DNA of 64,000 nucleotides, taken from NCBI RefSeq assembly GCF_921293095.1, contig NC_060254.1, positions 60,434,069 to 60,498,068 on the forward strand, in the 5' to 3' direction. This stretch comes from Ischnura elegans (Eukaryota; Arthropoda; Insecta; Odonata; Coenagrionidae). Every line of letters starts with the position of its first letter. Positions within the stretch are counted from its first letter, which is position 1. The position numbers and the translations under genes were made by a program. Of the stretch, positions 1 through 64,000 are shown in pieces. A model generated the notes under the pieces. That model saw only the letters and a list, made by a program, of their open reading frames with translations. It was not told where the DNA came from and did not search any database.

Positions 1-576
1 CCGTCGATAGTATCTCGAACAGTATTGAGCTCTGGAGGCTGAAACAAAAACTACACCTCACGGGTGTCCATTTACTATCTAGGCTGGCAAGAAAAGGCTA
101 CCAAAAGAGAGAGAGAGGGAGGGGAATTGGCAGGGGGTGTCACTATTTCCCTTTTTATTCTAACGAGAGAACCTTTTCACTATTCCATCGTTTCTGTCGC
201 TAATATCTCGAAAAGTATTGGGCGTTGGCAGCTGAAACAAAAACTACACCTCACCGATATCCATTTCCTATCATCTCGCAAATTTTGAACGAGATTTGGT
301 GGTGAGTCTTACGGAACTTTCCTTGTAAGATCCGGTACGTGCGATCTACCATCAACGAAAGAAAACACGATTGAGGCAAAGAAGAAAATTTAAAAAAAAA
401 ACTTAAAAAAAACCGTGACACAGAGATTTAAATGGAGAGTCGCGGCGTGTTGAGGGATACAAGGGTGGAAATAAAAGGCTACCAAAAGAAAGAGAGAGGG
501 AGGAATGGCAGGGGGTGTCACTCTTTCCCTTTTTATTCTAACGAGTGAACCTTTTCACCATTCCATCGTCCTCCTC
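1..576. repeat. Local interleaved direct repeats
   Basis: Two segments occur twice. The stretch with 'gctgaaacaaaaactacacc' and a following 'tccattt' is near 38-70 and again near 228-265. The stretch from 'aggctaccaaaag' through a GA run to 'ccttttcac.attccatcg' is at 94-193 and again at 475-572, about 381 bp apart. The copies are roughly 85-95% alike by eye. No coding content is supported. It may be the end of a longer tandem array cut by the window edge. Confidence 0.7.
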
Positions 577-941
577 TCATCTCCGCAGAGAGAGACCCCC
601 GCCTCCGCAGCAAAACGCCGCAAACTGTTGCGCACCGCTCTCTGCGAGTATTCCTGCTCGCTCGCGTGTGCCGCGAGAGAACATCCCTCGGTTGAATTTG
701 AAAGGGAGGGACGGAATGGAAAAGAGAGAGAGAGTGAAAAAGAGAGCGACAAGGAAATGAGGAAGGCATCGGGAAGGGAAAAGATGCGGAGATCCTTTGA
801 GGTGAAAAATAAAAAGGTGTAAAATTTTAAGTTTATTCCCCTAAGGAACGGTTTTGTCGCGAAATCTTACCACCTGAATCCATGGGGGAAATTATTTTTG
901 TTTTATTTATTCTCAAACCACCAAATACAGCTCATTTCGAC
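577..941. other. Non-coding stretch, nothing recognised
   Basis: Purine-rich DNA with a (GA)n-like tract around 715-745. The overlapping short open frames on both strands follow from the base composition and show no recognisable domain. Confidence 0.5.
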
Positions 942-1094
942 CATTTTATATCGGGGTATTAAACATATTTAACAATTGCACGTACACGTACGTACAACCG
1001 TGGGCTGAATAGGGGATACCTACCCAGGCGGGACTCGAAACCGCAACCCCTTCTGTGGCAGGCGGAGACTTTACCCCGCGGCTACCCAGGCCGA
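942..1094 (-). repeat. tRNA-derived SINE (Gly-tRNA-like head), minus strand
   Basis: Read on the minus strand from 1094, the sequence has a tRNA-like head: an A-box-like 'GGGTAGCCGCGGGGTAAAG', a 'CGCCTGCCAC' anticodon-arm region resembling tRNA-Gly(GCC), and a B box 'GGTTTCGAGTCCCGC'. The post-head segment, with 'GTAGGT..CCCC' and 'TACGTTTAC'-like text, also follows the head of the SINE at 26075-26269, so the two are one family. The head is too diverged to be a functional tRNA gene. Confidence 0.75.
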
Positions 1095-1800
1095 CAAAAT
1101 GAAGATTTCTTAGTTCTTATTTAAAAGATAAACAATCAACAAACAGCATGCTGCCATTATACAGCGGTCAGGTAACTGTACATAAATTTGAAGATAAAAG
1201 GAATATGGCGGGAAGAAACAACAGTCGAATTAAAGGTAAGGATGAATAATAAAGATTTATTAAGAAATTGTTAAGAATAAAAATAATGTGTCAAGAAAAA
1301 GAAGACTAAGTTAAGATGAAATTAAAATGAGTTAATGCAGTGAAATAAAATGTATAAATATTGAAAAAATACTTAAAAAGAACCCCAACAAGCGGAATTT
1401 GAGTACTAGGTCAGATAATTCTAAAACATTATAAATGTTAACATATTGGGCATCAAAATGTTCTATCTTACAATTTGCATACGCTTGAAGCACATTGAAA
1501 ATGGTTTAGAAGCAACAATATCCATTAAATATTTTACTATAAATGCTGAAGAAGCAAATTGTCATTGAAATAATACTATATTACTGTCAAGGGAATTCTC
1601 AGGGTACCTCCAAGTGTAATTGACCGTTTCCTGAACGAGACGAGCACAGGAAAGTCCCTCCATATGTTATGCTAATATAGACCGCTTTCATTAGCAACAC
1701 TGATGGAATAAATTCCAATGATATACCCTCTTCTATACGGCAATCCATCAACTTTTCTATCAGGATTAACGATTATTTTCCCAGCTACCCAATATGCATC
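1095..1800. other. AT-rich non-coding DNA
   Basis: No open frame of note, and no repeat or RNA gene is recognised here. Confidence 0.5.
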
Positions 1801-2070
1801 GTATGACAGGAATATATAGGTTTATTTACAGGTGCGTGTGACATCGAGATACAGATATCAGTTGCGTTGAACCCACGTAAATGAAAATCAATTGCTCCAG
1901 TCTGCGGATGATTGCGCGAATGAAGCTTTAATGGCCATACGTTGCGAAGTCACGGAAAAAGAACACTTACGTATGAGGAAACCCATTTATGTACCGTTGA
2001 CACTCCATTACAGGGCGTGGTCGTTGAATCTTTAAGCGTTTTACGGCCACGTACTCACCTGGAAAAAAAG
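1801..2070 (-). other. Possible 88-bp host exon with flanking complex sequence
   Basis: On the minus strand a polypyrimidine tract ends in 'TTTTTTTCCAG' at about 2072-2059. It is followed by 88 bp (2058 down to 1971) and then a consensus donor 'GTAAGTG' (1970-1964). Starting two bases into the exon the frame is open throughout: 28 codons, beginning EYVAVKRLKIQ and ending near YINGFPH. The surrounding 1801-1960 is not AT-simple and is not repeated in the window. A cryptic 'GTGAGT' directly after the acceptor is a complication. The protein is not recognised. This is a candidate exon or conserved non-coding block, not a confident gene. Confidence 0.25.
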
Positions 2071-3455
2071 AATGTGATATAAGTGCTGTGTAAACATCAT
2101 CTTAACAAAAAGTGATTAAAAAAGGTACAGCTTTATCTCCGCAATTGAAATAAAACGTGAATTAAAACGGTACCCTTATGAAGTACATAGAATTGAATAT
2201 AAGCCAATGTCGCTTTTACAGCATATTATAAAGTCAGTAGGTCAATGAAATGAATACTATTTTAATTAAATGTACCTTTAAAAATTTAATTCGGCTATAA
2301 AAGTTACATCTCCCTCTTAATTTAATTAGCGGATGACAATTAATAATAAGAATAAAGAGGTAAAATTTTATTTCCCTTCGCAAAAAAATTCACAGAGGTT
2401 GTTCCTGAAGCCATTAGATCAAAAACAAGCTCAAGTTCTGAGAAATCTCAAGAAATATCACTAATCCAGCAGTAACTAAGGTAGAGACTATATGGCCAGG
2501 TGTTATTCAAATCAAAATAAATAACAGCATGAGCCTTTAAGACGGAGCTTAGATAATCAAAGATATTTCTCGTAGCTTAAAATATTTCACCCATAATCAG
2601 TTTCGTCAAAATTTCCTTACGCTTGCTTTAATGTACACTGAAAAAGTTCGAAAGCATTTTTAATAATACGCAGTAACTAATGATAAAAAAGTTGTCAAAC
2701 GCCTCAATAGCTAGTAACTTCACTGCTTTCATTGAATTAGACCAGTTACTCATATCGACATGCGCTAGAAATAAAAAAGAGCGCACTTCTTCGGCAAGAG
2801 AAACTCGTAATTTCACGCAACTTCCTCACAAGATGTTCTCCATTTTTTTCATAGATCTCCGGGGGAGTTTGTAAGAGAGCTCGCCATCTCTCCCAGCGAA
2901 ACTTTTCTTTAGCCCCTAGAAGGAAGGCATTTCTTCCGATATTACTTCTCGGCAGAAACAATCACAATCCCGATGGAAAAAAACACACTCCGGCGTAAAC
3001 TTCGAAGATGGCAACTTTGCCAACGGAAGGAGAGCGAACGAAAAAAAACGAGAAGACGTCGTCTCGGCCAATCCGAGGAAACGAGACGGAGGAGACGCAA
3101 AAAAATTAAAATATATTCGGGAGAGGAGGAAAACGGCAAGGACAATAGAGGGGTGAATGGCAGTGAAGTGCACGCGCGAGAGACGAAAACAACAGAAACA
3201 ACTACAACAACAACAAGCGAGCTCTCGCAAACTTTGCCAACGACCAAATTGGTCACTTCCGCCACGAGGCACATGAGATGGGGAAAGTATAAACGCAAAA
3301 ACGAGAAAAAAAGCGCTAACAGCCGTGATAATCACTTCGTATCAGGCATGCTCAAGAGACAATTTTCCTCATCGACCTTCGAAGGCCAAAATAAAGCGGA
3401 GGTCTCCGATAGAGAAAAATAAGGAATCGATAGGAAGCATTCAGAAGTACTCCAT
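2071..3455. other. Non-coding stretch, A/purine-rich around 2.97-3.42 kb
   Basis: Three overlapping open frames of 118-149 codons at 2916-3422 run on both strands through purine/pyrimidine-biased DNA. Their translations are low-complexity (R/K/E/T on one strand, F/L/S on the other) and show no domain. They are judged to be composition artefacts. Confidence 0.5.
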
Positions 3456-3465
3456 TGATAACTAC

Positions 3466-3762
3466 AAATGGTATGGTATTTGGAGGAGGCGGCCGACAGC
3501 TTATGCCATTTTTCGCCATGAGGAAAGAGTAGGTAAGGAAGATTGGAGAGAAACCCGGCGTCTGCATTAGCCTGCTCTTAAAGAAAGGCACCAAGGGGAC
3601 CACGGCTTAACGTCCCATCCGACGGACGGAGTGTTGCGATCGAAATATCCTCCACACAACATTCAAACAAGTATCGGGCAGTCTCTGAAAATTCTCTGCC
3701 ACCGCCGGGATTCGAACCCGAGCCTACGGGGTGGGAAGGCACCACACCAACCCGATCCCCAC
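3466..3762 (-). repeat. tRNA-derived SINE (family B) with 10-bp target duplication
   Basis: On the minus strand the head reads 'GATCGGGTTGGTGTGGTGCC' (A-box-like) and then B box 'GGGTTCGAATCCCGGCGG'. The body shares long blocks with 51920-52218, including 'CTCTGAAA', 'TGTGTGGAGGA', 'GGTTTCTCTCCA' and 'CTCCTCCAAATA'. The direct repeat TGATAACTAC at 3456-3465 and 3763-3772 brackets it exactly as a retroposition target duplication. Pol III transcription is inferred from the boxes. Confidence 0.85.
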
Positions 3763-3772
3763 TGATAACTAC

Positions 3773-4257
3773 CTTCCGCGTTGATTGTACGCAGTACACA
3801 ACTTTCGCAAATTTCCGAAATTTGATATCTGCATTCAAACGTTGAAAAGTCTCATTTGGATAGTTTAAATGAAGGTTTGACATAAATATAATTATTTACT
3901 ATAATTATATATTTATGATTTAATAATACCATTTCATCTATTTGTAATAATTATTAGATTTCATCAAGGTAATATTTCCAGAATACATTAATTATCATTG
4001 CGGCTTCAAAGAATATGTCATACATGAAGTGATAGGCAATAACATTACCTTAAGGCTAAACACGACAGGCACGTGGTGAGATTCTCGAGGTAGAGATGGA
4101 GCTACCGTCGAATGGCATGAGCGACCCACTATGACCACTGCAGGAACTTCGTGCAATCATAGATCACCCCCTCCAAGTTTATTCCCCTCATCCCAGGACA
4201 ACTTCCCCTCACAACGACCCTCCCCTCTCAAAGACCCGAACTCCCGACTCGGTCTGC
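3773..4257. other. Host flank of the Transib element
   Basis: AT-rich up to 4060, then mixed composition. No gene or repeat is recognised. Confidence 0.5.
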
Positions 4258-5293
4258 CGCCGCACAGTGGTCCCAAATCGAAAAAAGCTGGCCAAAAGTC
4301 GTTTTTTCGAAAATTTTCAAGGAACTTTTGAACCTTATTTTCGGATTCTACAGGATATGGTCTACAAAATACACTACTAAGTTAGTATTTTTGTTCATCA
4401 GAGCGGCTGCAGTGATCCGTCAAACATGGAGCATTCACCGTAAAAATCACAGTTGCGTGAAATCGGTCAATTTTGAGGAAGTTCAGCGTCATGCAGGACA
4501 ACCTTTACGCGATATATTTGGCCAAAAACATTTTTTACTACAAATATAAACATTATTACATAGTGGGACATAAATTTTATTCGGATTTTACTATGTTTAC
4601 TATTTTATATATATTTTGTAACTTTTAGTGTTTTTTACCCAAATTTTCAAATAAAATGTACAATATCGTTTAGAAAGGCACGTGAATGCACGGTGTCTTT
4701 TGCACCAATACAAGGAGAAAAGTATATGCAACGCAGTAGTGAAGAAAATTTTTGCTACTAGTTGCTACTCCGACCTCAGCATTGATTTAACTATAATGAT
4801 GCAATGCGCTGACGCGGGCGGCGGCCTGGCTGGCGCGTGGTAGGGCTCGAGGAAATCCAGTATTTATGGGTGTTATTCAACATTGTTGGATATTTTATTT
4901 CTACAAAAAATATTTACCCTATGAATAAACATCTCTTGTCATACGTAGAACGTTTTATCATTAATAGTTTCCATTTGACCTTACCTTTTATTTACGCGTG
5001 CCCATGCTCTCATAAAAATTGCTTAAGGACTCGAGCGGAAGGATATATTTATGGAACGAAAGTTCGCAGCTGTGCTTATAGTAATCCTCAAAAACATGAA
5101 TGCATTCAAAACAAAAAAGAATCCCTCAAATGCTACTCCACCCTTTCCTTCCGTTAGACGGGTTAGTTTTCGCCCTCACGCGGCACATTGTCCCTCTGTC
5201 GCCTCCTTAGCGGCCTCCTCAACCGCATGCAGGGCAAACGACGGCCGAAAAGGCCTAGGCTATTGATTGCGCCCATCGGGAAAACGACACCAC

Positions 5294-5490
5294 CATAGGC
5301 GGATCCAGGGGGGGGCACGGGGGCACGTGCCCCCCCCAGACCCTTAAAAATATGCTAGATTTTTAATACGGTCCCATTATCATTTCGTTCGTTTTGTATG
5401 ACGAAGTATCCTTGTGCCCCCCCCTGAACAAAATCCTGGATACGACCTTGCTTGTGCCCCTCCCAGAAAGAAATCCTGGATCCGCCCCTG
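5294..5490. mobile_element. hAT-type MITE, 197 bp, nested in Transib
   Basis: Terminal inverted repeats are CATAGGCGGATCCAGG on the left and CCTGGATCCGCCCCTG on the right, the right end matching the hAT-like start CAGGGGCGG. A perfect 8-bp target duplication GACACCAC lies at 5286-5293 and 5491-5498; 8 bp is the hAT hallmark. The interior has long G and C runs and no coding capacity. A sister copy in inverted orientation is at 8430-8624. Since it interrupts the Transib, it inserted later. Confidence 0.88.
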
Positions 5491-6099
5491 GACACCACCG
5501 CTCTCCGTACACTTGTTATGAATTGCACTTTGGCCACCGGGGATGAACGGAGTAAGCCTTTTCACCTTTCAAATGTGATATTTACTAGAAAATATAGATA
5601 ATAGCATCGCGAACCTCACACTGTGGAACCCCCAAATTACTTCTAGACATCGCTTGCCCGAAATTTTCTCGCCAAAACTCAGTTTTACTCAGATTTTGCC
5701 AAACGAAAGACGTGAAAGTTAGTTTCCTCAAGCGTGAAGATCGAGTCTTGAAAAAGTCGAGTATCCTCGAACTTTTTAAAGAAGACTTGTGGGGTTAAAG
5801 AAGAGTGCCCATAGTGTTTTAGTTCGATAACTCTGAAAATTTTCACGCGTTTTGAGATGCATGAAAAATTTCTTGAAAGTGGAAAAGGGTCCGTATCGTT
5901 TAAAAACCAATACTTATTGGATTGCTGGAGCAACAAGATAGAGTTAGATGAGGACGTTAATTCAAAAGTTATCCTAAAAAAATTGCGGAGAAGTGTTTTT
6001 TCTCTCAAATTATCTTCGCCGGTGGAAGGAAAGAAAAAGAAATGACAGGTTTTTTAGAAGAAAGTTCGCTGACTGCCTAAATGAGAAGTTGAAATTTCC

Positions 6100-6653
6100 T
6101 CCGCCTTTATTTAAACAATTTGAGAAGTCCAGTGAAAGGGCCTAGAGATGGAAAACGGAGGATCTTAGAGCTAGCACATCGCCAGTAGAGCATCCATGAG
6201 TTATCGAAGCAAAGGTGATGAGTTCGTGGCGAAAATAATAAATGAGGTGACAACAACCACTCTCTCAAGAGCGCGGCGAGTTTATCAAAATGGAGAGCCA
6301 AGGATGTGAGGCAAAGTAAAATCTCCCACGAAGAAGCCCTTTCCATGATCGTTTCTGGTAATTTCACGAAACATCAGTACTTGCTCCTCTGACGGACATC
6401 TAAAGAAGCTGCCCTTCCTATTGTCCACTTGTCCGAGGAGGCAATGGAGGCGAGGAATAAGGACATAAGAAGATTCAGGGAGCACCATGCAAGGAAATTT
6501 TCCTGGATAGCAACGAATGAAGACCTGTTTAAAAGATTACTCCTAACTTCAGATGCAATGATATCAAGTATTTCTAAGGCTCAAAGAAGGAAATTACTTC
6601 AATTACCAGTCGAGGTAAAGAGTTTATTAATCCTGGAAGAATTGAGTGGATGA
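6100..6653 (+). pseudogene. Transib (RAG1-like) transposase remnant: N-terminal part joined to C-terminal part
   Basis: Three frames read together give a family-like N-terminal region: ERA.RWKTEDLRAST near 6132-6170, EVTTTTLSRARR near 6243-6278, and EEALSMIVSGNFTKHQY near 6330-6380. After one stop near 6390 the frame continues into AALPIVHLSEEAMEARNKD (6408 onward), RRFREHHARK and LLLTSD, ending at 6653. The NKD-x-RRFR-x-x-x-AR pattern resembles the RAG1/Transib segment around the third catalytic acidic residue (Glu). The several hundred residues with the two catalytic Asp are absent between KHQY and AALPI, so the copy is an internal-deletion derivative with further frameshifts. Family assignment is from memory of the motif and from the element's ends. 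Confidence 0.65.
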
Positions 6654-7524
6654 CGACTGTGATGAGGATTTGTCGGATAGTGATCATGAATGTATTTAAA
6701 TTTTTTTCGTAACAATGACTGAGAAAGATAAGGAGAAATGTTAACTTATTTTTTTGATAATTAAAAAAGCCCAAATTAATGGAAAATCTCATTTAATTTT
6801 TCGTACCAAATCATGTGCTCGTTAAATTGATGCCTCACTTCGTAAAGAGCTTATTGCAAGCGTATCAATAAATTTGTCGTTTAACTTGAGTTATAGGAGT
6901 TATGAAATATTGTTTATAACATTTTAATGATTGTAATAATGCCTCCGTTGAAACTTGTGAAATACGGAACCCCGTTTAAAATTGCTTCCAAATCCATTGG
7001 CACGTTACAAGTAACTATAAAATTGTCTACTTAATTAGAATTAGATATTATAATTTTTAAACAATTAATGCAGTACAATAATATTAATAATATACTTATA
7101 ATATAAATTTCCAATTAATATTAACTTATTTTTCGTATCAAAAACGATCAAACAAATGAGAAAGTAGAAAATGTTCTCTTGGTTCATTCAAAATAAGTTG
7201 TTCAAAATTTGTCCAAAAATAAACAATGCAGTCATTTTATATGCATTCATGTATGTTTTAAATAACTAATTCAGTTTTATGATATGTATAATTTTAATTT
7301 ATTATCACCAGTATAATCTCAAATTCCAATGTTAAAAAAATTAATTGTTTAAACAAAATGTGAAATAGCAATAAAATTATTGCAAATACATAAAAAATAG
7401 TTATAAATTCAGAATAAGCGGGTCAAAAACAATAAGAATAGACCTTTAGGTCAAATATATACATAACAACAACGGCGTAATTAATTTTGGCCAGCTTTTT
7501 TCGATTTGGGACCACTGTGCGCCG

Positions 7525-8421
7525 TGCCGGTTCTCTCTTGGTCTCTCGGTTCTCTCCCTCAAACCCCCACTGCTCTCGTCGTTTCAGATACGTAAGGTGG
7601 TGTGCGGGCCGCACCAGGTCGCATGATGTGTCTGCCCGAAAACAGATTCTATAGACATATCTGTATATTATTGTGTGTATTGGATGATCGGCCATTTCCT
7701 TGAGGACTGTGAATTCGGCTTCGCTAGTGGTAGCACGCGTCACCGAAATGACGGCGCGGGATGTTTCCATTCCGTCGATACCCCCTTGAACGCGTCCTCG
7801 GGCTCCTATCGTGGAGGCGCATAGTGGGCTGAAAGCGAAAAACGCTGTAAATACAAAGTTGAACAAATTTAGCGAGAAACTACTACCCTCAATTTTTCCT
7901 GAAAATTGCCAAATTTACCCTCGTGCAGTGGTTTCATGAATAGTCCACGTCCTCATTTCGCGCCTCCATTGCTTTCTCTGACAGTTGTCCCAAGGGCAAA
8001 AAGGACTCATTTGCAATATCAGATCCGTTAAAGAAGACTTCATGTACGGACGGTGGCATTCAATAATAGTTTTTAAAGGGCCAGAGATGGCTATCTTGAG
8101 AGGATATCTAGAATAATTGTGATGACTTTTGAATTTTAGGTACCTGTTTTATCCTTTACCAAACAAAGAGGCGCAAGAGAGCTTACGAACAAGAATTCAT
8201 GAGACTATGCTCTCGTTCCCACATATGGTACGTTATATTGCGTATGTCCTAACTGCTGTCAAAGCCGTATTTGCAAATTAAAATGCACTTTATATGCGAC
8301 GAGGGACTTGGGTCTGTAAAAATGCAAGTTATGATTCGAGATCCAATTTCCAGACGACTTTTGGTAACTTCATATATGCCCTTTCCTACAATAATATCAC
8401 TCGGGTAAATTGAATCCTATG
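7525..8421. other. Non-coding stretch between transposons
   Basis: A 147-codon minus-strand open frame begins at 7866 and runs through the Transib right end. It has no recognisable domain and crosses a transposon boundary, so it is not treated as a gene. Confidence 0.5.
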
Positions 8422-8429
8422 TTGACCTC

Positions 8430-8624
8430 CAGGGGCGGATCAAGGATTTTCTTCTGGGAGGGGCACAAGCAAGGCCGTATCCAGGATTTTGTTCTGGGTG
8501 GGGCACGAGGATACCTCGTAATATAAAACGAATGCAATGATAATGGGACCGTATTAAATATCATGCATATTTTTGAGGGTCTGGGGGGGCACGTGCCCCC
8601 GTGCCCCCCCTGGATCCGCTTTTG
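8430..8624. mobile_element. hAT-type MITE, 195 bp, second copy
   Basis: The ends are CAGGGGCGGATCAAGG (left) and CCTGGATCCGCTTTTG (right). The flanking 8-mers TTGACCTC (8422-8429) and TTCACCTC (8625-8632) match at 7 of 8 positions, consistent with an aged 8-bp hAT duplication. The interior matches the reverse complement of 5294-5490, including the long G run followed by CACGTGCCCCC. It is non-autonomous. Confidence 0.85.
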
Positions 8625-8632
8625 TTCACCTC

Positions 8633-9883
8633 ACTCTCTCATAACTGGGGTAAAGATTATGTCCATGGCATTTCACAAATTTTCGAATACCCTTGTACTG
8701 AAATTTTGAGAGCTGCATGGACGCAATTACCTAGTGAGAGGGCCTCTTCATCTGACATCATATAAGACTCGGGGTTGCATTTTCTCCACTTGGCAAGGGT
8801 CCCTCTTGGTCATTGTAGGTTCCTTTATTAGCTTGGAGGTGGCCTCATTGCCTTCATCCCTTACATTAATATCTGCTGAAAATGAAAGAACTTCAGCGGA
8901 ATGGGAGGATAAAGCCTTTCGTTTTCCTCCCTGAAAACATACGACTGGACGTCCACCTGCACTGGCTAAACTGGAGCAGCATGTACATTATGCTGCATAA
9001 GGAATAGTTATAGATTACTTAAAATCAAGAATGTAAACCTAATAAACTTACTGGATAAGGATGATGTACCCTGCAAGCATTCAAGAAAGTTTTTCGGAAA
9101 ATATATTAGTCTTGAGCCATTTTCCATCACGTTTTATGGAATCTATTGTTCACTCTTGAACGTTCATTCCACTTCCTCACGTATTTCCAAATAAATCCAT
9201 TCAAGAATTCACTATGAAGATACAATGCTATCCTTTGCAAAATGCAATTTTGTAGCAATATATTTCGCCACATAAATGCTTTTGCATTAGATTTTTGCTT
9301 CCTACATTTCAATAGGATATCATGCAGCTGCAAGTGTGAAATTTCTTTGGGAGATATTTATACCTAAATTTTTACATAACTTAAAAAAGATCCTAAAATT
9401 AAATGGAATTAAAGAGAGAAATTTCGAAAAATATAAACGAAATAAAATGGAAAAGATGGTGTTCCAAGAAGGAAGTGTAAATGAGAAAAGAAGTCAAGTT
9501 ACAAATAAAATCCGAAATTACGTGAAGTGAATTAAAGTTTTCAATCAAAAGAACAAAATGACCGTTAGCAAAAATAAAATAAGAAACCATTATTTGCAAT
9601 GCAGTCAAAATAGAATATCAACGTTACTTAGACTAAAATAGATGCTTTTACAGTTGGATGTATGAATCTAACCAACACAGAAAAAAATCGAAGTATTCGG
9701 TTTTCAAGAAAAGCAACAGGAACACAACAAATAGAACCGTTCGGCATCGTAGCATAAGAACAACCAAATGTGAAAATGCATTTCAATATGAAATAGAAAA
9801 TATTCCTGCGAATATCTAAGCCAAAAACCACTCCCATGACCACTCGGTAGACCTTTTGATAGGTATGGGAGGCTAGGAAGTGG
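8633..9883. other. AT-rich non-coding DNA
   Basis: Only short frames rich in K/N/F/I are present, as expected by chance in AT-rich DNA. No element boundaries were recognised. Confidence 0.5.
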
Positions 9884-10228
9884 AGGCCATGGATCATAGA
9901 TGGGTCTTGCCTAGATAGAGAGTTTTTTTGTTAATAAAAGAGACCGTTACCATACTTAAAGCACACGACGTTAGTCAATTCTCCGTAGTAGTATATGAAA
10001 TGCAGTCAAAAGAAAGAAATCTCTCAGTGTACCTCTTTCAGTGCCCAGCGATTGCATAATAAGAGTCATTCGTAGCAATATTTATTAATTTTACTTTTTG
10101 GTGATCGTTTTCTATCACGATTAAATCTATTATCCAGATATAAAAGTGAATGTGGTCATATCGCATCCACACGCTTACTCTGTTGCCGTACTCTCCGCCG
10201 CCGCTAACCCTAACCGGAGTCGACCCCA
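9884..10228 (+). repeat. Dispersed repeat, copy 1 (sister at 44.86-45.19 kb)
   Basis: Shared with 44862-45190 in the same orientation: 'cagcgattgcataataagag', 'tcattcgtagcaatatttat', 'tatccag.(a/t)ataaaagtgaatg', 'cgcatccacacgctt' and 'cgccgtactctccgccgccg'. By eye the copies are about 85% identical over ~340 bp. No tRNA boxes, terminal repeats or frames were identified, so its class is unknown. Confidence 0.75.
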
Positions 10229-11260
10229 TGGACCACACGCATTGAACCAGAAAAGTTACTTAGTAAAATAATAATATAGCCGTCATTTTTTTCGCAAAAA
10301 TTCTCATAAATGTCGAGTTATAAACAATTTGGCGTCAATTTACGTGTAATGTAAATGGTTAAAATGTAAATCTGTGACAAGAGAGTAAGGTATAATTAAG
10401 ATGATAGTAAAAAAAATCAGCTGCAAGGTTTTGCAAGGATCCGAATAACAACCATTTTGTGCCTATCTGCCGCACGTGTGAGTGTCAACGCGCGAGTATC
10501 AGCTTAGTCTAGGCTCACGGTAAAATGTGTCTTCATTTCATTGACGAGGATTACAAAAAAAGAATTTTCATTTTATATATTATTTTCTATTTTATAACTG
10601 CCCAAAAGTACCATATGGAGCAATAAAAAAAATTGGTTTTCAATGTTGAGCGCATTCGTGATGCTGGGACAGGAGTAGGAAAATATTTTGGTCAAGGGAG
10701 TGGTTGCCACGCAATACTAGGTGATGCTCGTGCCAAGGGAGATAATTTGTCGACGAAGATGGAAAATGGTTGGCTCAGATTAAGCATAAAATGGCAATGG
10801 AGGTTCTACTAATGTAAGTCTAGAATACCTGTTTCAGTGAGCTCAGTTTCAAGAACCTTTTGCAAGGAATAATTATTAATTAGCCCAACATATGGAAAAC
10901 TTATAGCAGATTGAAATTGTGACGGAAAAAAACAGAGAAGTACAGACTGATACAAAATAAAATAATTTTCCTTGAGAAAATATGGACGGATGTAATTCAT
11001 GTACGGTTGTTTGAGGTACCTATAATTAGTATATCCCGAAATAATGAGAAAAAGCCAGTAGCACAGCGAAAAACAGAAATATAAATCGTGATGCAAAAAG
11101 CGCTTCAGGAAAACAAAGTAAAGCATAAACATTAGAATAGAATATATTGGACACGTAAGCTATTGAAAAGAAGCTAAAATATTCCACTTAATTATTTTCT
11201 TCAAAAATTTTCAATTATAAATGACACACTAACAACGTCTCGCCTCAAATTACATGATTA
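10229..11260. other. Non-coding stretch
   Basis: No repeat or domain is recognised. The 107-codon minus-strand frame at 10809-11132 is Y/F/L-rich with no motif and is not supported as a gene. Confidence 0.45.
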
Positions 11261-11263
11261 ATT

Positions 11264-13447
11264 TCATTCATTTGCGGGGGACCAAAAGGGTTCTCTAATA
11301 TCCATTGATCTACAAGCTCTAGGATCGATTATCTCTGGCAGAAGAGCCTCCTTGTAGAAAATAAAACAATTTTTGTTCCATTTTCTCCGACCAAAATTCG
11401 TCATCCCGTAAAATTCTGGTATAGCGGCAATCTTGCCTCGTCCATACCACGAATTCACAGAATGGCGCACCTGTGGCATGCAATTGACCTTGCACCTGAT
11501 AATGGTAATTATGAATTTTTTTTAACTGAGAGTTTTTGTCAAGACAAAAGCACTTAATAGTTTTTGCTGCATCTTCCAATGTTAAATTTTCCGCCGACTT
11601 GGTACATTTCAATTCAATAATGCCACCGTCATCGGTTATGCCATCCGGAGAAGCGGCAAGGAAACATTGATTTAGGTCAATGAATAATCCCGATGGCGAT
11701 ACTCGACGTCCTGAGATTTGCTCGTACTTCCTTATCGCTTCCTTTTCGTGCATCTTCCCATACTGAGTCGCTTCATTGGTGAACTTAGTGCTGTACAGAA
11801 GGCGTTTCACAATCGGGACCCATTTACTTGTCGTGCGGCTTTTGCAGATAATACCGAAGTTGGACGACGATAGGCGATTCTTCCTCTTCCCACCATCTTT
11901 CCTGCTCCGATTGACCCTGAGTTTCTTTCTCCAGTCTATTTCTTGAAGCTGGATTAACTTCCAATGATTTCATTAGTGCGGCCGCTTCTCTCTGCAATTC
12001 TTCGTTGTCCATGTCCACATTTCACCATAATCAGCTCCATCATTCTTCTTTGAGAGATTTTTTTTTTTATAAACGCCTTTCTTGGCTAAACACCTCTGCA
12101 CTGCTTGTACACGCCGAAGTCTTCGCTGGTAAGTAAATTTAAACACCTTGTGGGGACTTTTTCCACTGAGAACTTACCAAGCTGAATACCTCCACATAGG
12201 CCAACCTGGAAATCGAGACCAGAACCATAAGCCCTGTGTTGGTATGACCCCCTTTTTCTCCTGTTCACTTGTTTACCACCGGAAAATTTGGCCACGAGTG
12301 ACATAAAATTATCCGCATGATTACTAGTGTCGTTGGTAATTAACTGCCCTGATTTGCGCACAAGCGGCTTCAAAGCCAACTCAATTTTTTCTAGGCCAGC
12401 ATTTTCTTCGGCACTGAAAGTCTTCAGGTGCCTGTCAGCAGCTTCGCAAAAGTAATCCCGGCATTGTGCGTGACTCCCAAATACATGCTTAGGTCCATTT
12501 TTCAAGTCATTAATTAAGGATTCAACGCTATTTCCTGTTGTAGAATTATGCGCAATGGCTCCGCGAGCTGCTTTTTTTAATCGCAGAATTTTTTGTCTCG
12601 TTAAAATGGCTTTTAAATCGGGCCCTTCGTCAACAATTTTAAATAAAGCTTTGGTGTAGCACTTCACAGCATGATTAGCGCATTCCATTTTTTTTGACAT
12701 GTCTACCTTATGGAACTAATTTCCTCACTTTTTTCATTACAGTGGAGTCGCCATCTCCAATAAGGTAATGATACTCCAAACCATGCAGCTTCATGCTAGA
12801 TCTAAATGCATTGACAACCTTATCGGCTTCCATAGCCCCCGAGGAGGAATTCCAATTTTTATAGCATTTCTCACGAGTAGTCGATTCCCCTATTTTTTCT
12901 AAATAGGCGCACATGGAACAATATTTATTTCTAACATCCAAGTGAAGCAACCTTTTAGTGCGATGCCCAATCACACATTTATCAGCCTTACCTATCCTAA
13001 TTTTTCTTCGCATTTTCCGAAGGTTGCCTTGTCTATACTACGCATTCCTATGGTAGAGAATGCCTCCTCTAAGTTGGCATGCCCTCCTCCTGTTGACATA
13101 AACCCCCAAACTGCACTGTCTGCAATTTTTAAGGAAGTATTTACGTTTTCCCCAATTTTCTCCTCAGTTTCCACATCTTGGTGGCTGGGTTCGCTAAATA
13201 CTGTCCTTTTCAATTTACAAAAAGGACACTGAAAATCCAAGCGCCAAACAAGAGATTTTGTGGACGTAGACAATAGTCTGAAATATCCATTACTGCTTAG
13301 TAGGCACGTCGTTCGATGGAATTCAAGAGATCGAATTTCTCTCAAGAAATGCTGTCTGTCAACGATAAATCTCCCATTAATCAGGCTGATTGCTGAATCA
13401 AGACCCGGATTATGCACTTCTTCTGTACTTAAGTCCAATGAGTCCCT
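11264..13447 (-). pseudogene. Mutator-like transposase with C-terminal YqaJ nuclease domain, decayed
   Basis: Read on the minus strand the pieces follow one protein order. 13447-12992 is the N-terminal part, ending GGGHANLEEAF...GMRSIDKATFGKCEEKLG. 13000-12708 holds LLHLDVRNKYCSMC, KNWNSSSGAMEADKVV and YLIGDGDSTV, typical of the eukaryotic Mutator-like transposase domain. 12690-12086 carries MECANHAVKCY onward. 12018-11824 is an acidic linker. 11830-11319 is YqaJ (lambda-exonuclease/PD-(D/E)xK fold) with ASPDG, IELKC and YHYQVQGQLHATG, and the end LLPEIIDPRACRSMDIREPF follows in another frame to 11264. Lesions: a jump near 12995 that seems to remove the first catalytic Asp region; a TAA near 12708; a frameshift in an A-run near 12690; a gap near 12086; and a frameshift near 11345. 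Minus-strand 'TTTGTATTTCAG' just before 13447 looks like a splice acceptor, so an upstream exon may once have existed. Confidence 0.8.
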
Positions 13448-15600
13448 GAAATACAAAACAAATCCATATGTATTAAAGCAATAGTAAGTACTATATGCAG
13501 CAATTATAGCATATAAAGCAGCTTAGAAAATTATAAACTAAGGGTGTGCTGCAATTCCCAGATGGAATTATATCATTGAAATAACGTAATTAATTAACTT
13601 TGAGTTCAGCACGCCAAATGCTCAAAGCTACAGCGAACGTGAACGGATTCAAGGTATTTATTAACCTGGGGTAAAAGTATTCTTCTTCAGAAGGTGATGT
13701 ATCCCGAGAGTATTCTGTCCATCGTGCAGCGAAACTATACGAATTTTCGTCTCAAATAACCTCTAGGGAAAAGCTTTCATTGAATCTGGCGCAAGACAAT
13801 ACTTCATAAAGGCGTCTTGGATGGGTTTGAACTAGTAGTGAATTGTACTTAATTGCCAAATTTTTAGCCATAATTAACAAGGCTAAAATATTATTTTCTA
13901 GCAGTGTCCCTTGTGCATGATTGTGTCCGCTAGAAACGAAGTCTTTATCACACAGAAAATAAGGATTCTTCATTGCGTTTAATTTGCATCAAACTTGCTA
14001 GCAAAAGCATACGATGTAATTTGTTCATCCCAAATAAAATGTATTCATGTATGTCATCTAGCGTGTCAAAAGTATTGTGAAAATTATTTCCCTCTTTGCA
14101 TTTCAACCTAACTCCGATTGTGTTGTCAAGTTGGACTAGCCATTACGTGGAACGAATCCTCATAACAAGACGCTCTGAGCCATTCATGTAACATGATCCC
14201 ACACTCCGGAATATGAGCTGGAGTTTGGATCAGGTGTGTCGACTGCCTGACGCCAGTCCCCCTGCCCTCGCTATTTCCCCTCTCAGTTCGAGCGGCCGCT
14301 GCCGTTGCCAGCCCTAGTGCGCAGTGAGACTCACATGCCGGATAAATGGGAGGATATGTGGTCCGTGTGGTCGCGCAAGGCTCGTGCGAAGTGCGGTGTG
14401 TGTGTGTTAGGAAGATTGGTCTTTGTCTCTATAATTTGAAGCATACAACAGCGGGATGGACTAAAATTAAAATAAAAGATACTTAATTCGAGTGGAAGGA
14501 AATTTTATCTTTATCTTCTTATTTGACAGGCCAACCCGCGGAAAAACATAGATTTTCGCTAAATTGTCGTCTGCGCAGTTAAATTTGTCTCAAGATCAAA
14601 TATGAGACTTTAAATGAAGAATATCAGACCTCAGCGGAGGCTACTTTGAACTTGGTACGCGAAAAATTAAGTTTTTCCTTCAATAATATCGGAAGCGTAG
14701 AACATAGAGAGAATTATCAACCAATCTATTTTCGTCCGCCCTATACACCTCCCAAATCCCGTCTATTCCAAAGCTTCACAAAAGGAAGTCCGAATACGAT
14801 TACCATGCGTTATAGAAAATTAAGTATTACTCAGGACATAAATTTATTTTACGGATATTATTTCTCAAGAACTTTACGGAATATGAGCCTGTTTACCGTA
14901 AAGAAGTGGAATTCTAAGAATAATTCTAAGAACATCCTTTGGAACTTAGATATGGTACTTATTCTACAGCAACAAAGTCGATTTTCTTTGATTGGGGTAT
15001 GTGATTTTGTAATGGAGAATGATTTCATAAGTATTAGAAAAATTCGTATTTAAACTATTACTCAAAGAAAAAATGTGAAATAACAGCTGTATACTTACAT
15101 TAAGCCTTCAGAATTCAAATGATGAGTTGGGTCTAAATATTATGGATTATCTACAGTGGTACTTAATTTCCTGAAAAGTCGGTGGATAAACGTTAATAAA
15201 TATTAAAAATTGGCTACAAATAGATAATAATATATGCATTGTATTGCCATATCTGAATACTCACTTCACTCGCCACTTCCTGATACTTTATGCTGACCTC
15301 TTCTTCCTCTTTGCCGACAGGAATAAGGCTCCCTTTTTGCTGCGTCGATAGTCCCTCTTAGAATTAGTAGTTTCCATCGATAAGCTTTCTTGTTTGACTC
15401 AGGCAAAACCAAAATTCAACAATGAAAAAAATTAGCGTCGCATGGGCACGATCGAAGAAAGTACGACCAGAATCCCCAGCCGAAGAAATCGAAACTCGAT
15501 AACTCTCTCGGAGTTGTCTAGAAGTGACAAGATCACACGACTGCAAGATGCTACTTCTTATCCTGTGCGCTCCTGAGTCGTTCGTTACCTCCCTTTAAGT
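13448..15600. other. Non-coding stretch
   Basis: Several short frames (for example 13752-13973 minus and 14646-15053 plus) show no domain and no splice context that I trust. Terminal inverted repeats of the MULE were looked for by eye and not found. Confidence 0.4.
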
Positions 15601-17224
15601 CCATCAAGCAGCTCAAAGCTTCGAAGAAAGAGGGAGGACGCTCCTTCCCCTACCCGACCCCTCCCCCTGCCGTGCTACCGCTGCCTCCCCTTCCTCTTGC
15701 CGAGCGATCAAGTCCTTCTAGTACCCTCACCTCGCCGCAAGCGACGCCCTACGACGGCTCCTGTTTTAGTCATTATTATTCGGCAATTTATGACTTAATG
15801 CATGTGTATTTCTTGGTTTTAAAACTCGCAATTGACTATTAACGTAGCTGGGTATTTCCCGTTGTGATTGGTTTTTGCTTAACACAATGCGTTCACTTAA
15901 TTCCTACGTGTTAAAATTGCAATTTCCACTTTATGTAAATTTGGATAAGCTAGGGAGAACATATACATTAACTTTGATGCAATGGCGAAAATTTCACTCC
16001 GATATTTTCATTATCACCGCTTAAATTAGAAAACGCGTTTACCGGGCAATCACCTTTCGCCTTAAACCCATTCAAATACAACCCCAGGATTTCCAAACGA
16101 CGGATATCATTTCCATTGGAAAAGAACCTACCCTGTTATTTTGGAATGAATTCAAATGATTAATTAATTTTAATTAGTAAACAGACAATATACCATATAT
16201 TAATGTTGATAATGGACAAAACATGGGTAATTTTACAGCTATTTTACAGCCATGTAATCCTAAAATGCAAAAAAATGGACTACTAAATTTACTTAGTATC
16301 ACGACGTATAAATTATCTTTTACATTAACTAGCATAAATAACACATTATGATGCACAAACATTAGCCGAATAATCTACGTAACTTCTATTTTTATTGTTC
16401 TGAAGAACACTGAATAATTATACAATGAAAATAATATTTTTAAGCAAAAAAATAATAAAATTTGGGATAAAGTATTTGTTTTGATACACGCAGTCACGGC
16501 GTTACAACCTTAAGCGTCTATGAACTGGCAAGAGGGCAGGGAAAACGGATAAAAAAATGATGTACAGGAGAAAGGGGTGAAAGCTGTCCCAGGAAATAAC
16601 GAGTTATCTGGCTCCCGCGTTGGGACGTAGGGGAGACGACACTGAACAGAGAAAAAAACATCATGGTCCCAGGAGCTGCGGTATCCTCGGGCGGAAAAGC
16701 TGTCCCCCTTGAAGGATTGAAATAAAAAACGCAAAAGGAACACAAGAATAAAAAGAGGGAACAGACGAACAGAATAGAACGAAAGAATTGTTAGGCAAAT
16801 GTACATTATTATAATATTTACTGCTTTTTTCTAAATTACCTTCTTAGCCTGAGCGGATTTGTACTCACATCTTGCCTCTACTTATTTAATGCTCTATTTT
16901 AATGAGTTATGATTGCGCAATATAGTTTAGTGAAGTTTATCTTGTCTTTTGTTTTCTCATTTATCTATGATTACCAAATCGTATGTAATAGTGTCTATAC
17001 ATTCTATCTTGCCTTCCTTTTAAATTTTTGCATTGGTTTATTTTTTTATGTATTTAAATCTTGTATTGGGATTCATTGCCCTCTAATACACGATATTATT
17101 ATAAAACGAAATGGGGGATGGAGATAGGAAATTTCGACTCAAAGAGCATAAAATGGGAAACAGAGAGAGAGAGAGAGAATACCACATTGATAAAATAAAA
17201 AAATGAGAAGGACCTAGCTCGCGA
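15601..17224. other. Non-coding stretch with local duplication partner at 16735-17200
   Basis: The segment 'ggaacacaagaat...agaacag.cga.cagaata' near 16737 and 'gaaacg..atgggggatg' through 'agagcataaaatgggaaac' near 17105-17160 recur at 17791-17900 in a more compact arrangement. This indicates a diverged local duplication flanking the LINE fragments. A (GA)8-like microsatellite is at 17163-17179. Confidence 0.55.
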
Positions 17225-17765
17225 TGCTTTACGAAACCGCATAACCTTAGCCTTGTGATTATTCCTCATGCCTTACTCCTCGCAAGGCTTGTCCAACGCA
17301 TCCACTGTAACCTAAAGCCCCTCGTGACTAGCTAATCAATGACTGATCATCCGCGAACCTCACTGGTTTGAACACCAATCCTCCCACTATTACTCCAGCT
17401 TCCAACTCATCCCACGCTTCTCTTAACAGAAATTCTCGTACCTCAACAGAACGATTACGGAATGGAATAGACTCCCTGCCCTATCCTAACAACGTAAGGA
17501 TTATCAAGAAGAGGTGTAAAGGATTTATATAGGAAAAGTAATATCATTACATTTTAAATATTCACTATCTAGTTCCATTTTGGTGATGTATTTTTCATTG
17601 ACAATATTTTTATTTTATATAAACTGTTACCACCTGGCAAATAGCCAACTTGTAACTTGTACAATATAATAATAATAATCTCCTCAGCGTACACGTTATA
17701 ACCAGCTGCGATAGAGGACAGCCTTTCCTCACTCCTCGGCCAATACTTGCCTGCATAGATTCTCC
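17225..17765 (-). mobile_element. LINE reverse-transcriptase fragment (minus), split by another LINE
   Basis: 17225-17429 and 17689-17765 together align with the RT fragment at 38100-38400. They share 'cctcgtgactagctaatcaa'-type text, 'tgatcatccgcgaacctcac' and 'tccaactcatccca.gcttc', then after the gap 'ctcctcagcgta' and 'cctcactcctcggc'. Read on the minus strand the right piece gives YWPRSEERLSSIAAGYNVYAEE, matching a known RT stretch. The 259 bp between the halves is a separate LINE 3' end. Many stops show it is dead. Confidence 0.75.
17430..17688 (+). mobile_element. 3' end of a non-LTR retrotransposon, inserted into the RT fragment
   Basis: The plus strand encodes the end of a LINE ORF2 (YLNRTITEWNRLP, then YPNNVRIIKKRCKGF, with a small in-frame deletion relative to 55590-55735). 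A 3' UTR with 'accacctggcaaatagccaa' and 'cttgtaacttgtac' follows, then a TAATAATAAT tail. Both the tail and the strong 5' truncation are typical of CR1/L2/Jockey-like LINEs. The element breaks the RT fragment between 'gcttctctta' and 'ctcctcagcg', whereas the homologous site near 38300 is uninterrupted. Confidence 0.8.
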
Positions 17766-18357
17766 GTCGGCTAACCTCAATTGTTAAAAAAAGGAACACA
17801 AGAATGGTAAGATAGAACAGGCGACCAGAATAAACCAAAACGAAACGGGGGATGAAAATGGGAGATCTCGATAGAGCATAGAGCATAAAATGAGAAACAA
17901 CAGAGAGAGAAAGGATGCCGTACTGATAGATATAAAAAAAAGAAAGACTAAATTTCGTCGGAAGCCTAATTTTTTCGCAGCATTTGGTCCCCAGTTTCTC
18001 TTCCCTTCCTATCAGCTCCCTCTACTCTTTTTCGGGGGCACATAAAACCTTACTGTGTCGGCTTTTCCGTCCTCCTCCTCCGGCCCGGCCTTCGACGGAA
18101 TTCGGGAACTGAAAGGAATCCCCATTCCACGACGCCTTTCTCTTCACTTTTCCCCTAAACGATTTTTCCCTCTCTCTCCTATCCCTTGATCCTAGAAACT
18201 CGTTCCCTACACTCCTATTGCGTTCTCAGGTTGTCCAACCGATCAAAACAGTAATATTCATGCATAATTCCCGGTTTTCCTGGGAAATTTTACAAGACTC
18301 CAGGTTAATATTACTTGATTACCTACTGCGAAGAGATAAGAATTTCAAAACACCTAT
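17766..18357. other. Non-coding stretch
   Basis: Contains the second copy of the local duplication (17791-17945), then pyrimidine-rich unique DNA. No gene is recognised. Confidence 0.5.
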
Positions 18358-18361
18358 AATA

Positions 18362-19017
18362 GGGTGGTTTCCTATTATGTATTGCCTTAATCGAAAGATT
18401 ATTACTCCTGGAGTACGTATTTCACGCTTTTAGATTTTTAAATGACGATATCTATTTTTCGCGATTCAATGAAAAGTGAAAATTTTCAAGCGCGTGAAAA
18501 CGCGACGGCTAAGTATGAATGCCGGGAAAACTCCCTGTGACGTCGTTCTGGTTCCCGCTGACGCAACTGAGGTGACCTTGGGGCGAGGTTCTGAGCGCTG
18601 ATACGACGCAGGATGCTAGCAGGTAGCAGAGTACCATGCTAGCTGCTAGCTCTTGGCTTAAATAAGGATTATTAATACCTTATCAAACGAGGAAAACTCT
18701 CCGACCTTAGCCAGTTTTAATAGGTGATTATTAAGACATGTGTCTCTGAGCTCTGTGCCTCATGAATGCATTGGTATTCTCAGACGATGTAAAACTCCCA
18801 TCTACTCGTATAGAAACTAGGTCCCTGTGACGTCACGTGGAGTGGCATCGCATGGGCGCCAATCTGGCCTTTTTCAAATGAGGATAAAATTGACCCTTGC
18901 CATTCGTTTAAACCGGTATTTCTAAAACCAAATAATTTGTATATTATGAATACACTAATGGTGGGTAACGAATCGCAATCAATGCCTTTCGTTTTCTTTG
19001 ATGAAGTAAACTACCCT
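18362..19017. mobile_element. MITE / non-autonomous DNA transposon, ~656 bp, copy 1
   Basis: It begins GGGTGGTTTCC after a TA (18360-18361) and ends GTAAACTACCC before TA (19018-19019), giving short imperfect inverted termini and a TA duplication. The inverted sister at 41331-41992 shares nearly the whole length, for example 'actcctggagtacgtatttc', 'gaaaattttcaagcgcg', 'gaacctcactgagg..gcgtcag'-type text and 'tgattgcgattcgttaccc'. No transposase is present. A TA duplication points to Tc1/mariner mobilisation, but the termini are too short to be sure. Confidence 0.7.
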
Positions 19018-19019
19018 AT

Positions 19020-22000
19020 TACTTCAATACATCTAAATAATATTATATTTATGCATTTAGAAGGCCAAGGAATAGGTTAGCTAGCACACATTGTATCTTA
19101 AATTTAAATTTATTCAATGCAAGCCAAAACACTGCTTCGACCAAATAAGTAGGTGTTGACGTCACCTGAAACTCTATTCTCGGTGTTTTTTAATGCTACT
19201 TGAGTCAAGGATGCTACACATTTCGATTATGTTCCCTTGTCAGACATTCCACGTCTCAATGCGGCTGTAAAAATTCAACTGCGACACTGCACTTCAATAT
19301 TACGACAAACACATTTTGGGCCAGAAATTGGGTGTAGAACGGGAAATTTTTTATGTGAAATGAATTTGAAATAAAATATTTTTAAATTCCAGGTGGAGCG
19401 AAAATTTGATGAATACACATTTCCAGGGACTAAAAAACTCACGCACAATTCCCGATTTTGCCGGTCTCTTGAGAGCCTGTTTCTTCAGGAGCGGGAGAAG
19501 AAAATGCATATATAAAGGGATACGCAAGACAAGAAGAACAGAACAGTCTTTTCGGAACTAGTTCGCGAACGGAACAGTTCCGCTCCGACATAACTTGCTA
19601 GAAATAGCTGTCCCGAGTACAACTGTTCCGACTCCTGATGAAGCGGCCGGTAAGCTGAGGATTTGGATGCTATCACACAAGTCCAACAACTCCAGCGATT
19701 CCGCCTACAACGGCTGTCCCAGGTTAAGATTTACGTCGCCAAAATTATAGCAAATAGTTTATTTTTTCAACTCAAACTCCCATATTTTGGGGTAGCTGAA
19801 TAAAGACTTGCAGTTTCGTTCGTTTGACTGCTCTGTTTCCATTTCCATTTTCAAATTAAACTTTTATTTCATTAAGATTTTTACGATTTAATGTCGTGAC
19901 TATAGTACTATAATATTGTCAATATTGATTGAAAAACAAATTTATCAGTTTTTGTTTGTTTTTTTTTATATCCACAAAGTAGGAAAATAATAATGTAAAG
20001 ACAGTGTCCTGAATTGAGAATCTTTAAGAAGCGTTCATGTCATTCATGGCTCCATGCGTATGCCATCTGAAATGCACGTTGGTACGTGCATTAAATGGCG
20101 CAATTTCGCGCCTGGTGTAAAACGGGCCTTAGACTACTAGGCTAGTAGAGAGTATTAGGAGAACCATGCAGGCATTAAGTATCAATGAAATGAAGAAGAC
20201 TTCATGCATACAAAGGAAGAATTCATAAAGGCTTCATTACACGGGGCATGGAATTGCACAATTCGGATCTGCATATTTTACTCAACCTGGCGATTAATTG
20301 CGCGAATGCATGATCGAAACTAGAACAGGGTTTTTTTTGCCATCTTAGATACATTCCAACAATCCACCCCTTACTCTCTCGCACGTACTTCAGGGGCGCA
20401 AGTGCATGCCCCTTGTAAAATGGGCTAGGGAACTATAGTATAAATAAAGACGTTAAAGGGACTTCAGCTAATACTTCCCGGAAACAGTCCTAAAAAGAGA
20501 AAACGTGGCCAAATTGCCGAAGGGGGAAGCAGGCAGGATTTTTAGCTGCGAGAGGGAAGAGCGACGGATTGGACAAGCCACAAAAAGAGGTAGGAGATAA
20601 ATCAAGACACGCGGAGGAAAAAGGGAGCATTTTTTGGAGGGCGTCGGGAAAGAATCATGGTTTGTTTTCGCGAGTGGAGAGAGACTACACCAAAAAAAAC
20701 TCAAAAGTGATTCCGCCGAGAGAGAAACGATGTATGAGTCGATGGATGGAAAGCCTTGCGAGTCGAAAAAGTAACATCTAGACTACGCAGATCGGCAGTA
20801 TCACTTTTATAAACCCTACCGTTGAGGAAAACGGACGGATGAGGAAGAGGAAGCGGGTATTAACTGAGGAGACTTTTTCGAAATAGTTGCTGTATGATTG
20901 GCACGAATACCAGTACTGTTAGAGGTTGTTATTTTTTTTATTTTCCATCATATGCGACAACCATTGAGGTTAGAAAGAAAAATTTTAGGCACTAAGAATA
21001 TGGAATCAATGTTTTTATTAACCTGAACTGCAAGTTACATGTGGAATATATATTTAATCTGGCACGTTATTTACCCTACATGAGTTGACTTCACTTTGAG
21101 GATTCAATTGTTAATACATCAAGAGATGGTCAGGCAATAAAGTGAAGTTTTTTGTTACCATGATGGCTTCATATTGAGGTACCTTAAATCAGTTTCCTAC
21201 AAACTCGATCTATTTATATTTTATAATTAATCACCTTTTTACACATCTTCGATAAATATAGCTATTGGTTTGTATAAAAATACTAGCTATTAACCCGGCG
21301 AACTTCGTACCGCCGAACAATCAATGAACATAGTTTAGTTACACCTTTTTGAATCAAGAGCGGCTGTATCGTTTTTAATCATATTAAAAATATTATAATA
21401 AAATAAGGATACAAATTCAATAAAACTACGTAAATGAGTATCAAAATTGCTTGTCAGAAAGACATTTTCTTTATTGAATCTACATAGGGTGGATCGGAGC
21501 ACGTTTACGCAGATTTTTTTCCAAAGGAATTTTTCCCAAGGCCATTCATATAGCTGATAAATTTACCAAAAAGGCAGAGAGAAACCCCTAATATTAATGT
21601 TTAGACTCACTTAACTAAATTTCAGTGGCACTACCATTTTCCTCGGAGTTAGGAAAAACATCAGGTTACTCACTCTACACCAGGTTAATTCAGTCGTATT
21701 GACCGACGTTTGGAAAAACGAATTATATTATAATCTCAAGGCGTTTCACTGTCTGAATGTTCACATTTACACTGTACCGAATTGACTGATTTAGTTGTGA
21801 ATGTGGACATTTCGACAGTAACATGTCTTGAGAATGGAAGACAAAATGTTTTCCGAAATGTCGCCCAATACTACTGAATTAATCTGATGTAGTGTCCGAG
21901 AAGAATTCCTGAATATAATCATAGAGTAAGTATACGTAGGGGCCTCACCGCACGCGCAAAAATTGTACTTATTTTTGATGTAGTTCTGGAAGAATTAATA

Positions 22001-22530
22001 AGATGGCGAGGATGAAATGTTGACAAATTTTTGAATTTGATCGTTCCACAAGCATGAAAATATTCCCTGAAACAGAAAGGGTCTCTACGTTCAGTTGTGA
22101 CAATAGTTGGTTGATTTAGATCATAAGAATAGTTTTAAAAAATATTTCCTTAAATTTCGGCAAGTAACTTGACTTCCGAGTTTATCTTTCTAATCCAGTT
22201 GCATGAAGACTGTTCTTAGTATTACGCTAAAACTTACACTATGATATTATTCACTAGGATAATTTTAAATCGCCTACATCAATTTCCATATTAATAGACA
22301 ACATGACAGAAGGGATTAATTATTTTGATCATCGGTCGATTAAGCACAAATATGAGAGAATTTTTTTTTCATTAAAACGACGTATACTTAGTTCCTCGGA
22401 GGAGACTCCTTGAGAAAACATTTCGAGAAGATGTGAGGTCGACGTGGAAAGAAATCTCCAATCACAGCAAAATGAGGTCGAGTTGATGCATGCATGCACG
22501 GATCAAGTGAATCCTAGAGGCGGTCGTCAT
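19020..22530. other. Mostly unrecognised non-coding DNA with MITE-end fragments near 20.09-20.25 kb
   Basis: 'gtgtaaaacgggccttag' (20114-20131) and 'attacacggggcatgg' (20238-20253) resemble the TTA-type MITE termini of 28.0 and 40.2 kb, so a damaged copy probably lies at about 20.05-20.4 kb. Nothing else is recognised. Frames are short and domain-free. Confidence 0.45.
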
Positions 22531-22537
22531 TAAAAGT

Positions 22538-22835
22538 TCAAATCACGGAGTCGAGAGGAAGAGGATTTCCACTAAAATCAACAATTCCAGGATGGAAGCC
22601 AGCATCCAAATCAGTCGACAAGAAGTCAAACCGAGGCAAATATATAGGGGAAGCCTCATTGCATCCCAAAGGAGGTTGCTCTCTGTTGCCCCTTGAGTAT
22701 TTCTTGATACCGGAACATCTTCGGTAACTTGGTTTCCTTAAACGTCCGCTGCACGATGATGGGTGAAGAACGATCCAATATCTTTTCTCTATAGTGTTTG
22801 AAATTGTGATGAATAGCACAGGATAATTATGATTT
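22538..22835 (-). repeat. Dispersed family X, diverged copy
   Basis: Matches, in the reverse orientation, the unit repeated at 29451-30242: 'gggaagcctcattgcatccca' corresponds to the family block 'gaggaggcccaattccatccca', 'ttgctctctgttgcc' to 'ttatgttaccac', and 'cgatccaatatcttttc' and 'gtgatgaatagcac' also align in order. It is strongly diverged. The family has no recognised coding capacity. Confidence 0.45.
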
Positions 22836-22886
22836 TGATAGATTTTATAATCATGAATATAAATATCGGTGAACAGCTCTAATTAT

Positions 22887-23182
22887 AAAGTCGACTTTCT
22901 TCGGAGAGATGCCGTGGAACAACGTAACTAAAGTCAAACGAAGCTATCGTATTGCCCAGAATTTATTGACAGAGTAATACACGTGTTTTAATTGTTATAC
23001 AACCATCATGAGGTACTAATAAAAACTAAAATAAAATTTCTTTTAGTATCTGAGGATGATTGTATAGCAATGATAACGAAATAAAGTTTCTTTAAGTACC
23101 TGAGGATGATTACATAACAATTGAAACACGTGTAGCAATCTGTCAATAAATTGTGGGCAATACGATGCCTCCGTGTAAATTT
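22887..23182. mobile_element. Palindromic hammerhead-ribozyme element 1 (296 bp)
   Basis: Inverted arms of ~75 bp lie at 22940-23015 and 23096-23170, with an extra partial copy at 23045-23082. Each contains a hammerhead-like motif. The right arm has CTGAGGA (23100-23106), a weak stem II, GAAA (23123-23126) and a palindromic short stem III ACACGTGT. The left arm on the minus strand reads CTCATGA...AAAACACGTGTA and has lost G5. The flanking 12-mers AGCTCTAATTAT (22875-22886) and AGCTCTATTTAT (23183-23194) differ at one base and look like an aged target duplication. Confidence 0.65.
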
Positions 23183-23194
23183 AGCTCTATTTAT

Positions 23195-24530
23195 TTAAAA
23201 TGTTGCAATATTTACTCTAATATTTAAAACTGTTCTTTCATTAATCTACTACGGCAACAAAGGTCAAAATTTGTTTACTAGGGACGAGTCACCGATAACC
23301 CCGTGAAGAGCATCCTACCACTGGCTCCATTTAGGAGTCTACATAGACGACCTGCGGCCCCAGGACCGTATATTCAACGACGAATTGATGCAGTAGAGCC
23401 ACGACATTTCCGTATCATTGACGATGTATCACAGTGGCCCTAGTAAAGGGTCATTTAAATAATTTATCAATAACACAGTAGAAATAGAAAGTTACGATGT
23501 TTCACGAAATGCATACTCAAATTAGATTATTGGTGTAAATACAACTAAATGAATGAGTAATGTTGCAGTGCTATTTAAATTTTATGTACAAAAGTCATCA
23601 AAAGGAAGTGTATTTTACGCAACGAATACAGTATCATTAGCGATACGTGAAAATCGCGTATGCGTTAAATGCGATATTGATGCGATACACGTGAAGAAAT
23701 GCGACATTGGCGCGATTACGGCACTTTTATGATATGTAAACCGCAAATTTGCCTTTTCGATGGCAAAATTCGTAAATTTAGCGCCGAGCCCGCCCCTGAC
23801 TAGCTTCTGCAATGTTAAGCAAATATTTCTTGTTGTCTGCCAAGAAAAAAATTAGTTTCGTCATGCTACACTCCACACAATCCGGACACCAGCTAGCATC
23901 ATGGATGTAGAGAGGTTTTTCAGCCAGTACAATCTAGTTGTGATTGACAGACGCAACCGGTTGAAGGAAGAAAATTTTGAACTAGTTGAATGTTGATGTT
24001 CAACTAGTGTAAATGATATTCAGGCTACTAATATCATTTTAATTATTACCTTAATGTCTTATTCCTTAATTTATTACTGTTATACCCCATAATTATATGA
24101 GTGGATCGGAAGCCAAGCGGTACAAGTGATTTCTCTTTTATATACAGAGTCAGGTACAGAAATTAGGTATAGAAAACAAACGAGATCAATTAGATGTTTA
24201 GTAGTGCATTTGATTTTTCACTCGATGTTAGCACAGAACAGAGACTCACTCGTTTCCCTTGGCAACCAGGTTTTTGTGTATTTATTTTAACTTTACCTAA
24301 CTCCGTTGAGAAAAAAATCACTTGTACCCCTTTGCTTTCAAACCACTCATATCAACTATTTTGTATTTTTTTTCAAATAACTGTTTCATCACACTTTGCC
24401 GTCAACTACTAGTGCTACATTATGAAAATAAATAAAAAATAGAGGCTACAAAATGCTATACACTGTAATTGAAATAGCTGTAAAATTAAAATTAAAATGC
24501 TATTTTCACGCATCTTTAATTATAATATTG
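23195..24530. other. Non-coding stretch
   Basis: AT-rich. 23630-23790 is richer in 'gcgat' repeats ('gcgatacgtg', 'tgcgatattgatgcgatacacg'). No gene or element boundary is recognised. Confidence 0.45.
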
Positions 24531-25080
24531 AGAGAGAGAGAGAGGCGATGTCTACGACCCATTTCCTTCCTTCCCGGACCTAGCGGTTAAGTAACGACTC
24601 TTCGCAATGACACGAGGCGTTTCAAGGCCGAGGATTATTCATTTCCCTGTCGCGCTGATTGATGGCGATGATTTAAGAAGGAATGCGAGCAATAAGCAGG
24701 GGCATAAATAATTACGAGGCGACAGATACAGGCCGCATTAATTTTCATACGACATCGCTGCTACTTCTCTCAACTGGAGACTCGGCAGCAATTTAACATT
24801 CGCCTCAAGCATCCTGAAAGCTAAAAGCTGATAAATCGGGCTCGAGAGAGAAAAGCTTTGCGATAATTTCCACCCAGTGATTTTTTTCCATCCATTTCAG
24901 CAGAATAAAAGACCCGATCGTTGTCAGGCAATGGCCTATATCAGCAGCCAATTACCACGCCACGAACCTAGTTGAAAAATACGTGAGGCGGAGGATAAAG
25001 AAATGAACGAAAGTTTATAAAGAGATGGGACATAAAATTTACAAATTGGACAGCCATAAAGGAATCGCCGCCGATTGAAC
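24531..25080. promoter_or_regulatory. Candidate conserved non-coding / enhancer-like block
   Basis: After a short (GA)n tract at 24531-24544 there are about 450 bp of balanced-composition, non-repeated sequence with no open frame and many homeodomain-type sites. These include TGATTGATGG (24657-24666; a Hox/Exd-like composite), ATAAATAATTAC and CATTAATTTTC, and CAATTA near 24949. It differs in texture from the repetitive DNA on both sides. Function is inferred only. Confidence 0.3.
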
Positions 25081-25339
25081 CGTGACTTTGAGTCTATTAT
25101 GGATTAAATATAATTTAAATAAAATACAGAAGCTAAATTTGGTTGAAATGCAGACTAACCACACAGAGGCTTACAAACAGATCAACACAAGATTTTCCTA
25201 TCAAGTATTTGGCCACTATCGGCCCCAACGACTGGTAATTTACCACTCCTGGTCACACAAATAGCGGTTTGTTACTTGGAAATTTTTAGAATGTATATAG
25301 GCAATTTTGGATTCAACAGGCCGGGACGAAAGAATAAAT

Positions 25340-26800
25340 CACACCGATAGCGGGTGAAAACACTAATTTTTAAAAACGAAATGTGCTAACGCAGTATTTG
25401 TGATTATCACGGCCATAATATAGCGATGAAGTAGAGGAAAGAGGATTGGGGGTGAACGCTGTAACAATATAGTTATCCTAAGGGATAATGGACAAATCAT
25501 TATGCTCATCATCTTAGCTACGCCACTGAAAGGTTTGAACGGAAAGCAGAACATAGTACTACTTTTTAATCATGAGAAACGAAATGCTTTGACACAGCGC
25601 TTATGATTTACGAGGCGATAATGGAGCTGACTCAAGGGAGAAAGAACAAGTCATCATGATTATCATCTGAATTACTTCTTTCAATAAATAAAACTGATAG
25701 TTAGTGAAAACAATAATTTTTGAAAATGAAAAACGAAATGTGCGAACGCAGGTATAGTGATTATCACGGTCATAATAGAACTGACTTAAAGGTAAGAATA
25801 CGTATTTGTGGTAAACGTTGCAACAATAAATTAACTTAAGGGAAAATGGACAATGATATAGTTTATCAATGTACATATTTGGAAAGCTTCCATGGATACT
25901 AGGTAAAATTTCTCTTTTTTTTTGAACGCGAGTAACGAAAGACCTAGACACAGATGTTTAACGAAGCCATAATGGATCCAACTCAAAGGAGAAAGAACAA
26001 ATCATCATGTTTTTCAACTTAACTACGTTTTCCATTTGCTACAACTGATAGCGGGTGAAAACACTCATAAAATTGCCGGCTTCGGTGGCGGGGTAACGTT
26101 CTCGCCTGCCAAACAGGAGGTCGCGAGTTCGAGTCCCGCCTGGGTAGGTTTCCCCGGTCCAGGGCATGGTCGTTTGTTTACGTTTACTTGTTACATTTGT
26201 TGAACACCCCGGCCAATGGCCAATAAGAGCTGCATCCGCTGGTTTGAAAAATAAAAATTAAAAAAAAAACGAAATAAGCGAACGTAATTAATGCGTTTAT
26301 CACGGTCGTAATGGAGCTGATCTAAAGGTCGAATGACAAGAGAGAAGCAGACATACAAACTTTCAACCACCAACAGCGGAGTGAATATATAGGAGGAGGG
26401 ACAACAGTTTTTCAGTTTTTTACAGGACAAGGTCAGATAATCACAGTCATAACTGAGCTGGCTTAGAGGAAAGAAGATTGATTTGTGGTGAATACTGTAA
26501 CAATATTATTAACTTAAGGCAGAAAGGCAAAATCAACCTATTTATCATCTTAGCTATGTCTATACAAGGCTTCCATGGATGATAGGTGAAAGTGCTACTT
26601 TTTAAACGTGAGAAACGAAATGCTTTGGCACAGCATTCATGATTAACATCATTTATGTTCTTCGCCGTAACTACGTCTTACAATACCTACATAGAGGGAA
26701 AAAGCACTAATTTTTAAAAAGAAAACCGATATGTGCGAACGTGGTTATTGTGATTATCACGGTCATAACAGAGCTGATGTCGCGAGGCGAAGCAGACATA
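25340..26800. repeat. Satellite-like array of alternating ~350-bp higher-order units
   Basis: A sub-block 'gcgggtgaaaacactaattt...acgaaatgtgc.aacg...gtgattatcacggtcataat' appears near 25345, 25693, 26046 and 26688. A related sub-block 'gagaaacgaaatgctttg.cacagc' appears near 25570, 25920 (diverged) and 26608. A-to-A spacing is about 350 bp. A SINE interrupts the third A block. The scattered 'frames' here are composition artefacts. Confidence 0.7.
26075..26269 (+). repeat. tRNA-derived SINE (Gly-tRNA-like head) inserted in the array
   Basis: The head is GCCGGCTTCGGTGGCGGGG (A box region), CTCGCCTGCCAAACAGGAGG (Gly-GCC-like anticodon arm), then GAGTTCGAGTCCCGC (B box). A ~100-bp body containing 'gtttacgtttacttg' and 'ggccaatggccaataagagc' follows, ending in an A-rich tail. 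It splits the array text 'aaaacactcat...' from '...aacgaaataagcg', so it postdates the array. Same family as 942-1094. Confidence 0.82.
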
Positions 26801-27098
26801 CAAACATTCGACCACCAACCGCGGAGTGTCTAAATATACGAGGTGGGGAGAGGACGGAGGAAGGGACAACAGTTTTTTACACGGACAAGGTCAGGGACGG
26901 TTCAAGTCTTATTTTTCTACCCTCCTCCTCCTACTCTTTCAAGCGCTCCTACTTTGACCTTCCATACTCCCCAGCCTCCATCTTCCGCGAGATTTACTCT
27001 CCTCCTTTTTAACTCCCTCCCTTTCTTCTTCTTCTTATTTCAACGGGCGAAATGACTGTCGGGAAGTCCCGACTCTCCTCCATTCCAGTCCGCAACGC
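26801..27098. other. Pyrimidine-rich non-coding DNA
   Basis: A C/T-rich run (26915-27045) creates overlapping open frames that are low-complexity. No gene is supported. Confidence 0.5.
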
Positions 27099-27479
27099 GA
27101 GCGTCATGAAAAGTGCCAAGAGGAGGCCTGCAAAGAGGAGGCCCAATTCCATCCCACAGAGGGCTGATTTATGTTACCACTTCGGTCGCATTTCAATCGG
27201 TTTTCAAAAATGTCTGCGGCGCGGTGATGGATCCAGTGGGATCCAATTTTCTTTCCAATAATTTGAATTATAATGTTTGTCATTGCGAGGAATAGCATTG
27301 TTAAGCAACGAATTTGACATTTAAAGCGAACGTGTTCCAGTTCGATCCACTTTTATTTCCAATATTTTGAACTATAACGTATGTCATTGCGAGTAATATC
27401 ATTGAAAAGTAATGAATTTGATAGATCACATCATCATGTAAATAAGTTTCGGTTAATATCCCTAGTTATACCTTATTTC
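27099..27479 (-). repeat. Dispersed family X copy, left part (interrupted)
   Basis: Reverse-oriented relative to 29451-30242: 'gaggaggcccaattccatccca', 'accacttcggtcgcatttc', 'ggttttcaaaaatgtc', and 'gtttgtcattgcgaggaata' followed by a partial second copy near 27360-27410. It stops at 'taccttatttc' (27469-27479), and the element's sequence resumes at 28256 after a 765-bp insertion. Confidence 0.7.
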
Positions 27480-28013
27480 AGGACATTAGGAAGAGAAATG
27501 CATTAGCTAAGGAGGCGTTCATGAACAGGAAGGAGCTTCTGAGAGGTTCGCTATGTAAGAATTTAAATAAAAGGTCATCGAAGAGTCTGATCATGAGTGA
27601 AGCGCTTTACGGCGTAGAAACATGGACGCGTAGGAATGGGGACGAGAAAAGACGGTAGGCATTTGAGATGTGGGTGTGGCGAAGAATTGAGGAGGTGAAG
27701 TGTACGGAGCGGAGGGGGAACGATGAAGTGCTAGACATGGTGGGTGGGGAGAGGCAGCTTTTAAATGAGATACGGAGGAGACAGAAGGCATGGATGGAGC
27801 GAGTACTTAGCGGGGAGGGGACGTTGAAAACAGTGTAAGAGGGTAGAATGTTGGGTAAACGATGGAGAGGAAGTAAAAGAATAGGATTTTTAGATAGAAA
27901 GAAAGGGAGTAGGCCTTATTGTGAATTGAAGAGGGAAGTGCTTGATGGGGAGGGAGGATCTCAGTATTCATCTCAACTACTCCATGGAAACCTACCTTAA
28001 TCGGTAGAATACT
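27480..28013 (+). mobile_element. 3' fragment of a non-LTR retrotransposon (LINE C family)
   Basis: The plus-strand frame reads ALYGVETWTRRNGDEKRR, a stop, AFEMWVWRRIEEVKC, NEIRRRQKAWMERVL and KTV, a stop, EGRMLGKRW, then a 3' end with 'accttaatcggtagaatac'. This is the familiar LYGSETW...FEMW.WRRM...GHVLR...EGR..GKR C-terminal stretch of arthropod LINE ORF2. The stops and the 5' truncation make it dead. The same tail occurs at 60735-60755 and, diverged, at 31052-31075. Confidence 0.8.
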
Positions 28014-28016
28014 TTA

Positions 28017-28248
28017 AAGGCCGTTTAACACGGGGCACGTACTTGCACAATCTGACGTGTGTACGAAAGCGCAGTCAAAATTGCATCGTGTAAAGCGGTG
28101 AATTGCTAGAACACATGCGAGAATGCGTGGACGTGAGATGGCAAAATAGCCCGTTCCAATTTCGTTCATGCATTCACGCAATTCCACGCCATTTTAGAAA
28201 TTAACGCAGCTCTAATCTGCGCAATTCCGTACTCCGTGTAATAATACC
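28017..28248. mobile_element. MITE with TTA duplication (PIF/Harbinger-like), copy 1
   Basis: The left end is AAGGCCGTTTAACACGGGGC after TTA (28014-28016). The right end is a degraded CCGTGTAATAATACCT followed by TTA (28249-28251). The interior is ~95% like 40248-40478, including 'tgctagaacacatgcgagaa' and 'ttccacgccattttagaaat'. It sits at the 3' end of the LINE fragment. A 3-bp TTA duplication is typical of PIF/Harbinger, but no transposase supports the call. Confidence 0.7.
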
Positions 28249-28255
28249 TTATTTC

Positions 28256-28445
28256 TACAAGAAACTCTGATCAATTTGTCTGTCAGCGACGCGTGCAGCG
28301 ACTTTTCTAAACCCTTTAAAATGCGGGATTTGCGACAACACATTTAGACGCCGACTTGAAGATGCTCTTTTGTTACATTCGTGGTCGGGAAGTCCAGACT
28401 CTCTTCCATTCCAGCCGGCACCGAGAGCGTCATGAAAAATGCTTT
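28256..28445 (-). repeat. Dispersed family X copy, right part
   Basis: Continues the copy broken at 27479: 'actctgatcaatttgtctgt', 'cagcgacgcg', 'gcgacttttctaaac' and 'gacaacacatttagacgcc'. The same text in the same order occurs at 46670-46760 (reverse-oriented copy) and, complemented, at 43775-43890. Confidence 0.7.
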
Positions 28446-29433
28446 GGGTGGGTCGGGGACGGAGTCGGTCGGGGCGGGTCGGCGGCGGTGGGCGGGAAAA
28501 ACGGCTCTTTTGAAACCAGAGAGCAGTGTGATTTGTGAAGGCGGGGGAAGGGGTTAGGGGGGGCGTGACCTCGACGAACCAAAATATTACGCTCCCTTAA
28601 GCTCGTATGAAAACAAACGCGCGCCACGAGGCGTGGCGAAACCGCTCCTAAGCGTCGGCCACGGATCGTGGAGTGCACGGGTTCGCGGCCCGGGAGAGAG
28701 ACGCGTTTAGACTGCTATTAAAGAGACCGTAAAAAACCGACTGCGATGCTATGGGAGACAGCTCGTCGTGCCGCCAGCAGGGATGGCAAGTGAAACGAAA
28801 CGAAAATGTTTCATTTCGACCCGGAGTGAACGAAAATACGAGGCTTAGGTTTAGTTTCGATCCCGCACGAAATTAAAATCACCAAGAATTTAGTTTCGTC
28901 CCGGGATGAAACTTTACTCCCGGGAACGGAGCTAAATTAATCGAAACTCCGCTGCTCATAGTTAATTTTCTATCTGAGAATATGAGTGTAGAGAGGGAGA
29001 AGAGAGAATAGTTTCGACCCATTACGTACAATACATGCGTTATAAGTATACTTGTCAAACGTCGATCCAACTTGTTCGGAGAATAACACTATCATCATTT
29101 TCTGGCAGGAAATTCGCTAATTTTTAATTCAAGAATGATACCTATTTGTTTTCACAACGCCAAAATCACAGTTTCAAATAATTCAGCGTTACATTCGGCT
29201 AAATAAAGAAGGACCGTCATTTCTAAGCAATGCTTCGACCTGAGGAGGCTTCTTAACGACTTCGCGATCCAATTCGAATCAGTATTTCCCATTAGGACTT
29301 GAATACTATTTAAGGTAAAATTTGTTGTACCGGACGTGACTTCGTGGAATCGACTTAACCTGGTGAACTGTAATAAAACTGCGTAATTACACATAAATTC
29401 AATACCGTAAGACCTAGGTTTTACGACCATCTG
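28446..29433. other. GC-rich block then AT-rich non-coding DNA
   Basis: 28446-28720 is unusually GC- and CpG-rich (ggcggg, cgcgcg, gcgtgg). Frames on both strands are low-complexity. No promoter or exon can be assigned. 28780-28960 contains repeated 'gtttcg.cccggga(t/a)gaa' motifs. Confidence 0.45.
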
Positions 29434-29450
29434 GTGACTTGCCACTTTTC

Positions 29451-30242
29451 AGTGCTATTCCTCAAAATGATAAACATTATACTGCAAAATATCGGAAAAA
29501 AATTGGATCACATTGCACTCATCGGCGCGCCGCGGACTATTTTGAAAACAGATTACAATGCGATAGAGAAATCAGCCTTCTATGGGATAGAGTTGGGCCT
29601 CCTCTATGCAGTCCCCTTAGAGGAGGGATTCGATGCCGGGATAGTAGTGTTTTGATGCCCAAGGGGAATGAGGTGTAATTGAGGGTGTTAACCGATATTT
29701 AAGTACATAATGACGCCATCTAAAACATGAATAACTTTCCAGTGCTATTATTCAAATGAAAAAAACATTATAATGCAAAATATCGGAAAAAAGTGGATCG
29801 CATTGCACTCATCGCCGCGCCGCGGACATTTTTGAAAACAGATTACAATGCGATAGAGAAATCAGCCTTGTATGGAATACAGTTTGGCCTTCTCTATGCG
29901 GTCCCCTTGGAGGAGGGATTTGGTGCCGGGATAGCAGTGTTTTGACGCCCAGGGGAAATAAGGTGCAAATGAGGGTGTTAACCGATATTTAAGTACATAT
30001 TGACGCCATCTACCACATGAGTAACTTTTCAGTGCTATTCCTCGAAATTAAAAACATTATACTGCAATATATTGGACAAAAGTGGATCGCATTGCACTCA
30101 TCACCGCGCCGCGGACATTTTTGAAAACAGATTACAATGCGATAGAGAAATGTGCCTTCTTTGGGGATAGAGTTGGGCCTTCTCTATGCAGTACCCTTGG
30201 AGGAGGGATTCGATGCCGGGATAGCCGTGTTTTGACGCCCAG
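29451..30242 (+). repeat. Dispersed family X, three tandem units of ~290 bp
   Basis: Unit starts ('agtgctatt') lie at 29451, 29741 and 30031. Each unit contains 'gattacaatgcgatagagaa', 'gagttgggcc.tctctatgc', 'gtccccttggaggaggga' and a closing 'gggtgttaaccgatatttaa'. The third unit is cut off by a G run at 30260. The units are ~90% identical. Single diverged copies of the family occur near 22.5, 27.1, 43.9 and 46.4 kb. Confidence 0.82.
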
Positions 30243-30700
30243 CCCGGGGGGTACGGGACTAACGGGGGGGGGGGGGGGGGGGAGGGGTCAGGGGAAGGGT
30301 TTTGGCCGCCGCCGGGGTAAAATTGATGCGTCTGGAAAGTGCGAAAGCCGGGAGAGAGGAAGGGGAGGAGGGCTTGGGAGTGGCGAAGGGTTCACGAGAG
30401 TGCGATGCAGCGGAGAGGCGGGATATCCGTCGACTGGGGGGGCGGGGGGGGGGGGAGATTCCGACGGGGGACCAGAGTAGTGTCGGAGGGGGGAGGAGTA
30501 TTGAGGGGGGTCGCGAAAAGGGGGCGGTGAACTTTGGTCTCTCGGGATGTAATGAAAGAGGGGAATGCAATTCGCGAGACGGGGGTGAGGGAAGAAGAAA
30601 ACTATTTGCCGATGCTCGATTTAATTCCCACTAACCGCCGACCAAATAACGCATCCCACACTAGTCTTTCCCATCCCCCCTCAACCTCCCGTACGTCTCG
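30243..30700. other. G-rich, CpG-rich DNA with a 16+ base G run
   Basis: A G homopolymer begins near 30264, and further G tracts lie at 30436-30460. Long frames on both strands arise from this composition (R/G/E on one, P/S/R on the other). No gene is supported. The G tracts could form quadruplexes or be assembly-sensitive. Confidence 0.5.
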
Positions 30701-31750
30701 CCGCCACTTAGGCACTCGGTTATCTTATTTTTTTCGCCGCAAGAACTTCTTGTTCCGCCACGCGTAACGTGCGAAAATTTTCCGCTGTTTCGGGTTTCTC
30801 CAGCATTATTACAGGTTAAATTTACCGTCCAAACATTAGCGCTGTTGTTTTGAAATGTAAGAATCTTTGTGCTGATTCATTTGCTTGCTTTTTAACCTTA
30901 GTATTCAATTACTCTACAGTTTATGTTATGCTTATTTCACAATTACTGTGTTTAAAGCAGAATGTTATCTGTACTTCAGTTTTTTGCTCTTAAGGGTTTC
31001 CCTAGAGCATAGATAAAACCATTCATTAATTTGCATGTTGAAACTGCAAGGAAATCTACCTTTGGTAGAATACTTTAATAACAGTAATAATAATTCCTTA
31101 AATATACCTTAATTATTACTCTTCACTCCTATCGCACCTCTCATTTCTCCACCAGTAACTTACTAACACATTTAATTATTTCCAGAATTCTCCTTCATAT
31201 GTAAACACGGATGCATGGCTAGGAGAAAACATTAGTCCTAGCATCCACACAAATTATTTACGATTTTCGTATACCTCGTTGCGACTTAGTCACTTGGTTT
31301 CTTTTTCCATCGCAAAAACTCCTTGTCCCACCACGAGTAACGTGAGAAAATTTTCCACTTTTCTGGTTTCTCCAGCATTAATAGCGGTTACATAGGGCTC
31401 AAAGGCCCAGTCGGTCTAGCCCCGATGACGATGAGGGAGTTTCTCAAAGAAACGTTGGTCTTAAACATCCTTACCCGGTGAAAAACCTGAGAAGATTCCA
31501 TCAATAGTATTCGCCGGTAAAGTTCACGACCTAGAAGAGCTGTTGTTTTGAAGTGCAAGAGCTTTTGTGCTGATTCATTTGATTTTTTTAGACCTTTGTA
31601 TACAATTACTCTCGTGTCTATGCTATGCTTATTTCATAATCACTGTATTTTGGGAAAAATGTTATCTGTACTCAAGTTTTTTTTTCCCTTATTGGTTTCC
31701 CACATGATAAATAAAATCATTCATTCAATCAAATGTTACCTAATCCCTAA
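30700..31750. repeat. Direct duplication of ~400 bp (30700-31080 and 31280-31740)
   Basis: Shared blocks: 'gagaaaattttcc.ctttt..ggtttctccagcatta', 'gctgttgttttgaa.tg.aagagctttt', 'tgctgattcatttg' and 'atgttatctgtact.cag'. The second copy carries ~140 bp extra at 31393-31535, with a hammerhead-like motif, that copy 1 lacks. Confidence 0.7.
31393..31535 (+). mobile_element. Hammerhead-bearing insertion 2 (diverged)
   Basis: Contains CCGATGA (31422-31428; canonical CTGATGA with U4 lost), a degraded stem II, GAAA (31449-31452) and ACGTTGG. It is followed by 'cccggtgaaaaacctgagaaga' and 'tattcgccgg', which match the post-ribozyme text of the 49.9-kb element ('gcgaaacccgagaaaa', 'tgttcgccgg'). The paralogous duplicate at 30.8 kb lacks it, so it behaves as an insertion. 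No target duplication was found. Confidence 0.55.
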
Positions 31751-32760
31751 AACGAACGGGATGAAAGATTAGAATAAGATTTTTAAATAGAATAAGGAGG
31801 CTATCAGAATACTTCAGCACTCCTTTGAGTGTTTAGTTTCTAACATTTCAGGACCCGGAACGCATACCAACACATTTAATCCATACTATTTTCAAATATA
31901 AGGTCCTCCTAAAACTTTCGATATTTTAAAACTTTGAATAAAATTTACTCATCTCAAGGAATCTCATTTTCCCTAACAATCACTTACCTCCAGCCACGTA
32001 GATGTTTCAGATTTCTCCAATATCACCATAGATTACGTGCCAGATAAAATTTTCGTACCCTGTGTCCTATATTTCTTCACTTAGCATCCTTATAGCAATA
32101 TGAAATTGCTCATAGTCAACTCTTCCTACCTGCCGCTCTTCGCATACCTCTCGCCTCACACCCGCTGTTTTCTCCGCGAATTTATTTTTCCACTTGTAGA
32201 GCGCGATCTCTTCCAATTACTTTGGTATCTCTATTAATAATAAAAGTAACACGTCAAAATTTCAAATTCAAATATGTGTTACAATTACTCCTAGTGCCCC
32301 TCTCTTCGCCGATAGCGTAATTGTTTTTTTTCCTCCCTGAGTGAGTCTTACTCCACTTGTAGCGTCGGAGGACCTAATTATTTCAGAATTTCTTCAATAT
32401 TATGACAGGTAGTCTCCACAATATAACATTTACCTAAGTGTAAATACTACACTGAGCACACATTATAGGGCACTATATTGCTAACACGAAATTAGAGGTC
32501 ATTTATACATGTAACGAGTAAAATTACGCCAATCACGCTTTCTATTAACACTCGGGATCTCACCAAATCAGAGCAAATTCGTCTAGAACTACCTCAGCAT
32601 AACATAAGATCCCATATACTTGCCCCGTATTCGAGCATGAACCATTATTGAAGGGGAAATTGGTTCCTCAGCCGAGATGGAGTTTGAGTGCATCGGCCAC
32701 TGTCTAGCCAAGTTAAGCGAAGCGAGTTTAGAGGAAGCATACATCCAACACGACCGGATG
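31751..32760. other. AT-rich non-coding DNA
   Basis: No element or domain is recognised. 'tctccaatat.ac' motifs recall the duplicated block upstream, but alignment by eye is too weak. Confidence 0.4.
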
Positions 32761-32936
32761 TGCGAAATATCCACAGAGAAAATTCATTCGCCTTGACCAG
32801 GATTCGAACGCGGATCCCCCGATTTCCAGTCGAGTACTTTAGCCAGTTAAGCTACCGATGCGTCATTATTCCCTGTGGATCCTGGTTCGAATCCTGGTCA
32901 AGGCGAATGATTTTTTTCCTCTGTGGATTTTTCGCA
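32761..32936. repeat. Head-to-head tRNA-like pair (inverted SINE heads)
   Basis: Arms 32761-32817 and 32878-32936 are inverted copies, including 'attcgccttgaccaggattc'. On the minus strand 32866-32795 reads as a near-complete tRNA-like head (GGTAGCTTAACTGGCTAAAG, anticodon arm, then GCGTTCGAATCCTGG). The right arm carries B box GGTTCGAATCCTGG on the plus strand but no full A box. It is probably a SINE dimer or hairpin rather than a functional tRNA gene. Confidence 0.65.
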
Positions 32937-34094
32937 CCATTTATGCATTGCGGGTGGCTCCTGTGAAGTTATTACCGAGGCTAGTCCCGGTATGCTTCAA
33001 TTTGACCGGATGTTCTTGGTTACGGATTTCTCGCTCAAAACTTATGAAATCATCTAAAAAGGCACATGACGCAGATTCCGATCAACAACTGGCAGTATCT
33101 CTAATTTTATAATTTACCACGTAATTTTCTCAGATGCATTTTATTCATCCTATAGAAACAGGCAATTGTGGGAAAAGTTCTATTCTGTACACTGAAACTT
33201 CCAAGATGATTACGAATATAAAAAATCGTTCTTGCGGAAAGGATGAGCCATCTTAATTCGCACCCTTAAGCTGGAGAAGGGATCAAGGATACCGCATCCA
33301 GACAAATCAACCGCGCGCGAACCCTTAAAAACTCCTCACGCCGCTTTTCACGCAAGATCCGCGCGGGGTCCGAAAGCGTGGCGCATTTGAGCACGCAGAC
33401 AAAAACAAGTGAAGGCGACTATGCGGCCCCGCCCTATCTCTCCCGCCCTCTTGCGTCTTATTCTTTCCTCACCACCACCTCCTCCTCCGCCCCCGACCAA
33501 CCCGTCCGCTCAACTCCCAGACCTTTCCGGAAAAATGAGAAAAAATAAGCGATGGAATAAAATGGGGGGTAAAAAAACAAAAACAGTAACCATTTTACCC
33601 CCTCGCGGCCTTTTTTCTCCGTTGCCTTCTCCTCCTACGGCCCTCTGGTCCCAGACGGATGCGACGGTATAGGGAAAGGGTCGAGACGACGGCCCGCCGA
33701 CAGGGGGGGGGGGGGGGGCAGATAGGGTGCAAAAGGGGGTGGGGATCGGTCTGGGTGGCAGACGGCGGCGGCGGCGGTCTCGCCCCCCTCTAGCCCCCCC
33801 ATGTCCTTCCGCCGCCCCCCCCAACATATACAGCCACGCCCTCCGCCATCCCGAAATCCCCATGCACGTACGTGTTCTCGGTGCACGACTCCTGTAGTAT
33901 GCCCAACTACGTGCAGAAACGACATCATATAACCATAACGATGAGTTCGTAGCACGCCATTTTTTGCATAGGACATGATTTTTTCTTATTTGGACCACTA
34001 ATTGTGTTATAATATAATAATATTACACATTACACGTTAACAATATATTCCTATCATGCCACTTTTTGCAGACGACGCGAGATATTTATTACTT
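32937..34094. other. Non-coding stretch with a GC-rich block at 33.4-33.85 kb
   Basis: 33400-33850 is C/G-rich with a G run at 33703-33718 and (GGC)n. The 162-codon and 113-codon minus-strand frames here overlap each other and have no domain. An AT-rich region follows. Confidence 0.45.
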
Positions 34095-35830
34095 ACTCGC
34101 AAAGGACACTCGAGGAGAGTATTAAAAAAATAAAACAGTCGCACGAAACCTGACAAAGTACCTACAGTAGAGGAGGAAATGAGTGAGCAAGTATAAAGTA
34201 TTCATAATCATGAACAATTTACCGTCGCTAAACCATATAAATGCCCACTGATCACTTATTGTCAGCAATAATATTATAATAATTTCTATTCCACCTTAGC
34301 AATGTGGTCTTACCAAGCGTTTTTTTTGTAGATGACACGTGATATTTCTCATTTGGACCACTAATTGCCTGTTATAATACTGTAATAATAAAATAATGAT
34401 ATGCCCAACTCCATGCAGAATATAATAATAATATTTATTCCTCCTAAGCAAGGTATATAAAGCATATATAATATAATACATGCTGTATACTCTCTTATAT
34501 TTCCCAGAAATAAGGCGGGAAAATCATTAGTTTGATTTTTGATGGGAAAAAATGAGAACATAGCCTTTAGCAGAAACAGACGATACTAAAATTCTTAGAA
34601 GAACTCCAGGATTCAAAGGTGACGAATGGATACAGCGAATGAACTGATAGAAGAGTAGTAAGCATTTCCATTGAAGGGAAAGCTTGAGGAAATGGGAGGA
34701 TTCGAGCAGAGGAAAGGCATTTTGAGTGTACGGACTTTCACAAAAAATCCCGACCGCCTACCCGCAAATCAATCGGCCCCTTATTCTTCTCAGGCGGGAA
34801 AACCAGAGAGTCACTTGGCACCTTCAGCGGTAAATTTCGGTGACCCTACAAAAACACACCTTGAGTCAAGTTAACGGAAACAGTTTCGATAAGAATCCAA
34901 GCTAGTCCAGTCATCCGAGCAATTTTATGAGTCCATGGGACGAGGGATTCTGTCCACAACAGTATACAATTAAAAGGTACGCGTGATCAAACATCAATCA
35001 AAAATTTATAAGTTAAATCCATTTCGATGAAGATGCATAGTCACGCCAATTAAATTACTTAAAGACACGTTTTCACCATGATATAAGAAGAAAATTACTC
35101 AATCATTCCCACACAAACCGTTCACCGTAAAATACTCAGCTATCAAGAAATGAGTAAGATCGCCAAAGAATTAATAACACAAAATATTTGCATGAAAAAT
35201 TTTCAGACTAAATAAGAATTTATTGTTTCACGACTCACAATAGAAGATTTAAATACGTAATGAGCCTACTGATGAATACTGAAAGATAGCATCTTAACGT
35301 AAGAGAGAAAAAATTAAAAGATAATTTAAATTTACTCCTGACAACAGAGCAAAGCCAGCATGAGTTTCACATCGGTGAATAATGGCAAAGATGGCCCATT
35401 TGCTGATATAGTACTTCATTGATTCGAATACAGGGGAAAAATACCAAAAAAAAAGGAGTTACACTTGAGGAAACAGTCTAACCACCTTGTCCACCTGATA
35501 TCATTAAATAGGATAGAAAGAAGGTAAGTCTATACAAATTCTCAAGCAAATGAGACAACATATACGAAGCACGAACAGATTTGCATAAAGTATTTCAAGG
35601 AAATTAATTTTATAAGGCGCTATTACCTGTAAAGTTTCAATGAAAACCGCACACGTTTCGCAATGGGCACTCGGGAAAAGTATTCTAACAATTAAACAGT
35701 AGAACGGAAATAGAGAAAGTACGGTAGAGGGAGATTATTAATGAGAACGTCTATAGTATTCTTAATCATGAACAATTATCCGTCGCTAAACCACATTAAT
35801 GCACACTCACAACCGTCAAGAGAAATAATT
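34095..35830. repeat. Paired dispersed segments at 34095-34265 and 35655-35830
   Basis: The two share 'ca.aggacactcg.g..agtatt', 'aaagtac..acagtagaggga', and 'tattcataatcatgaacaat' followed by 'ccgtcgctaaacca'. The sequence between is AT-rich and not recognised. A third, shorter relation links 33955-34020 to 34315-34400 ('catttggaccactaattg'). Confidence 0.6.
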
Positions 35831-36839
35831 GATTTCAGCTGGTAAAATAAAAAAAACACTCATTTCTTTCCACCACGCTCTCGTGAAATTAACATATGGA
35901 CGACGCAATTCGCGTTTTCCTTTTGTTGAAAGGACACCGAGGCTAAAAGGTTCAGGTGAGCGAGAGAATGAAACCGAAAATTGCTTCTCCAAATTAAATT
36001 CGCCGTTTCCAATTTTACGACTCGGCAAACTCGTAACCGGAGACTTCACAGAATTTAACTTCGGGCCGCTGTACTGCGAAGACAGCCCCGCTTGGAAGGA
36101 ACAAAAAAAAGACTACCATAACGGCGATAAACATAATACGGTGCAGGGAGCAATAACTTTTTCACCCTCCAAACACCCACGCATCACAGCCAAGGAAAAA
36201 CCAAGACCGAGGAGAAATAAGCGGAACAAATATTCCCGCGAAGTTGGGCTTTTTTTTTACAGCAGGAAAAAATATTTTTTAACGAGGAAAAAAGAGGAGT
36301 ATATTACTCTGGGATCAGGAAAGAAAGGAGGCAGGAACGCTAAAGGAGGCCAAGGATAGTTGGCATTACAAGGAATAAGTTAGTAGATTGTAGCCTACCA
36401 CAACTGCAGAAAGGGCGTTAAAAAGCACAATAAAACGTACCTAGACGTATTGTCCATTGTCCCATCAGAGAAGGAAATAAAAATATTCAGGCTACTGATA
36501 AACAACACTTAATCATAAATGACGGCGCCTTCGAAGCGTATGTTGTACAGAAAGCATAAGCGGAAAATATCGCAAGGTAAAAAAATATAAAAAGCGATTT
36601 CATTCCAGGGATGAAAAAGCATTCTCCTTGACCTAGAATGGAATCAGGATCCCACAGACTTTGGCACAGAAGGAAGTGCGTATTAGACAGTAAGATTTGT
36701 TTTCTAGCTGAACATTGTGCTCGACAGGATTTTCTTATCGTCCAAGGTAAACAGTAATACGGAACGTAAACTTAAAAATAGTTAAATACGTATCTTTTCC
36801 GTTTCCACGCGAGTCAAGAAAATTATTTATTTTATTCAA
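35831..36839. other. Non-coding stretch
   Basis: The 176-codon plus-strand frame at 35829-36359 has no domain and overlaps 36260-36420, which is shared with 40130-40250 plus 40490-40520 as a dispersed repeat. It is therefore not called as a gene. Confidence 0.45.
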
Positions 36840-37135
36840 ATTTTTTTCCTTCTTGATCGAATGACCTTTCACATTTATTCAATCCGCAGGCTTTTTTCAA
36901 AATGAAATTAATACTGCTTCACCTAGCACCGGTTTTCCAATACCGAAAAGAGGGGATGTAGGTATTTTTTCCCTCACGCGCAAGTCGATGAACATTATTA
37001 TTTTTCTTCAAAACTTTTACCTTCTCGATCGAATCAATTTTCACATATTATCAGTCCGCAGGCATTTGTTAAAATGAAATTAAAACTGACCCGCTTAGCA
37101 CCGGTTTTCCAATACCGTAGAGAGGGGTAACCTTA
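36840..37135. repeat. Two direct copies of a ~170-bp unit
   Basis: Both copies carry 'cttctcgatcgaatc/ga', 'cagtccgcaggc', 'aaaatgaaattaa.actg' and 'tagcaccggttttccaatac' (36928-36948 and 37098-37118). Confidence 0.8.
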
Positions 37136-38095
37136 CCGCACAAGTGTGTTCGAGCGCAGCGTGAATGAATATGTATTTTTCCCTATGAACGGAGATGCCG
37201 GGTGAAGAAATGGTGATGAGTGGAAGGTGCACCGCAAAATTAAGCAAACACACTGGAAGCCGAAAAATTGAAATGGATTCGGAGCCGGATGCAAATTGGG
37301 AAGGATTGACGAAATTGGATGGGAAGGGTTGAGATAGGGTGCGAGTCAGAGGGACAGGTATGAAGACAAGGAAGGGGTGATCACATATACGAGAAAAAAG
37401 GGTGGGAGTGAAATGGCCGAATAGCAAATGACGCCACAAACCAGCGGTTGGAATAAAAGCCGGTGAAAAAATAAGAAAAGGACACAAAGATCGGATTGAA
37501 AGGGGGAAAAGTCGTGTTTGCAGTCGAAACCGAACTCAAAAAAAGGGGATACCGATCGAGGGTGGAAAAAAGGAATATGGAATAAAATCACCTCGAGGCG
37601 TGTGGGTGAGAGAAAAGATGTAGTTTTATTTTATAGCTTGAGTAGTATAGGTGGCCCTTTCCCAACGAAAGAAATGGAGAAAAAACACGCAGGAAGTTAA
37701 ACTCATTGAAATTCTTGCGGAAAAACTTGAAGCAATGCAAGCACAAATGGAAGAATAATAGCGTGATACTCGTGAATTAATGTACTAAAACACAGAGAAA
37801 AAATAGCACGATAATTTGATTCGTGAATAAAAAAGCCCTTCTAAACAGTACCTCATGTCATCACTCCCGGAAGCTCGGAGAAATCTAGAAGATTAAGTTT
37901 GGGAAACAGGTGCTTACTCAAAATACTTCAGACGAAGATGCTGCAGCATTTCTATAAGTCGGATGAATAATGACACCCGATGTTCATACTACTGAGTCTG
38001 TTTTCCTCCAATATGTTTCCCAAATAGTTGAATTGCCCTACCTGCTCAAGTTTTCCCCACCTAATTTTACATTGAGTCTTGAATTCCCAGCTCGA
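37136..38095. other. Purine-rich non-coding DNA
   Basis: The 37095-37591 minus-strand frames are F/P/L/S-rich products of purine bias. No domain is seen. Confidence 0.45.
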
Positions 38096-38402
38096 GATGT
38101 TTTACAAACAACCGTATAACTAGTCCTCTTTGTAGTTAATTCTCATGGCATACTCCTGGCAGCTATAACGCATGCATTAGAGCCTGAAGCCTCTTCACTG
38201 ACTGGTTAATCAAATCCTGATCATCCACGAACCTCACTGATTTGAACATCATTCCTCGCACTTTTACTTCAACTTCCAACTCATCCCAAGCTTCTCTTAC
38301 CATCTCCTCAGCGTAAGAGTAATAATGCAGCGGCGATAGCCTTGTCTCACTCCTCGGCAAATGCTTCCCCACCCACATTCTCTATCTGCTACCCTCACTT
38401 GC
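38096..38402 (-). mobile_element. LINE reverse-transcriptase palm fragment
   Basis: The minus strand encodes about 72 codons (38378-38163) reading SPLHYYSYAEEMVREAWDE, VKVRGMMFKSVRFVDDQDLI and KRLQALMHAL. FVDD is the catalytic F/YxDD box of reverse transcriptase, and the preceding LSPLL..LYAEE spacing fits non-LTR RTs. The frame ends in a stop just downstream and there is no flanking ORF. The same fragment occurs, split, at 17.2-17.8 kb. Confidence 0.8.
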
Positions 38403-38511
38403 ACCGACTGGACATCCACTAAAAAGAGCACTAATTAAAAGTCAAGCTATCTACATTTAAGGTATCACATTAACTGCAAAAGGTGAGTCAAAATCGAATA
38501 TCCTTGTCGAT

Positions 38512-38975
38512 CCGTGAAAATTTTTAAAACAAAAATGGCAACTTCCACACTTTAATGCATAACTTCACTACCTAAAGTGGTTTCGACACTGCCATTTTTT
38601 ATGTTTTTTTCCTTGAGAATGACATAATGTCACAATCATGGTCGGTAGTGGACTTGTACAATAAAGAGTGGACATCACCATTTCTTGTTTATTTTAATCA
38701 CTGATACACCGCATTCGTTCAATTGTATTAGGCTCAACTATGTGGAAGTTAATACTCGAAAATGAAAAGGAGACCGTTGATTTCCACTAATTTATTTTGC
38801 CCGTATGACATGTTTCGAACCATAGAGGTCATTATCAAGTACCGCACTTGATAAAGACCTCTATGGTTCGAAACATGTCGTAAGGACAAAAACAATTAGT
38901 GGAAATCGACGAAGTCTCCTTTTCATTTCCGATACATCGCATTTCCACCACGTAAAGCCTAAAACGATTTCATAC
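38512..38975. mobile_element. Palindromic hammerhead-ribozyme element 3 (464 bp, four motifs)
   Basis: A perfect 12-bp direct repeat ATCCTTGTCGAT (38500-38511 and 38976-38987) brackets the element. Inside are two successive inverted pairs. Arms near 38538-38600 and 38611-38680 are diverged; arms 38731-38840 and 38846-38959 are ~85% alike. Hammerhead-like cores alternate in strand: minus near 38575, plus 38611-38647, minus 38804-38841, plus 38845-38886. Each has CTTGA(T/G)AA in place of CTGATGA, a stem II such as TGACC/GGTT, then CGAAACATGTC. The cores are decayed, so activity is doubtful. Confidence 0.7.
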
Positions 38976-38987
38976 ATCCTTGTCGAT

Positions 38988-39370
38988 AGAGCCCTTGTTT
39001 GCGTCAACCTCCTTGCACTTCTCCCCTGCCTATGCCGGCAAGTACACACGGTTCTCTTCCCACACCCGTCTCGACAAGGAAGGAGGTGTCGGCAGAGAGA
39101 GAGAGCGCCACCTACCTCCCCCAGTGCGGAACCGCGAACGTAATAATAACGTCTGGCTACATGGCCGGGGGGGGGGGCGTCAGGGGTGAAGGGGGAATGG
39201 TAGGAGGAGGAAGGGGAGGCTTCAAAGTGCTATGGGACAGGAGTGTGGGGAGGAGACTTTAGAGCGCGTGGGTTGGCCGGCGGAAGGAGGAGGGTGCGGG
39301 ATTTAGCGCGGTGGACCAAGTTGGTTATGGCTATTCGTGCCACAATCACGCATTTATCCCCCTACCATTC
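38988..39370. other. GC-rich non-coding DNA
   Basis: G-rich on the plus strand with a run at 39165-39178. The overlapping frames are low-complexity. Confidence 0.45.
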
Positions 39371-39745
39371 CGTAAGAATACTCCATCAAAATAAAAAAGG
39401 GCAGGGGCATAATGTTTTTCCATTCGGAAAAAAAAAGAGAAAGGAATTTTTTCTACTTTATTTACTTGAAGACTCTGTCCCTGTTCCGTTTTGCCCCTTG
39501 AAATACTAAAATGCGTAGACTTGCGCGTTGTGTGTATCCGTGAACCGGATCATCAGAATTGCACGTGAATCCGTACGTATGGTGCGAAATTAATTACTTT
39601 GTCATTAATTTCGCACCATTAAGAACAGAAAGGAATTTTTCTAACTTATTTCCTTGACGATTCTGTCCCTCGTCCGTTTAGACGCTTGGAGTCCTACAAG
39701 GAGTAGCTTGAGTTTAGGTTTTCCGTAGACCGGACCAGCAGAATT
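39371..39745. repeat. Two direct copies of a ~150-bp segment
   Basis: 'agaaaggaattttt.cta.ttatttccttga', 'tctgtccct.gtccg', and 'ccggacca.cagaattg.ac' occur at 39440-39570 and 39625-39755 in order. The 'taccacaactgcag' blocks at 36400, 39970 and 40500 belong to a related dispersed segment. Confidence 0.65.
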
Positions 39746-40247
39746 GTACATACACCGATGTTCTGCGTGGCGAAAAAACTCACTCAGATGGAACTCGAAC
39801 CCGTGACCCGAGGATTAGAAGGCAAGACAACATACTACTACAACAGACTTCTAACTTACTACTGTGGAGTCATGAGGGAAAGAAGGCATGAATATAATAT
39901 AAGGAGTTGCCACTACATCCCCAACATCCCCTCCACTCCATCCCCTAGTTGCCACTGGGGGATGCGTTAGATAGTCATTCTCTACCACAACTGCAGGCAA
40001 AGGGTGCTAGCCGGTAAAGAAAACAAACGCTAAATAGAGTCTGAGTTGACGAAGATGGTTATGGCTTTTCTCGCATAAGTAATGGTCACGCATATAATCC
40101 TCCCCATTCCATAGGTGTAAAATCTAACGGGGAAATATTTCCTACCGCGATTAAGAAGAAAGCTGAATATAATACATTACTCTGAGGCCAGGAAAGCTAA
40201 GAGGCTTGAATAAGATAGAAAACGAGGGCTAGTTAGGGTATACGTTA

Positions 40248-40478
40248 CGGCCGTTTTACACGGGGCAGGTACTTGCACAATCTGACGTGTGTAAGGCGCA
40301 GTCAAAATTGCGTAGTGTAAAGGGGTGAATTGCTAGAACACATGCGAGAATGCGAGGACGTCAGATGGCAAAATATCCCCTGTTCTAATTTCGTTCATGC
40401 ATTCGCGGAATTCCACGCCATTTTAGAAATTAATGCAGTTCTAACCTGCGCAATTCCGTGCCCCGTGTAAAACGGCCT
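40248..40478. mobile_element. MITE with TTA duplication (PIF/Harbinger-like), copy 2
   Basis: The termini are CGGCCGTTTTACACGGGGC and GCCCCGTGTAAAACGGCCT, 18 bp nearly perfect. TTA lies on both sides (40245-40247 and 40479-40481). The interior matches 28017-28248. A related segment at 36330-36400 lacks the insertion between 'ggctagtt.gg' and 'taccacaactgcag', which serves as an approximate empty site. Confidence 0.8.
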
Positions 40479-40481
40479 TTA

Positions 40482-41330
40482 GACACCTATTGTATACCAC
40501 AACTGCAGACATAGGGCGCAAGCATCAGCACAGATAACCTATACGCAATATATAAGCTGAATAGAGTGTAAATGGACGGAGTTGGTAATGGTTATTCGCG
40601 CAGGCACGTCACAGACAGTCATGCCTTTATCCCCTTCCCATGAGGCTCCACGCCTCTTTGCATACCGCTCCCAACTCTTAAGCCCCACTCCCTCACCATC
40701 ATGGCCAACTCAGAAACTGCCAACACCTTTTTTTTATCATTACTTCTTTTTTTATGCACGCCTGGGATAATGGGATGTAGTGAACGAGACGGGGAGGAAG
40801 AGAGAATGGCGAGTAGGGGACGGGAATGCCGATTTGATACGGACACCAACAACGCCACATTCCGCCAACACCAGCGGACTCCTCCAGAAGATGAGGGAGA
40901 AGCGGAAAAAAACACACACGAAAACATATCTCACTTTCCGTCTGGGCGAGGACTACGTTGGCGGGTTTGCTGATGATCACGACGCGGCGGCGTCTCCGAG
41001 GTCAGGGGAGGCAAAACTGAAATGACCGTGGAATTTGACGCAGGAGACAACGGGGCGGGGGGATGGGGGGAGTTGAGGAATTCCGTTCCTTACCTACCTC
41101 ATCCCCGGACGTCGGACTGCGAGGCACGCCGATCTTTTAACGGCCGCGATCTTCGATAGGGACGCGGGAGGGAAAGGGAACTCACGATCTCAAATTGGAT
41201 GGAGAAATAAATATATAAGACTTGAATCTTTTCCTTGTTTTTTTTTTACCCTTAAGAGTGCCGGAAAGCGCTATCGCGCTCCTCGTCCAATGTCACTCTT
41301 CGATGCTGATAATTAACTAATAATACAATA
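40482..41330. other. Non-coding, GC-rich toward 41.0-41.2 kb
   Basis: Open frames on both strands at 40582-41025 overlap each other heavily and lack domains. The CpG-rich 41040-41180 could be promoter-like, but nothing positional supports that. Confidence 0.4.
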
Positions 41331-41992
41331 GGGTAGTTTCCTTCATCGAAGGAAACGAATGGCATTGATTGCGATTCGTTACCCACCATTTGTGTATTCA
41401 TAATACACAAATTATTTGGTTTTAGAAATACCGGTTTAGACGAATGGCAAGGGCCAAATTTTATCCTCATTTGAAAAAGGCCATATTGGCGCCCATGCGA
41501 TTCCACTCCACGTGACGTCACAGGGACCTAGTTTCTACACGAGAGGATAGGAGTTATACATCGTCTGAGGATACCAATGCATGCAAGAGGCACAGAGCTC
41601 AGGGGAACATGTCTTAATAATAACCTATTAAAACTGGCTAAGGTCGGAAAGTTTTCTTCGTTTGATAAGGTATTAATAAACCTTTTTTAAGCGAAGCGCT
41701 ACCAGATAGCATGGTACTCAGCTACCCGCTAGCATCCTGCGTCGTATCAGCGCTCAGAGCCTCTCCAAGGTCACCTCACAAGGCGGGAGGGGGAACCAGA
41801 AATGCGTCACACGGACTTTTTTCCCATCATTCCTACTTACGCGTCGCGTTTTCGCGCGCTTGAAAATTTTCACTTTTCATTTAATCGCGAAAAATAGATA
41901 TCGTCATTTAAAAATCTAAATGCGTGAAATACGTACTCCAGGAGTAATAATGTTTCGATTTAGGCAATAAAAAAATAATAGGAAACCACCCT
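41331..41992. mobile_element. MITE / non-autonomous DNA transposon, copy 2 (inverted sister of 18.36 kb)
   Basis: It runs from GGGTAGTTTCC (after TA at 41329-41330) to GGAAACCACCC (before TA). It is the reverse complement of 18362-19017 with indels. The copies are ~90% alike by eye, including 'attgcgattcgttacccacc' and 'tgaaaattttcacttttcat'. A 10-bp insertion distinguishes the start ('ttcatcgaaggaaacgaatg'). Confidence 0.7.
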
Positions 41993-42389
41993 ATTGTCAA
42001 TATTCATTTTATTTTAACATTAACTATTATCTTTAAATTATAAAAATTAACTCATATTACCAAAAATTCGTCAAATAATATAATATGAAGGTGAAACCAC
42101 ATATGATAAAGATTTCCTAAAATTTTTGAATATGTACCTCTACTTGTTTTTGAGACCTAATTTTTTTCCTAACCTACTGCAAAATCAGCAAGAATGCCTC
42201 GGCACTATTGGCACAGTACCTAGAATATCGGTTGGTACTCAAAGGGTTGAGAGAAAAATTCTTTAAGTGCACCGAGCGCACTCCGATGTCCTTATACCGT
42301 TTGAGGTAGGTTTATGTGATGATATAAGTAGACGAAGTTAGCTAATCACCCTGGCCTGTCCCCCTCACAAATTGAACCTACCTCATAAG

Positions 42390-42873
42390 ACAATGACAAA
42401 TGAAGAGCAAACTTAGTGCATGTCCACAGTAATTTTATTTGGTACGACGCGTTTCAGCGACCTTCGAGCAATGGGAAATTACCAGGAGGAGAAAACGCAA
42501 GGAAAATCTTTTGAATGACATTGAGTTCCTGAGTCATTCCCCGTTGTTAGCCCTCCCCCCTCTCAAACCTTCAACCGAACCCCAAATCCTTACGTATCCC
42601 AACCACCTCCCCACCCCTTTCCCCCATCCTTTACCCCCCCAAACCCTCTCCCACTTCCGTCAACTCATAAATATACCCCTCCCATTTGCATGATTGTATA
42701 TATATATGACTGCTTGACGAAAATATGGCATTTTGTACCTGATGATAGCGAAGTAAGGTCGCTGAAACGCGTCGTACCAAATAAAATTACTGTGGACATG
42801 CACTAAGTTTGCTCTTCATTTATCATTGTATCATTATGTTCCACAACATCTCGCCGAATACCGTTGAATACAT
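42390..42873. mobile_element. Palindromic hammerhead-ribozyme element 4 (484 bp)
   Basis: A perfect 12-bp direct repeat CTACCTCATAAG (42378-42389 and 42874-42885) brackets it. Inverted arms of 75-80 bp (42390-42464 and 42755-42830) are nearly identical. The right arm completes a hammerhead; the left arm carries only its 3' half on the minus strand. The ~290-bp spacer has a frame starting near the ribozyme remnant that reads FEQWEITRRRKRKENLLNDI, faintly like the N-terminus of Penelope-like ORFs, then loses coding character in C-rich DNA. Confidence 0.8.
42731..42781 (+). ncRNA. Type I hammerhead ribozyme, best-preserved copy
   Basis: Stem I is TTTTGTAC (42731-42738) pairing with GTACCAAA (42774-42781) with one bulge. 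The core is CTGATGA (42739-42745), then one unpaired T, stem II AGCGA/TCGCT (42747-42751 and 42759-42763) with loop AGTAAGG, GAAA (42764-42767), a very short palindromic stem III ACGCGT, and cleavage expected after GTC (42771-42773). All invariant core bases are present apart from the extra T between A9 and stem II. The weak stem III is typical of Penelope-type hammerheads that act as dimers. Confidence 0.75.
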
Positions 42874-42885
42874 CTACCTCATAAG

Positions 42886-43774
42886 GCCTATTCACTATCA
42901 TTCTCCCTATAAATTGTAACCTTTGAATCAGTCATCTAACCTACCAACAGCACCCCATAAATTAAATTATCCTACCACATTTATGCATATTTAAAGAAGC
43001 AGAAATTGCACAAATTTATGCATAAATTTCCTAAATTCACTCTGACACTTGAAACTGAAAAGATTGCGTTGCGTGCATGGAAAAAGATGATTATCATGAA
43101 ATTGTAATAAATTTCACACATTTAGTATTTTCGGCAAAGTTGAAAGAATAGGTACCTACACGATCCAAAGCGTGAGGCTTCAAACGAATTCATTATTAAG
43201 AATTCTTAGCAAAAAATTACCATAAACTAGTTAAAACATCGCTTTCAGTTCAAAGTCTTTCCGTTGAAAGCATGATAATGATCAAACTACCTCATATTTT
43301 AGCTATAGTTAAACATAATTTTTTTAAATAAGAGAAATTTTTACCGAGAAATAACTTTACAGTGTCCTCTGAACTGAAGGGAACAAAGGCACTGATCCAG
43401 GACACGAAAACCGCGCAATATGAGGACGCAGAGGTCAGTGAACCCTTGATCTGCCAGCGACACGAGAAGCACTGAAAAAGAGTTGTACTACATTCCTCAC
43501 GCTAGACATCACAGCGGCAATCGTGATTACGGGAAAAAAAATTCCATCTTCAAAGATTACAAATGAGTAAGGAAGCTTCAGAGCGAGATAAGAAACTTGA
43601 TAAATTAGCATAAACGAAACGTCACCTCGAACTATAAGAATCACACGTCCACTAAAAAACTTTAAGGAAAACTGCACCAGCGAATTCACTCGAAGTTCGA
43701 CCAAGAATCGAAGTCAACGTGGATGTATGCAATGGAAAGAGAGACCCACGAGTATTACAAAAGAGGATCCCTTA
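42886..43774. other. AT-rich non-coding DNA
   Basis: No repeat or domain is recognised. Confidence 0.45.
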
Positions 43775-44130
43775 AGTAGGCCTAAAAATGTGTTGTCACC
43801 TACCGCGTATTTAAATGAGTTTACAGAAGTCGCTACTCGCGTCGCTGACGGACAAATAGATCCGATTTTCACGGGGAAATAAGGTAGGTATAATAATTAG
43901 GGGTGCTAGCCGAAATTTATATACACAATGATGTTATACATCAAATTCATAACTTTTCAATGATATTCCTCGCAATTATAAACATTATAATGCAAAATAT
44001 TGAAAAAAGTGAGTGTATTGCACTCATCACCGCGACCGCGATTATAATGCGACCGAATTGGCAAAAGAAATCAGCCTTCTATTGGATGGAATTGGGGTTC
44101 CTCTACGCAGACCCTTGGAGATACCATTGC
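43775..44130 (+). repeat. Dispersed family X copy
   Basis: Plus-oriented like the 29.4-kb triplet but with the additional 5' part: 'aaatgtgttgtcacc', 'gcgtcgctgacggacaaata', 'tataatgcaaaatattgaaa', 'attgcactcatcaccgcg', 'gaaatcagccttctattgga' and 'ggttcctctacgcag'. Confidence 0.7.
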
Positions 44131-44861
44131 ACACGAAAATGACGGGCTAGGTGACCTTTTTTTATTTCCCCTAAAGGGTCAGACAAACCGTACACACGAG
44201 AAAAGAAAATTTCCTTTCGTCTCTGTTTCCAGCCGTAATTTCGCTTGGGGATTCCATGGGGGCTTATCTGTCCGGCCCACCCGCGGAGACCGACAAGACT
44301 GGCACATATGGGGTCTCCCTCACAGCAGACATCAATACAAACACACTATCCCAACCTCTGCAGCACATACACCGCTTCTAAAACGGTTCATCCTCAGCAT
44401 CCTTTTGACGGAGCATGATTTGAATAGCGGCCAACAATTTACATTCTGTACTGATACTGCAATGCGTAGCATGATGCCAAAAATAGCTGTACAGTAGGAC
44501 TACCACAAGAGCCACACGCAGGAACCACAAGAGAAAAAAGATAAATAGCGAGAGAAATTATGATTACCAGTAGACAACAGATACAACCGGAAATATATAA
44601 ATGATTCCGACACAACACTATAAAATTAGCGTTTATTTGGAAGACAAAGCCGGAAAAGGTCAGGGTTTTCACTTAAAAAATAAAGTTTTATACCTATAGT
44701 AAAAACTGGGACATTGGAGTACCAAAAATTTTAACAAAGAGAAGAATCACTTAGAATTCAGCATCGACAATAATTGGAAAACTTTTTGCAAAGGAAAAAT
44801 ATATTTCTTTAATAATTCAACTGTTATGGTATTTCTGGACTATGCCGTCAAACAAACAAGA

Positions 44862-45190
44862 CGTGGATCATGGGCGGCTCTTGCCTAGAAAGAGAGTATG
44901 TTTGTTAATAAAAAAAAGTCCGTTTCCCTGCGCACGATAAGTCCATTCTTTGTAGCAGTATATGGAATACACTCAAAGAAAGAAGGCTTTCAGTGTACCT
45001 CTTGCAGTACCCAGCGATTGCATAATAAGAGTCATTCGTAGCAATATTTATTAATTTTACTATCTGGCGATTATTTTCTATCACTAGTATACCTATTATC
45101 CAGAAATAAAAGTGAATGAGACCTTATCGCATCCACACGCTTGCCGCGTCGCCGTACTCTCCGCCGCCGCCGGCCAGACCCGGAGTCGAC
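44862..45190 (+). repeat. Dispersed repeat, copy 2 (sister of 9.88-10.23 kb)
   Basis: Aligned in order with 9884-10228, starting 'gtggatcat.g.cggctcttgcctaga' and ending in the GCC-rich 'ccgtactctccgccgccgcc'. Its class is unknown. The shared end at a Pro/Ala-codon-like GC run may be a boundary. Confidence 0.75.
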
Positions 45191-45691
45191 CGCACGCTCG
45201 AAAAAACTATGTAAAATTCGGGGTTGCAAATTAAATCAGGATTTTACTTTAGATTCACAATGTAAAAGCTTCATAGAACGACGTGGTATAAGTCACTTGG
45301 CGGATGTCAGCGGAAGTATCAACTTTTTCTCTACGTTTATGTAAACAAATTGGAAGAAAACAGGCTCCACCATTGGGTAATGTAACTACGGTTAGTGACG
45401 AAACAAAATCTTAGAGAACCCTTCAAATGGAAGAAAAAAGAGTGCTTATGAAGATGGTACAACAGGTTTTCCAATAAAACTATTCATAAAACCACTGCAT
45501 GAGGAATAAGTTGGCTATTTTCAGAAAAAAATCGAGGGTGGTCGTTTTTCGCCAAATTTGTTCAACTTTGACCTCAAGTATATTATTAACGCGAAGGTAC
45601 AGGAAAGAAATAATCTGGCAAGTTATGCACAATTTATTTTAAAACATGTATGCGAAGTTTCAACTTCGTAGCTCAAAAACATCTTTTTTGA
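45191..45691. other. Non-coding DNA, possibly part of a second Transib relative
   Basis: Lies inside the orientation expected for an element whose right terminus is 45692-45728. No transposase motif was found here. Confidence 0.35.
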
Positions 45692-45728
45692 GGTTTTGGC
45701 CAGCTTCTTTCGATTCTAGCCCATCGTG
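45692..45728 (-). mobile_element. Solo Transib-type terminus
   Basis: On the minus strand it reads CACGATGGGCTAGAATCG followed by AAAGAAGCTGGCCAAAACC. The inner half is the same as the 4.26-kb Transib terminus (CACAGTGG..., AAAAAAGCTGGCCAAAA), and the CACNATGG start fits the Transib consensus. No opposite end was located within the window. Confidence 0.55.
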
Positions 45729-46371
45729 CGATGGTAGATGGTAGAGGTACTGTTTTCATAAAAATTCAAAGGAAAAACAAAGTTTAATTTTATTCATCCA
45801 AAATGTTTGACAAATTTTACAAAGTATCACCGGAAACTACCAATTATATTCGTGTGTATTGAATTTAATGAAGGATGGAACTTTTCTTTCTTGAATGACT
45901 ACATGTTCGGACATGTAAGACGCAGGACAGCACAAGACGGCCTCACGACTGAATCGCATACACTACCCTTGAGGACGATGACCTTCACGAAACAGAGTCG
46001 TGTCGCGACCGCGGCTTGCTAAGTCTTGCTGACCCTCTCGTCCGGTGTGCCCCAGGTCACGAATTAATAAAGACGAGCGGTAGACTAAACATGATAATTC
46101 GCGCTTCCGCCCCACGCATATCGAGGGCGACGCGTATAAAAAGGGGGCGGCCACTCTCGTGGCGGCGGCGAGGAAACAGGACAGAAAACAACGGCCTCGT
46201 CCGTTCGCCTGGAGAGATTGGAGAAAGGGGCCTAGCGAGGCGGTTTTCAAGAATGGCGATAAGGAGCATTCACGAATAAGGGAGATAACGACGGCGCTTG
46301 TGGCAAAGTGAACTGAGACGGATGGCGTGACTGTGGGGAACGAAACGACAAACGGACAACGGGATGCGCAA

Positions 46372-46770
46372 TCGGAAAGACCTCCGACCAAGGGGCTGCA
46401 TAGAGGAGGCCCAATTCCATCCCATAAAACACTGATTTCTGTTGCCACTTCGGTCGCATCATAATCAGCTTCGAAAAATGTCAACAGTGCAGTGCGAAAC
46501 AAAGATCGACAATACGATCCATTTTTTCCCAATATTTTTCAATACAATGTTTGTAATTGCGAGGAATAGCATTGAGTTTTCTATCCATTTCATAGCTTAC
46601 ATAATTACATGCATAAATTTCGGTTGATACCACTAATTATTCCTTGTTATTTCCCGCGAAACTCGGATCAATTTGTTCGTCAGCGACGCGAGTGGCGACT
46701 TTTGTAAACTAATTTAAATGTGCGGTGGTTGACAACACATTTAGAGGCCGAGTTGAGGATCCTCTTTAGT
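46372..46770 (-). repeat. Dispersed family X copy
   Basis: Reverse-oriented: 'atagaggaggcccaattcca', 'tgttgccacttcggtcgcat', 'atttttcaatacaatgtttg', 'attgcgaggaatagcattga', 'atttcggttgatacc' and 'gtcagcgacgcgagtggcga', ending with 'gacaacacatttagaggcc'. This is the most complete single copy; it shows that the two broken pieces at 27.1 and 28.26 kb belong together. A weaker copy follows at 46855-47335. Confidence 0.75.
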
Positions 46771-47784
46771 AATATTCGTGCGCACGGCGTGGCTGTGGAG
46801 TCCAAAAAGACAAGCGAAAGGCGGAATGCGCAATGAGAAAGACCTCCCATCATCGGGGTCACATTAAGGGGACCCTAGTCAGTCCCGTAGAGGCTTAATT
46901 CATGTTATCACTTAAGATGCATTTAGTCGGTTTCAAAAATATCCGAAGCACGCCGATGAGAACAGTGTGTGGCAGTGGGAGACTAAATGACAAACAAAAG
47001 ATGGGATGCGCACTGATTGTGAGAAAGACAATTGAGAAAGACAAGGAGAGAGTCCATCATTAAAACGGAGAATCTGAAAACTATTTTATTTTCGATGGTG
47101 ACTATATAATATTTATAATCGTAAGGAATTGCACTGAAATGTACATAATAATTACATATTAATACATTTCATGTATCACATTATAATGAACATAAATCTC
47201 AGCAGGCAACAAAGTTAATTGTTGAATATTTCCCCGCGAAATTCAGGTCGCTCTGCTCCTAAGAGACGCAAGTGTGGACTTTAGTTAGCCTATTTGAATG
47301 CGCGGTGGATGACAATACACCTAATGGCCGAAAGGAGAACTATTGTAAGACAAACATGTGACCGCAGCTCATGATTTAAAAGACATAAACAGGAGAGCAG
47401 CATGACATAACACCTGCAAAAGGCGTTGAGTCACTAGTTTAAGACTTCATCGGAACACTTGCTCAATTTTCTCGAGGGATAAAAACATTTTTGCGTAGGT
47501 GGTCCGAGAGACGGACCACCTGGACATTAGGAACGTCGCCACTGGTCAATTCAAACGGCGGTGTTGCCAAATTTCAGTCAAGAGACAAAACAATACCCTG
47601 CAAATCGCTCACAATGACCAATCGCGCCCGACCTCGAAGTACATTTTAAAAACATCCGCATATTCAGTAATATATCTCAAGAGAAAAAAGTTGAAGACCT
47701 TACACGAAAATAAATAATGCCAATTATAGGAATGATATGGAGAGGGTAATTGTGATATGCTTAAAGCTGCATATGTTCACTTTA

Positions 47785-47927
47785 TGTTTTCCTGGATATC
47801 ACACAATTACTTACGCCACTTCTTTTTACAGAGCGCGACCCGGGTTTCAATGAATTATAATCATCTTCAGGCGCAAATTATGACTTACAATGGACTACCA
47901 CAAGGTTAATCCAGAGTTGGAGAATTT
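47785..47927. mobile_element. Hammerhead-bearing insertion 5 (143 bp) with 13-bp duplication
   Basis: A perfect direct repeat TATGTTCACTTTA (47772-47784 and 47928-47940) brackets 143 bp that the neighbouring tandem copy at 48430-48480 lacks. The insert contains one hammerhead on the minus strand (47833-47874). No frame is present. Size and structure suit a short non-autonomous retroelement. Confidence 0.75.
47833..47874 (-). ncRNA. Hammerhead ribozyme-like motif
   Basis: Minus strand: stem I GCGC (47874-47871) pairs with GCGC (47836-47833). The core CTGAAGA (a permitted CUGANGA) is followed by a weak stem II, GAAA, palindromic stem III CCCGGG, and the expected GTC cleavage triplet immediately before the second stem I strand. 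The core is intact; stem II is only about 3-4 bp. Confidence 0.65.
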
Positions 47928-48870
47928 TATGTTCACTTTATTAATACATAATACAGACTTGATCAGTCAAAAGAGGAGCATGTGACGATAACTCATACCT
48001 TCAAAGACAAAAGCGGGACAAAAGCACTGGCAATGACATAACACTAGCAAAAGTTGGAAAAAGACAAAAACGAGACAGCAGCATGACATGACACAGGCAA
48101 AAGTCGTTTGAAACACCTGTAAAAGCCTTCATCGGAACACTTCGAGAAAATTGAGCCTCAATTTTCTCGAGAGAAAAATTTTACTGCGGAGGCGGTACAC
48201 GAACTGACAACCTCGACGCTGTGAACCTCACCACTGGTCACTTCGAGCGGCGGTGTTGCCAAATCTCAGTCAAGACACAAAACAACACCCCGGCCCTGCG
48301 GATAACTAGCAATAACCAATCGGGCCCCTCCTAAAAGTAAATTTGAAAAATAACAAGCATGTATCCCTCAGGTAAAAATATTTCAGCGCCTTACACGCAA
48401 AAAAATGTTGAAAATGAAATATGTTAAGCACAGAATGATGTGGAGTGGGGAATTGTGGTACATAAACAGATACAAACACATTATTTAATACAAAATTCAG
48501 ATTTGATGAGCCAAAAGAAGAAAATGTGCCCATAACTCATGCTTTCAAAGACAATAGCGGGACGAATGCATGACATAACACAGAAAAAACGCGTTTTTGA
48601 CACTAGTTTAAGCCTTGCACAATTTTCTCGGGGGAAAAACAAATATACTGCGGGGGCGGTACACGAACCGACTACCTGGACGCTGGGAACGTCGCCACTG
48701 GTCACTTCGAGCGTCAGTGTTGCCAAATCTCAGTCAAGAGACAAAACAACACCCGACCATGCAGATCGCTCGCAATTACCAAGCGCTCGCCTCCTGCCCC
48801 TCCCCCAAGACCATCATCAAGTGTGGACCCCCCTTCTCACCCCCTTAAGGGAGACATTTAGTCCCACCTA

Positions 48871-49149
48871 TCCCCCCCACACCCCCGTATCCAGTGCGTG
48901 GCTCGGGTCCAATTGCCCATGGGTATTCTTGCTCCTTCCCAACTCAACGTCCCCGACTCCGTCGTCTCCATTTTGGATAGCATCAAGCACCTGGGCATCC
49001 CTTCCAAGAACTTCTTCTCCCCCCACCTTCTTTCTATCTCTGGCTCATCTTCGCCCCCGAGGAGTAAACACGAGGACCTTAATTCCTTCCCCGACCGGCA
49101 ACAAAGGGTGTTCGAGAGGCGGCACGAGACACCGGAAGGCAAAATTATA
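48871..49149. other. C-rich non-coding DNA
   Basis: Pyrimidine-rich with no recognised repeat. The overlapping frames are composition-driven. Confidence 0.4.
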
Positions 49150-49984
49150 TTAGCCTATCAAAACATTCGATCTGAAAGTCAAACATCAAGAGACCAATCC
49201 GAATGCCGCATCGAAAGAAGAGGCACGCGTCACTACTATCACATTTATGACATGACATTATGACATCTTATGAAATTTCCACTTAAGATAGAAGTTTGAA
49301 TGATTCGAATTTTCGATTATTGAAAAAAAAAATGTCACAAATATATCAATGCCGAATTTTTTTTTCAACCATTACAATTTCTGCAACATATACTTAAAAG
49401 CCCATCAAAACATTATATCTGAAAGTCAAACATAAAGAGTTCGATTCGAATCCCGTATCGAAAGAAGAGGCACGCGTCACTACTATCACATTTATGAAAT
49501 GACATTATGACATTTTATGAAATTTTCACTTAAGATAGAAGTTTAAATGATTCGAATTTTCGATTAATGGAAAAAAATGTCGAAAATATTTCAATGCCGA
49601 ATTAAATTTTTTCAACCATTTGAATTTCTGCAACATATACTTAAAAGTCTATCAAAACATTCGATCCGAAAGTCAAACATCAAGAGATCAATCCGAATGC
49701 CGAATGGAAAGAAGAGGCGCGCGTCACTACTATCACATTTATGACATGACATTATGACATTTCATGAAATTTTCACTTAAGATAGAAGTTTAAATGATTC
49801 GAATTTTCGATTAATGGAAAACAATGTCGCGAATATTTCAATGCCGAATTAAATTTTTTTCAACCATTAGAATTTCTGCAACATATACTTAAAAGTCTAT
49901 CACACATTCAATCTGAAAGTCAAACATCAAGAGATCGCAGTGAAGTTTTCTCGGGTTTCGCACCGGGTCAGGTCCTCCATTTCT

Positions 49985-50031
49985 CCTTCCAACGTTTCGA
50001 TGGACAACTCGCCCATCGTCATCAGGGATTC
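49985..50031 (-). ncRNA. Hammerhead ribozyme motif, left arm (minus strand)
   Basis: Reverse complement of the right-arm motif: CTGATGA, one unpaired C, stem II GATGG/CCATC, GAAAC, then GTTGGA. All core bases are conserved. Confidence 0.7.
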
Positions 50032-50067
50032 AGGAATCCAATTGGATTCCTGGATCATTGGATTCCT

Positions 50068-50114
50068 GAATCCCTGATGACGATGGGCGAGTTGTCCATC
50101 GAAACGTTGGAAGG
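50068..50114 (+). ncRNA. Hammerhead ribozyme motif, right arm (plus strand)
   Basis: CTGATGA (50074-50080), one unpaired C, stem II GATGG (50082-50086) with CCATC (50096-50100), GAAA (50101-50104), short palindromic stem III ACGT, a GTT cleavage triplet, and stem I TCC (50071-50073) with GGA (50109-50111). The single extra base between A9 and stem II recurs in the 42.7-kb copy, so it seems a family trait rather than damage. Confidence 0.72.
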
Positions 50115-50520
50115 AGAAATGGAGGAGGACCTGACACGGTGCGAAACCCGAGAAAACTTCACTGCAATTGTTCGCCGGGAAAAAACTAAAAATTATATCA
50201 AGAGATCAATCCGAATACCGAGTGGAAAGAAGAGGCACGCGTCACAACTGCCACATTTATGATATTTTTTAATTCCTCCGCTTTAGATCGAAGTTTAAAT
50301 GATTCGAATTTTAGATTATTGGAAAAAACTGTCGCAAATATTTCACTGCCGAATTAAATTTTTTCAACCATTACAATTTCTGCAACTTATACTTAAAGAG
50401 TCCATCAAAACATTAGTGTAACATCAAGAGATCAATCAAAATGCCGAATGTCGAGAAGAGGCACGCATCACAACTGCCACATTTATGACATTTTTATATT
50501 CCTCCGCTTAAGATCGATCC

Positions 50521-51919
50521 CATTTTCCACCTGTTAAGTCATCTCCACTTTATTTCAAAATAACTAAAAAACCCAAAAATAGTAAAGCTACAACTACATT
50601 GCATTTCCAATTATTTCCATCGCATCGCATATTCATTACTACCATTTATTCAAATGATATTTTAAGAGACCGAGCAATCAACCGTTTAAAACTTTTTAAA
50701 TTTTTAACAAAGATCCATTAATTGAATTTGAGAAAATATAAACCATTACCTTGACATTTTTGCAAATGGTTCCAAATTATAGAGGCTCGCCACGAATTAC
50801 TCATTAGGTACATATGCTTTAAAACATTCCACTACCCCAGAACTGTGACTTCCGACAACTCACTGAAATGCTCACATTAACTATAGATTAATACTAGAAG
50901 GAGCCATAATGTTATTCATGCCAAAGTCATACGCACAAGAATATCACAGCACGTGCGACGCCAACCGAGGCTGAAAGTGAAGTTCCCAGTCCAAAAATAA
51001 TTTTAAGAAGCTCTAACCAGAGCCTTCTTAAACGGGCGATCATAATCAACTTACTTTCCAATGAATTCTATTCATAGTAGTGAGCCAAAAGCTTGACAAT
51101 GGGGAAATATCAGCGTTTTTCCTCTATTCCGACCTCCAATTCCGGACCGCATCGAATAGAACAGAAGGATAACAATGGAAGCAATCTCGAGGAACAAAAA
51201 AAGAATTCATGAAAGGAAGCCCATTAAGTTTTAGCATCAAGGCATATTCCAAAAAAAAGCCGAAGACCATGGTCAATGTCGCAGCCTCTTGAGTTACGTC
51301 CGTTTCAATTCATTGCATACACGTGCCGACTCCAGCGAGCTATGTAAGCGTGGAACAGGGTAAGAGTCAAGGTGATGTGAACGCAAGTTATGGGACATAA
51401 ACGCACCATAAATTCGCAACGAGAAAAAAAAAGCCATGCAGGAAAGGAAACCAATTATCAAACGCTCATGATTTGTCGCCACTTCTAACACCGTGTTTGC
51501 AAAAACTATGTTTTCGCAAGGACAAAAGACGCCTACTACCAACACAAGACTTCGGGAAGGGAAAACTCAAAAGGCCTACAGCAGCCAGACATCACCTTTC
51601 ACGCGTCTGTGAGCCTGGATCGCGTCGAATGAATGCCGCCACGAGCATATCCCCCCGGTCGCCTCCGACCTTGGCTATGGAATATAATGCATGTTTCGTT
51701 TGGTTTTTGACCATGAGACGAGCCTCCTGCGGCCGTTCGTTCGTCACACGTTTCGACGCCAAGGTTGGTGAAAAATTAAGAAGCAACAGGGTCCGGAGCG
51801 TCAGATTTCAATTTACAAAAGGCTCAAACGAACTTAAGGCGGAAGAAAACGTTAAATTTCATTCGCTCATACAGTTTTCATACTGTGACATGAGCCAGTC
51901 GGTGTATGCTCTATATTAT
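50521..51919. other. Non-coding stretch
   Basis: No repeat or domain is recognised. The 180-codon frame from 51473 runs into the SINE at its 3' end and shows no motif. Confidence 0.4.
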
Positions 51920-52218
51920 TGTATTGTTCGGAATAGTATTTGGAGGAGGCGACCGACAGCTGAAGTCATTTGCGCCATGAGGGAATGGTGGAGAGAAACC
52001 CGGCATCGACGTTAGCCTGTTCTTGAGGAAAGGCGCCAAAAGGGCCACGGTTTAACGTCGGACGGATCTGACGGACGGATTATTGCGCTTGGAATGTCCT
52101 CCACACAACAGTCAAGCCGGGATCGGGTAGTCTCTGAAAGTTCTCTCCCACCGCCGGGATTTGAACCCGAATTCACGGGGTAGGAAGGCGACACAGTACC
52201 CACTACACCAACACGATC
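51920..52218 (-). repeat. tRNA-derived SINE (family B), copy 2
   Basis: The minus-strand head GGATCGTGTTGGTGTAGTGG (A box) and GGGTTCAAATCCCGGCGG (B box) match 3466-3762 throughout. A short possible target duplication ATATTAT (51913-51919 and 52219-52225) is present. Confidence 0.82.
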
Positions 52219-52225
52219 CATATTA

Positions 52226-53688
52226 TGATATTATTATTAAATATGTATTATAATAACTTTACAAGTGGGCACTTGGCCCGGTGGTAACATACATAAACGT
52301 CAGCAATGTACGTTTTTGCCTTGGATAACAATACCCTACAATAAATTATAAAAACATCCCTCTTCAACCTATTCTTAAATGTATGTATACTTTTGGGGAG
52401 GGGTTCGAGAATCTTTTCTGGTAGATCGTTCTAATCGAGCACTGTTCTATTTAGGTACGAAAACTTCTTAACGTTAGTCCTTTGTGATCAGAACTTTACC
52501 TAAATTTGGTGATTAAAGTATCGCTTTAATATTTACTTCCCTAGATCTTCTTATGCTCTTTCCCTGGTAACTGCTATCAATATCTCGCATAGCCTGCTCC
52601 TTTTTCTCCTTTGCTTCAAGCCATCCCGTCAGAGATCGTGGATCATTTCCTCAACACTTTCCTTTTAATTATATCTTCCCAAGACATCCCTGGCTGCTTC
52701 CCTTTGCATTTTCTCCAATTTGTAATATCCTGTCCTTTCTTGTGTATGTTCGGATCGTCTACGGATCGCCCACTGTGGTATTAGAAATTAAACGGGTAGG
52801 CAATCAATGTTTGGCAAGAAATAAATCAAATCTTTCAACGAAAAATGTCAAAATCACTACTTTAGATTTTTGGTCCTTGGAGGTAAGATGACGCAAGGCT
52901 ATTTTTTTCCTTATATGTACACTGACCCAGATCTTTGAGGTCATGTATTTCGACAATACCACATTCCGAAAGGACAAACGCTGAAATAGTAAACGTGAGA
53001 GCGCTTGTAATCGGAAAAACAAAGACAGCACAGATTTCGTGTTTTGGGATTTTCCATTTTTCCCTCCAAAAAGGCTTTACATCGACAACCTCCAAAAACA
53101 ATTTTGAAGGACGAATAACTATGAACTGGGGAAACCAGCTGACTTTCCATTCCGATTAAGCTCCTTTCTAACTGCTGGTGGACCGTCTAACTACAAAGGT
53201 CACATTGATTTTCGATTTGAAAATCGACGAAAATAATATCAAACCCCAACTTGCATGGCATAAACTTGTAGCTTTTCATTTTCCAGCCACGATTAAGCTA
53301 ATCTGATTCCTCCCATGATCTCCCCTCACTACGCATTGTTTTAGCGTCTACGCATTTTAATATGTGGCATTTATTTGATTTTATTGGTAGTTATTAGAAC
53401 ATGTATAGATCATATAGGTGATTCCTAGATCATAATTGTGACCATTTATTAATTACATCATTGGTAAGCTATTTTGCAAGGAAAAAATATATATCATATT
53501 TAAGTCCATATTCTACACAAATAGACTAAAAGATAGGGAATATACACCTAATTACTTTCCACAACGCTATAAGTATACGAAATAAAAAAACAGCCATGCC
53601 CTTGGTTTTACACCAAGCAAATACTCAATAGCTACAAAAGGGCCAGCTAAAGGGGAATGATTGTGGATACAGTTTTACAGTCAAGGCC
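52226..53688. other. AT-rich non-coding DNA
   Basis: Small frames on both strands at 52800-53160 overlap and have no domain. No element ends are recognised. Confidence 0.45.
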
Positions 53689-53690
53689 GC

Positions 53691-54003
53691 TACACACGGC
53701 GAATGATTTCATTCGCATGGTCATTCAGCATGATCATGCGCATGATCATTCGCCGTGTATAACGAAACAATTCGCGAATGGACAAACGCTGGAATAGCTT
53801 CATGCGCATGATCATTCAGTGAAAATTGGAACATGTTCTATTTTGCTCGCATTATCCTGTGAATGATCACGTGATCATTCAGCATGATCATTCGCATGAT
53901 CATTAACCGTGTATAGCGGCCTTCATACACGGTGAATGATCATGCGCATGATCATGCTGAATGACCATGCGACTGAAATCATTCGCCGCGTATTGCGGCC
54001 TTA
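53691..54003. mobile_element. Palindrome-rich MITE-like element(s), GATCATGC family
   Basis: The termini are AAGGCCGCTACACACGGCG (53691) and CGCCGCGTATTGCGGCCTTA (to 54003), with an internal junction GTGTATAGCGGCCTTCATAC at 53911-53930. This suggests two elements fused or one nested. The interior is full of short palindromes: ATGATCATGCGCATGATCAT near 53732, 53810 and 53935, and TCACGTGATCA near 53867. No coding capacity. A target duplication was not found. Confidence 0.6.
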
Positions 54004-54593
54004 CGAAACGAAACCCACTCCTCCAACAACCTACCCCAAAAACCTCCGGGAACAAAAGGGAAGCGCAGGAGAGTGAAAGAGGGTTTGGGGTAAGGGAAGT
54101 AGGGCCACTGAGGAGCGGAGGGAGAGAGGAATACTTTTGGGGCGATCTGACCTAGGTCACGGCAGACGGAGTCTCAGCAATTGGACGGGGAAAATGAGGG
54201 GTAAGGGAGAAGGAAGGGGTTGGTATAAGCTGAGAAAAAAAAGAGTCCGAGGAGGGAAAGAGTGGGAATAGCGAGGGAAAATACGGACGCCTTCGAAGGG
54301 AGAGAAAAACTTGAAAAAAAGAGAGCAATGGAGCCAGTCACCTCACCCGCCATTACCCTCCCGAGCCGGCTATAGCGGCCTGCATGGGGAAGAGTACGGA
54401 CGCCCTTTCCCGAAATAACAGCCTCATTGCCATTAGTTCCAAACCATGCCCCAGATCCTATCACATAAAGCTTTCAAGCCTCGATCCCTCCCCTCCCACG
54501 GATTCACCCTCCCTCCCCTCCTTCCCCCAACCCCTCCATTCCCTCCCCACGCGTAAACCTCCCTGTTCATTCCACACACACACGTTTCCATCC
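54004..54593. other. Non-coding, purine- then C-rich
   Basis: A strong strand bias (G/A then C/T) creates frames on both strands. No gene is recognised. Confidence 0.45.
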
Positions 54594-55095
54594 CGTGATA
54601 AAAATACGTGGGGAGGATAAAAACTATATAGAGATAGGATATAGAGATACTCTCGCGTGGGTTATTTCGATGGCTCGATTAATCGAAATCATCATCGATA
54701 CCTTTGCCCATCCACTATTTAATGTAATAAAAATACGAGGCGCAGATAAAACCTATATAGAGAGGACATAGATATGATTTCGTGTGGGTTTGTTCGATGG
54801 CTCGATTAATCGAAATCATCATCGATACCTTTGCCCATCCAATAATAAATGTAATAAAAATACGTGATCAGACGTAAAATATAAGGAGAGGACATAGGTA
54901 TGCTATCGCGTGGGTTTTCTATGGCTCGATAAATCGAAACCATCATCGATACCTTTGCCCATCCAATAATAAATGTAATAAAAATACTAGGGCAGATAAA
55001 AATATAGAGAGGACATAGATATGATCTCGCGTGGGTTTGTTCGATGGTTCGATTAATCGAAATCATCATCGATAGCTTTTGCCAATCCACTATTT
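54594..55095 (+). repeat. Tandem array, four ~125-bp units
   Basis: Unit starts ('gt.ataaaaatac') lie at 54595, 54724, 54851 and 54974. Each includes 'agagaggacatagatatgat', 'cgcgtgggttt.ttcgatgg' and 'tcgattaatcgaaatcatca', followed by 'tcgatacctttgcccatcca'. The inner 'tcgattaatcga' is palindromic. Confidence 0.88.
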
Positions 55096-55589
55096 TCCAC
55101 GTCGCTGGTTTTAATTGACCGGGCACTTGATTTTCGATCGCTGAGGCCGATGATTACTACACTCGTTGTTCTTGGGTTGTTGGAAGTCAATCGATGAGCA
55201 CTAATGACTACCCACGATGGGTAATTGAAGTCGAGTTCGTCGCGTAAACCAGCCTTAAGAATTTATAACGGCAATCGAAGAACATCGAAAAGCGATAACC
55301 AGCGAAAATCGGTGATAAATGTAGTCACAACAGTAACTTACAAAAATAAAAATTTGAAATTGACAACGTAAATATCAATAAAGAACAATCTATTCAACTA
55401 CTCTCGACAGTTGAAAAGCGAAGTTCACAAACCACTGACAAATATAGAAAACAATAGAAACTCGATGAATACCAACAGTCGTACTGAAGCAGGACAGCAG
55501 CGATCGACATCTTCGAGATGAATATGTGTTAATCGATTAAAATATAGTATTAAAAGTAGTATGAAATGCCGGCCACAAAGGACCAACGT
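55096..55589. other. Non-coding stretch
   Basis: Contains several ATCGA-rich motifs but no gene or element boundary that I can define. Confidence 0.4.
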
Positions 55590-55882
55590 AAAGAAATTCT
55601 CGTACCTCAACAGGACGATTACGGAATGGAATAGACTCCCTGCAGAACTGTTTAAGCCCTACCCTAACAACTTAAGGATTTTCAAGAAGAGGTGTAAAGG
55701 GTTTTATTGGAAAATTAATATCATTGCATTTTAAATATTCACTAACTAGTTTCATTTTGGTGATATATTTTCATTTACAATGTTTTTTTTTATTTTTTTT
55801 ATTTTGTATAAACTGTTACCACCTGGCAAATAGCCAACTTGTAACTTGTACAGTATAATACTAATAATTTACTTTTTAGGCG
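55590..55882 (+). mobile_element. 3' end of a non-LTR retrotransposon (same family as 17430-17688)
   Basis: The last ~50 codons of ORF2 read YLNRTITEWNRLPAELFKPY, then PNNLRIFKKRCKGFYWK, and end in a stop near 55733. The 3' UTR has 'accacctggcaaatagccaa' and ends in a TAATA-rich tail. RTITEWNRLP is the characteristic C-terminal box of CR1/L2/Jockey-like ORF2. It is a 5'-truncated copy; the C-terminal frame itself is intact. Confidence 0.82.
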
Positions 55883-57287
55883 TCACGACCAAGTTACTAG
55901 ACGTCGATTTCACCGGGCCGAAATCGATTAAATCTAATTAGCACGAATTAGCATTATCAACGAAACATTCGTGTAATTTCGACAGTAAGTGTATTAGATC
56001 GACCACGTTTCCAGCATAATATATATGATCATTTGGCAAAATCGACAAGAGTTAATAGAGGTAAAACTACAGAAGTCCTCTGAAATGCTACGCATCACAA
56101 ATTTTCACAAATAATCGCCCAATGCTTCATCCACATCTACATTCCACTCCTTTTGCGTTTGGCGAGGGGTGTTAGAACAACGGTCGTTAAAAACGTCAAA
56201 TTACATTGAAATTCAAAAAAAAAATGTAATACAGAGCGCGTTGGAGGTATTTTACTGCTGATTCTCATCTACCATATGTTTAAGTCCTTCTTTGATCCGA
56301 TGGAATAATAACTCCCATTCCTATCTGTACAGCATAATACCGGTCCTCTATTATCGTATCTGTCTGACCTAGAAACACAACAACGATTGAAGATGGATGT
56401 TCTCCGAGACGCTTTTAAAAACAACTGTTCTCAACTGCTACAGCAATCTAAGGCAAGCACATGGCCTCCGAAGCTCTAGCGAATCTTAATTCGTGTATTA
56501 GATGTGTAACTATAGTTCTCACAATTAAGAGTATATTTCATATAGTAATTGTTGCATGTAGTTTTTAATCCTAAATATGAATAGAACGTTCGTCTGTAAG
56601 ACCCCCCCCCAGAAAAAATCCTGGATGCGCCCTTGAAAATTACCATTACTTAGTAGTTTTTATCAAAGATACATCGAACTTCCATCAATTCAAGACTGAA
56701 ACGATTTTATACGTCTGTACATTCTAACATTAGGACATTTATAACTCCACTTTCTCCTAAATACCTCCTAACACTCAATCGAGAACGATATGATTTCTCT
56801 AATGAGAGAGGGATGGACTTGAGCGATAGAGGATGTGGGTATTACAACGGCCAAGGGCCCGCAGCCAAACTCACCCCACCACGCACTCGGCAAACAACAT
56901 CAAGCAACTGAGATAAACCTCTCCAACAACCAGTGGACCATCGCCCAAACCGACAATTACAACCTAGTCGAGAGGAGCGGGAAAGATATGTGGTCCGAAA
57001 AAAAATACTGATATCAAAATAGATATTATGGCCCACGGGCGGAGCTAAAAATCATCCTCGGCGTGGTGAGAAAGTTATCCCGACCTCAGCCACACATTTC
57101 TTTCTCGTCTTAGGGATAAAAAGAAGGTAAGGTACAAGAAAGAAGAGGGGAACACTTAGCTGAGCCCCATTCCACAGGTAAGAGTCATTTAAAGGAGACT
57201 TCACCAACCTTGGCAAATGTCGAAGCATGGAAAAAGTTACTTTATAAGTAGTCACGCGCACGGGTGCGAAGTTATGCACACCCAGGA
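55883..57287. other. Non-coding stretch with a hAT-MITE end near 56.6 kb
   Basis: 'ccccagaaaaaatcctggat' with 'gcgcccttg' at 56606-56635 is a solo right end of the hAT MITE family of 5.3 and 8.4 kb. Nothing else is recognised. Confidence 0.45.
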
Positions 57288-57480
57288 AGAAGTTCGCCAC
57301 GAAAATATAATTAGCTTAACCGCGATTCGAACCAGGATCTCCCGATAGCGGATCAAGCGTGTTATCCAATTACAGAGAAGACGACTTGGTGATGTAAATG
57401 GCTAACACGCCAGACCGGCAATCGTTAGATCCGGGTTCGAATCACGGTTTAGCCAAATATTTTAACGAGGCGAACTTCAC
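57288..57480. repeat. Head-to-head tRNA-like pair (inverted SINE heads)
   Basis: Arms 57288-57375 and 57393-57480 are inverted. The plus-strand right arm reads GTAAATGGCTAACACGCC, then GGGTTCGAATCACGG (B box). The minus-strand left arm reads TAATTGGATAACACGCTTG, then GGTTCGAATCGCGG. Outside the boxes 'gaagttcgcc' pairs with 'ggcgaacttc'. Both copies fire away from a common centre. Confidence 0.65.
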
Positions 57481-58140
57481 TCATGGTATATAACTTGGCA
57501 AATGGACTCTTGCCGTCGGATTGGGCGTCGTGGCTCCGTTGAAAATAGGAAGTATTTGTAAACATTAAAGGGAATCAAGGTACTATCTCTTATAAGTATG
57601 ATACTCTGCTAAGGTGATGCGATTATCATTGACATCTACGTTTCAAATCTATTCATTTAAAGCAACTACTAGCTATCTGGCATCCTTCATAAACTTACTT
57701 AGATACAAGGAGCGTGCCACTACGGAAAATAAACATGTAAACCGCAATAAAGCATATTTGTAGGCTTTAAGACTTTTACAAACAATACCAATTCAAAAGT
57801 AATTTGAACCTCAAAACAAAGCACACTTTGAGCTTCGGCAAAGGAGCACACAGGCGAGAATAAACAATAAAAAATATTCCTTTTTTGGGTAGGAGTGTAA
57901 ACATGTGAAAATAGTAACTGCCAAATAGCATGAGGCGAAATTGGCGGACCCATTCAGCGAAAAAACCCACCGCAGGAAAACGCACACACAAGAAGAGGGG
58001 TGTGAAAAACAAGCGAAAACCTACTGAGTGAAAACTAATGTCAATTTACACGCAAAATACAACATAGTTAATGAGGTACACAGTATACACAAATATTAAA
58101 CACATCGGGAGATTGGAACGGTTTACCAACGATAGTTTAT
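57481..58140. other. Non-coding stretch
   Basis: No repeat or domain is recognised. Confidence 0.4.
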
Positions 58141-58500
58141 GATCCCTTCCCGCGTAACCTGAAGACCCTCTAGAGAAGATTAAATAATATTGAATTTAAA
58201 GGGTATTTTTCATTTTTGCATGTTTATTACATTAACGGTAAAGTTTATATTATTACTCGCCTTGGTATTTCTCCATGTACTTATATCTTTTTTTATTGCA
58301 ACCCTTCCCGCGTAACCTGAAGACTCTCGACCCTCATGGGAAGGATAAATAATATTGAATTTTAAGGGTCTTTCTCATTTTTGCATGTTTATCACATTAA
58401 CGGTAAATTTGATATCAATAAATATGTGCAAAGCTAAGCCCTGATGATAGTTTAAAATAAATAGAAACGTTGGCTAACACTTTTTTGCATAACATACATT
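58141..58500 (+). mobile_element. Direct-repeat pair followed by hammerhead motif (element 7)
   Basis: Two ~100-bp direct copies ('cccttcccgcgtaacctgaa', 'gataaataatattgaattt.aa', 'cattaacggtaaa') lie at 58145-58245 and 58307-58407, and a hammerhead motif follows at 58435-58478. Direct terminal repeats next to a ribozyme resemble the pLTR arrangement of Penelope-like elements. No ORF is present and the boundaries are undefined. Confidence 0.5.
58435..58478 (+). ncRNA. Hammerhead ribozyme-like motif
   Basis: Stem I AGCC (58437-58440) pairs with GGCT (58472-58475). The core is CTGATGA (58441-58447), one extra T, a weak A/T stem II, GAAA (58464-58467), and ACGTT before the cleavage position. 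The core is complete; stem II has a mismatch at its base. Confidence 0.6.
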
Positions 58501-60569
58501 GACCTACACTCCAAGAACTATTTTAACATTATTCTTTTACACATTTCGTATCCCCTTTGCAAAGGTATAGGTTTTATAGCTAATTTTTATTATTAACATT
58601 TTTGCGGCAAGGTCCTGATAAACGTTACGCTTAACTACAGGTTCCAGGATAATCATTTCCACTTTTAACAATTCACATCTTTACATATATACGCTTCAAA
58701 AGAAGAACAATAAAGCCACTCTTACGCTCATAAATTCATATAAATAAAATCACTAAGACAGAAATATATTACGTTGCGAAAAGAAATTTGTTTAAAAAAT
58801 ACATATTCATGGTTTCCTTTTGGGTGGACTACAAAGGTTTTGGTTACATTGATAATTCTTATTGTCGTTATGGTCCTGCAAAGCTAAATGTTATTATTAT
58901 TATAAAAAATAAAGACGCGCCAAGATCTAGTTTAACATGAATTAAACGAGGTCAAGAGTAGGAAAAAAATAATTAAAATAATACTAATAGGCCGGAATTT
59001 GTCTATAGAGGGCCGGCTGTATGAGGATATGTACTCGGATATGGAGGGAGGAGAGGGAAAACAGTGGAAGAGGAAGTTTTGAGGGCGAGAAGGGTGGTGA
59101 AATGGGGCGCAAGCCATCTTTCTGGATGACTGGGTGCAGCTGCACCCTGCTCCCTCACCAAACCATCCCTCGTCCCCCAGATTAACCCTCCCCCCAAGCC
59201 CTCTATATTCTTCCGTCGCGCCAGACGATTTTATCCCAGATACACTATTTGGAAGAGACAAAAACTCAGGCTATGCGACATAGATACCTAGATAATGGAA
59301 GAATGTACACATTACTTTCGATGCCACCTGGATTTTTTAACTAAATAATAATAAAAAGAAAACATCAACTCAATCCTCATCCATGGAAGAGGTCGACGAC
59401 CTTTACAAATGTATACTACAATTTGCAATTAATATGAAGATCTCCAAAACCCGTATTTTCATAAAATGTTTTTTAAAAAAAGTAAAAACATTAATGCGCA
59501 GTAACAGAAAAAAATAGGGTTGTTAGCAGTAAAATTTAAAAAAATTTTAGTCGGGTTAAGTTGCCGAGATGTTTTTGCATTCCTCCTGCGCTCATGCCTC
59601 CCATCAGTTTGAATCCTTTGCCACTGGTCGGGGATCGGATCGGAAGGAGGAAATTCATGAGACTCGACGCTCACCGTCTTGAAAGACAGGGGAGCATCCC
59701 ATTCCGATACACTCCCGCACTCCTTAGACGATCACTCACCCGGGCGCCGAACCCTGCCCACCCACCCCCCGCCCCTCCTCCACCATTTTATCGCGTAGTA
59801 TTCCCTTCCCAGAAGACACGAAGACGGTAATGGAAAAGTGGAGGGCGTGACTGTCACTCCAAGCGTCGACACTCGCTGACATTTTCCAGCCCATAGGCGA
59901 CGGGCGCATTTCTCTCTTTCGCACGCGGAGAGGGTGGATTTCATTCAAGGAATTCCCCGGATTCGCGGAAAAACATATATGTGGGCCATAGCCTTCCGAA
60001 TAGTTTTGTGTCGGAGCCCCCTTAGCCCATGGATGCATGAAATCGGCAATTACAAGTTTTTAAACCAGTTTACGGTCATTGCTTAAATGGTTTTTAAGCC
60101 CAGAGGTGATCAATAAAATTTTTAAAAATCTAGAATAATAAATTATATTGATCGAGTAACTCACAAAACGTTCGCTATAAACCACACATACCATCACTTC
60201 TCACCATTCCCTGAACCTTTTCACTATTTTTAGGATGGCGGAATAACTTAATCCGACTTTGGGACTAATATAAAAAGCAACTAGGTAATGACTAATCAAA
60301 TCTTTAATCGTAAACCAAATATAGACAACGATCTCTGCATTGTCTTCGAGTTCTCGCCACGTCCGTTTGCATATATTGACATTGCGGTCGGCTTCTCCAG
60401 ATCGAAACTTCAACTTCTCATATTTATTCATGCGGGTACTGTTCAAATGAACACCAACTTAAATGTATTACGTATGGAACGCTAATTGAATGAATTATCT
60501 TCGGTTTTAAGCACAAAATTTTACCAGCCGCTATGCAACGGATACGGAGACAAGTGAGAGAGAATGAGA
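58501..60569. other. Non-coding stretch
   Basis: Short, overlapping, domain-free frames only. 59080-59230 and 59700-59800 are C-rich on one strand. No element is recognised. Confidence 0.4.
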
Positions 60570-60760
60570 AGATAAATGAGATACGGAGGAGACAGAAGGT
60601 ATGGATGAAGAAAGTACTTAGCAGATAGTGGGTGTTGAAAACAGTGTTAAGAGGGTAGAATGCAGTGCTGCCACGGTGCCGGTATGTGCCGGAACGTTCC
60701 GGCACTGGTTAACATAAGACAATTTAAGAATACCTGCCTTAATCGGTAGAATAATTTAAT
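60570..60760 (+). mobile_element. LINE C family 3' fragment, interrupted
   Basis: 'atgagatacggaggagacag', 'gtacttagc', 'gttgaaaacagtgt.aagag' and 'gggtagaatg' match 27765-27850. After a ~75-bp foreign stretch with 'tgccggaacgttccggcact' the family tail 'ccttaatcggtagaat' resumes near 60737. The foreign piece may be a small insertion. Confidence 0.65.
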
Positions 60761-61264
60761 AAATGCAGCCTGGCGATAATGTCCACCCACGCGGTTAAAA
60801 CGTATTAAATCCAAGAAAAAGTCGGAGAAAGCGAAAGGAGAATGGAGTTACCGGTAAAAACCACTTAAGGGGTGAAACCTTTAGGACAAATGAGACCGAT
60901 CCCGACCTGACTGAAGCCCGCAAAAAATGCCCTAAATACAGCACCTTTCCGTAAGTAGAGAGAGTCTTTAACCAAACCCCTTCCCCTTTCCAACGAGCAA
61001 GTACCCCCTCCCAGCCCTGCTCCATACACGAATTTACCGACAACCTGATTTTTCCACACGGGAAAGAGGTGAGCATGGCTTTGCACCGAAAAGACCTTCG
61101 GCTAGTGAGAGAGGGAGGGATGGTTGGTAGCACATTAAACTCCTTACCATCACCTCACAACGGCGACTGAGTGATAGAGATAGGAAACATCATCCATACT
61201 TAAAACAAGATGCATCGGTCGACTGGCATTTTTTGCGGCGCATTATTCACGTAAAAATTGCAAT
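60761..61264. other. Non-coding stretch
   Basis: The overlapping minus-strand frames at 60795-61133 have no domain. Confidence 0.4.
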
Positions 61265-61800
61265 CAAATTAATATTTTGAAGGGTGATGAAGAACGGAAA
61301 AGGTAAACCTCGAGCAAATACATGGAACGAAAGAGACCCGCTTAGAGCAGAAAACTTAAATATTGAAGAAAAGAAACAATCTATATGATCCTAAATTTGG
61401 AGTATGCTCCTCTACGGAAGTGAGGCATGGACAATGACAGCAGAGGAGAAAGCAAGGATTAAGGCCTTCGAAATATGGTGCTGTAGAAGTATGATGAAAA
61501 TCAAATGGATCGACCGAGTTAGTAACGAGGAAGTCCTAAGACGAGTGGGAGAGAAGAGAAGCCTCAAGAAAGCCTTAACAAGAAGACGGAACAACCTTTT
61601 AGGCCACATCTTGAGACATGATGGCCTGATGAAGACAATCGTCGAGGGACAAGTGGATGGCAAGTACGGAAAAGGAAGACCTCGAACAAAATATATGGAA
61701 TAGTTAAAGAGGGATGTGAAAGAGAAGACATACGTTCGTGTGAAACGATTAGCTGATAGGAGAATTGGGTGGAGAGCTGCGTCAAACCAATCTTAAGATT
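61265..61800 (+). mobile_element. LINE ORF2 C-terminal fragment
   Basis: The open stretch from 61404 reads MLLYGSEAWTMTAEEKARI, KAFEIWCCRSMMKIKWIDRV, NNLLGHILRHDGLMKTIVEG and KGRPRTKYME. It then meets a TAG, after which LKRDVKEKTYVRVKRLADRR IGWRAASNQS continues to a stop near 61796. This is the LYGSE.W...R..GHILRH...EG...GKRGRGRPR tail of non-LTR ORF2. A short partial copy of the GKGKPRANTW region precedes it at 61295-61330. It is 5'-truncated and broken by one stop, so it is dead but young enough to align cleanly. Confidence 0.82.
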
Positions 61801-64000
61801 GTTGACCAGAGATGATGATGAAGTTGATACCTGATGACATCCACCCGTATCTCAAATTTGAAAATTTTACCGTAGACTTTGCTCAGGTCCAGTTCTTTTT
61901 TATATTTAAGAACCATGCAAAGAACCATCTTTATTGGTCCTCTTATTATAGCTCGGAAAAGTATGCGAAATAATAATAAGTAATCACAATAATGAATATG
62001 CGAAAATATGATTGAAAAAAATAAGATTAAAAAATATAAAAAATGCGGAAGAACACCCAAGCTAAAACCCCCGACCGGCATATAAAATTTACGAGAGAGA
62101 AAAAACGATGCTGTGAAACCAGGCAGAGCCACAAAATTGAAATAGGAATAAAATTATAATATTTACTTTTAAAATATGGATAGAGTCATTAATTCGATTG
62201 TCTTATAACTTTTCAATGTATTTTAGGAAAAAATAATTTAAAAATTCTCAATCTAATATGTTAAAATATATTCCACCCTTTTGACTGAACATGATGAACG
62301 ATTACTATCTTTTTTTTAGCAAAAAATCCAATTTTTTGGTAAAAAAATAATTTTTATTTATGTTTCAAAATAATATTCGGAAATAGCGACCTCGAAAACT
62401 GTAAAATTCCAGATTTCAAACAGATTACACGACTTCTAGTTATTATGACCACCTTCTGAGCACTTGGCCCCATTGAGCGGCGCGCGGGTCTGAAGAACAG
62501 GATAGATGCACTTTTCGGAGCCGCCGGGAATAAGATGGAAAGGTTGCATGGTCGGAGAGAGAGGATGAGGACAGGGTCGGGTGGATGTATAAAAAAAAAC
62601 GTGCGCACACACTACGTGGGACAATGCTTTGCCCCAAATTCATTCTCCAAAAAAAAACCGGTTTTTCCCCTCAGACGCAGCCAAGACTGTCTGCGACGGA
62701 GTTTTTCACGTTGAGGAATGGAATAGGAAGGAGGGATTTTGGAGAGGAGGTTGCGTCTGGAGAAGAGGGCGAAGCGTAGGACAAGCGAGAGGATTGTGCA
62801 AGCCGGCTTGGGGGAATGAGGCGTGGAAGGGCCAGGATTCTGGATCATTTTCCCACACTATCACCAGCACTGCGTTGACGACCGATGCATTCAGTATAGG
62901 CCCACCATTTTACGTAAATACTTTAAAACGAGCGTGATGCGCCCGCTCCCAGCGGGCTTCCCCCGCTCTTTTCAATGCAGTTCCACAGAGGGATAGGCGC
63001 GTTTCTAATTTTAAAATGTAGAAAAAAGGCAGGGTCTAATGTACAAATTTAATTGGAATGTTCATGTACAAATTGAGGTCAGAGGACCTCTTTAAACACA
63101 ACATTGGAAATAAATACACTATCCTCTGTTCAACGCACATGATGACTCATACTTTCGTATCAACAGGAGACTTGAATGTGGAATCAGCCGCATTATGATA
63201 AAAGTTATTTAAAGAATGCGAGATATTGTTGCAAATGAACAAATGTATCAGTTTGTGCGCCGTTAACGTCAGGTACATTCACCGTTTTTATTTTGTTTTT
63301 TTTTTATTATTTAAAAACCAATTTTAAGAAACAATAGCAATATTTAGGAAGTAAGATATGCCGTCGCATGTTCTCTGATAAATTCTGTACATTTTGGTAC
63401 CTCATTTGTAGAGTTAGGTTGCGTATCAGTTGAGAAAAAGGTATCTATACAGTAGAAATAATATAGAAGATTGATAGATTGATTGATGGTTTGAGGCGTA
63501 ACTATGTGAAAGCGATTCATTATGAAAAATGAAAAAAGGAAACTTTGTGCTTTCACATGACCACTAGCACTTGATGGGCATTGATTGTTCCTTCAGCTCA
63601 AAAAATAATGCAATGTAATTATTACTTGACTAATGAATACCTGCCCTTTCCCAAAATTATGGGTGAAAAATTTCAATTTCAAATCTACTAAGATTTGAGG
63701 AACTAAATCAAGGAATGAATTCGAATAAAACTAACAGACATGCTGATAGAAAACTTGAGACAATTTAGCAATAACCGTGGTCAAATTTGGGAAAAAATTA
63801 TAGAAAAATATTTCAATTTTATTTAAAACTTAACCTCCGAAGCCGAAAGCCATTTCTCGTGCCATTGGGGTCTAAAACAGACCATGAGAGAGGCCCACCA
63901 GACAAAGACGTCGTAAGAAATCTAGGGTGTGGAAATTGGGATGCCAAGGATACCGTGACCCGTGAGGCAGGAAGATACAACCCTTTATAAAGGAGAATTC
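61801..64000. other. Non-coding stretch to window end
   Basis: AT-rich with one more balanced block at 62440-62940. Frames are short and domain-free. 63470-63490 has a small GATTGATAGATTGATTGAT-like run. No gene or element is supported. Confidence 0.4.

Follow-up and report, generated by a model that had tools for sequence, protein, structure and literature searches.

The window, a stretch of 64,000 nucleotides of the Ischnura elegans genome, contains five hammerhead-like insertions bracketed by target duplications (E1, E6, E2, E4 and E3) and a single hammerhead arm (E5). Their features are as follows.

22887-23182, no strand: E1 insertion, 12-bp duplication agreeing at 11 of 12 positions (AGCTCTAATTAT at 22875-22886, AGCTCTATTTAT at 23183-23194)
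E1 arms: left on the minus strand with tail outward (about 22887-22929, tail limits from arm symmetry); right on the plus strand without tail
23100..23134, plus strand: E1 hammerhead-like core CTGAGGA..GAAACACGTGTA with a weak stem I; in the left arm, the corresponding core is mutated
38716-38930, no strand: E6, an old palindromic insertion, duplication 12/13 (GATACACCGCATT at 38703-38715, GATACATCGCATT at 38931-38943)
E6 arms: left with tail (about 38716-38757); right without tail; ribozyme core broken
42390-42873, no strand: E2 insertion, 12-bp duplication CTACCTCATAAG at 42378-42389 and 42874-42885
E2 arms: left (42390-42464) on the minus strand without tail; right on the plus strand, tail about 42830-42873
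42697..42707, plus strand: E2 TATA run TATATATATAT, with the ribozyme core 32-42 nt downstream
42739..42773, plus strand: E2 hammerhead, palindromic stem III ACGCGT
47786-47927, no strand: E4 insertion, 14-bp duplication TATGTTCACTTTAT at 47772-47785 and 47928-47941
E4 arms: left on the minus strand, ribozyme bearing, without tail; right on the plus strand (about 47887-47927), tail only
47837..47870, minus strand: E4 hammerhead, stem III ACCCGGGT
49679..49689, plus strand: paralogous empty site of E3, the target 11-mer present once in the neighbouring tandem unit, with sequence matching both sides
49937-50196, no strand: E3 palindrome, 11-bp duplication ATCAAGAGATC at 49926-49936 and 50197-50207
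E3 arms: left on the minus strand without tail; right on the plus strand, tail 50166-50196
49991..50025, minus strand: E3 left-arm hammerhead, stem III ACGT
50074..50108, plus strand: E3 right-arm hammerhead, stem III ACGT; an internal ATG starts a frame through arm and tail
58441..58471, plus strand: E5, one hammerhead arm on its own, 88-89% similar to a copy within locus L061

The initial annotation had recognized hammerhead-like insertions with target duplications here, and these are real, with ribozyme cores or their remnants at all five duplicated loci. We found the duplications again at lengths of 11 to 14 bp, reproduced the set of stem III sequences (ACACGTGT, ACGCGT, ACGT, ACCCGGGT and ACATGT) and verified opposed, head-to-head arms in E1, E6, E2 and E3, with E4 as the extreme form in which one arm is only tail; the first 45 nt of the E4 minus-strand copy match the tail of locus L068 and others in inverted order. 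E3 sits within a tandem array, and the neighbouring unit serves as its empty-site comparison. Repeats of 9-11 bp flanking E5 were judged unconvincing as a duplication.

A strict scan (CTGANGA followed by GAAA, a palindromic stem III, H17 and at least 3 bp of stem I) returned five motifs in the window, at 42739 (+), 50074 (+), 50025 (-), 47870 (-) and 58441 (+), against a mean of 0.01 and a maximum of 1 in 100 dinucleotide-shuffled versions. A sixth motif at 23100 (+) in E1 has an intact core and a poor stem I, and in the E6 copy at 38.8 kb just one half, GAAACATGTC, remains beside a core that is broken. A clear stem II is seen in E2 and E3, a weak one in E1, E4 and E5. As judged from sequence, the motifs are putative ribozymes with the core (CUGANGA..GAAA) and the three stems, stem III being short, of minimal type I hammerheads. 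The hammerhead assignment was not echoed by Rfam, which gave no hammerhead match in the window by gathering score or at E<=5, these being minimal motifs without a stem III loop; a genome-wide search with RF00163 detected none of its own controls and so carries no weight either way.

A tie to Penelope-like elements (PLEs), described as the third class of eukaryotic retroelements, had also been proposed, and our survey of the 1.72-Gb genome bears it out for three arm types. E2 arms adjoin PLE reverse-transcriptase/GIY-YIG sequence, with PLE protein matched in 19 of 30 E2 loci; E4-type arms were matched in nine GIY-YIG loci; and an E3 copy whose arms are longer, L091, codes for a GIY-YIG relative (BLASTP against a PLE frame, 8e-14) on a piece in which Pfam gave no GIY-YIG match. 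In the PLE-B family, locus L081 carries a 605-aa frame with RVT_1 (2.2e-7) and GIY-YIG (9.3e-7) domains. Across families, a ribozyme motif is present in 27 of 30 GIY-YIG loci. No PLE protein match was obtained in E3 loci L031-L060 or in the window, nor was a reverse transcriptase seen for E3; in L061, a scan for frame stretches of at least 100 residues containing YIG found none. Sequence thus places the E2-, E4- and E3-type arms (E3 through the single locus L091) at the ends of PLE families with GIY-YIG genes, and the inferred PLE N terminus would lie in the E3 right-arm frame. For E1 and E6, surveyed through their arm coordinates, PLE genes were not seen, and it is their anatomy that suggests they may belong to PLEs. 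A pLTR with a minimal hammerhead, an optional inverted pLTR, a tail and a short target duplication, the hallmarks of PLEs, were all found. If the arms are the ends of distinct PLE families, their different stem III sequences mark those families, presumably including E1 and E6. The initial annotation is thereby supported in part: its several separate lineages of a two-strand ribozyme element without genes of its own are not supported, E2-, E4- and E3-type arms being ends of GIY-YIG PLE families, and the palindrome does not look like a unit passed on whole, the centres of all 30 sampled E3 copies being different.

Exact repeats of 11-15 bp (mode 13) flank 21 of 30 E3 copies, whereas none of 870 cross-pair controls exceeds 10 bp; among 11 two-armed E2 loci, eight have 11-14 bp and two have 10 bp, with 110 controls at 10 bp or less. 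The tail, 30-45 nt long, lies on exactly one arm in all but one of the resolved two-armed insertions among the copies examined, a count to be read with the blindness of tail-containing queries to tail-less insertions. There is one tail per insertion in 11/11 E2 loci, 11/12 PLE-B loci and 5/5 insertions of the window; the twelfth PLE-B locus, L077, has a tail on neither arm, and one of its arms ends early. In E3 (n = 23), E6 (n = 25) and E1 (n = 17), the arm opposite a tail-bearing one stops at the inner start site or no more than 12 nt away from it.

Head-to-head geometry extends to gene-bearing copies. All 16 neighbouring pairs among 150 scored GIY-YIG matches are head-to-head, although two of these, on C9, are spaced identically (2653 bp) and could represent a single duplicated locus. 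Among the first 100 listed exact matches to each of three ribozyme patterns (PLE-B, E2 and E3), the 73 adjacent pairs comprise 70 head-to-head, no tail-to-tail and three same-strand; two of the latter, both PLE-B and spaced exactly 2994 bp, are candidates for tandem full-length arrays. Short-gap dimers occur in all three families. Lone arms are also frequent: of 100 listed exact matches each, 38 (PLE-B), 52 (E2) and 70 (E3) fall outside any head-to-head pair; among the matches listed, 16/40 E3, 15/40 E6 and 22/39 E1 tail-bearing arms have no partner within 3 kb; and for 19 of 30 E2 loci no partner lies in the locus sequence examined. Exact matching hides partners, since just 399 of 1371 E3 arm matches are exact, and for seven of the 16 lone arms of E3, longer arms are among the matches listed. 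The others are unexplained, and the two-armed form may therefore not be universal.

Comparison of the two arms of each copy points to a palindrome made anew. The 30 E3 copies, chosen by likeness to the palindrome of the window, have 30 distinct centres. Three source alleles agree between arms in 11/11, 12/14 and 14/15 carriers of the minor allele (the first alignment columns, covering the variable centre, and the last, where three arms overrun the end, being excluded), and the mean arm distance within copies is smaller than in all 2000 re-pairings. Most lesser shared changes, unlike the three subfamily alleles, disagree between arms. Since all the centres differ and the arms share source alleles, the E3 palindrome appears to be remade at each insertion.

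The 5' limit of the template can be approached through the 5' boundary of the E3 arms. With at most three mismatches, the E3 arm has 1371 matches and the segment just upstream 184, although the upstream pattern may simply be more diverged. In L091, TATATATA is located 32 nt upstream of the arm boundary; most E3 arms thus end some 32 nt past a TATA box, as they would if an mRNA had been copied to its 5' end, and the boundary is the putative transcription start. Counted from the first ATG, the two ends of E3 lie at 86 and 119 nt. At the matching place in PLE-B, a clear TATA box was not seen.

The head-to-head geometry, duplications, single tails (in all but one resolved two-armed insertion), shared source alleles, unique centres and PLE linkage of the E2, E3 and E4 types, all observed in the copies examined, are in our judgment quite probably the marks of dead-on-arrival products of GIY-YIG PLEs, arising in a single step when reverse transcription is primed on the two strands of the cut and the cDNAs are then joined. 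A cut staggered by some 10-14 nt would give the target duplication, and both of its strands would prime in vivo. One cDNA would begin at an outer start site, yielding the arm with the tail, and the other at an inner site 30-45 nt upstream, yielding the arm without it. Both would extend towards the 5' end of the RNA and have their ends joined, producing an inverted, head-to-head dimer whose centre varies. Short symmetrical copies such as E3 would have been templated by the 5'-terminal part of a PLE mRNA, a segment that begins where transcription starts, ends at the start sites of reverse transcription and holds the hammerhead and the first codons; for longer copies, a tandem transcript may have served, through the start sites in its downstream pLTR. 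A stronger proposal, which we advance tentatively and consider unlikely, is that PLE integration is obligatorily two-ended and relies on a dimeric RNP, whose two sister RNAs are held to each other by a dimeric hammerhead, through its palindromic stem III, each protomer using one start site on one cut strand. If true, the ribozyme would act to dimerise RNAs and pair templates, leaving the one-tail rule as its footprint.

Other routes could yield a palindrome. Self-priming, in which the cDNA folds back and copies its own arm or antisense RNA primes itself before the hairpin is inserted, fits the alleles common to both arms of a copy, the richness of the centres in arm words and the prevalence of head-to-head arrangements in Adineta vaga (PMC3846280). 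It sits poorly with an arm that ends before the tail, at roughly the same position from copy to copy, abutting the duplication, and with very unequal arm lengths, including the tail-only arm of E4; moreover, an account of a PLE enzyme in vitro reports extension of both target strands (PMC11167929). We regard self-priming as improbable. Independent foldback elements, transcribed and copied as palindromic units by PLE enzymes in trans, would suit the compact size of E3, its roughly 1371 arm matches and the presence of both arms in 30/30 copies, a sample picked by likeness to the palindrome. Against it, no sampled copy has the centre of another; three subfamily alleles match between arms but most lesser shared changes do not, gene-bearing copies have the same geometry, and the short copies end before the TATA region seen in L091. 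This makes such elements very unlikely. Even further from the data are metazoan retrozymes moving through circular RNA, which we hold to be barely conceivable here: type I motifs, small size and reported duplications above 4 bp (PMC7229834) are shared, but the copies are head-to-head rather than tandem (70/73 adjacent pairs among the matches listed, against 3/73 same-strand), and E2-, E3- and E4-type arms are linked to PLE genes.

Within the two-ended model, the sharp 5' boundary might alternatively record a stop of reverse transcriptase at a folded, dimeric hammerhead instead of the mRNA 5' end. The CTGANGA core of E3 follows the boundary by about 16 nt, and short-gap dimers are present in all three families surveyed; against this, arms traverse the whole ribozyme before ending, and a TATA box stands at about promoter distance in E3 (L091) and E2. 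We view an enzyme stop as possible, if rather doubtful.

Inverted pLTRs, tails and hammerheads are already published PLE traits. What looks new is the strictness of the one-tail rule and the abundance of 5'-end dimers, in that no statement of either was found in the part of the literature searched. In LINE-1 twin priming, two cDNAs primed from two strands are joined head-to-head; in L1 inversions these come from separate stretches of a single RNA, whereas both arms here copy the same RNA end. The nearest parallel is PAc, a Penelope/Poseidon-type PLE of Anolis carolinensis, which shares a reverse transcriptase with C-terminal GIY-YIG, a hammerhead at the ORF start and cleavage and extension of both strands, mainly from 111-118 nt into the ORF, with a tail that spans the distance from one start site to the other; in the available text of that in vitro study, which leaves later integration steps for validation, the tail is optional, in a fraction of copies, and the start sites are the same for both strands (PMC11167929), unlike the single tail on one arm found here nearly always. 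Penelope of A. vaga likewise has inverted pLTRs, most commonly head-to-head, palindromes at the inverted junction, an optional 31-bp tail on one inverted pLTR and duplications of 8-10 bp, but in few copies, in contrast to the many copies and several families here; self-priming was proposed there (PMC3846280), whereas unique centres together with allele sharing favour two-ended priming in our case. Retrozymes, also small non-coding repeats with type I hammerheads, are tandem monomers of a few hundred bp with circular RNA, and the available report describes no mirror-image form or one-sided tail (PMC7229834).

The small mirror-image pieces look like insertion products of known Penelope-like genes, not a new element. 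Their regular two-armed anatomy gives an unusually detailed view of how PLEs may insert by copying RNA from both cut strands, and clean two-armed insertions with a near-invariant one-tail rule, shared alleles and fresh centres make PLE integration a counting experiment. The same process may account for small palindromic ribozyme repeats otherwise filed as unknown repeats or MITEs. A foldback/TIR DNA transposon or MITE was itself considered for the present insertions and rejected, as the tail makes their ends asymmetrical and their duplications vary.

In the window (C9:60434069-60498068 of the 1.72-Gb genome, which comprises 110 contigs), five strict hammerhead-like motifs were found, against a mean of 0.01 in 100 dinucleotide shuffles. 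Five of the six insertions with hammerhead-like cores or remnants (E1 to E6) are flanked by target-site duplications of 11-14 bp, with one mismatch in two of them. E1, E2, E3, and E6 consist of inverted arms, and E5 is a lone arm. E4 looked one-armed at first; its second arm is the inverted family tail alone, i.e., the ~40-nt extension at the outer end of an arm, and the first 45 nt of its minus-strand copy match, in inverted order, the tails of L068 and other loci fetched from the same genome. Thus, all five two-armed insertions in the window combine one arm with a tail and one without. Since E3 is inserted into a tandem array (49152-50491, period of ~247 bp), its unoccupied site is also available; the neighboring array unit at 49679 carries the 11-mer in a single copy.

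The one-tail arrangement extends to copies elsewhere in the genome. Both arms of E2 were seen in 11 of 30 fetched loci, each with exactly one tail, on the plus strand in 6 and on the minus strand in 5; their duplications measure 11-14 bp in eight, 10 bp in two, and 7 bp in one, and 110 mismatched pairings reach 10 bp at most. Insertions of PLE-B, the Penelope-like element (PLE) family of the L081 frame, were selected by gene and hence blind to tails. Exactly one tail was present in 11 of 12 distinct two-armed PLE-B insertions (the pairs L078/L079 and L083/L084 each represent a single insertion and were counted once), and the twelfth, L077, has no tail and one arm that stops early; a thirteenth, divided between L085 and L086, has one tail too. 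Exact flanking repeats of at least 8 bp, counted without a control, occur in 10 of these 12, the repeat of L082 being of low complexity. For E3, E6, and E1, the 40 best places per family were taken with arm-plus-tail queries, which are blind to insertions without any tail. Opposite-strand partners of tail-bearing arms numbered 23, 25, and 17, respectively (24 pairings for E3, one partner being common to two tail-bearing arms). Every partner found is head-to-head and none has the tail, the furthest reach past the inner of the two start sites that bound the tail being 11 nt in E3, 12-13 nt in E6, and ~11 nt in E1. A partner within 3 kb was missing for 16/40 E3, 15/40 E6, and 22/39 E1 tail-bearing places. 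The tails of E1 and E2 (~22887-22929 and ~42830-42873), otherwise different families, share by eye a GTTCCACrrCATCTCkCCGAA-like motif, possibly a conserved start signal for reverse transcription.

Head-to-head geometry is likewise a genome-wide feature. A Pfam GIY-YIG search scored 150 matches from 2199 first-look candidates, and all 16 pairs within 20 kb run minus-then-plus with 3' ends outward; two of them have an identical spacing of 2653 bp and may be a single duplicated locus. Ribozyme patterns matched exactly at 335 (PLE-B), 285 (E2), and 399 (E3) places in the genome, and their reversed controls at none. Among the first 100 matches listed per pattern, neighbors within 10 kb formed 70 head-to-head, 0 tail-to-tail, and 3 same-strand pairs. 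Two of the latter are PLE-B pairs exactly 2994 bp apart (C3:138851372/138854366 and C4:134289777/134292771), presumably tandem full-length PLE copies. Per first 100 listed, 62 (PLE-B), 48 (E2), and 30 (E3) matches lie in head-to-head pairs, the remainder lacking an exact head-to-head partner within 10 kb. With 399 of the 1371 E3 arm matches within 3 mismatches being exact, the paired share of ~30% equals that predicted for complete pairing of independent arms, a calculated agreement rather than a direct measurement. Gaps of up to 200 bp separate 14/31 PLE-B, 17/24 E2, and 13/15 E3 head-to-head pairs among the matches listed; each of the three families thus includes compact dimers.

The palindrome appears to be made afresh at each insertion. 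In E3, the best 30 of 40 scored copies (from 2277 first-look candidates) were selected by likeness to the window palindrome. An exact duplication of 11-15 bp (mode, 13) flanks 21 of the 30, and 870 mismatched left/right pairings reach 10 bp at most. The centers (11-36 bp) are all distinct, and 12 of 30 contain arm words of at least 8 nt versus 5% of shuffled centers. Three family-splitting alleles, tabulated with variable-center columns and those of three overrunning arms left out, are concordant between arms in 11/11, 12/14, and 14/15 copies with the minor allele, and the within-copy arm distance (mean, 0.055) lies under all 2000 re-pairings (mean, 0.069). Rarer shared changes are mostly discordant, as expected from later mutation. 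Agreement of arm alleles together with centers that all differ thus argues for a common source for both arms and a new join each time.

PLE genes accompany the arms in several families. A hammerhead-like motif lies near the GIY-YIG gene in 27 of the 30 loci fetched, frequently on both strands, and near none of those in L069, L072, and L074. The L081 frame contains RVT_1 and GIY-YIG, PLE protein sequence adjoins E2 arms in 19/30 E2 loci, and the E4 copy of the window matches nine of the GIY-YIG loci. The link of the E3 family to PLE genes comes from L091, an E3 copy with longer arms whose center codes for a GIY-YIG relative (a piece without a Pfam match); next come a TATA box and then the E3 arm. 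The E1 and E6 families were surveyed by coordinates, and their figures cover the arms.

Both arms start near TTGGATTCC in the 30 E3 copies. The arm pattern has 1371 genome-wide matches within 3 mismatches versus 184 for the pattern just upstream, so most E3 arms seem to end at this boundary, unless the upstream part is merely more diverged. In L091, TATATATA lies 32 nt upstream of the boundary, and a TATA run precedes the ribozyme core by 32-42 nt in E2; PLE-B has no clear TATA run at the matching place. The first ATG of E3 is within the ribozyme, 86 and 119 nt away from the outer ends. These observations fit an RNP bound at the 5' end of PLE mRNA and copying that end. Insertion in vitro is reported to be retained by ribozyme mutants (PMC11167929).

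We infer priming from two ends and joining of the cDNAs. The target would be cut with a stagger, and two cDNAs would be started, one per priming strand, from the outer and inner sites; each would extend to the template 5' end or halt early. Their ends would then be joined with filler, and host filling of the stagger would yield the duplication. The palindromic, loop-less stem III varies in sequence among families and keeps its self-complementarity, which suits an intermolecular (dimeric) predicted ribozyme; a role for this stem in pairing the two templates is speculative. In L067, stem III reads ATCCGGAT in one arm and ACCCGGGT in the other, two symmetrical changes that leave the palindrome intact.

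Much of this anatomy is already on record. Inverted pLTRs, an optional tail on one pLTR, duplications, and head-to-head preference have been described for PLEs of a rotifer (PMC3846280), and minimal hammerheads are reported for PLEs (PMC7229834). Neither a strict one-tail rule nor arm-allele sharing nor small dimers as mRNA 5' ends came up in the literature searched, largely at listing level. We therefore read the insertions as belonging to an established element class whose footprint here is unusually informative.

Other repeats also populate the window. A large inverted repeat at 53683-54002, made up of GCATGATCATTCGCCGTGTAT-like words, lacks a ribozyme core and looks like a TIR/MITE-type element of a different kind. 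The interval 32776-32918 holds a tRNA-Ser(GGA)-like gene (32788-32862, minus strand) and, after it, part of the same gene in inverted orientation, perhaps a tRNA-derived SINE or a pseudogene pair. Finally, a ~290-bp tandem repeat occupies 29444-30242, with diverged relatives at ~27125-27320 (inverted), ~43747-44120, and ~46388-46780.
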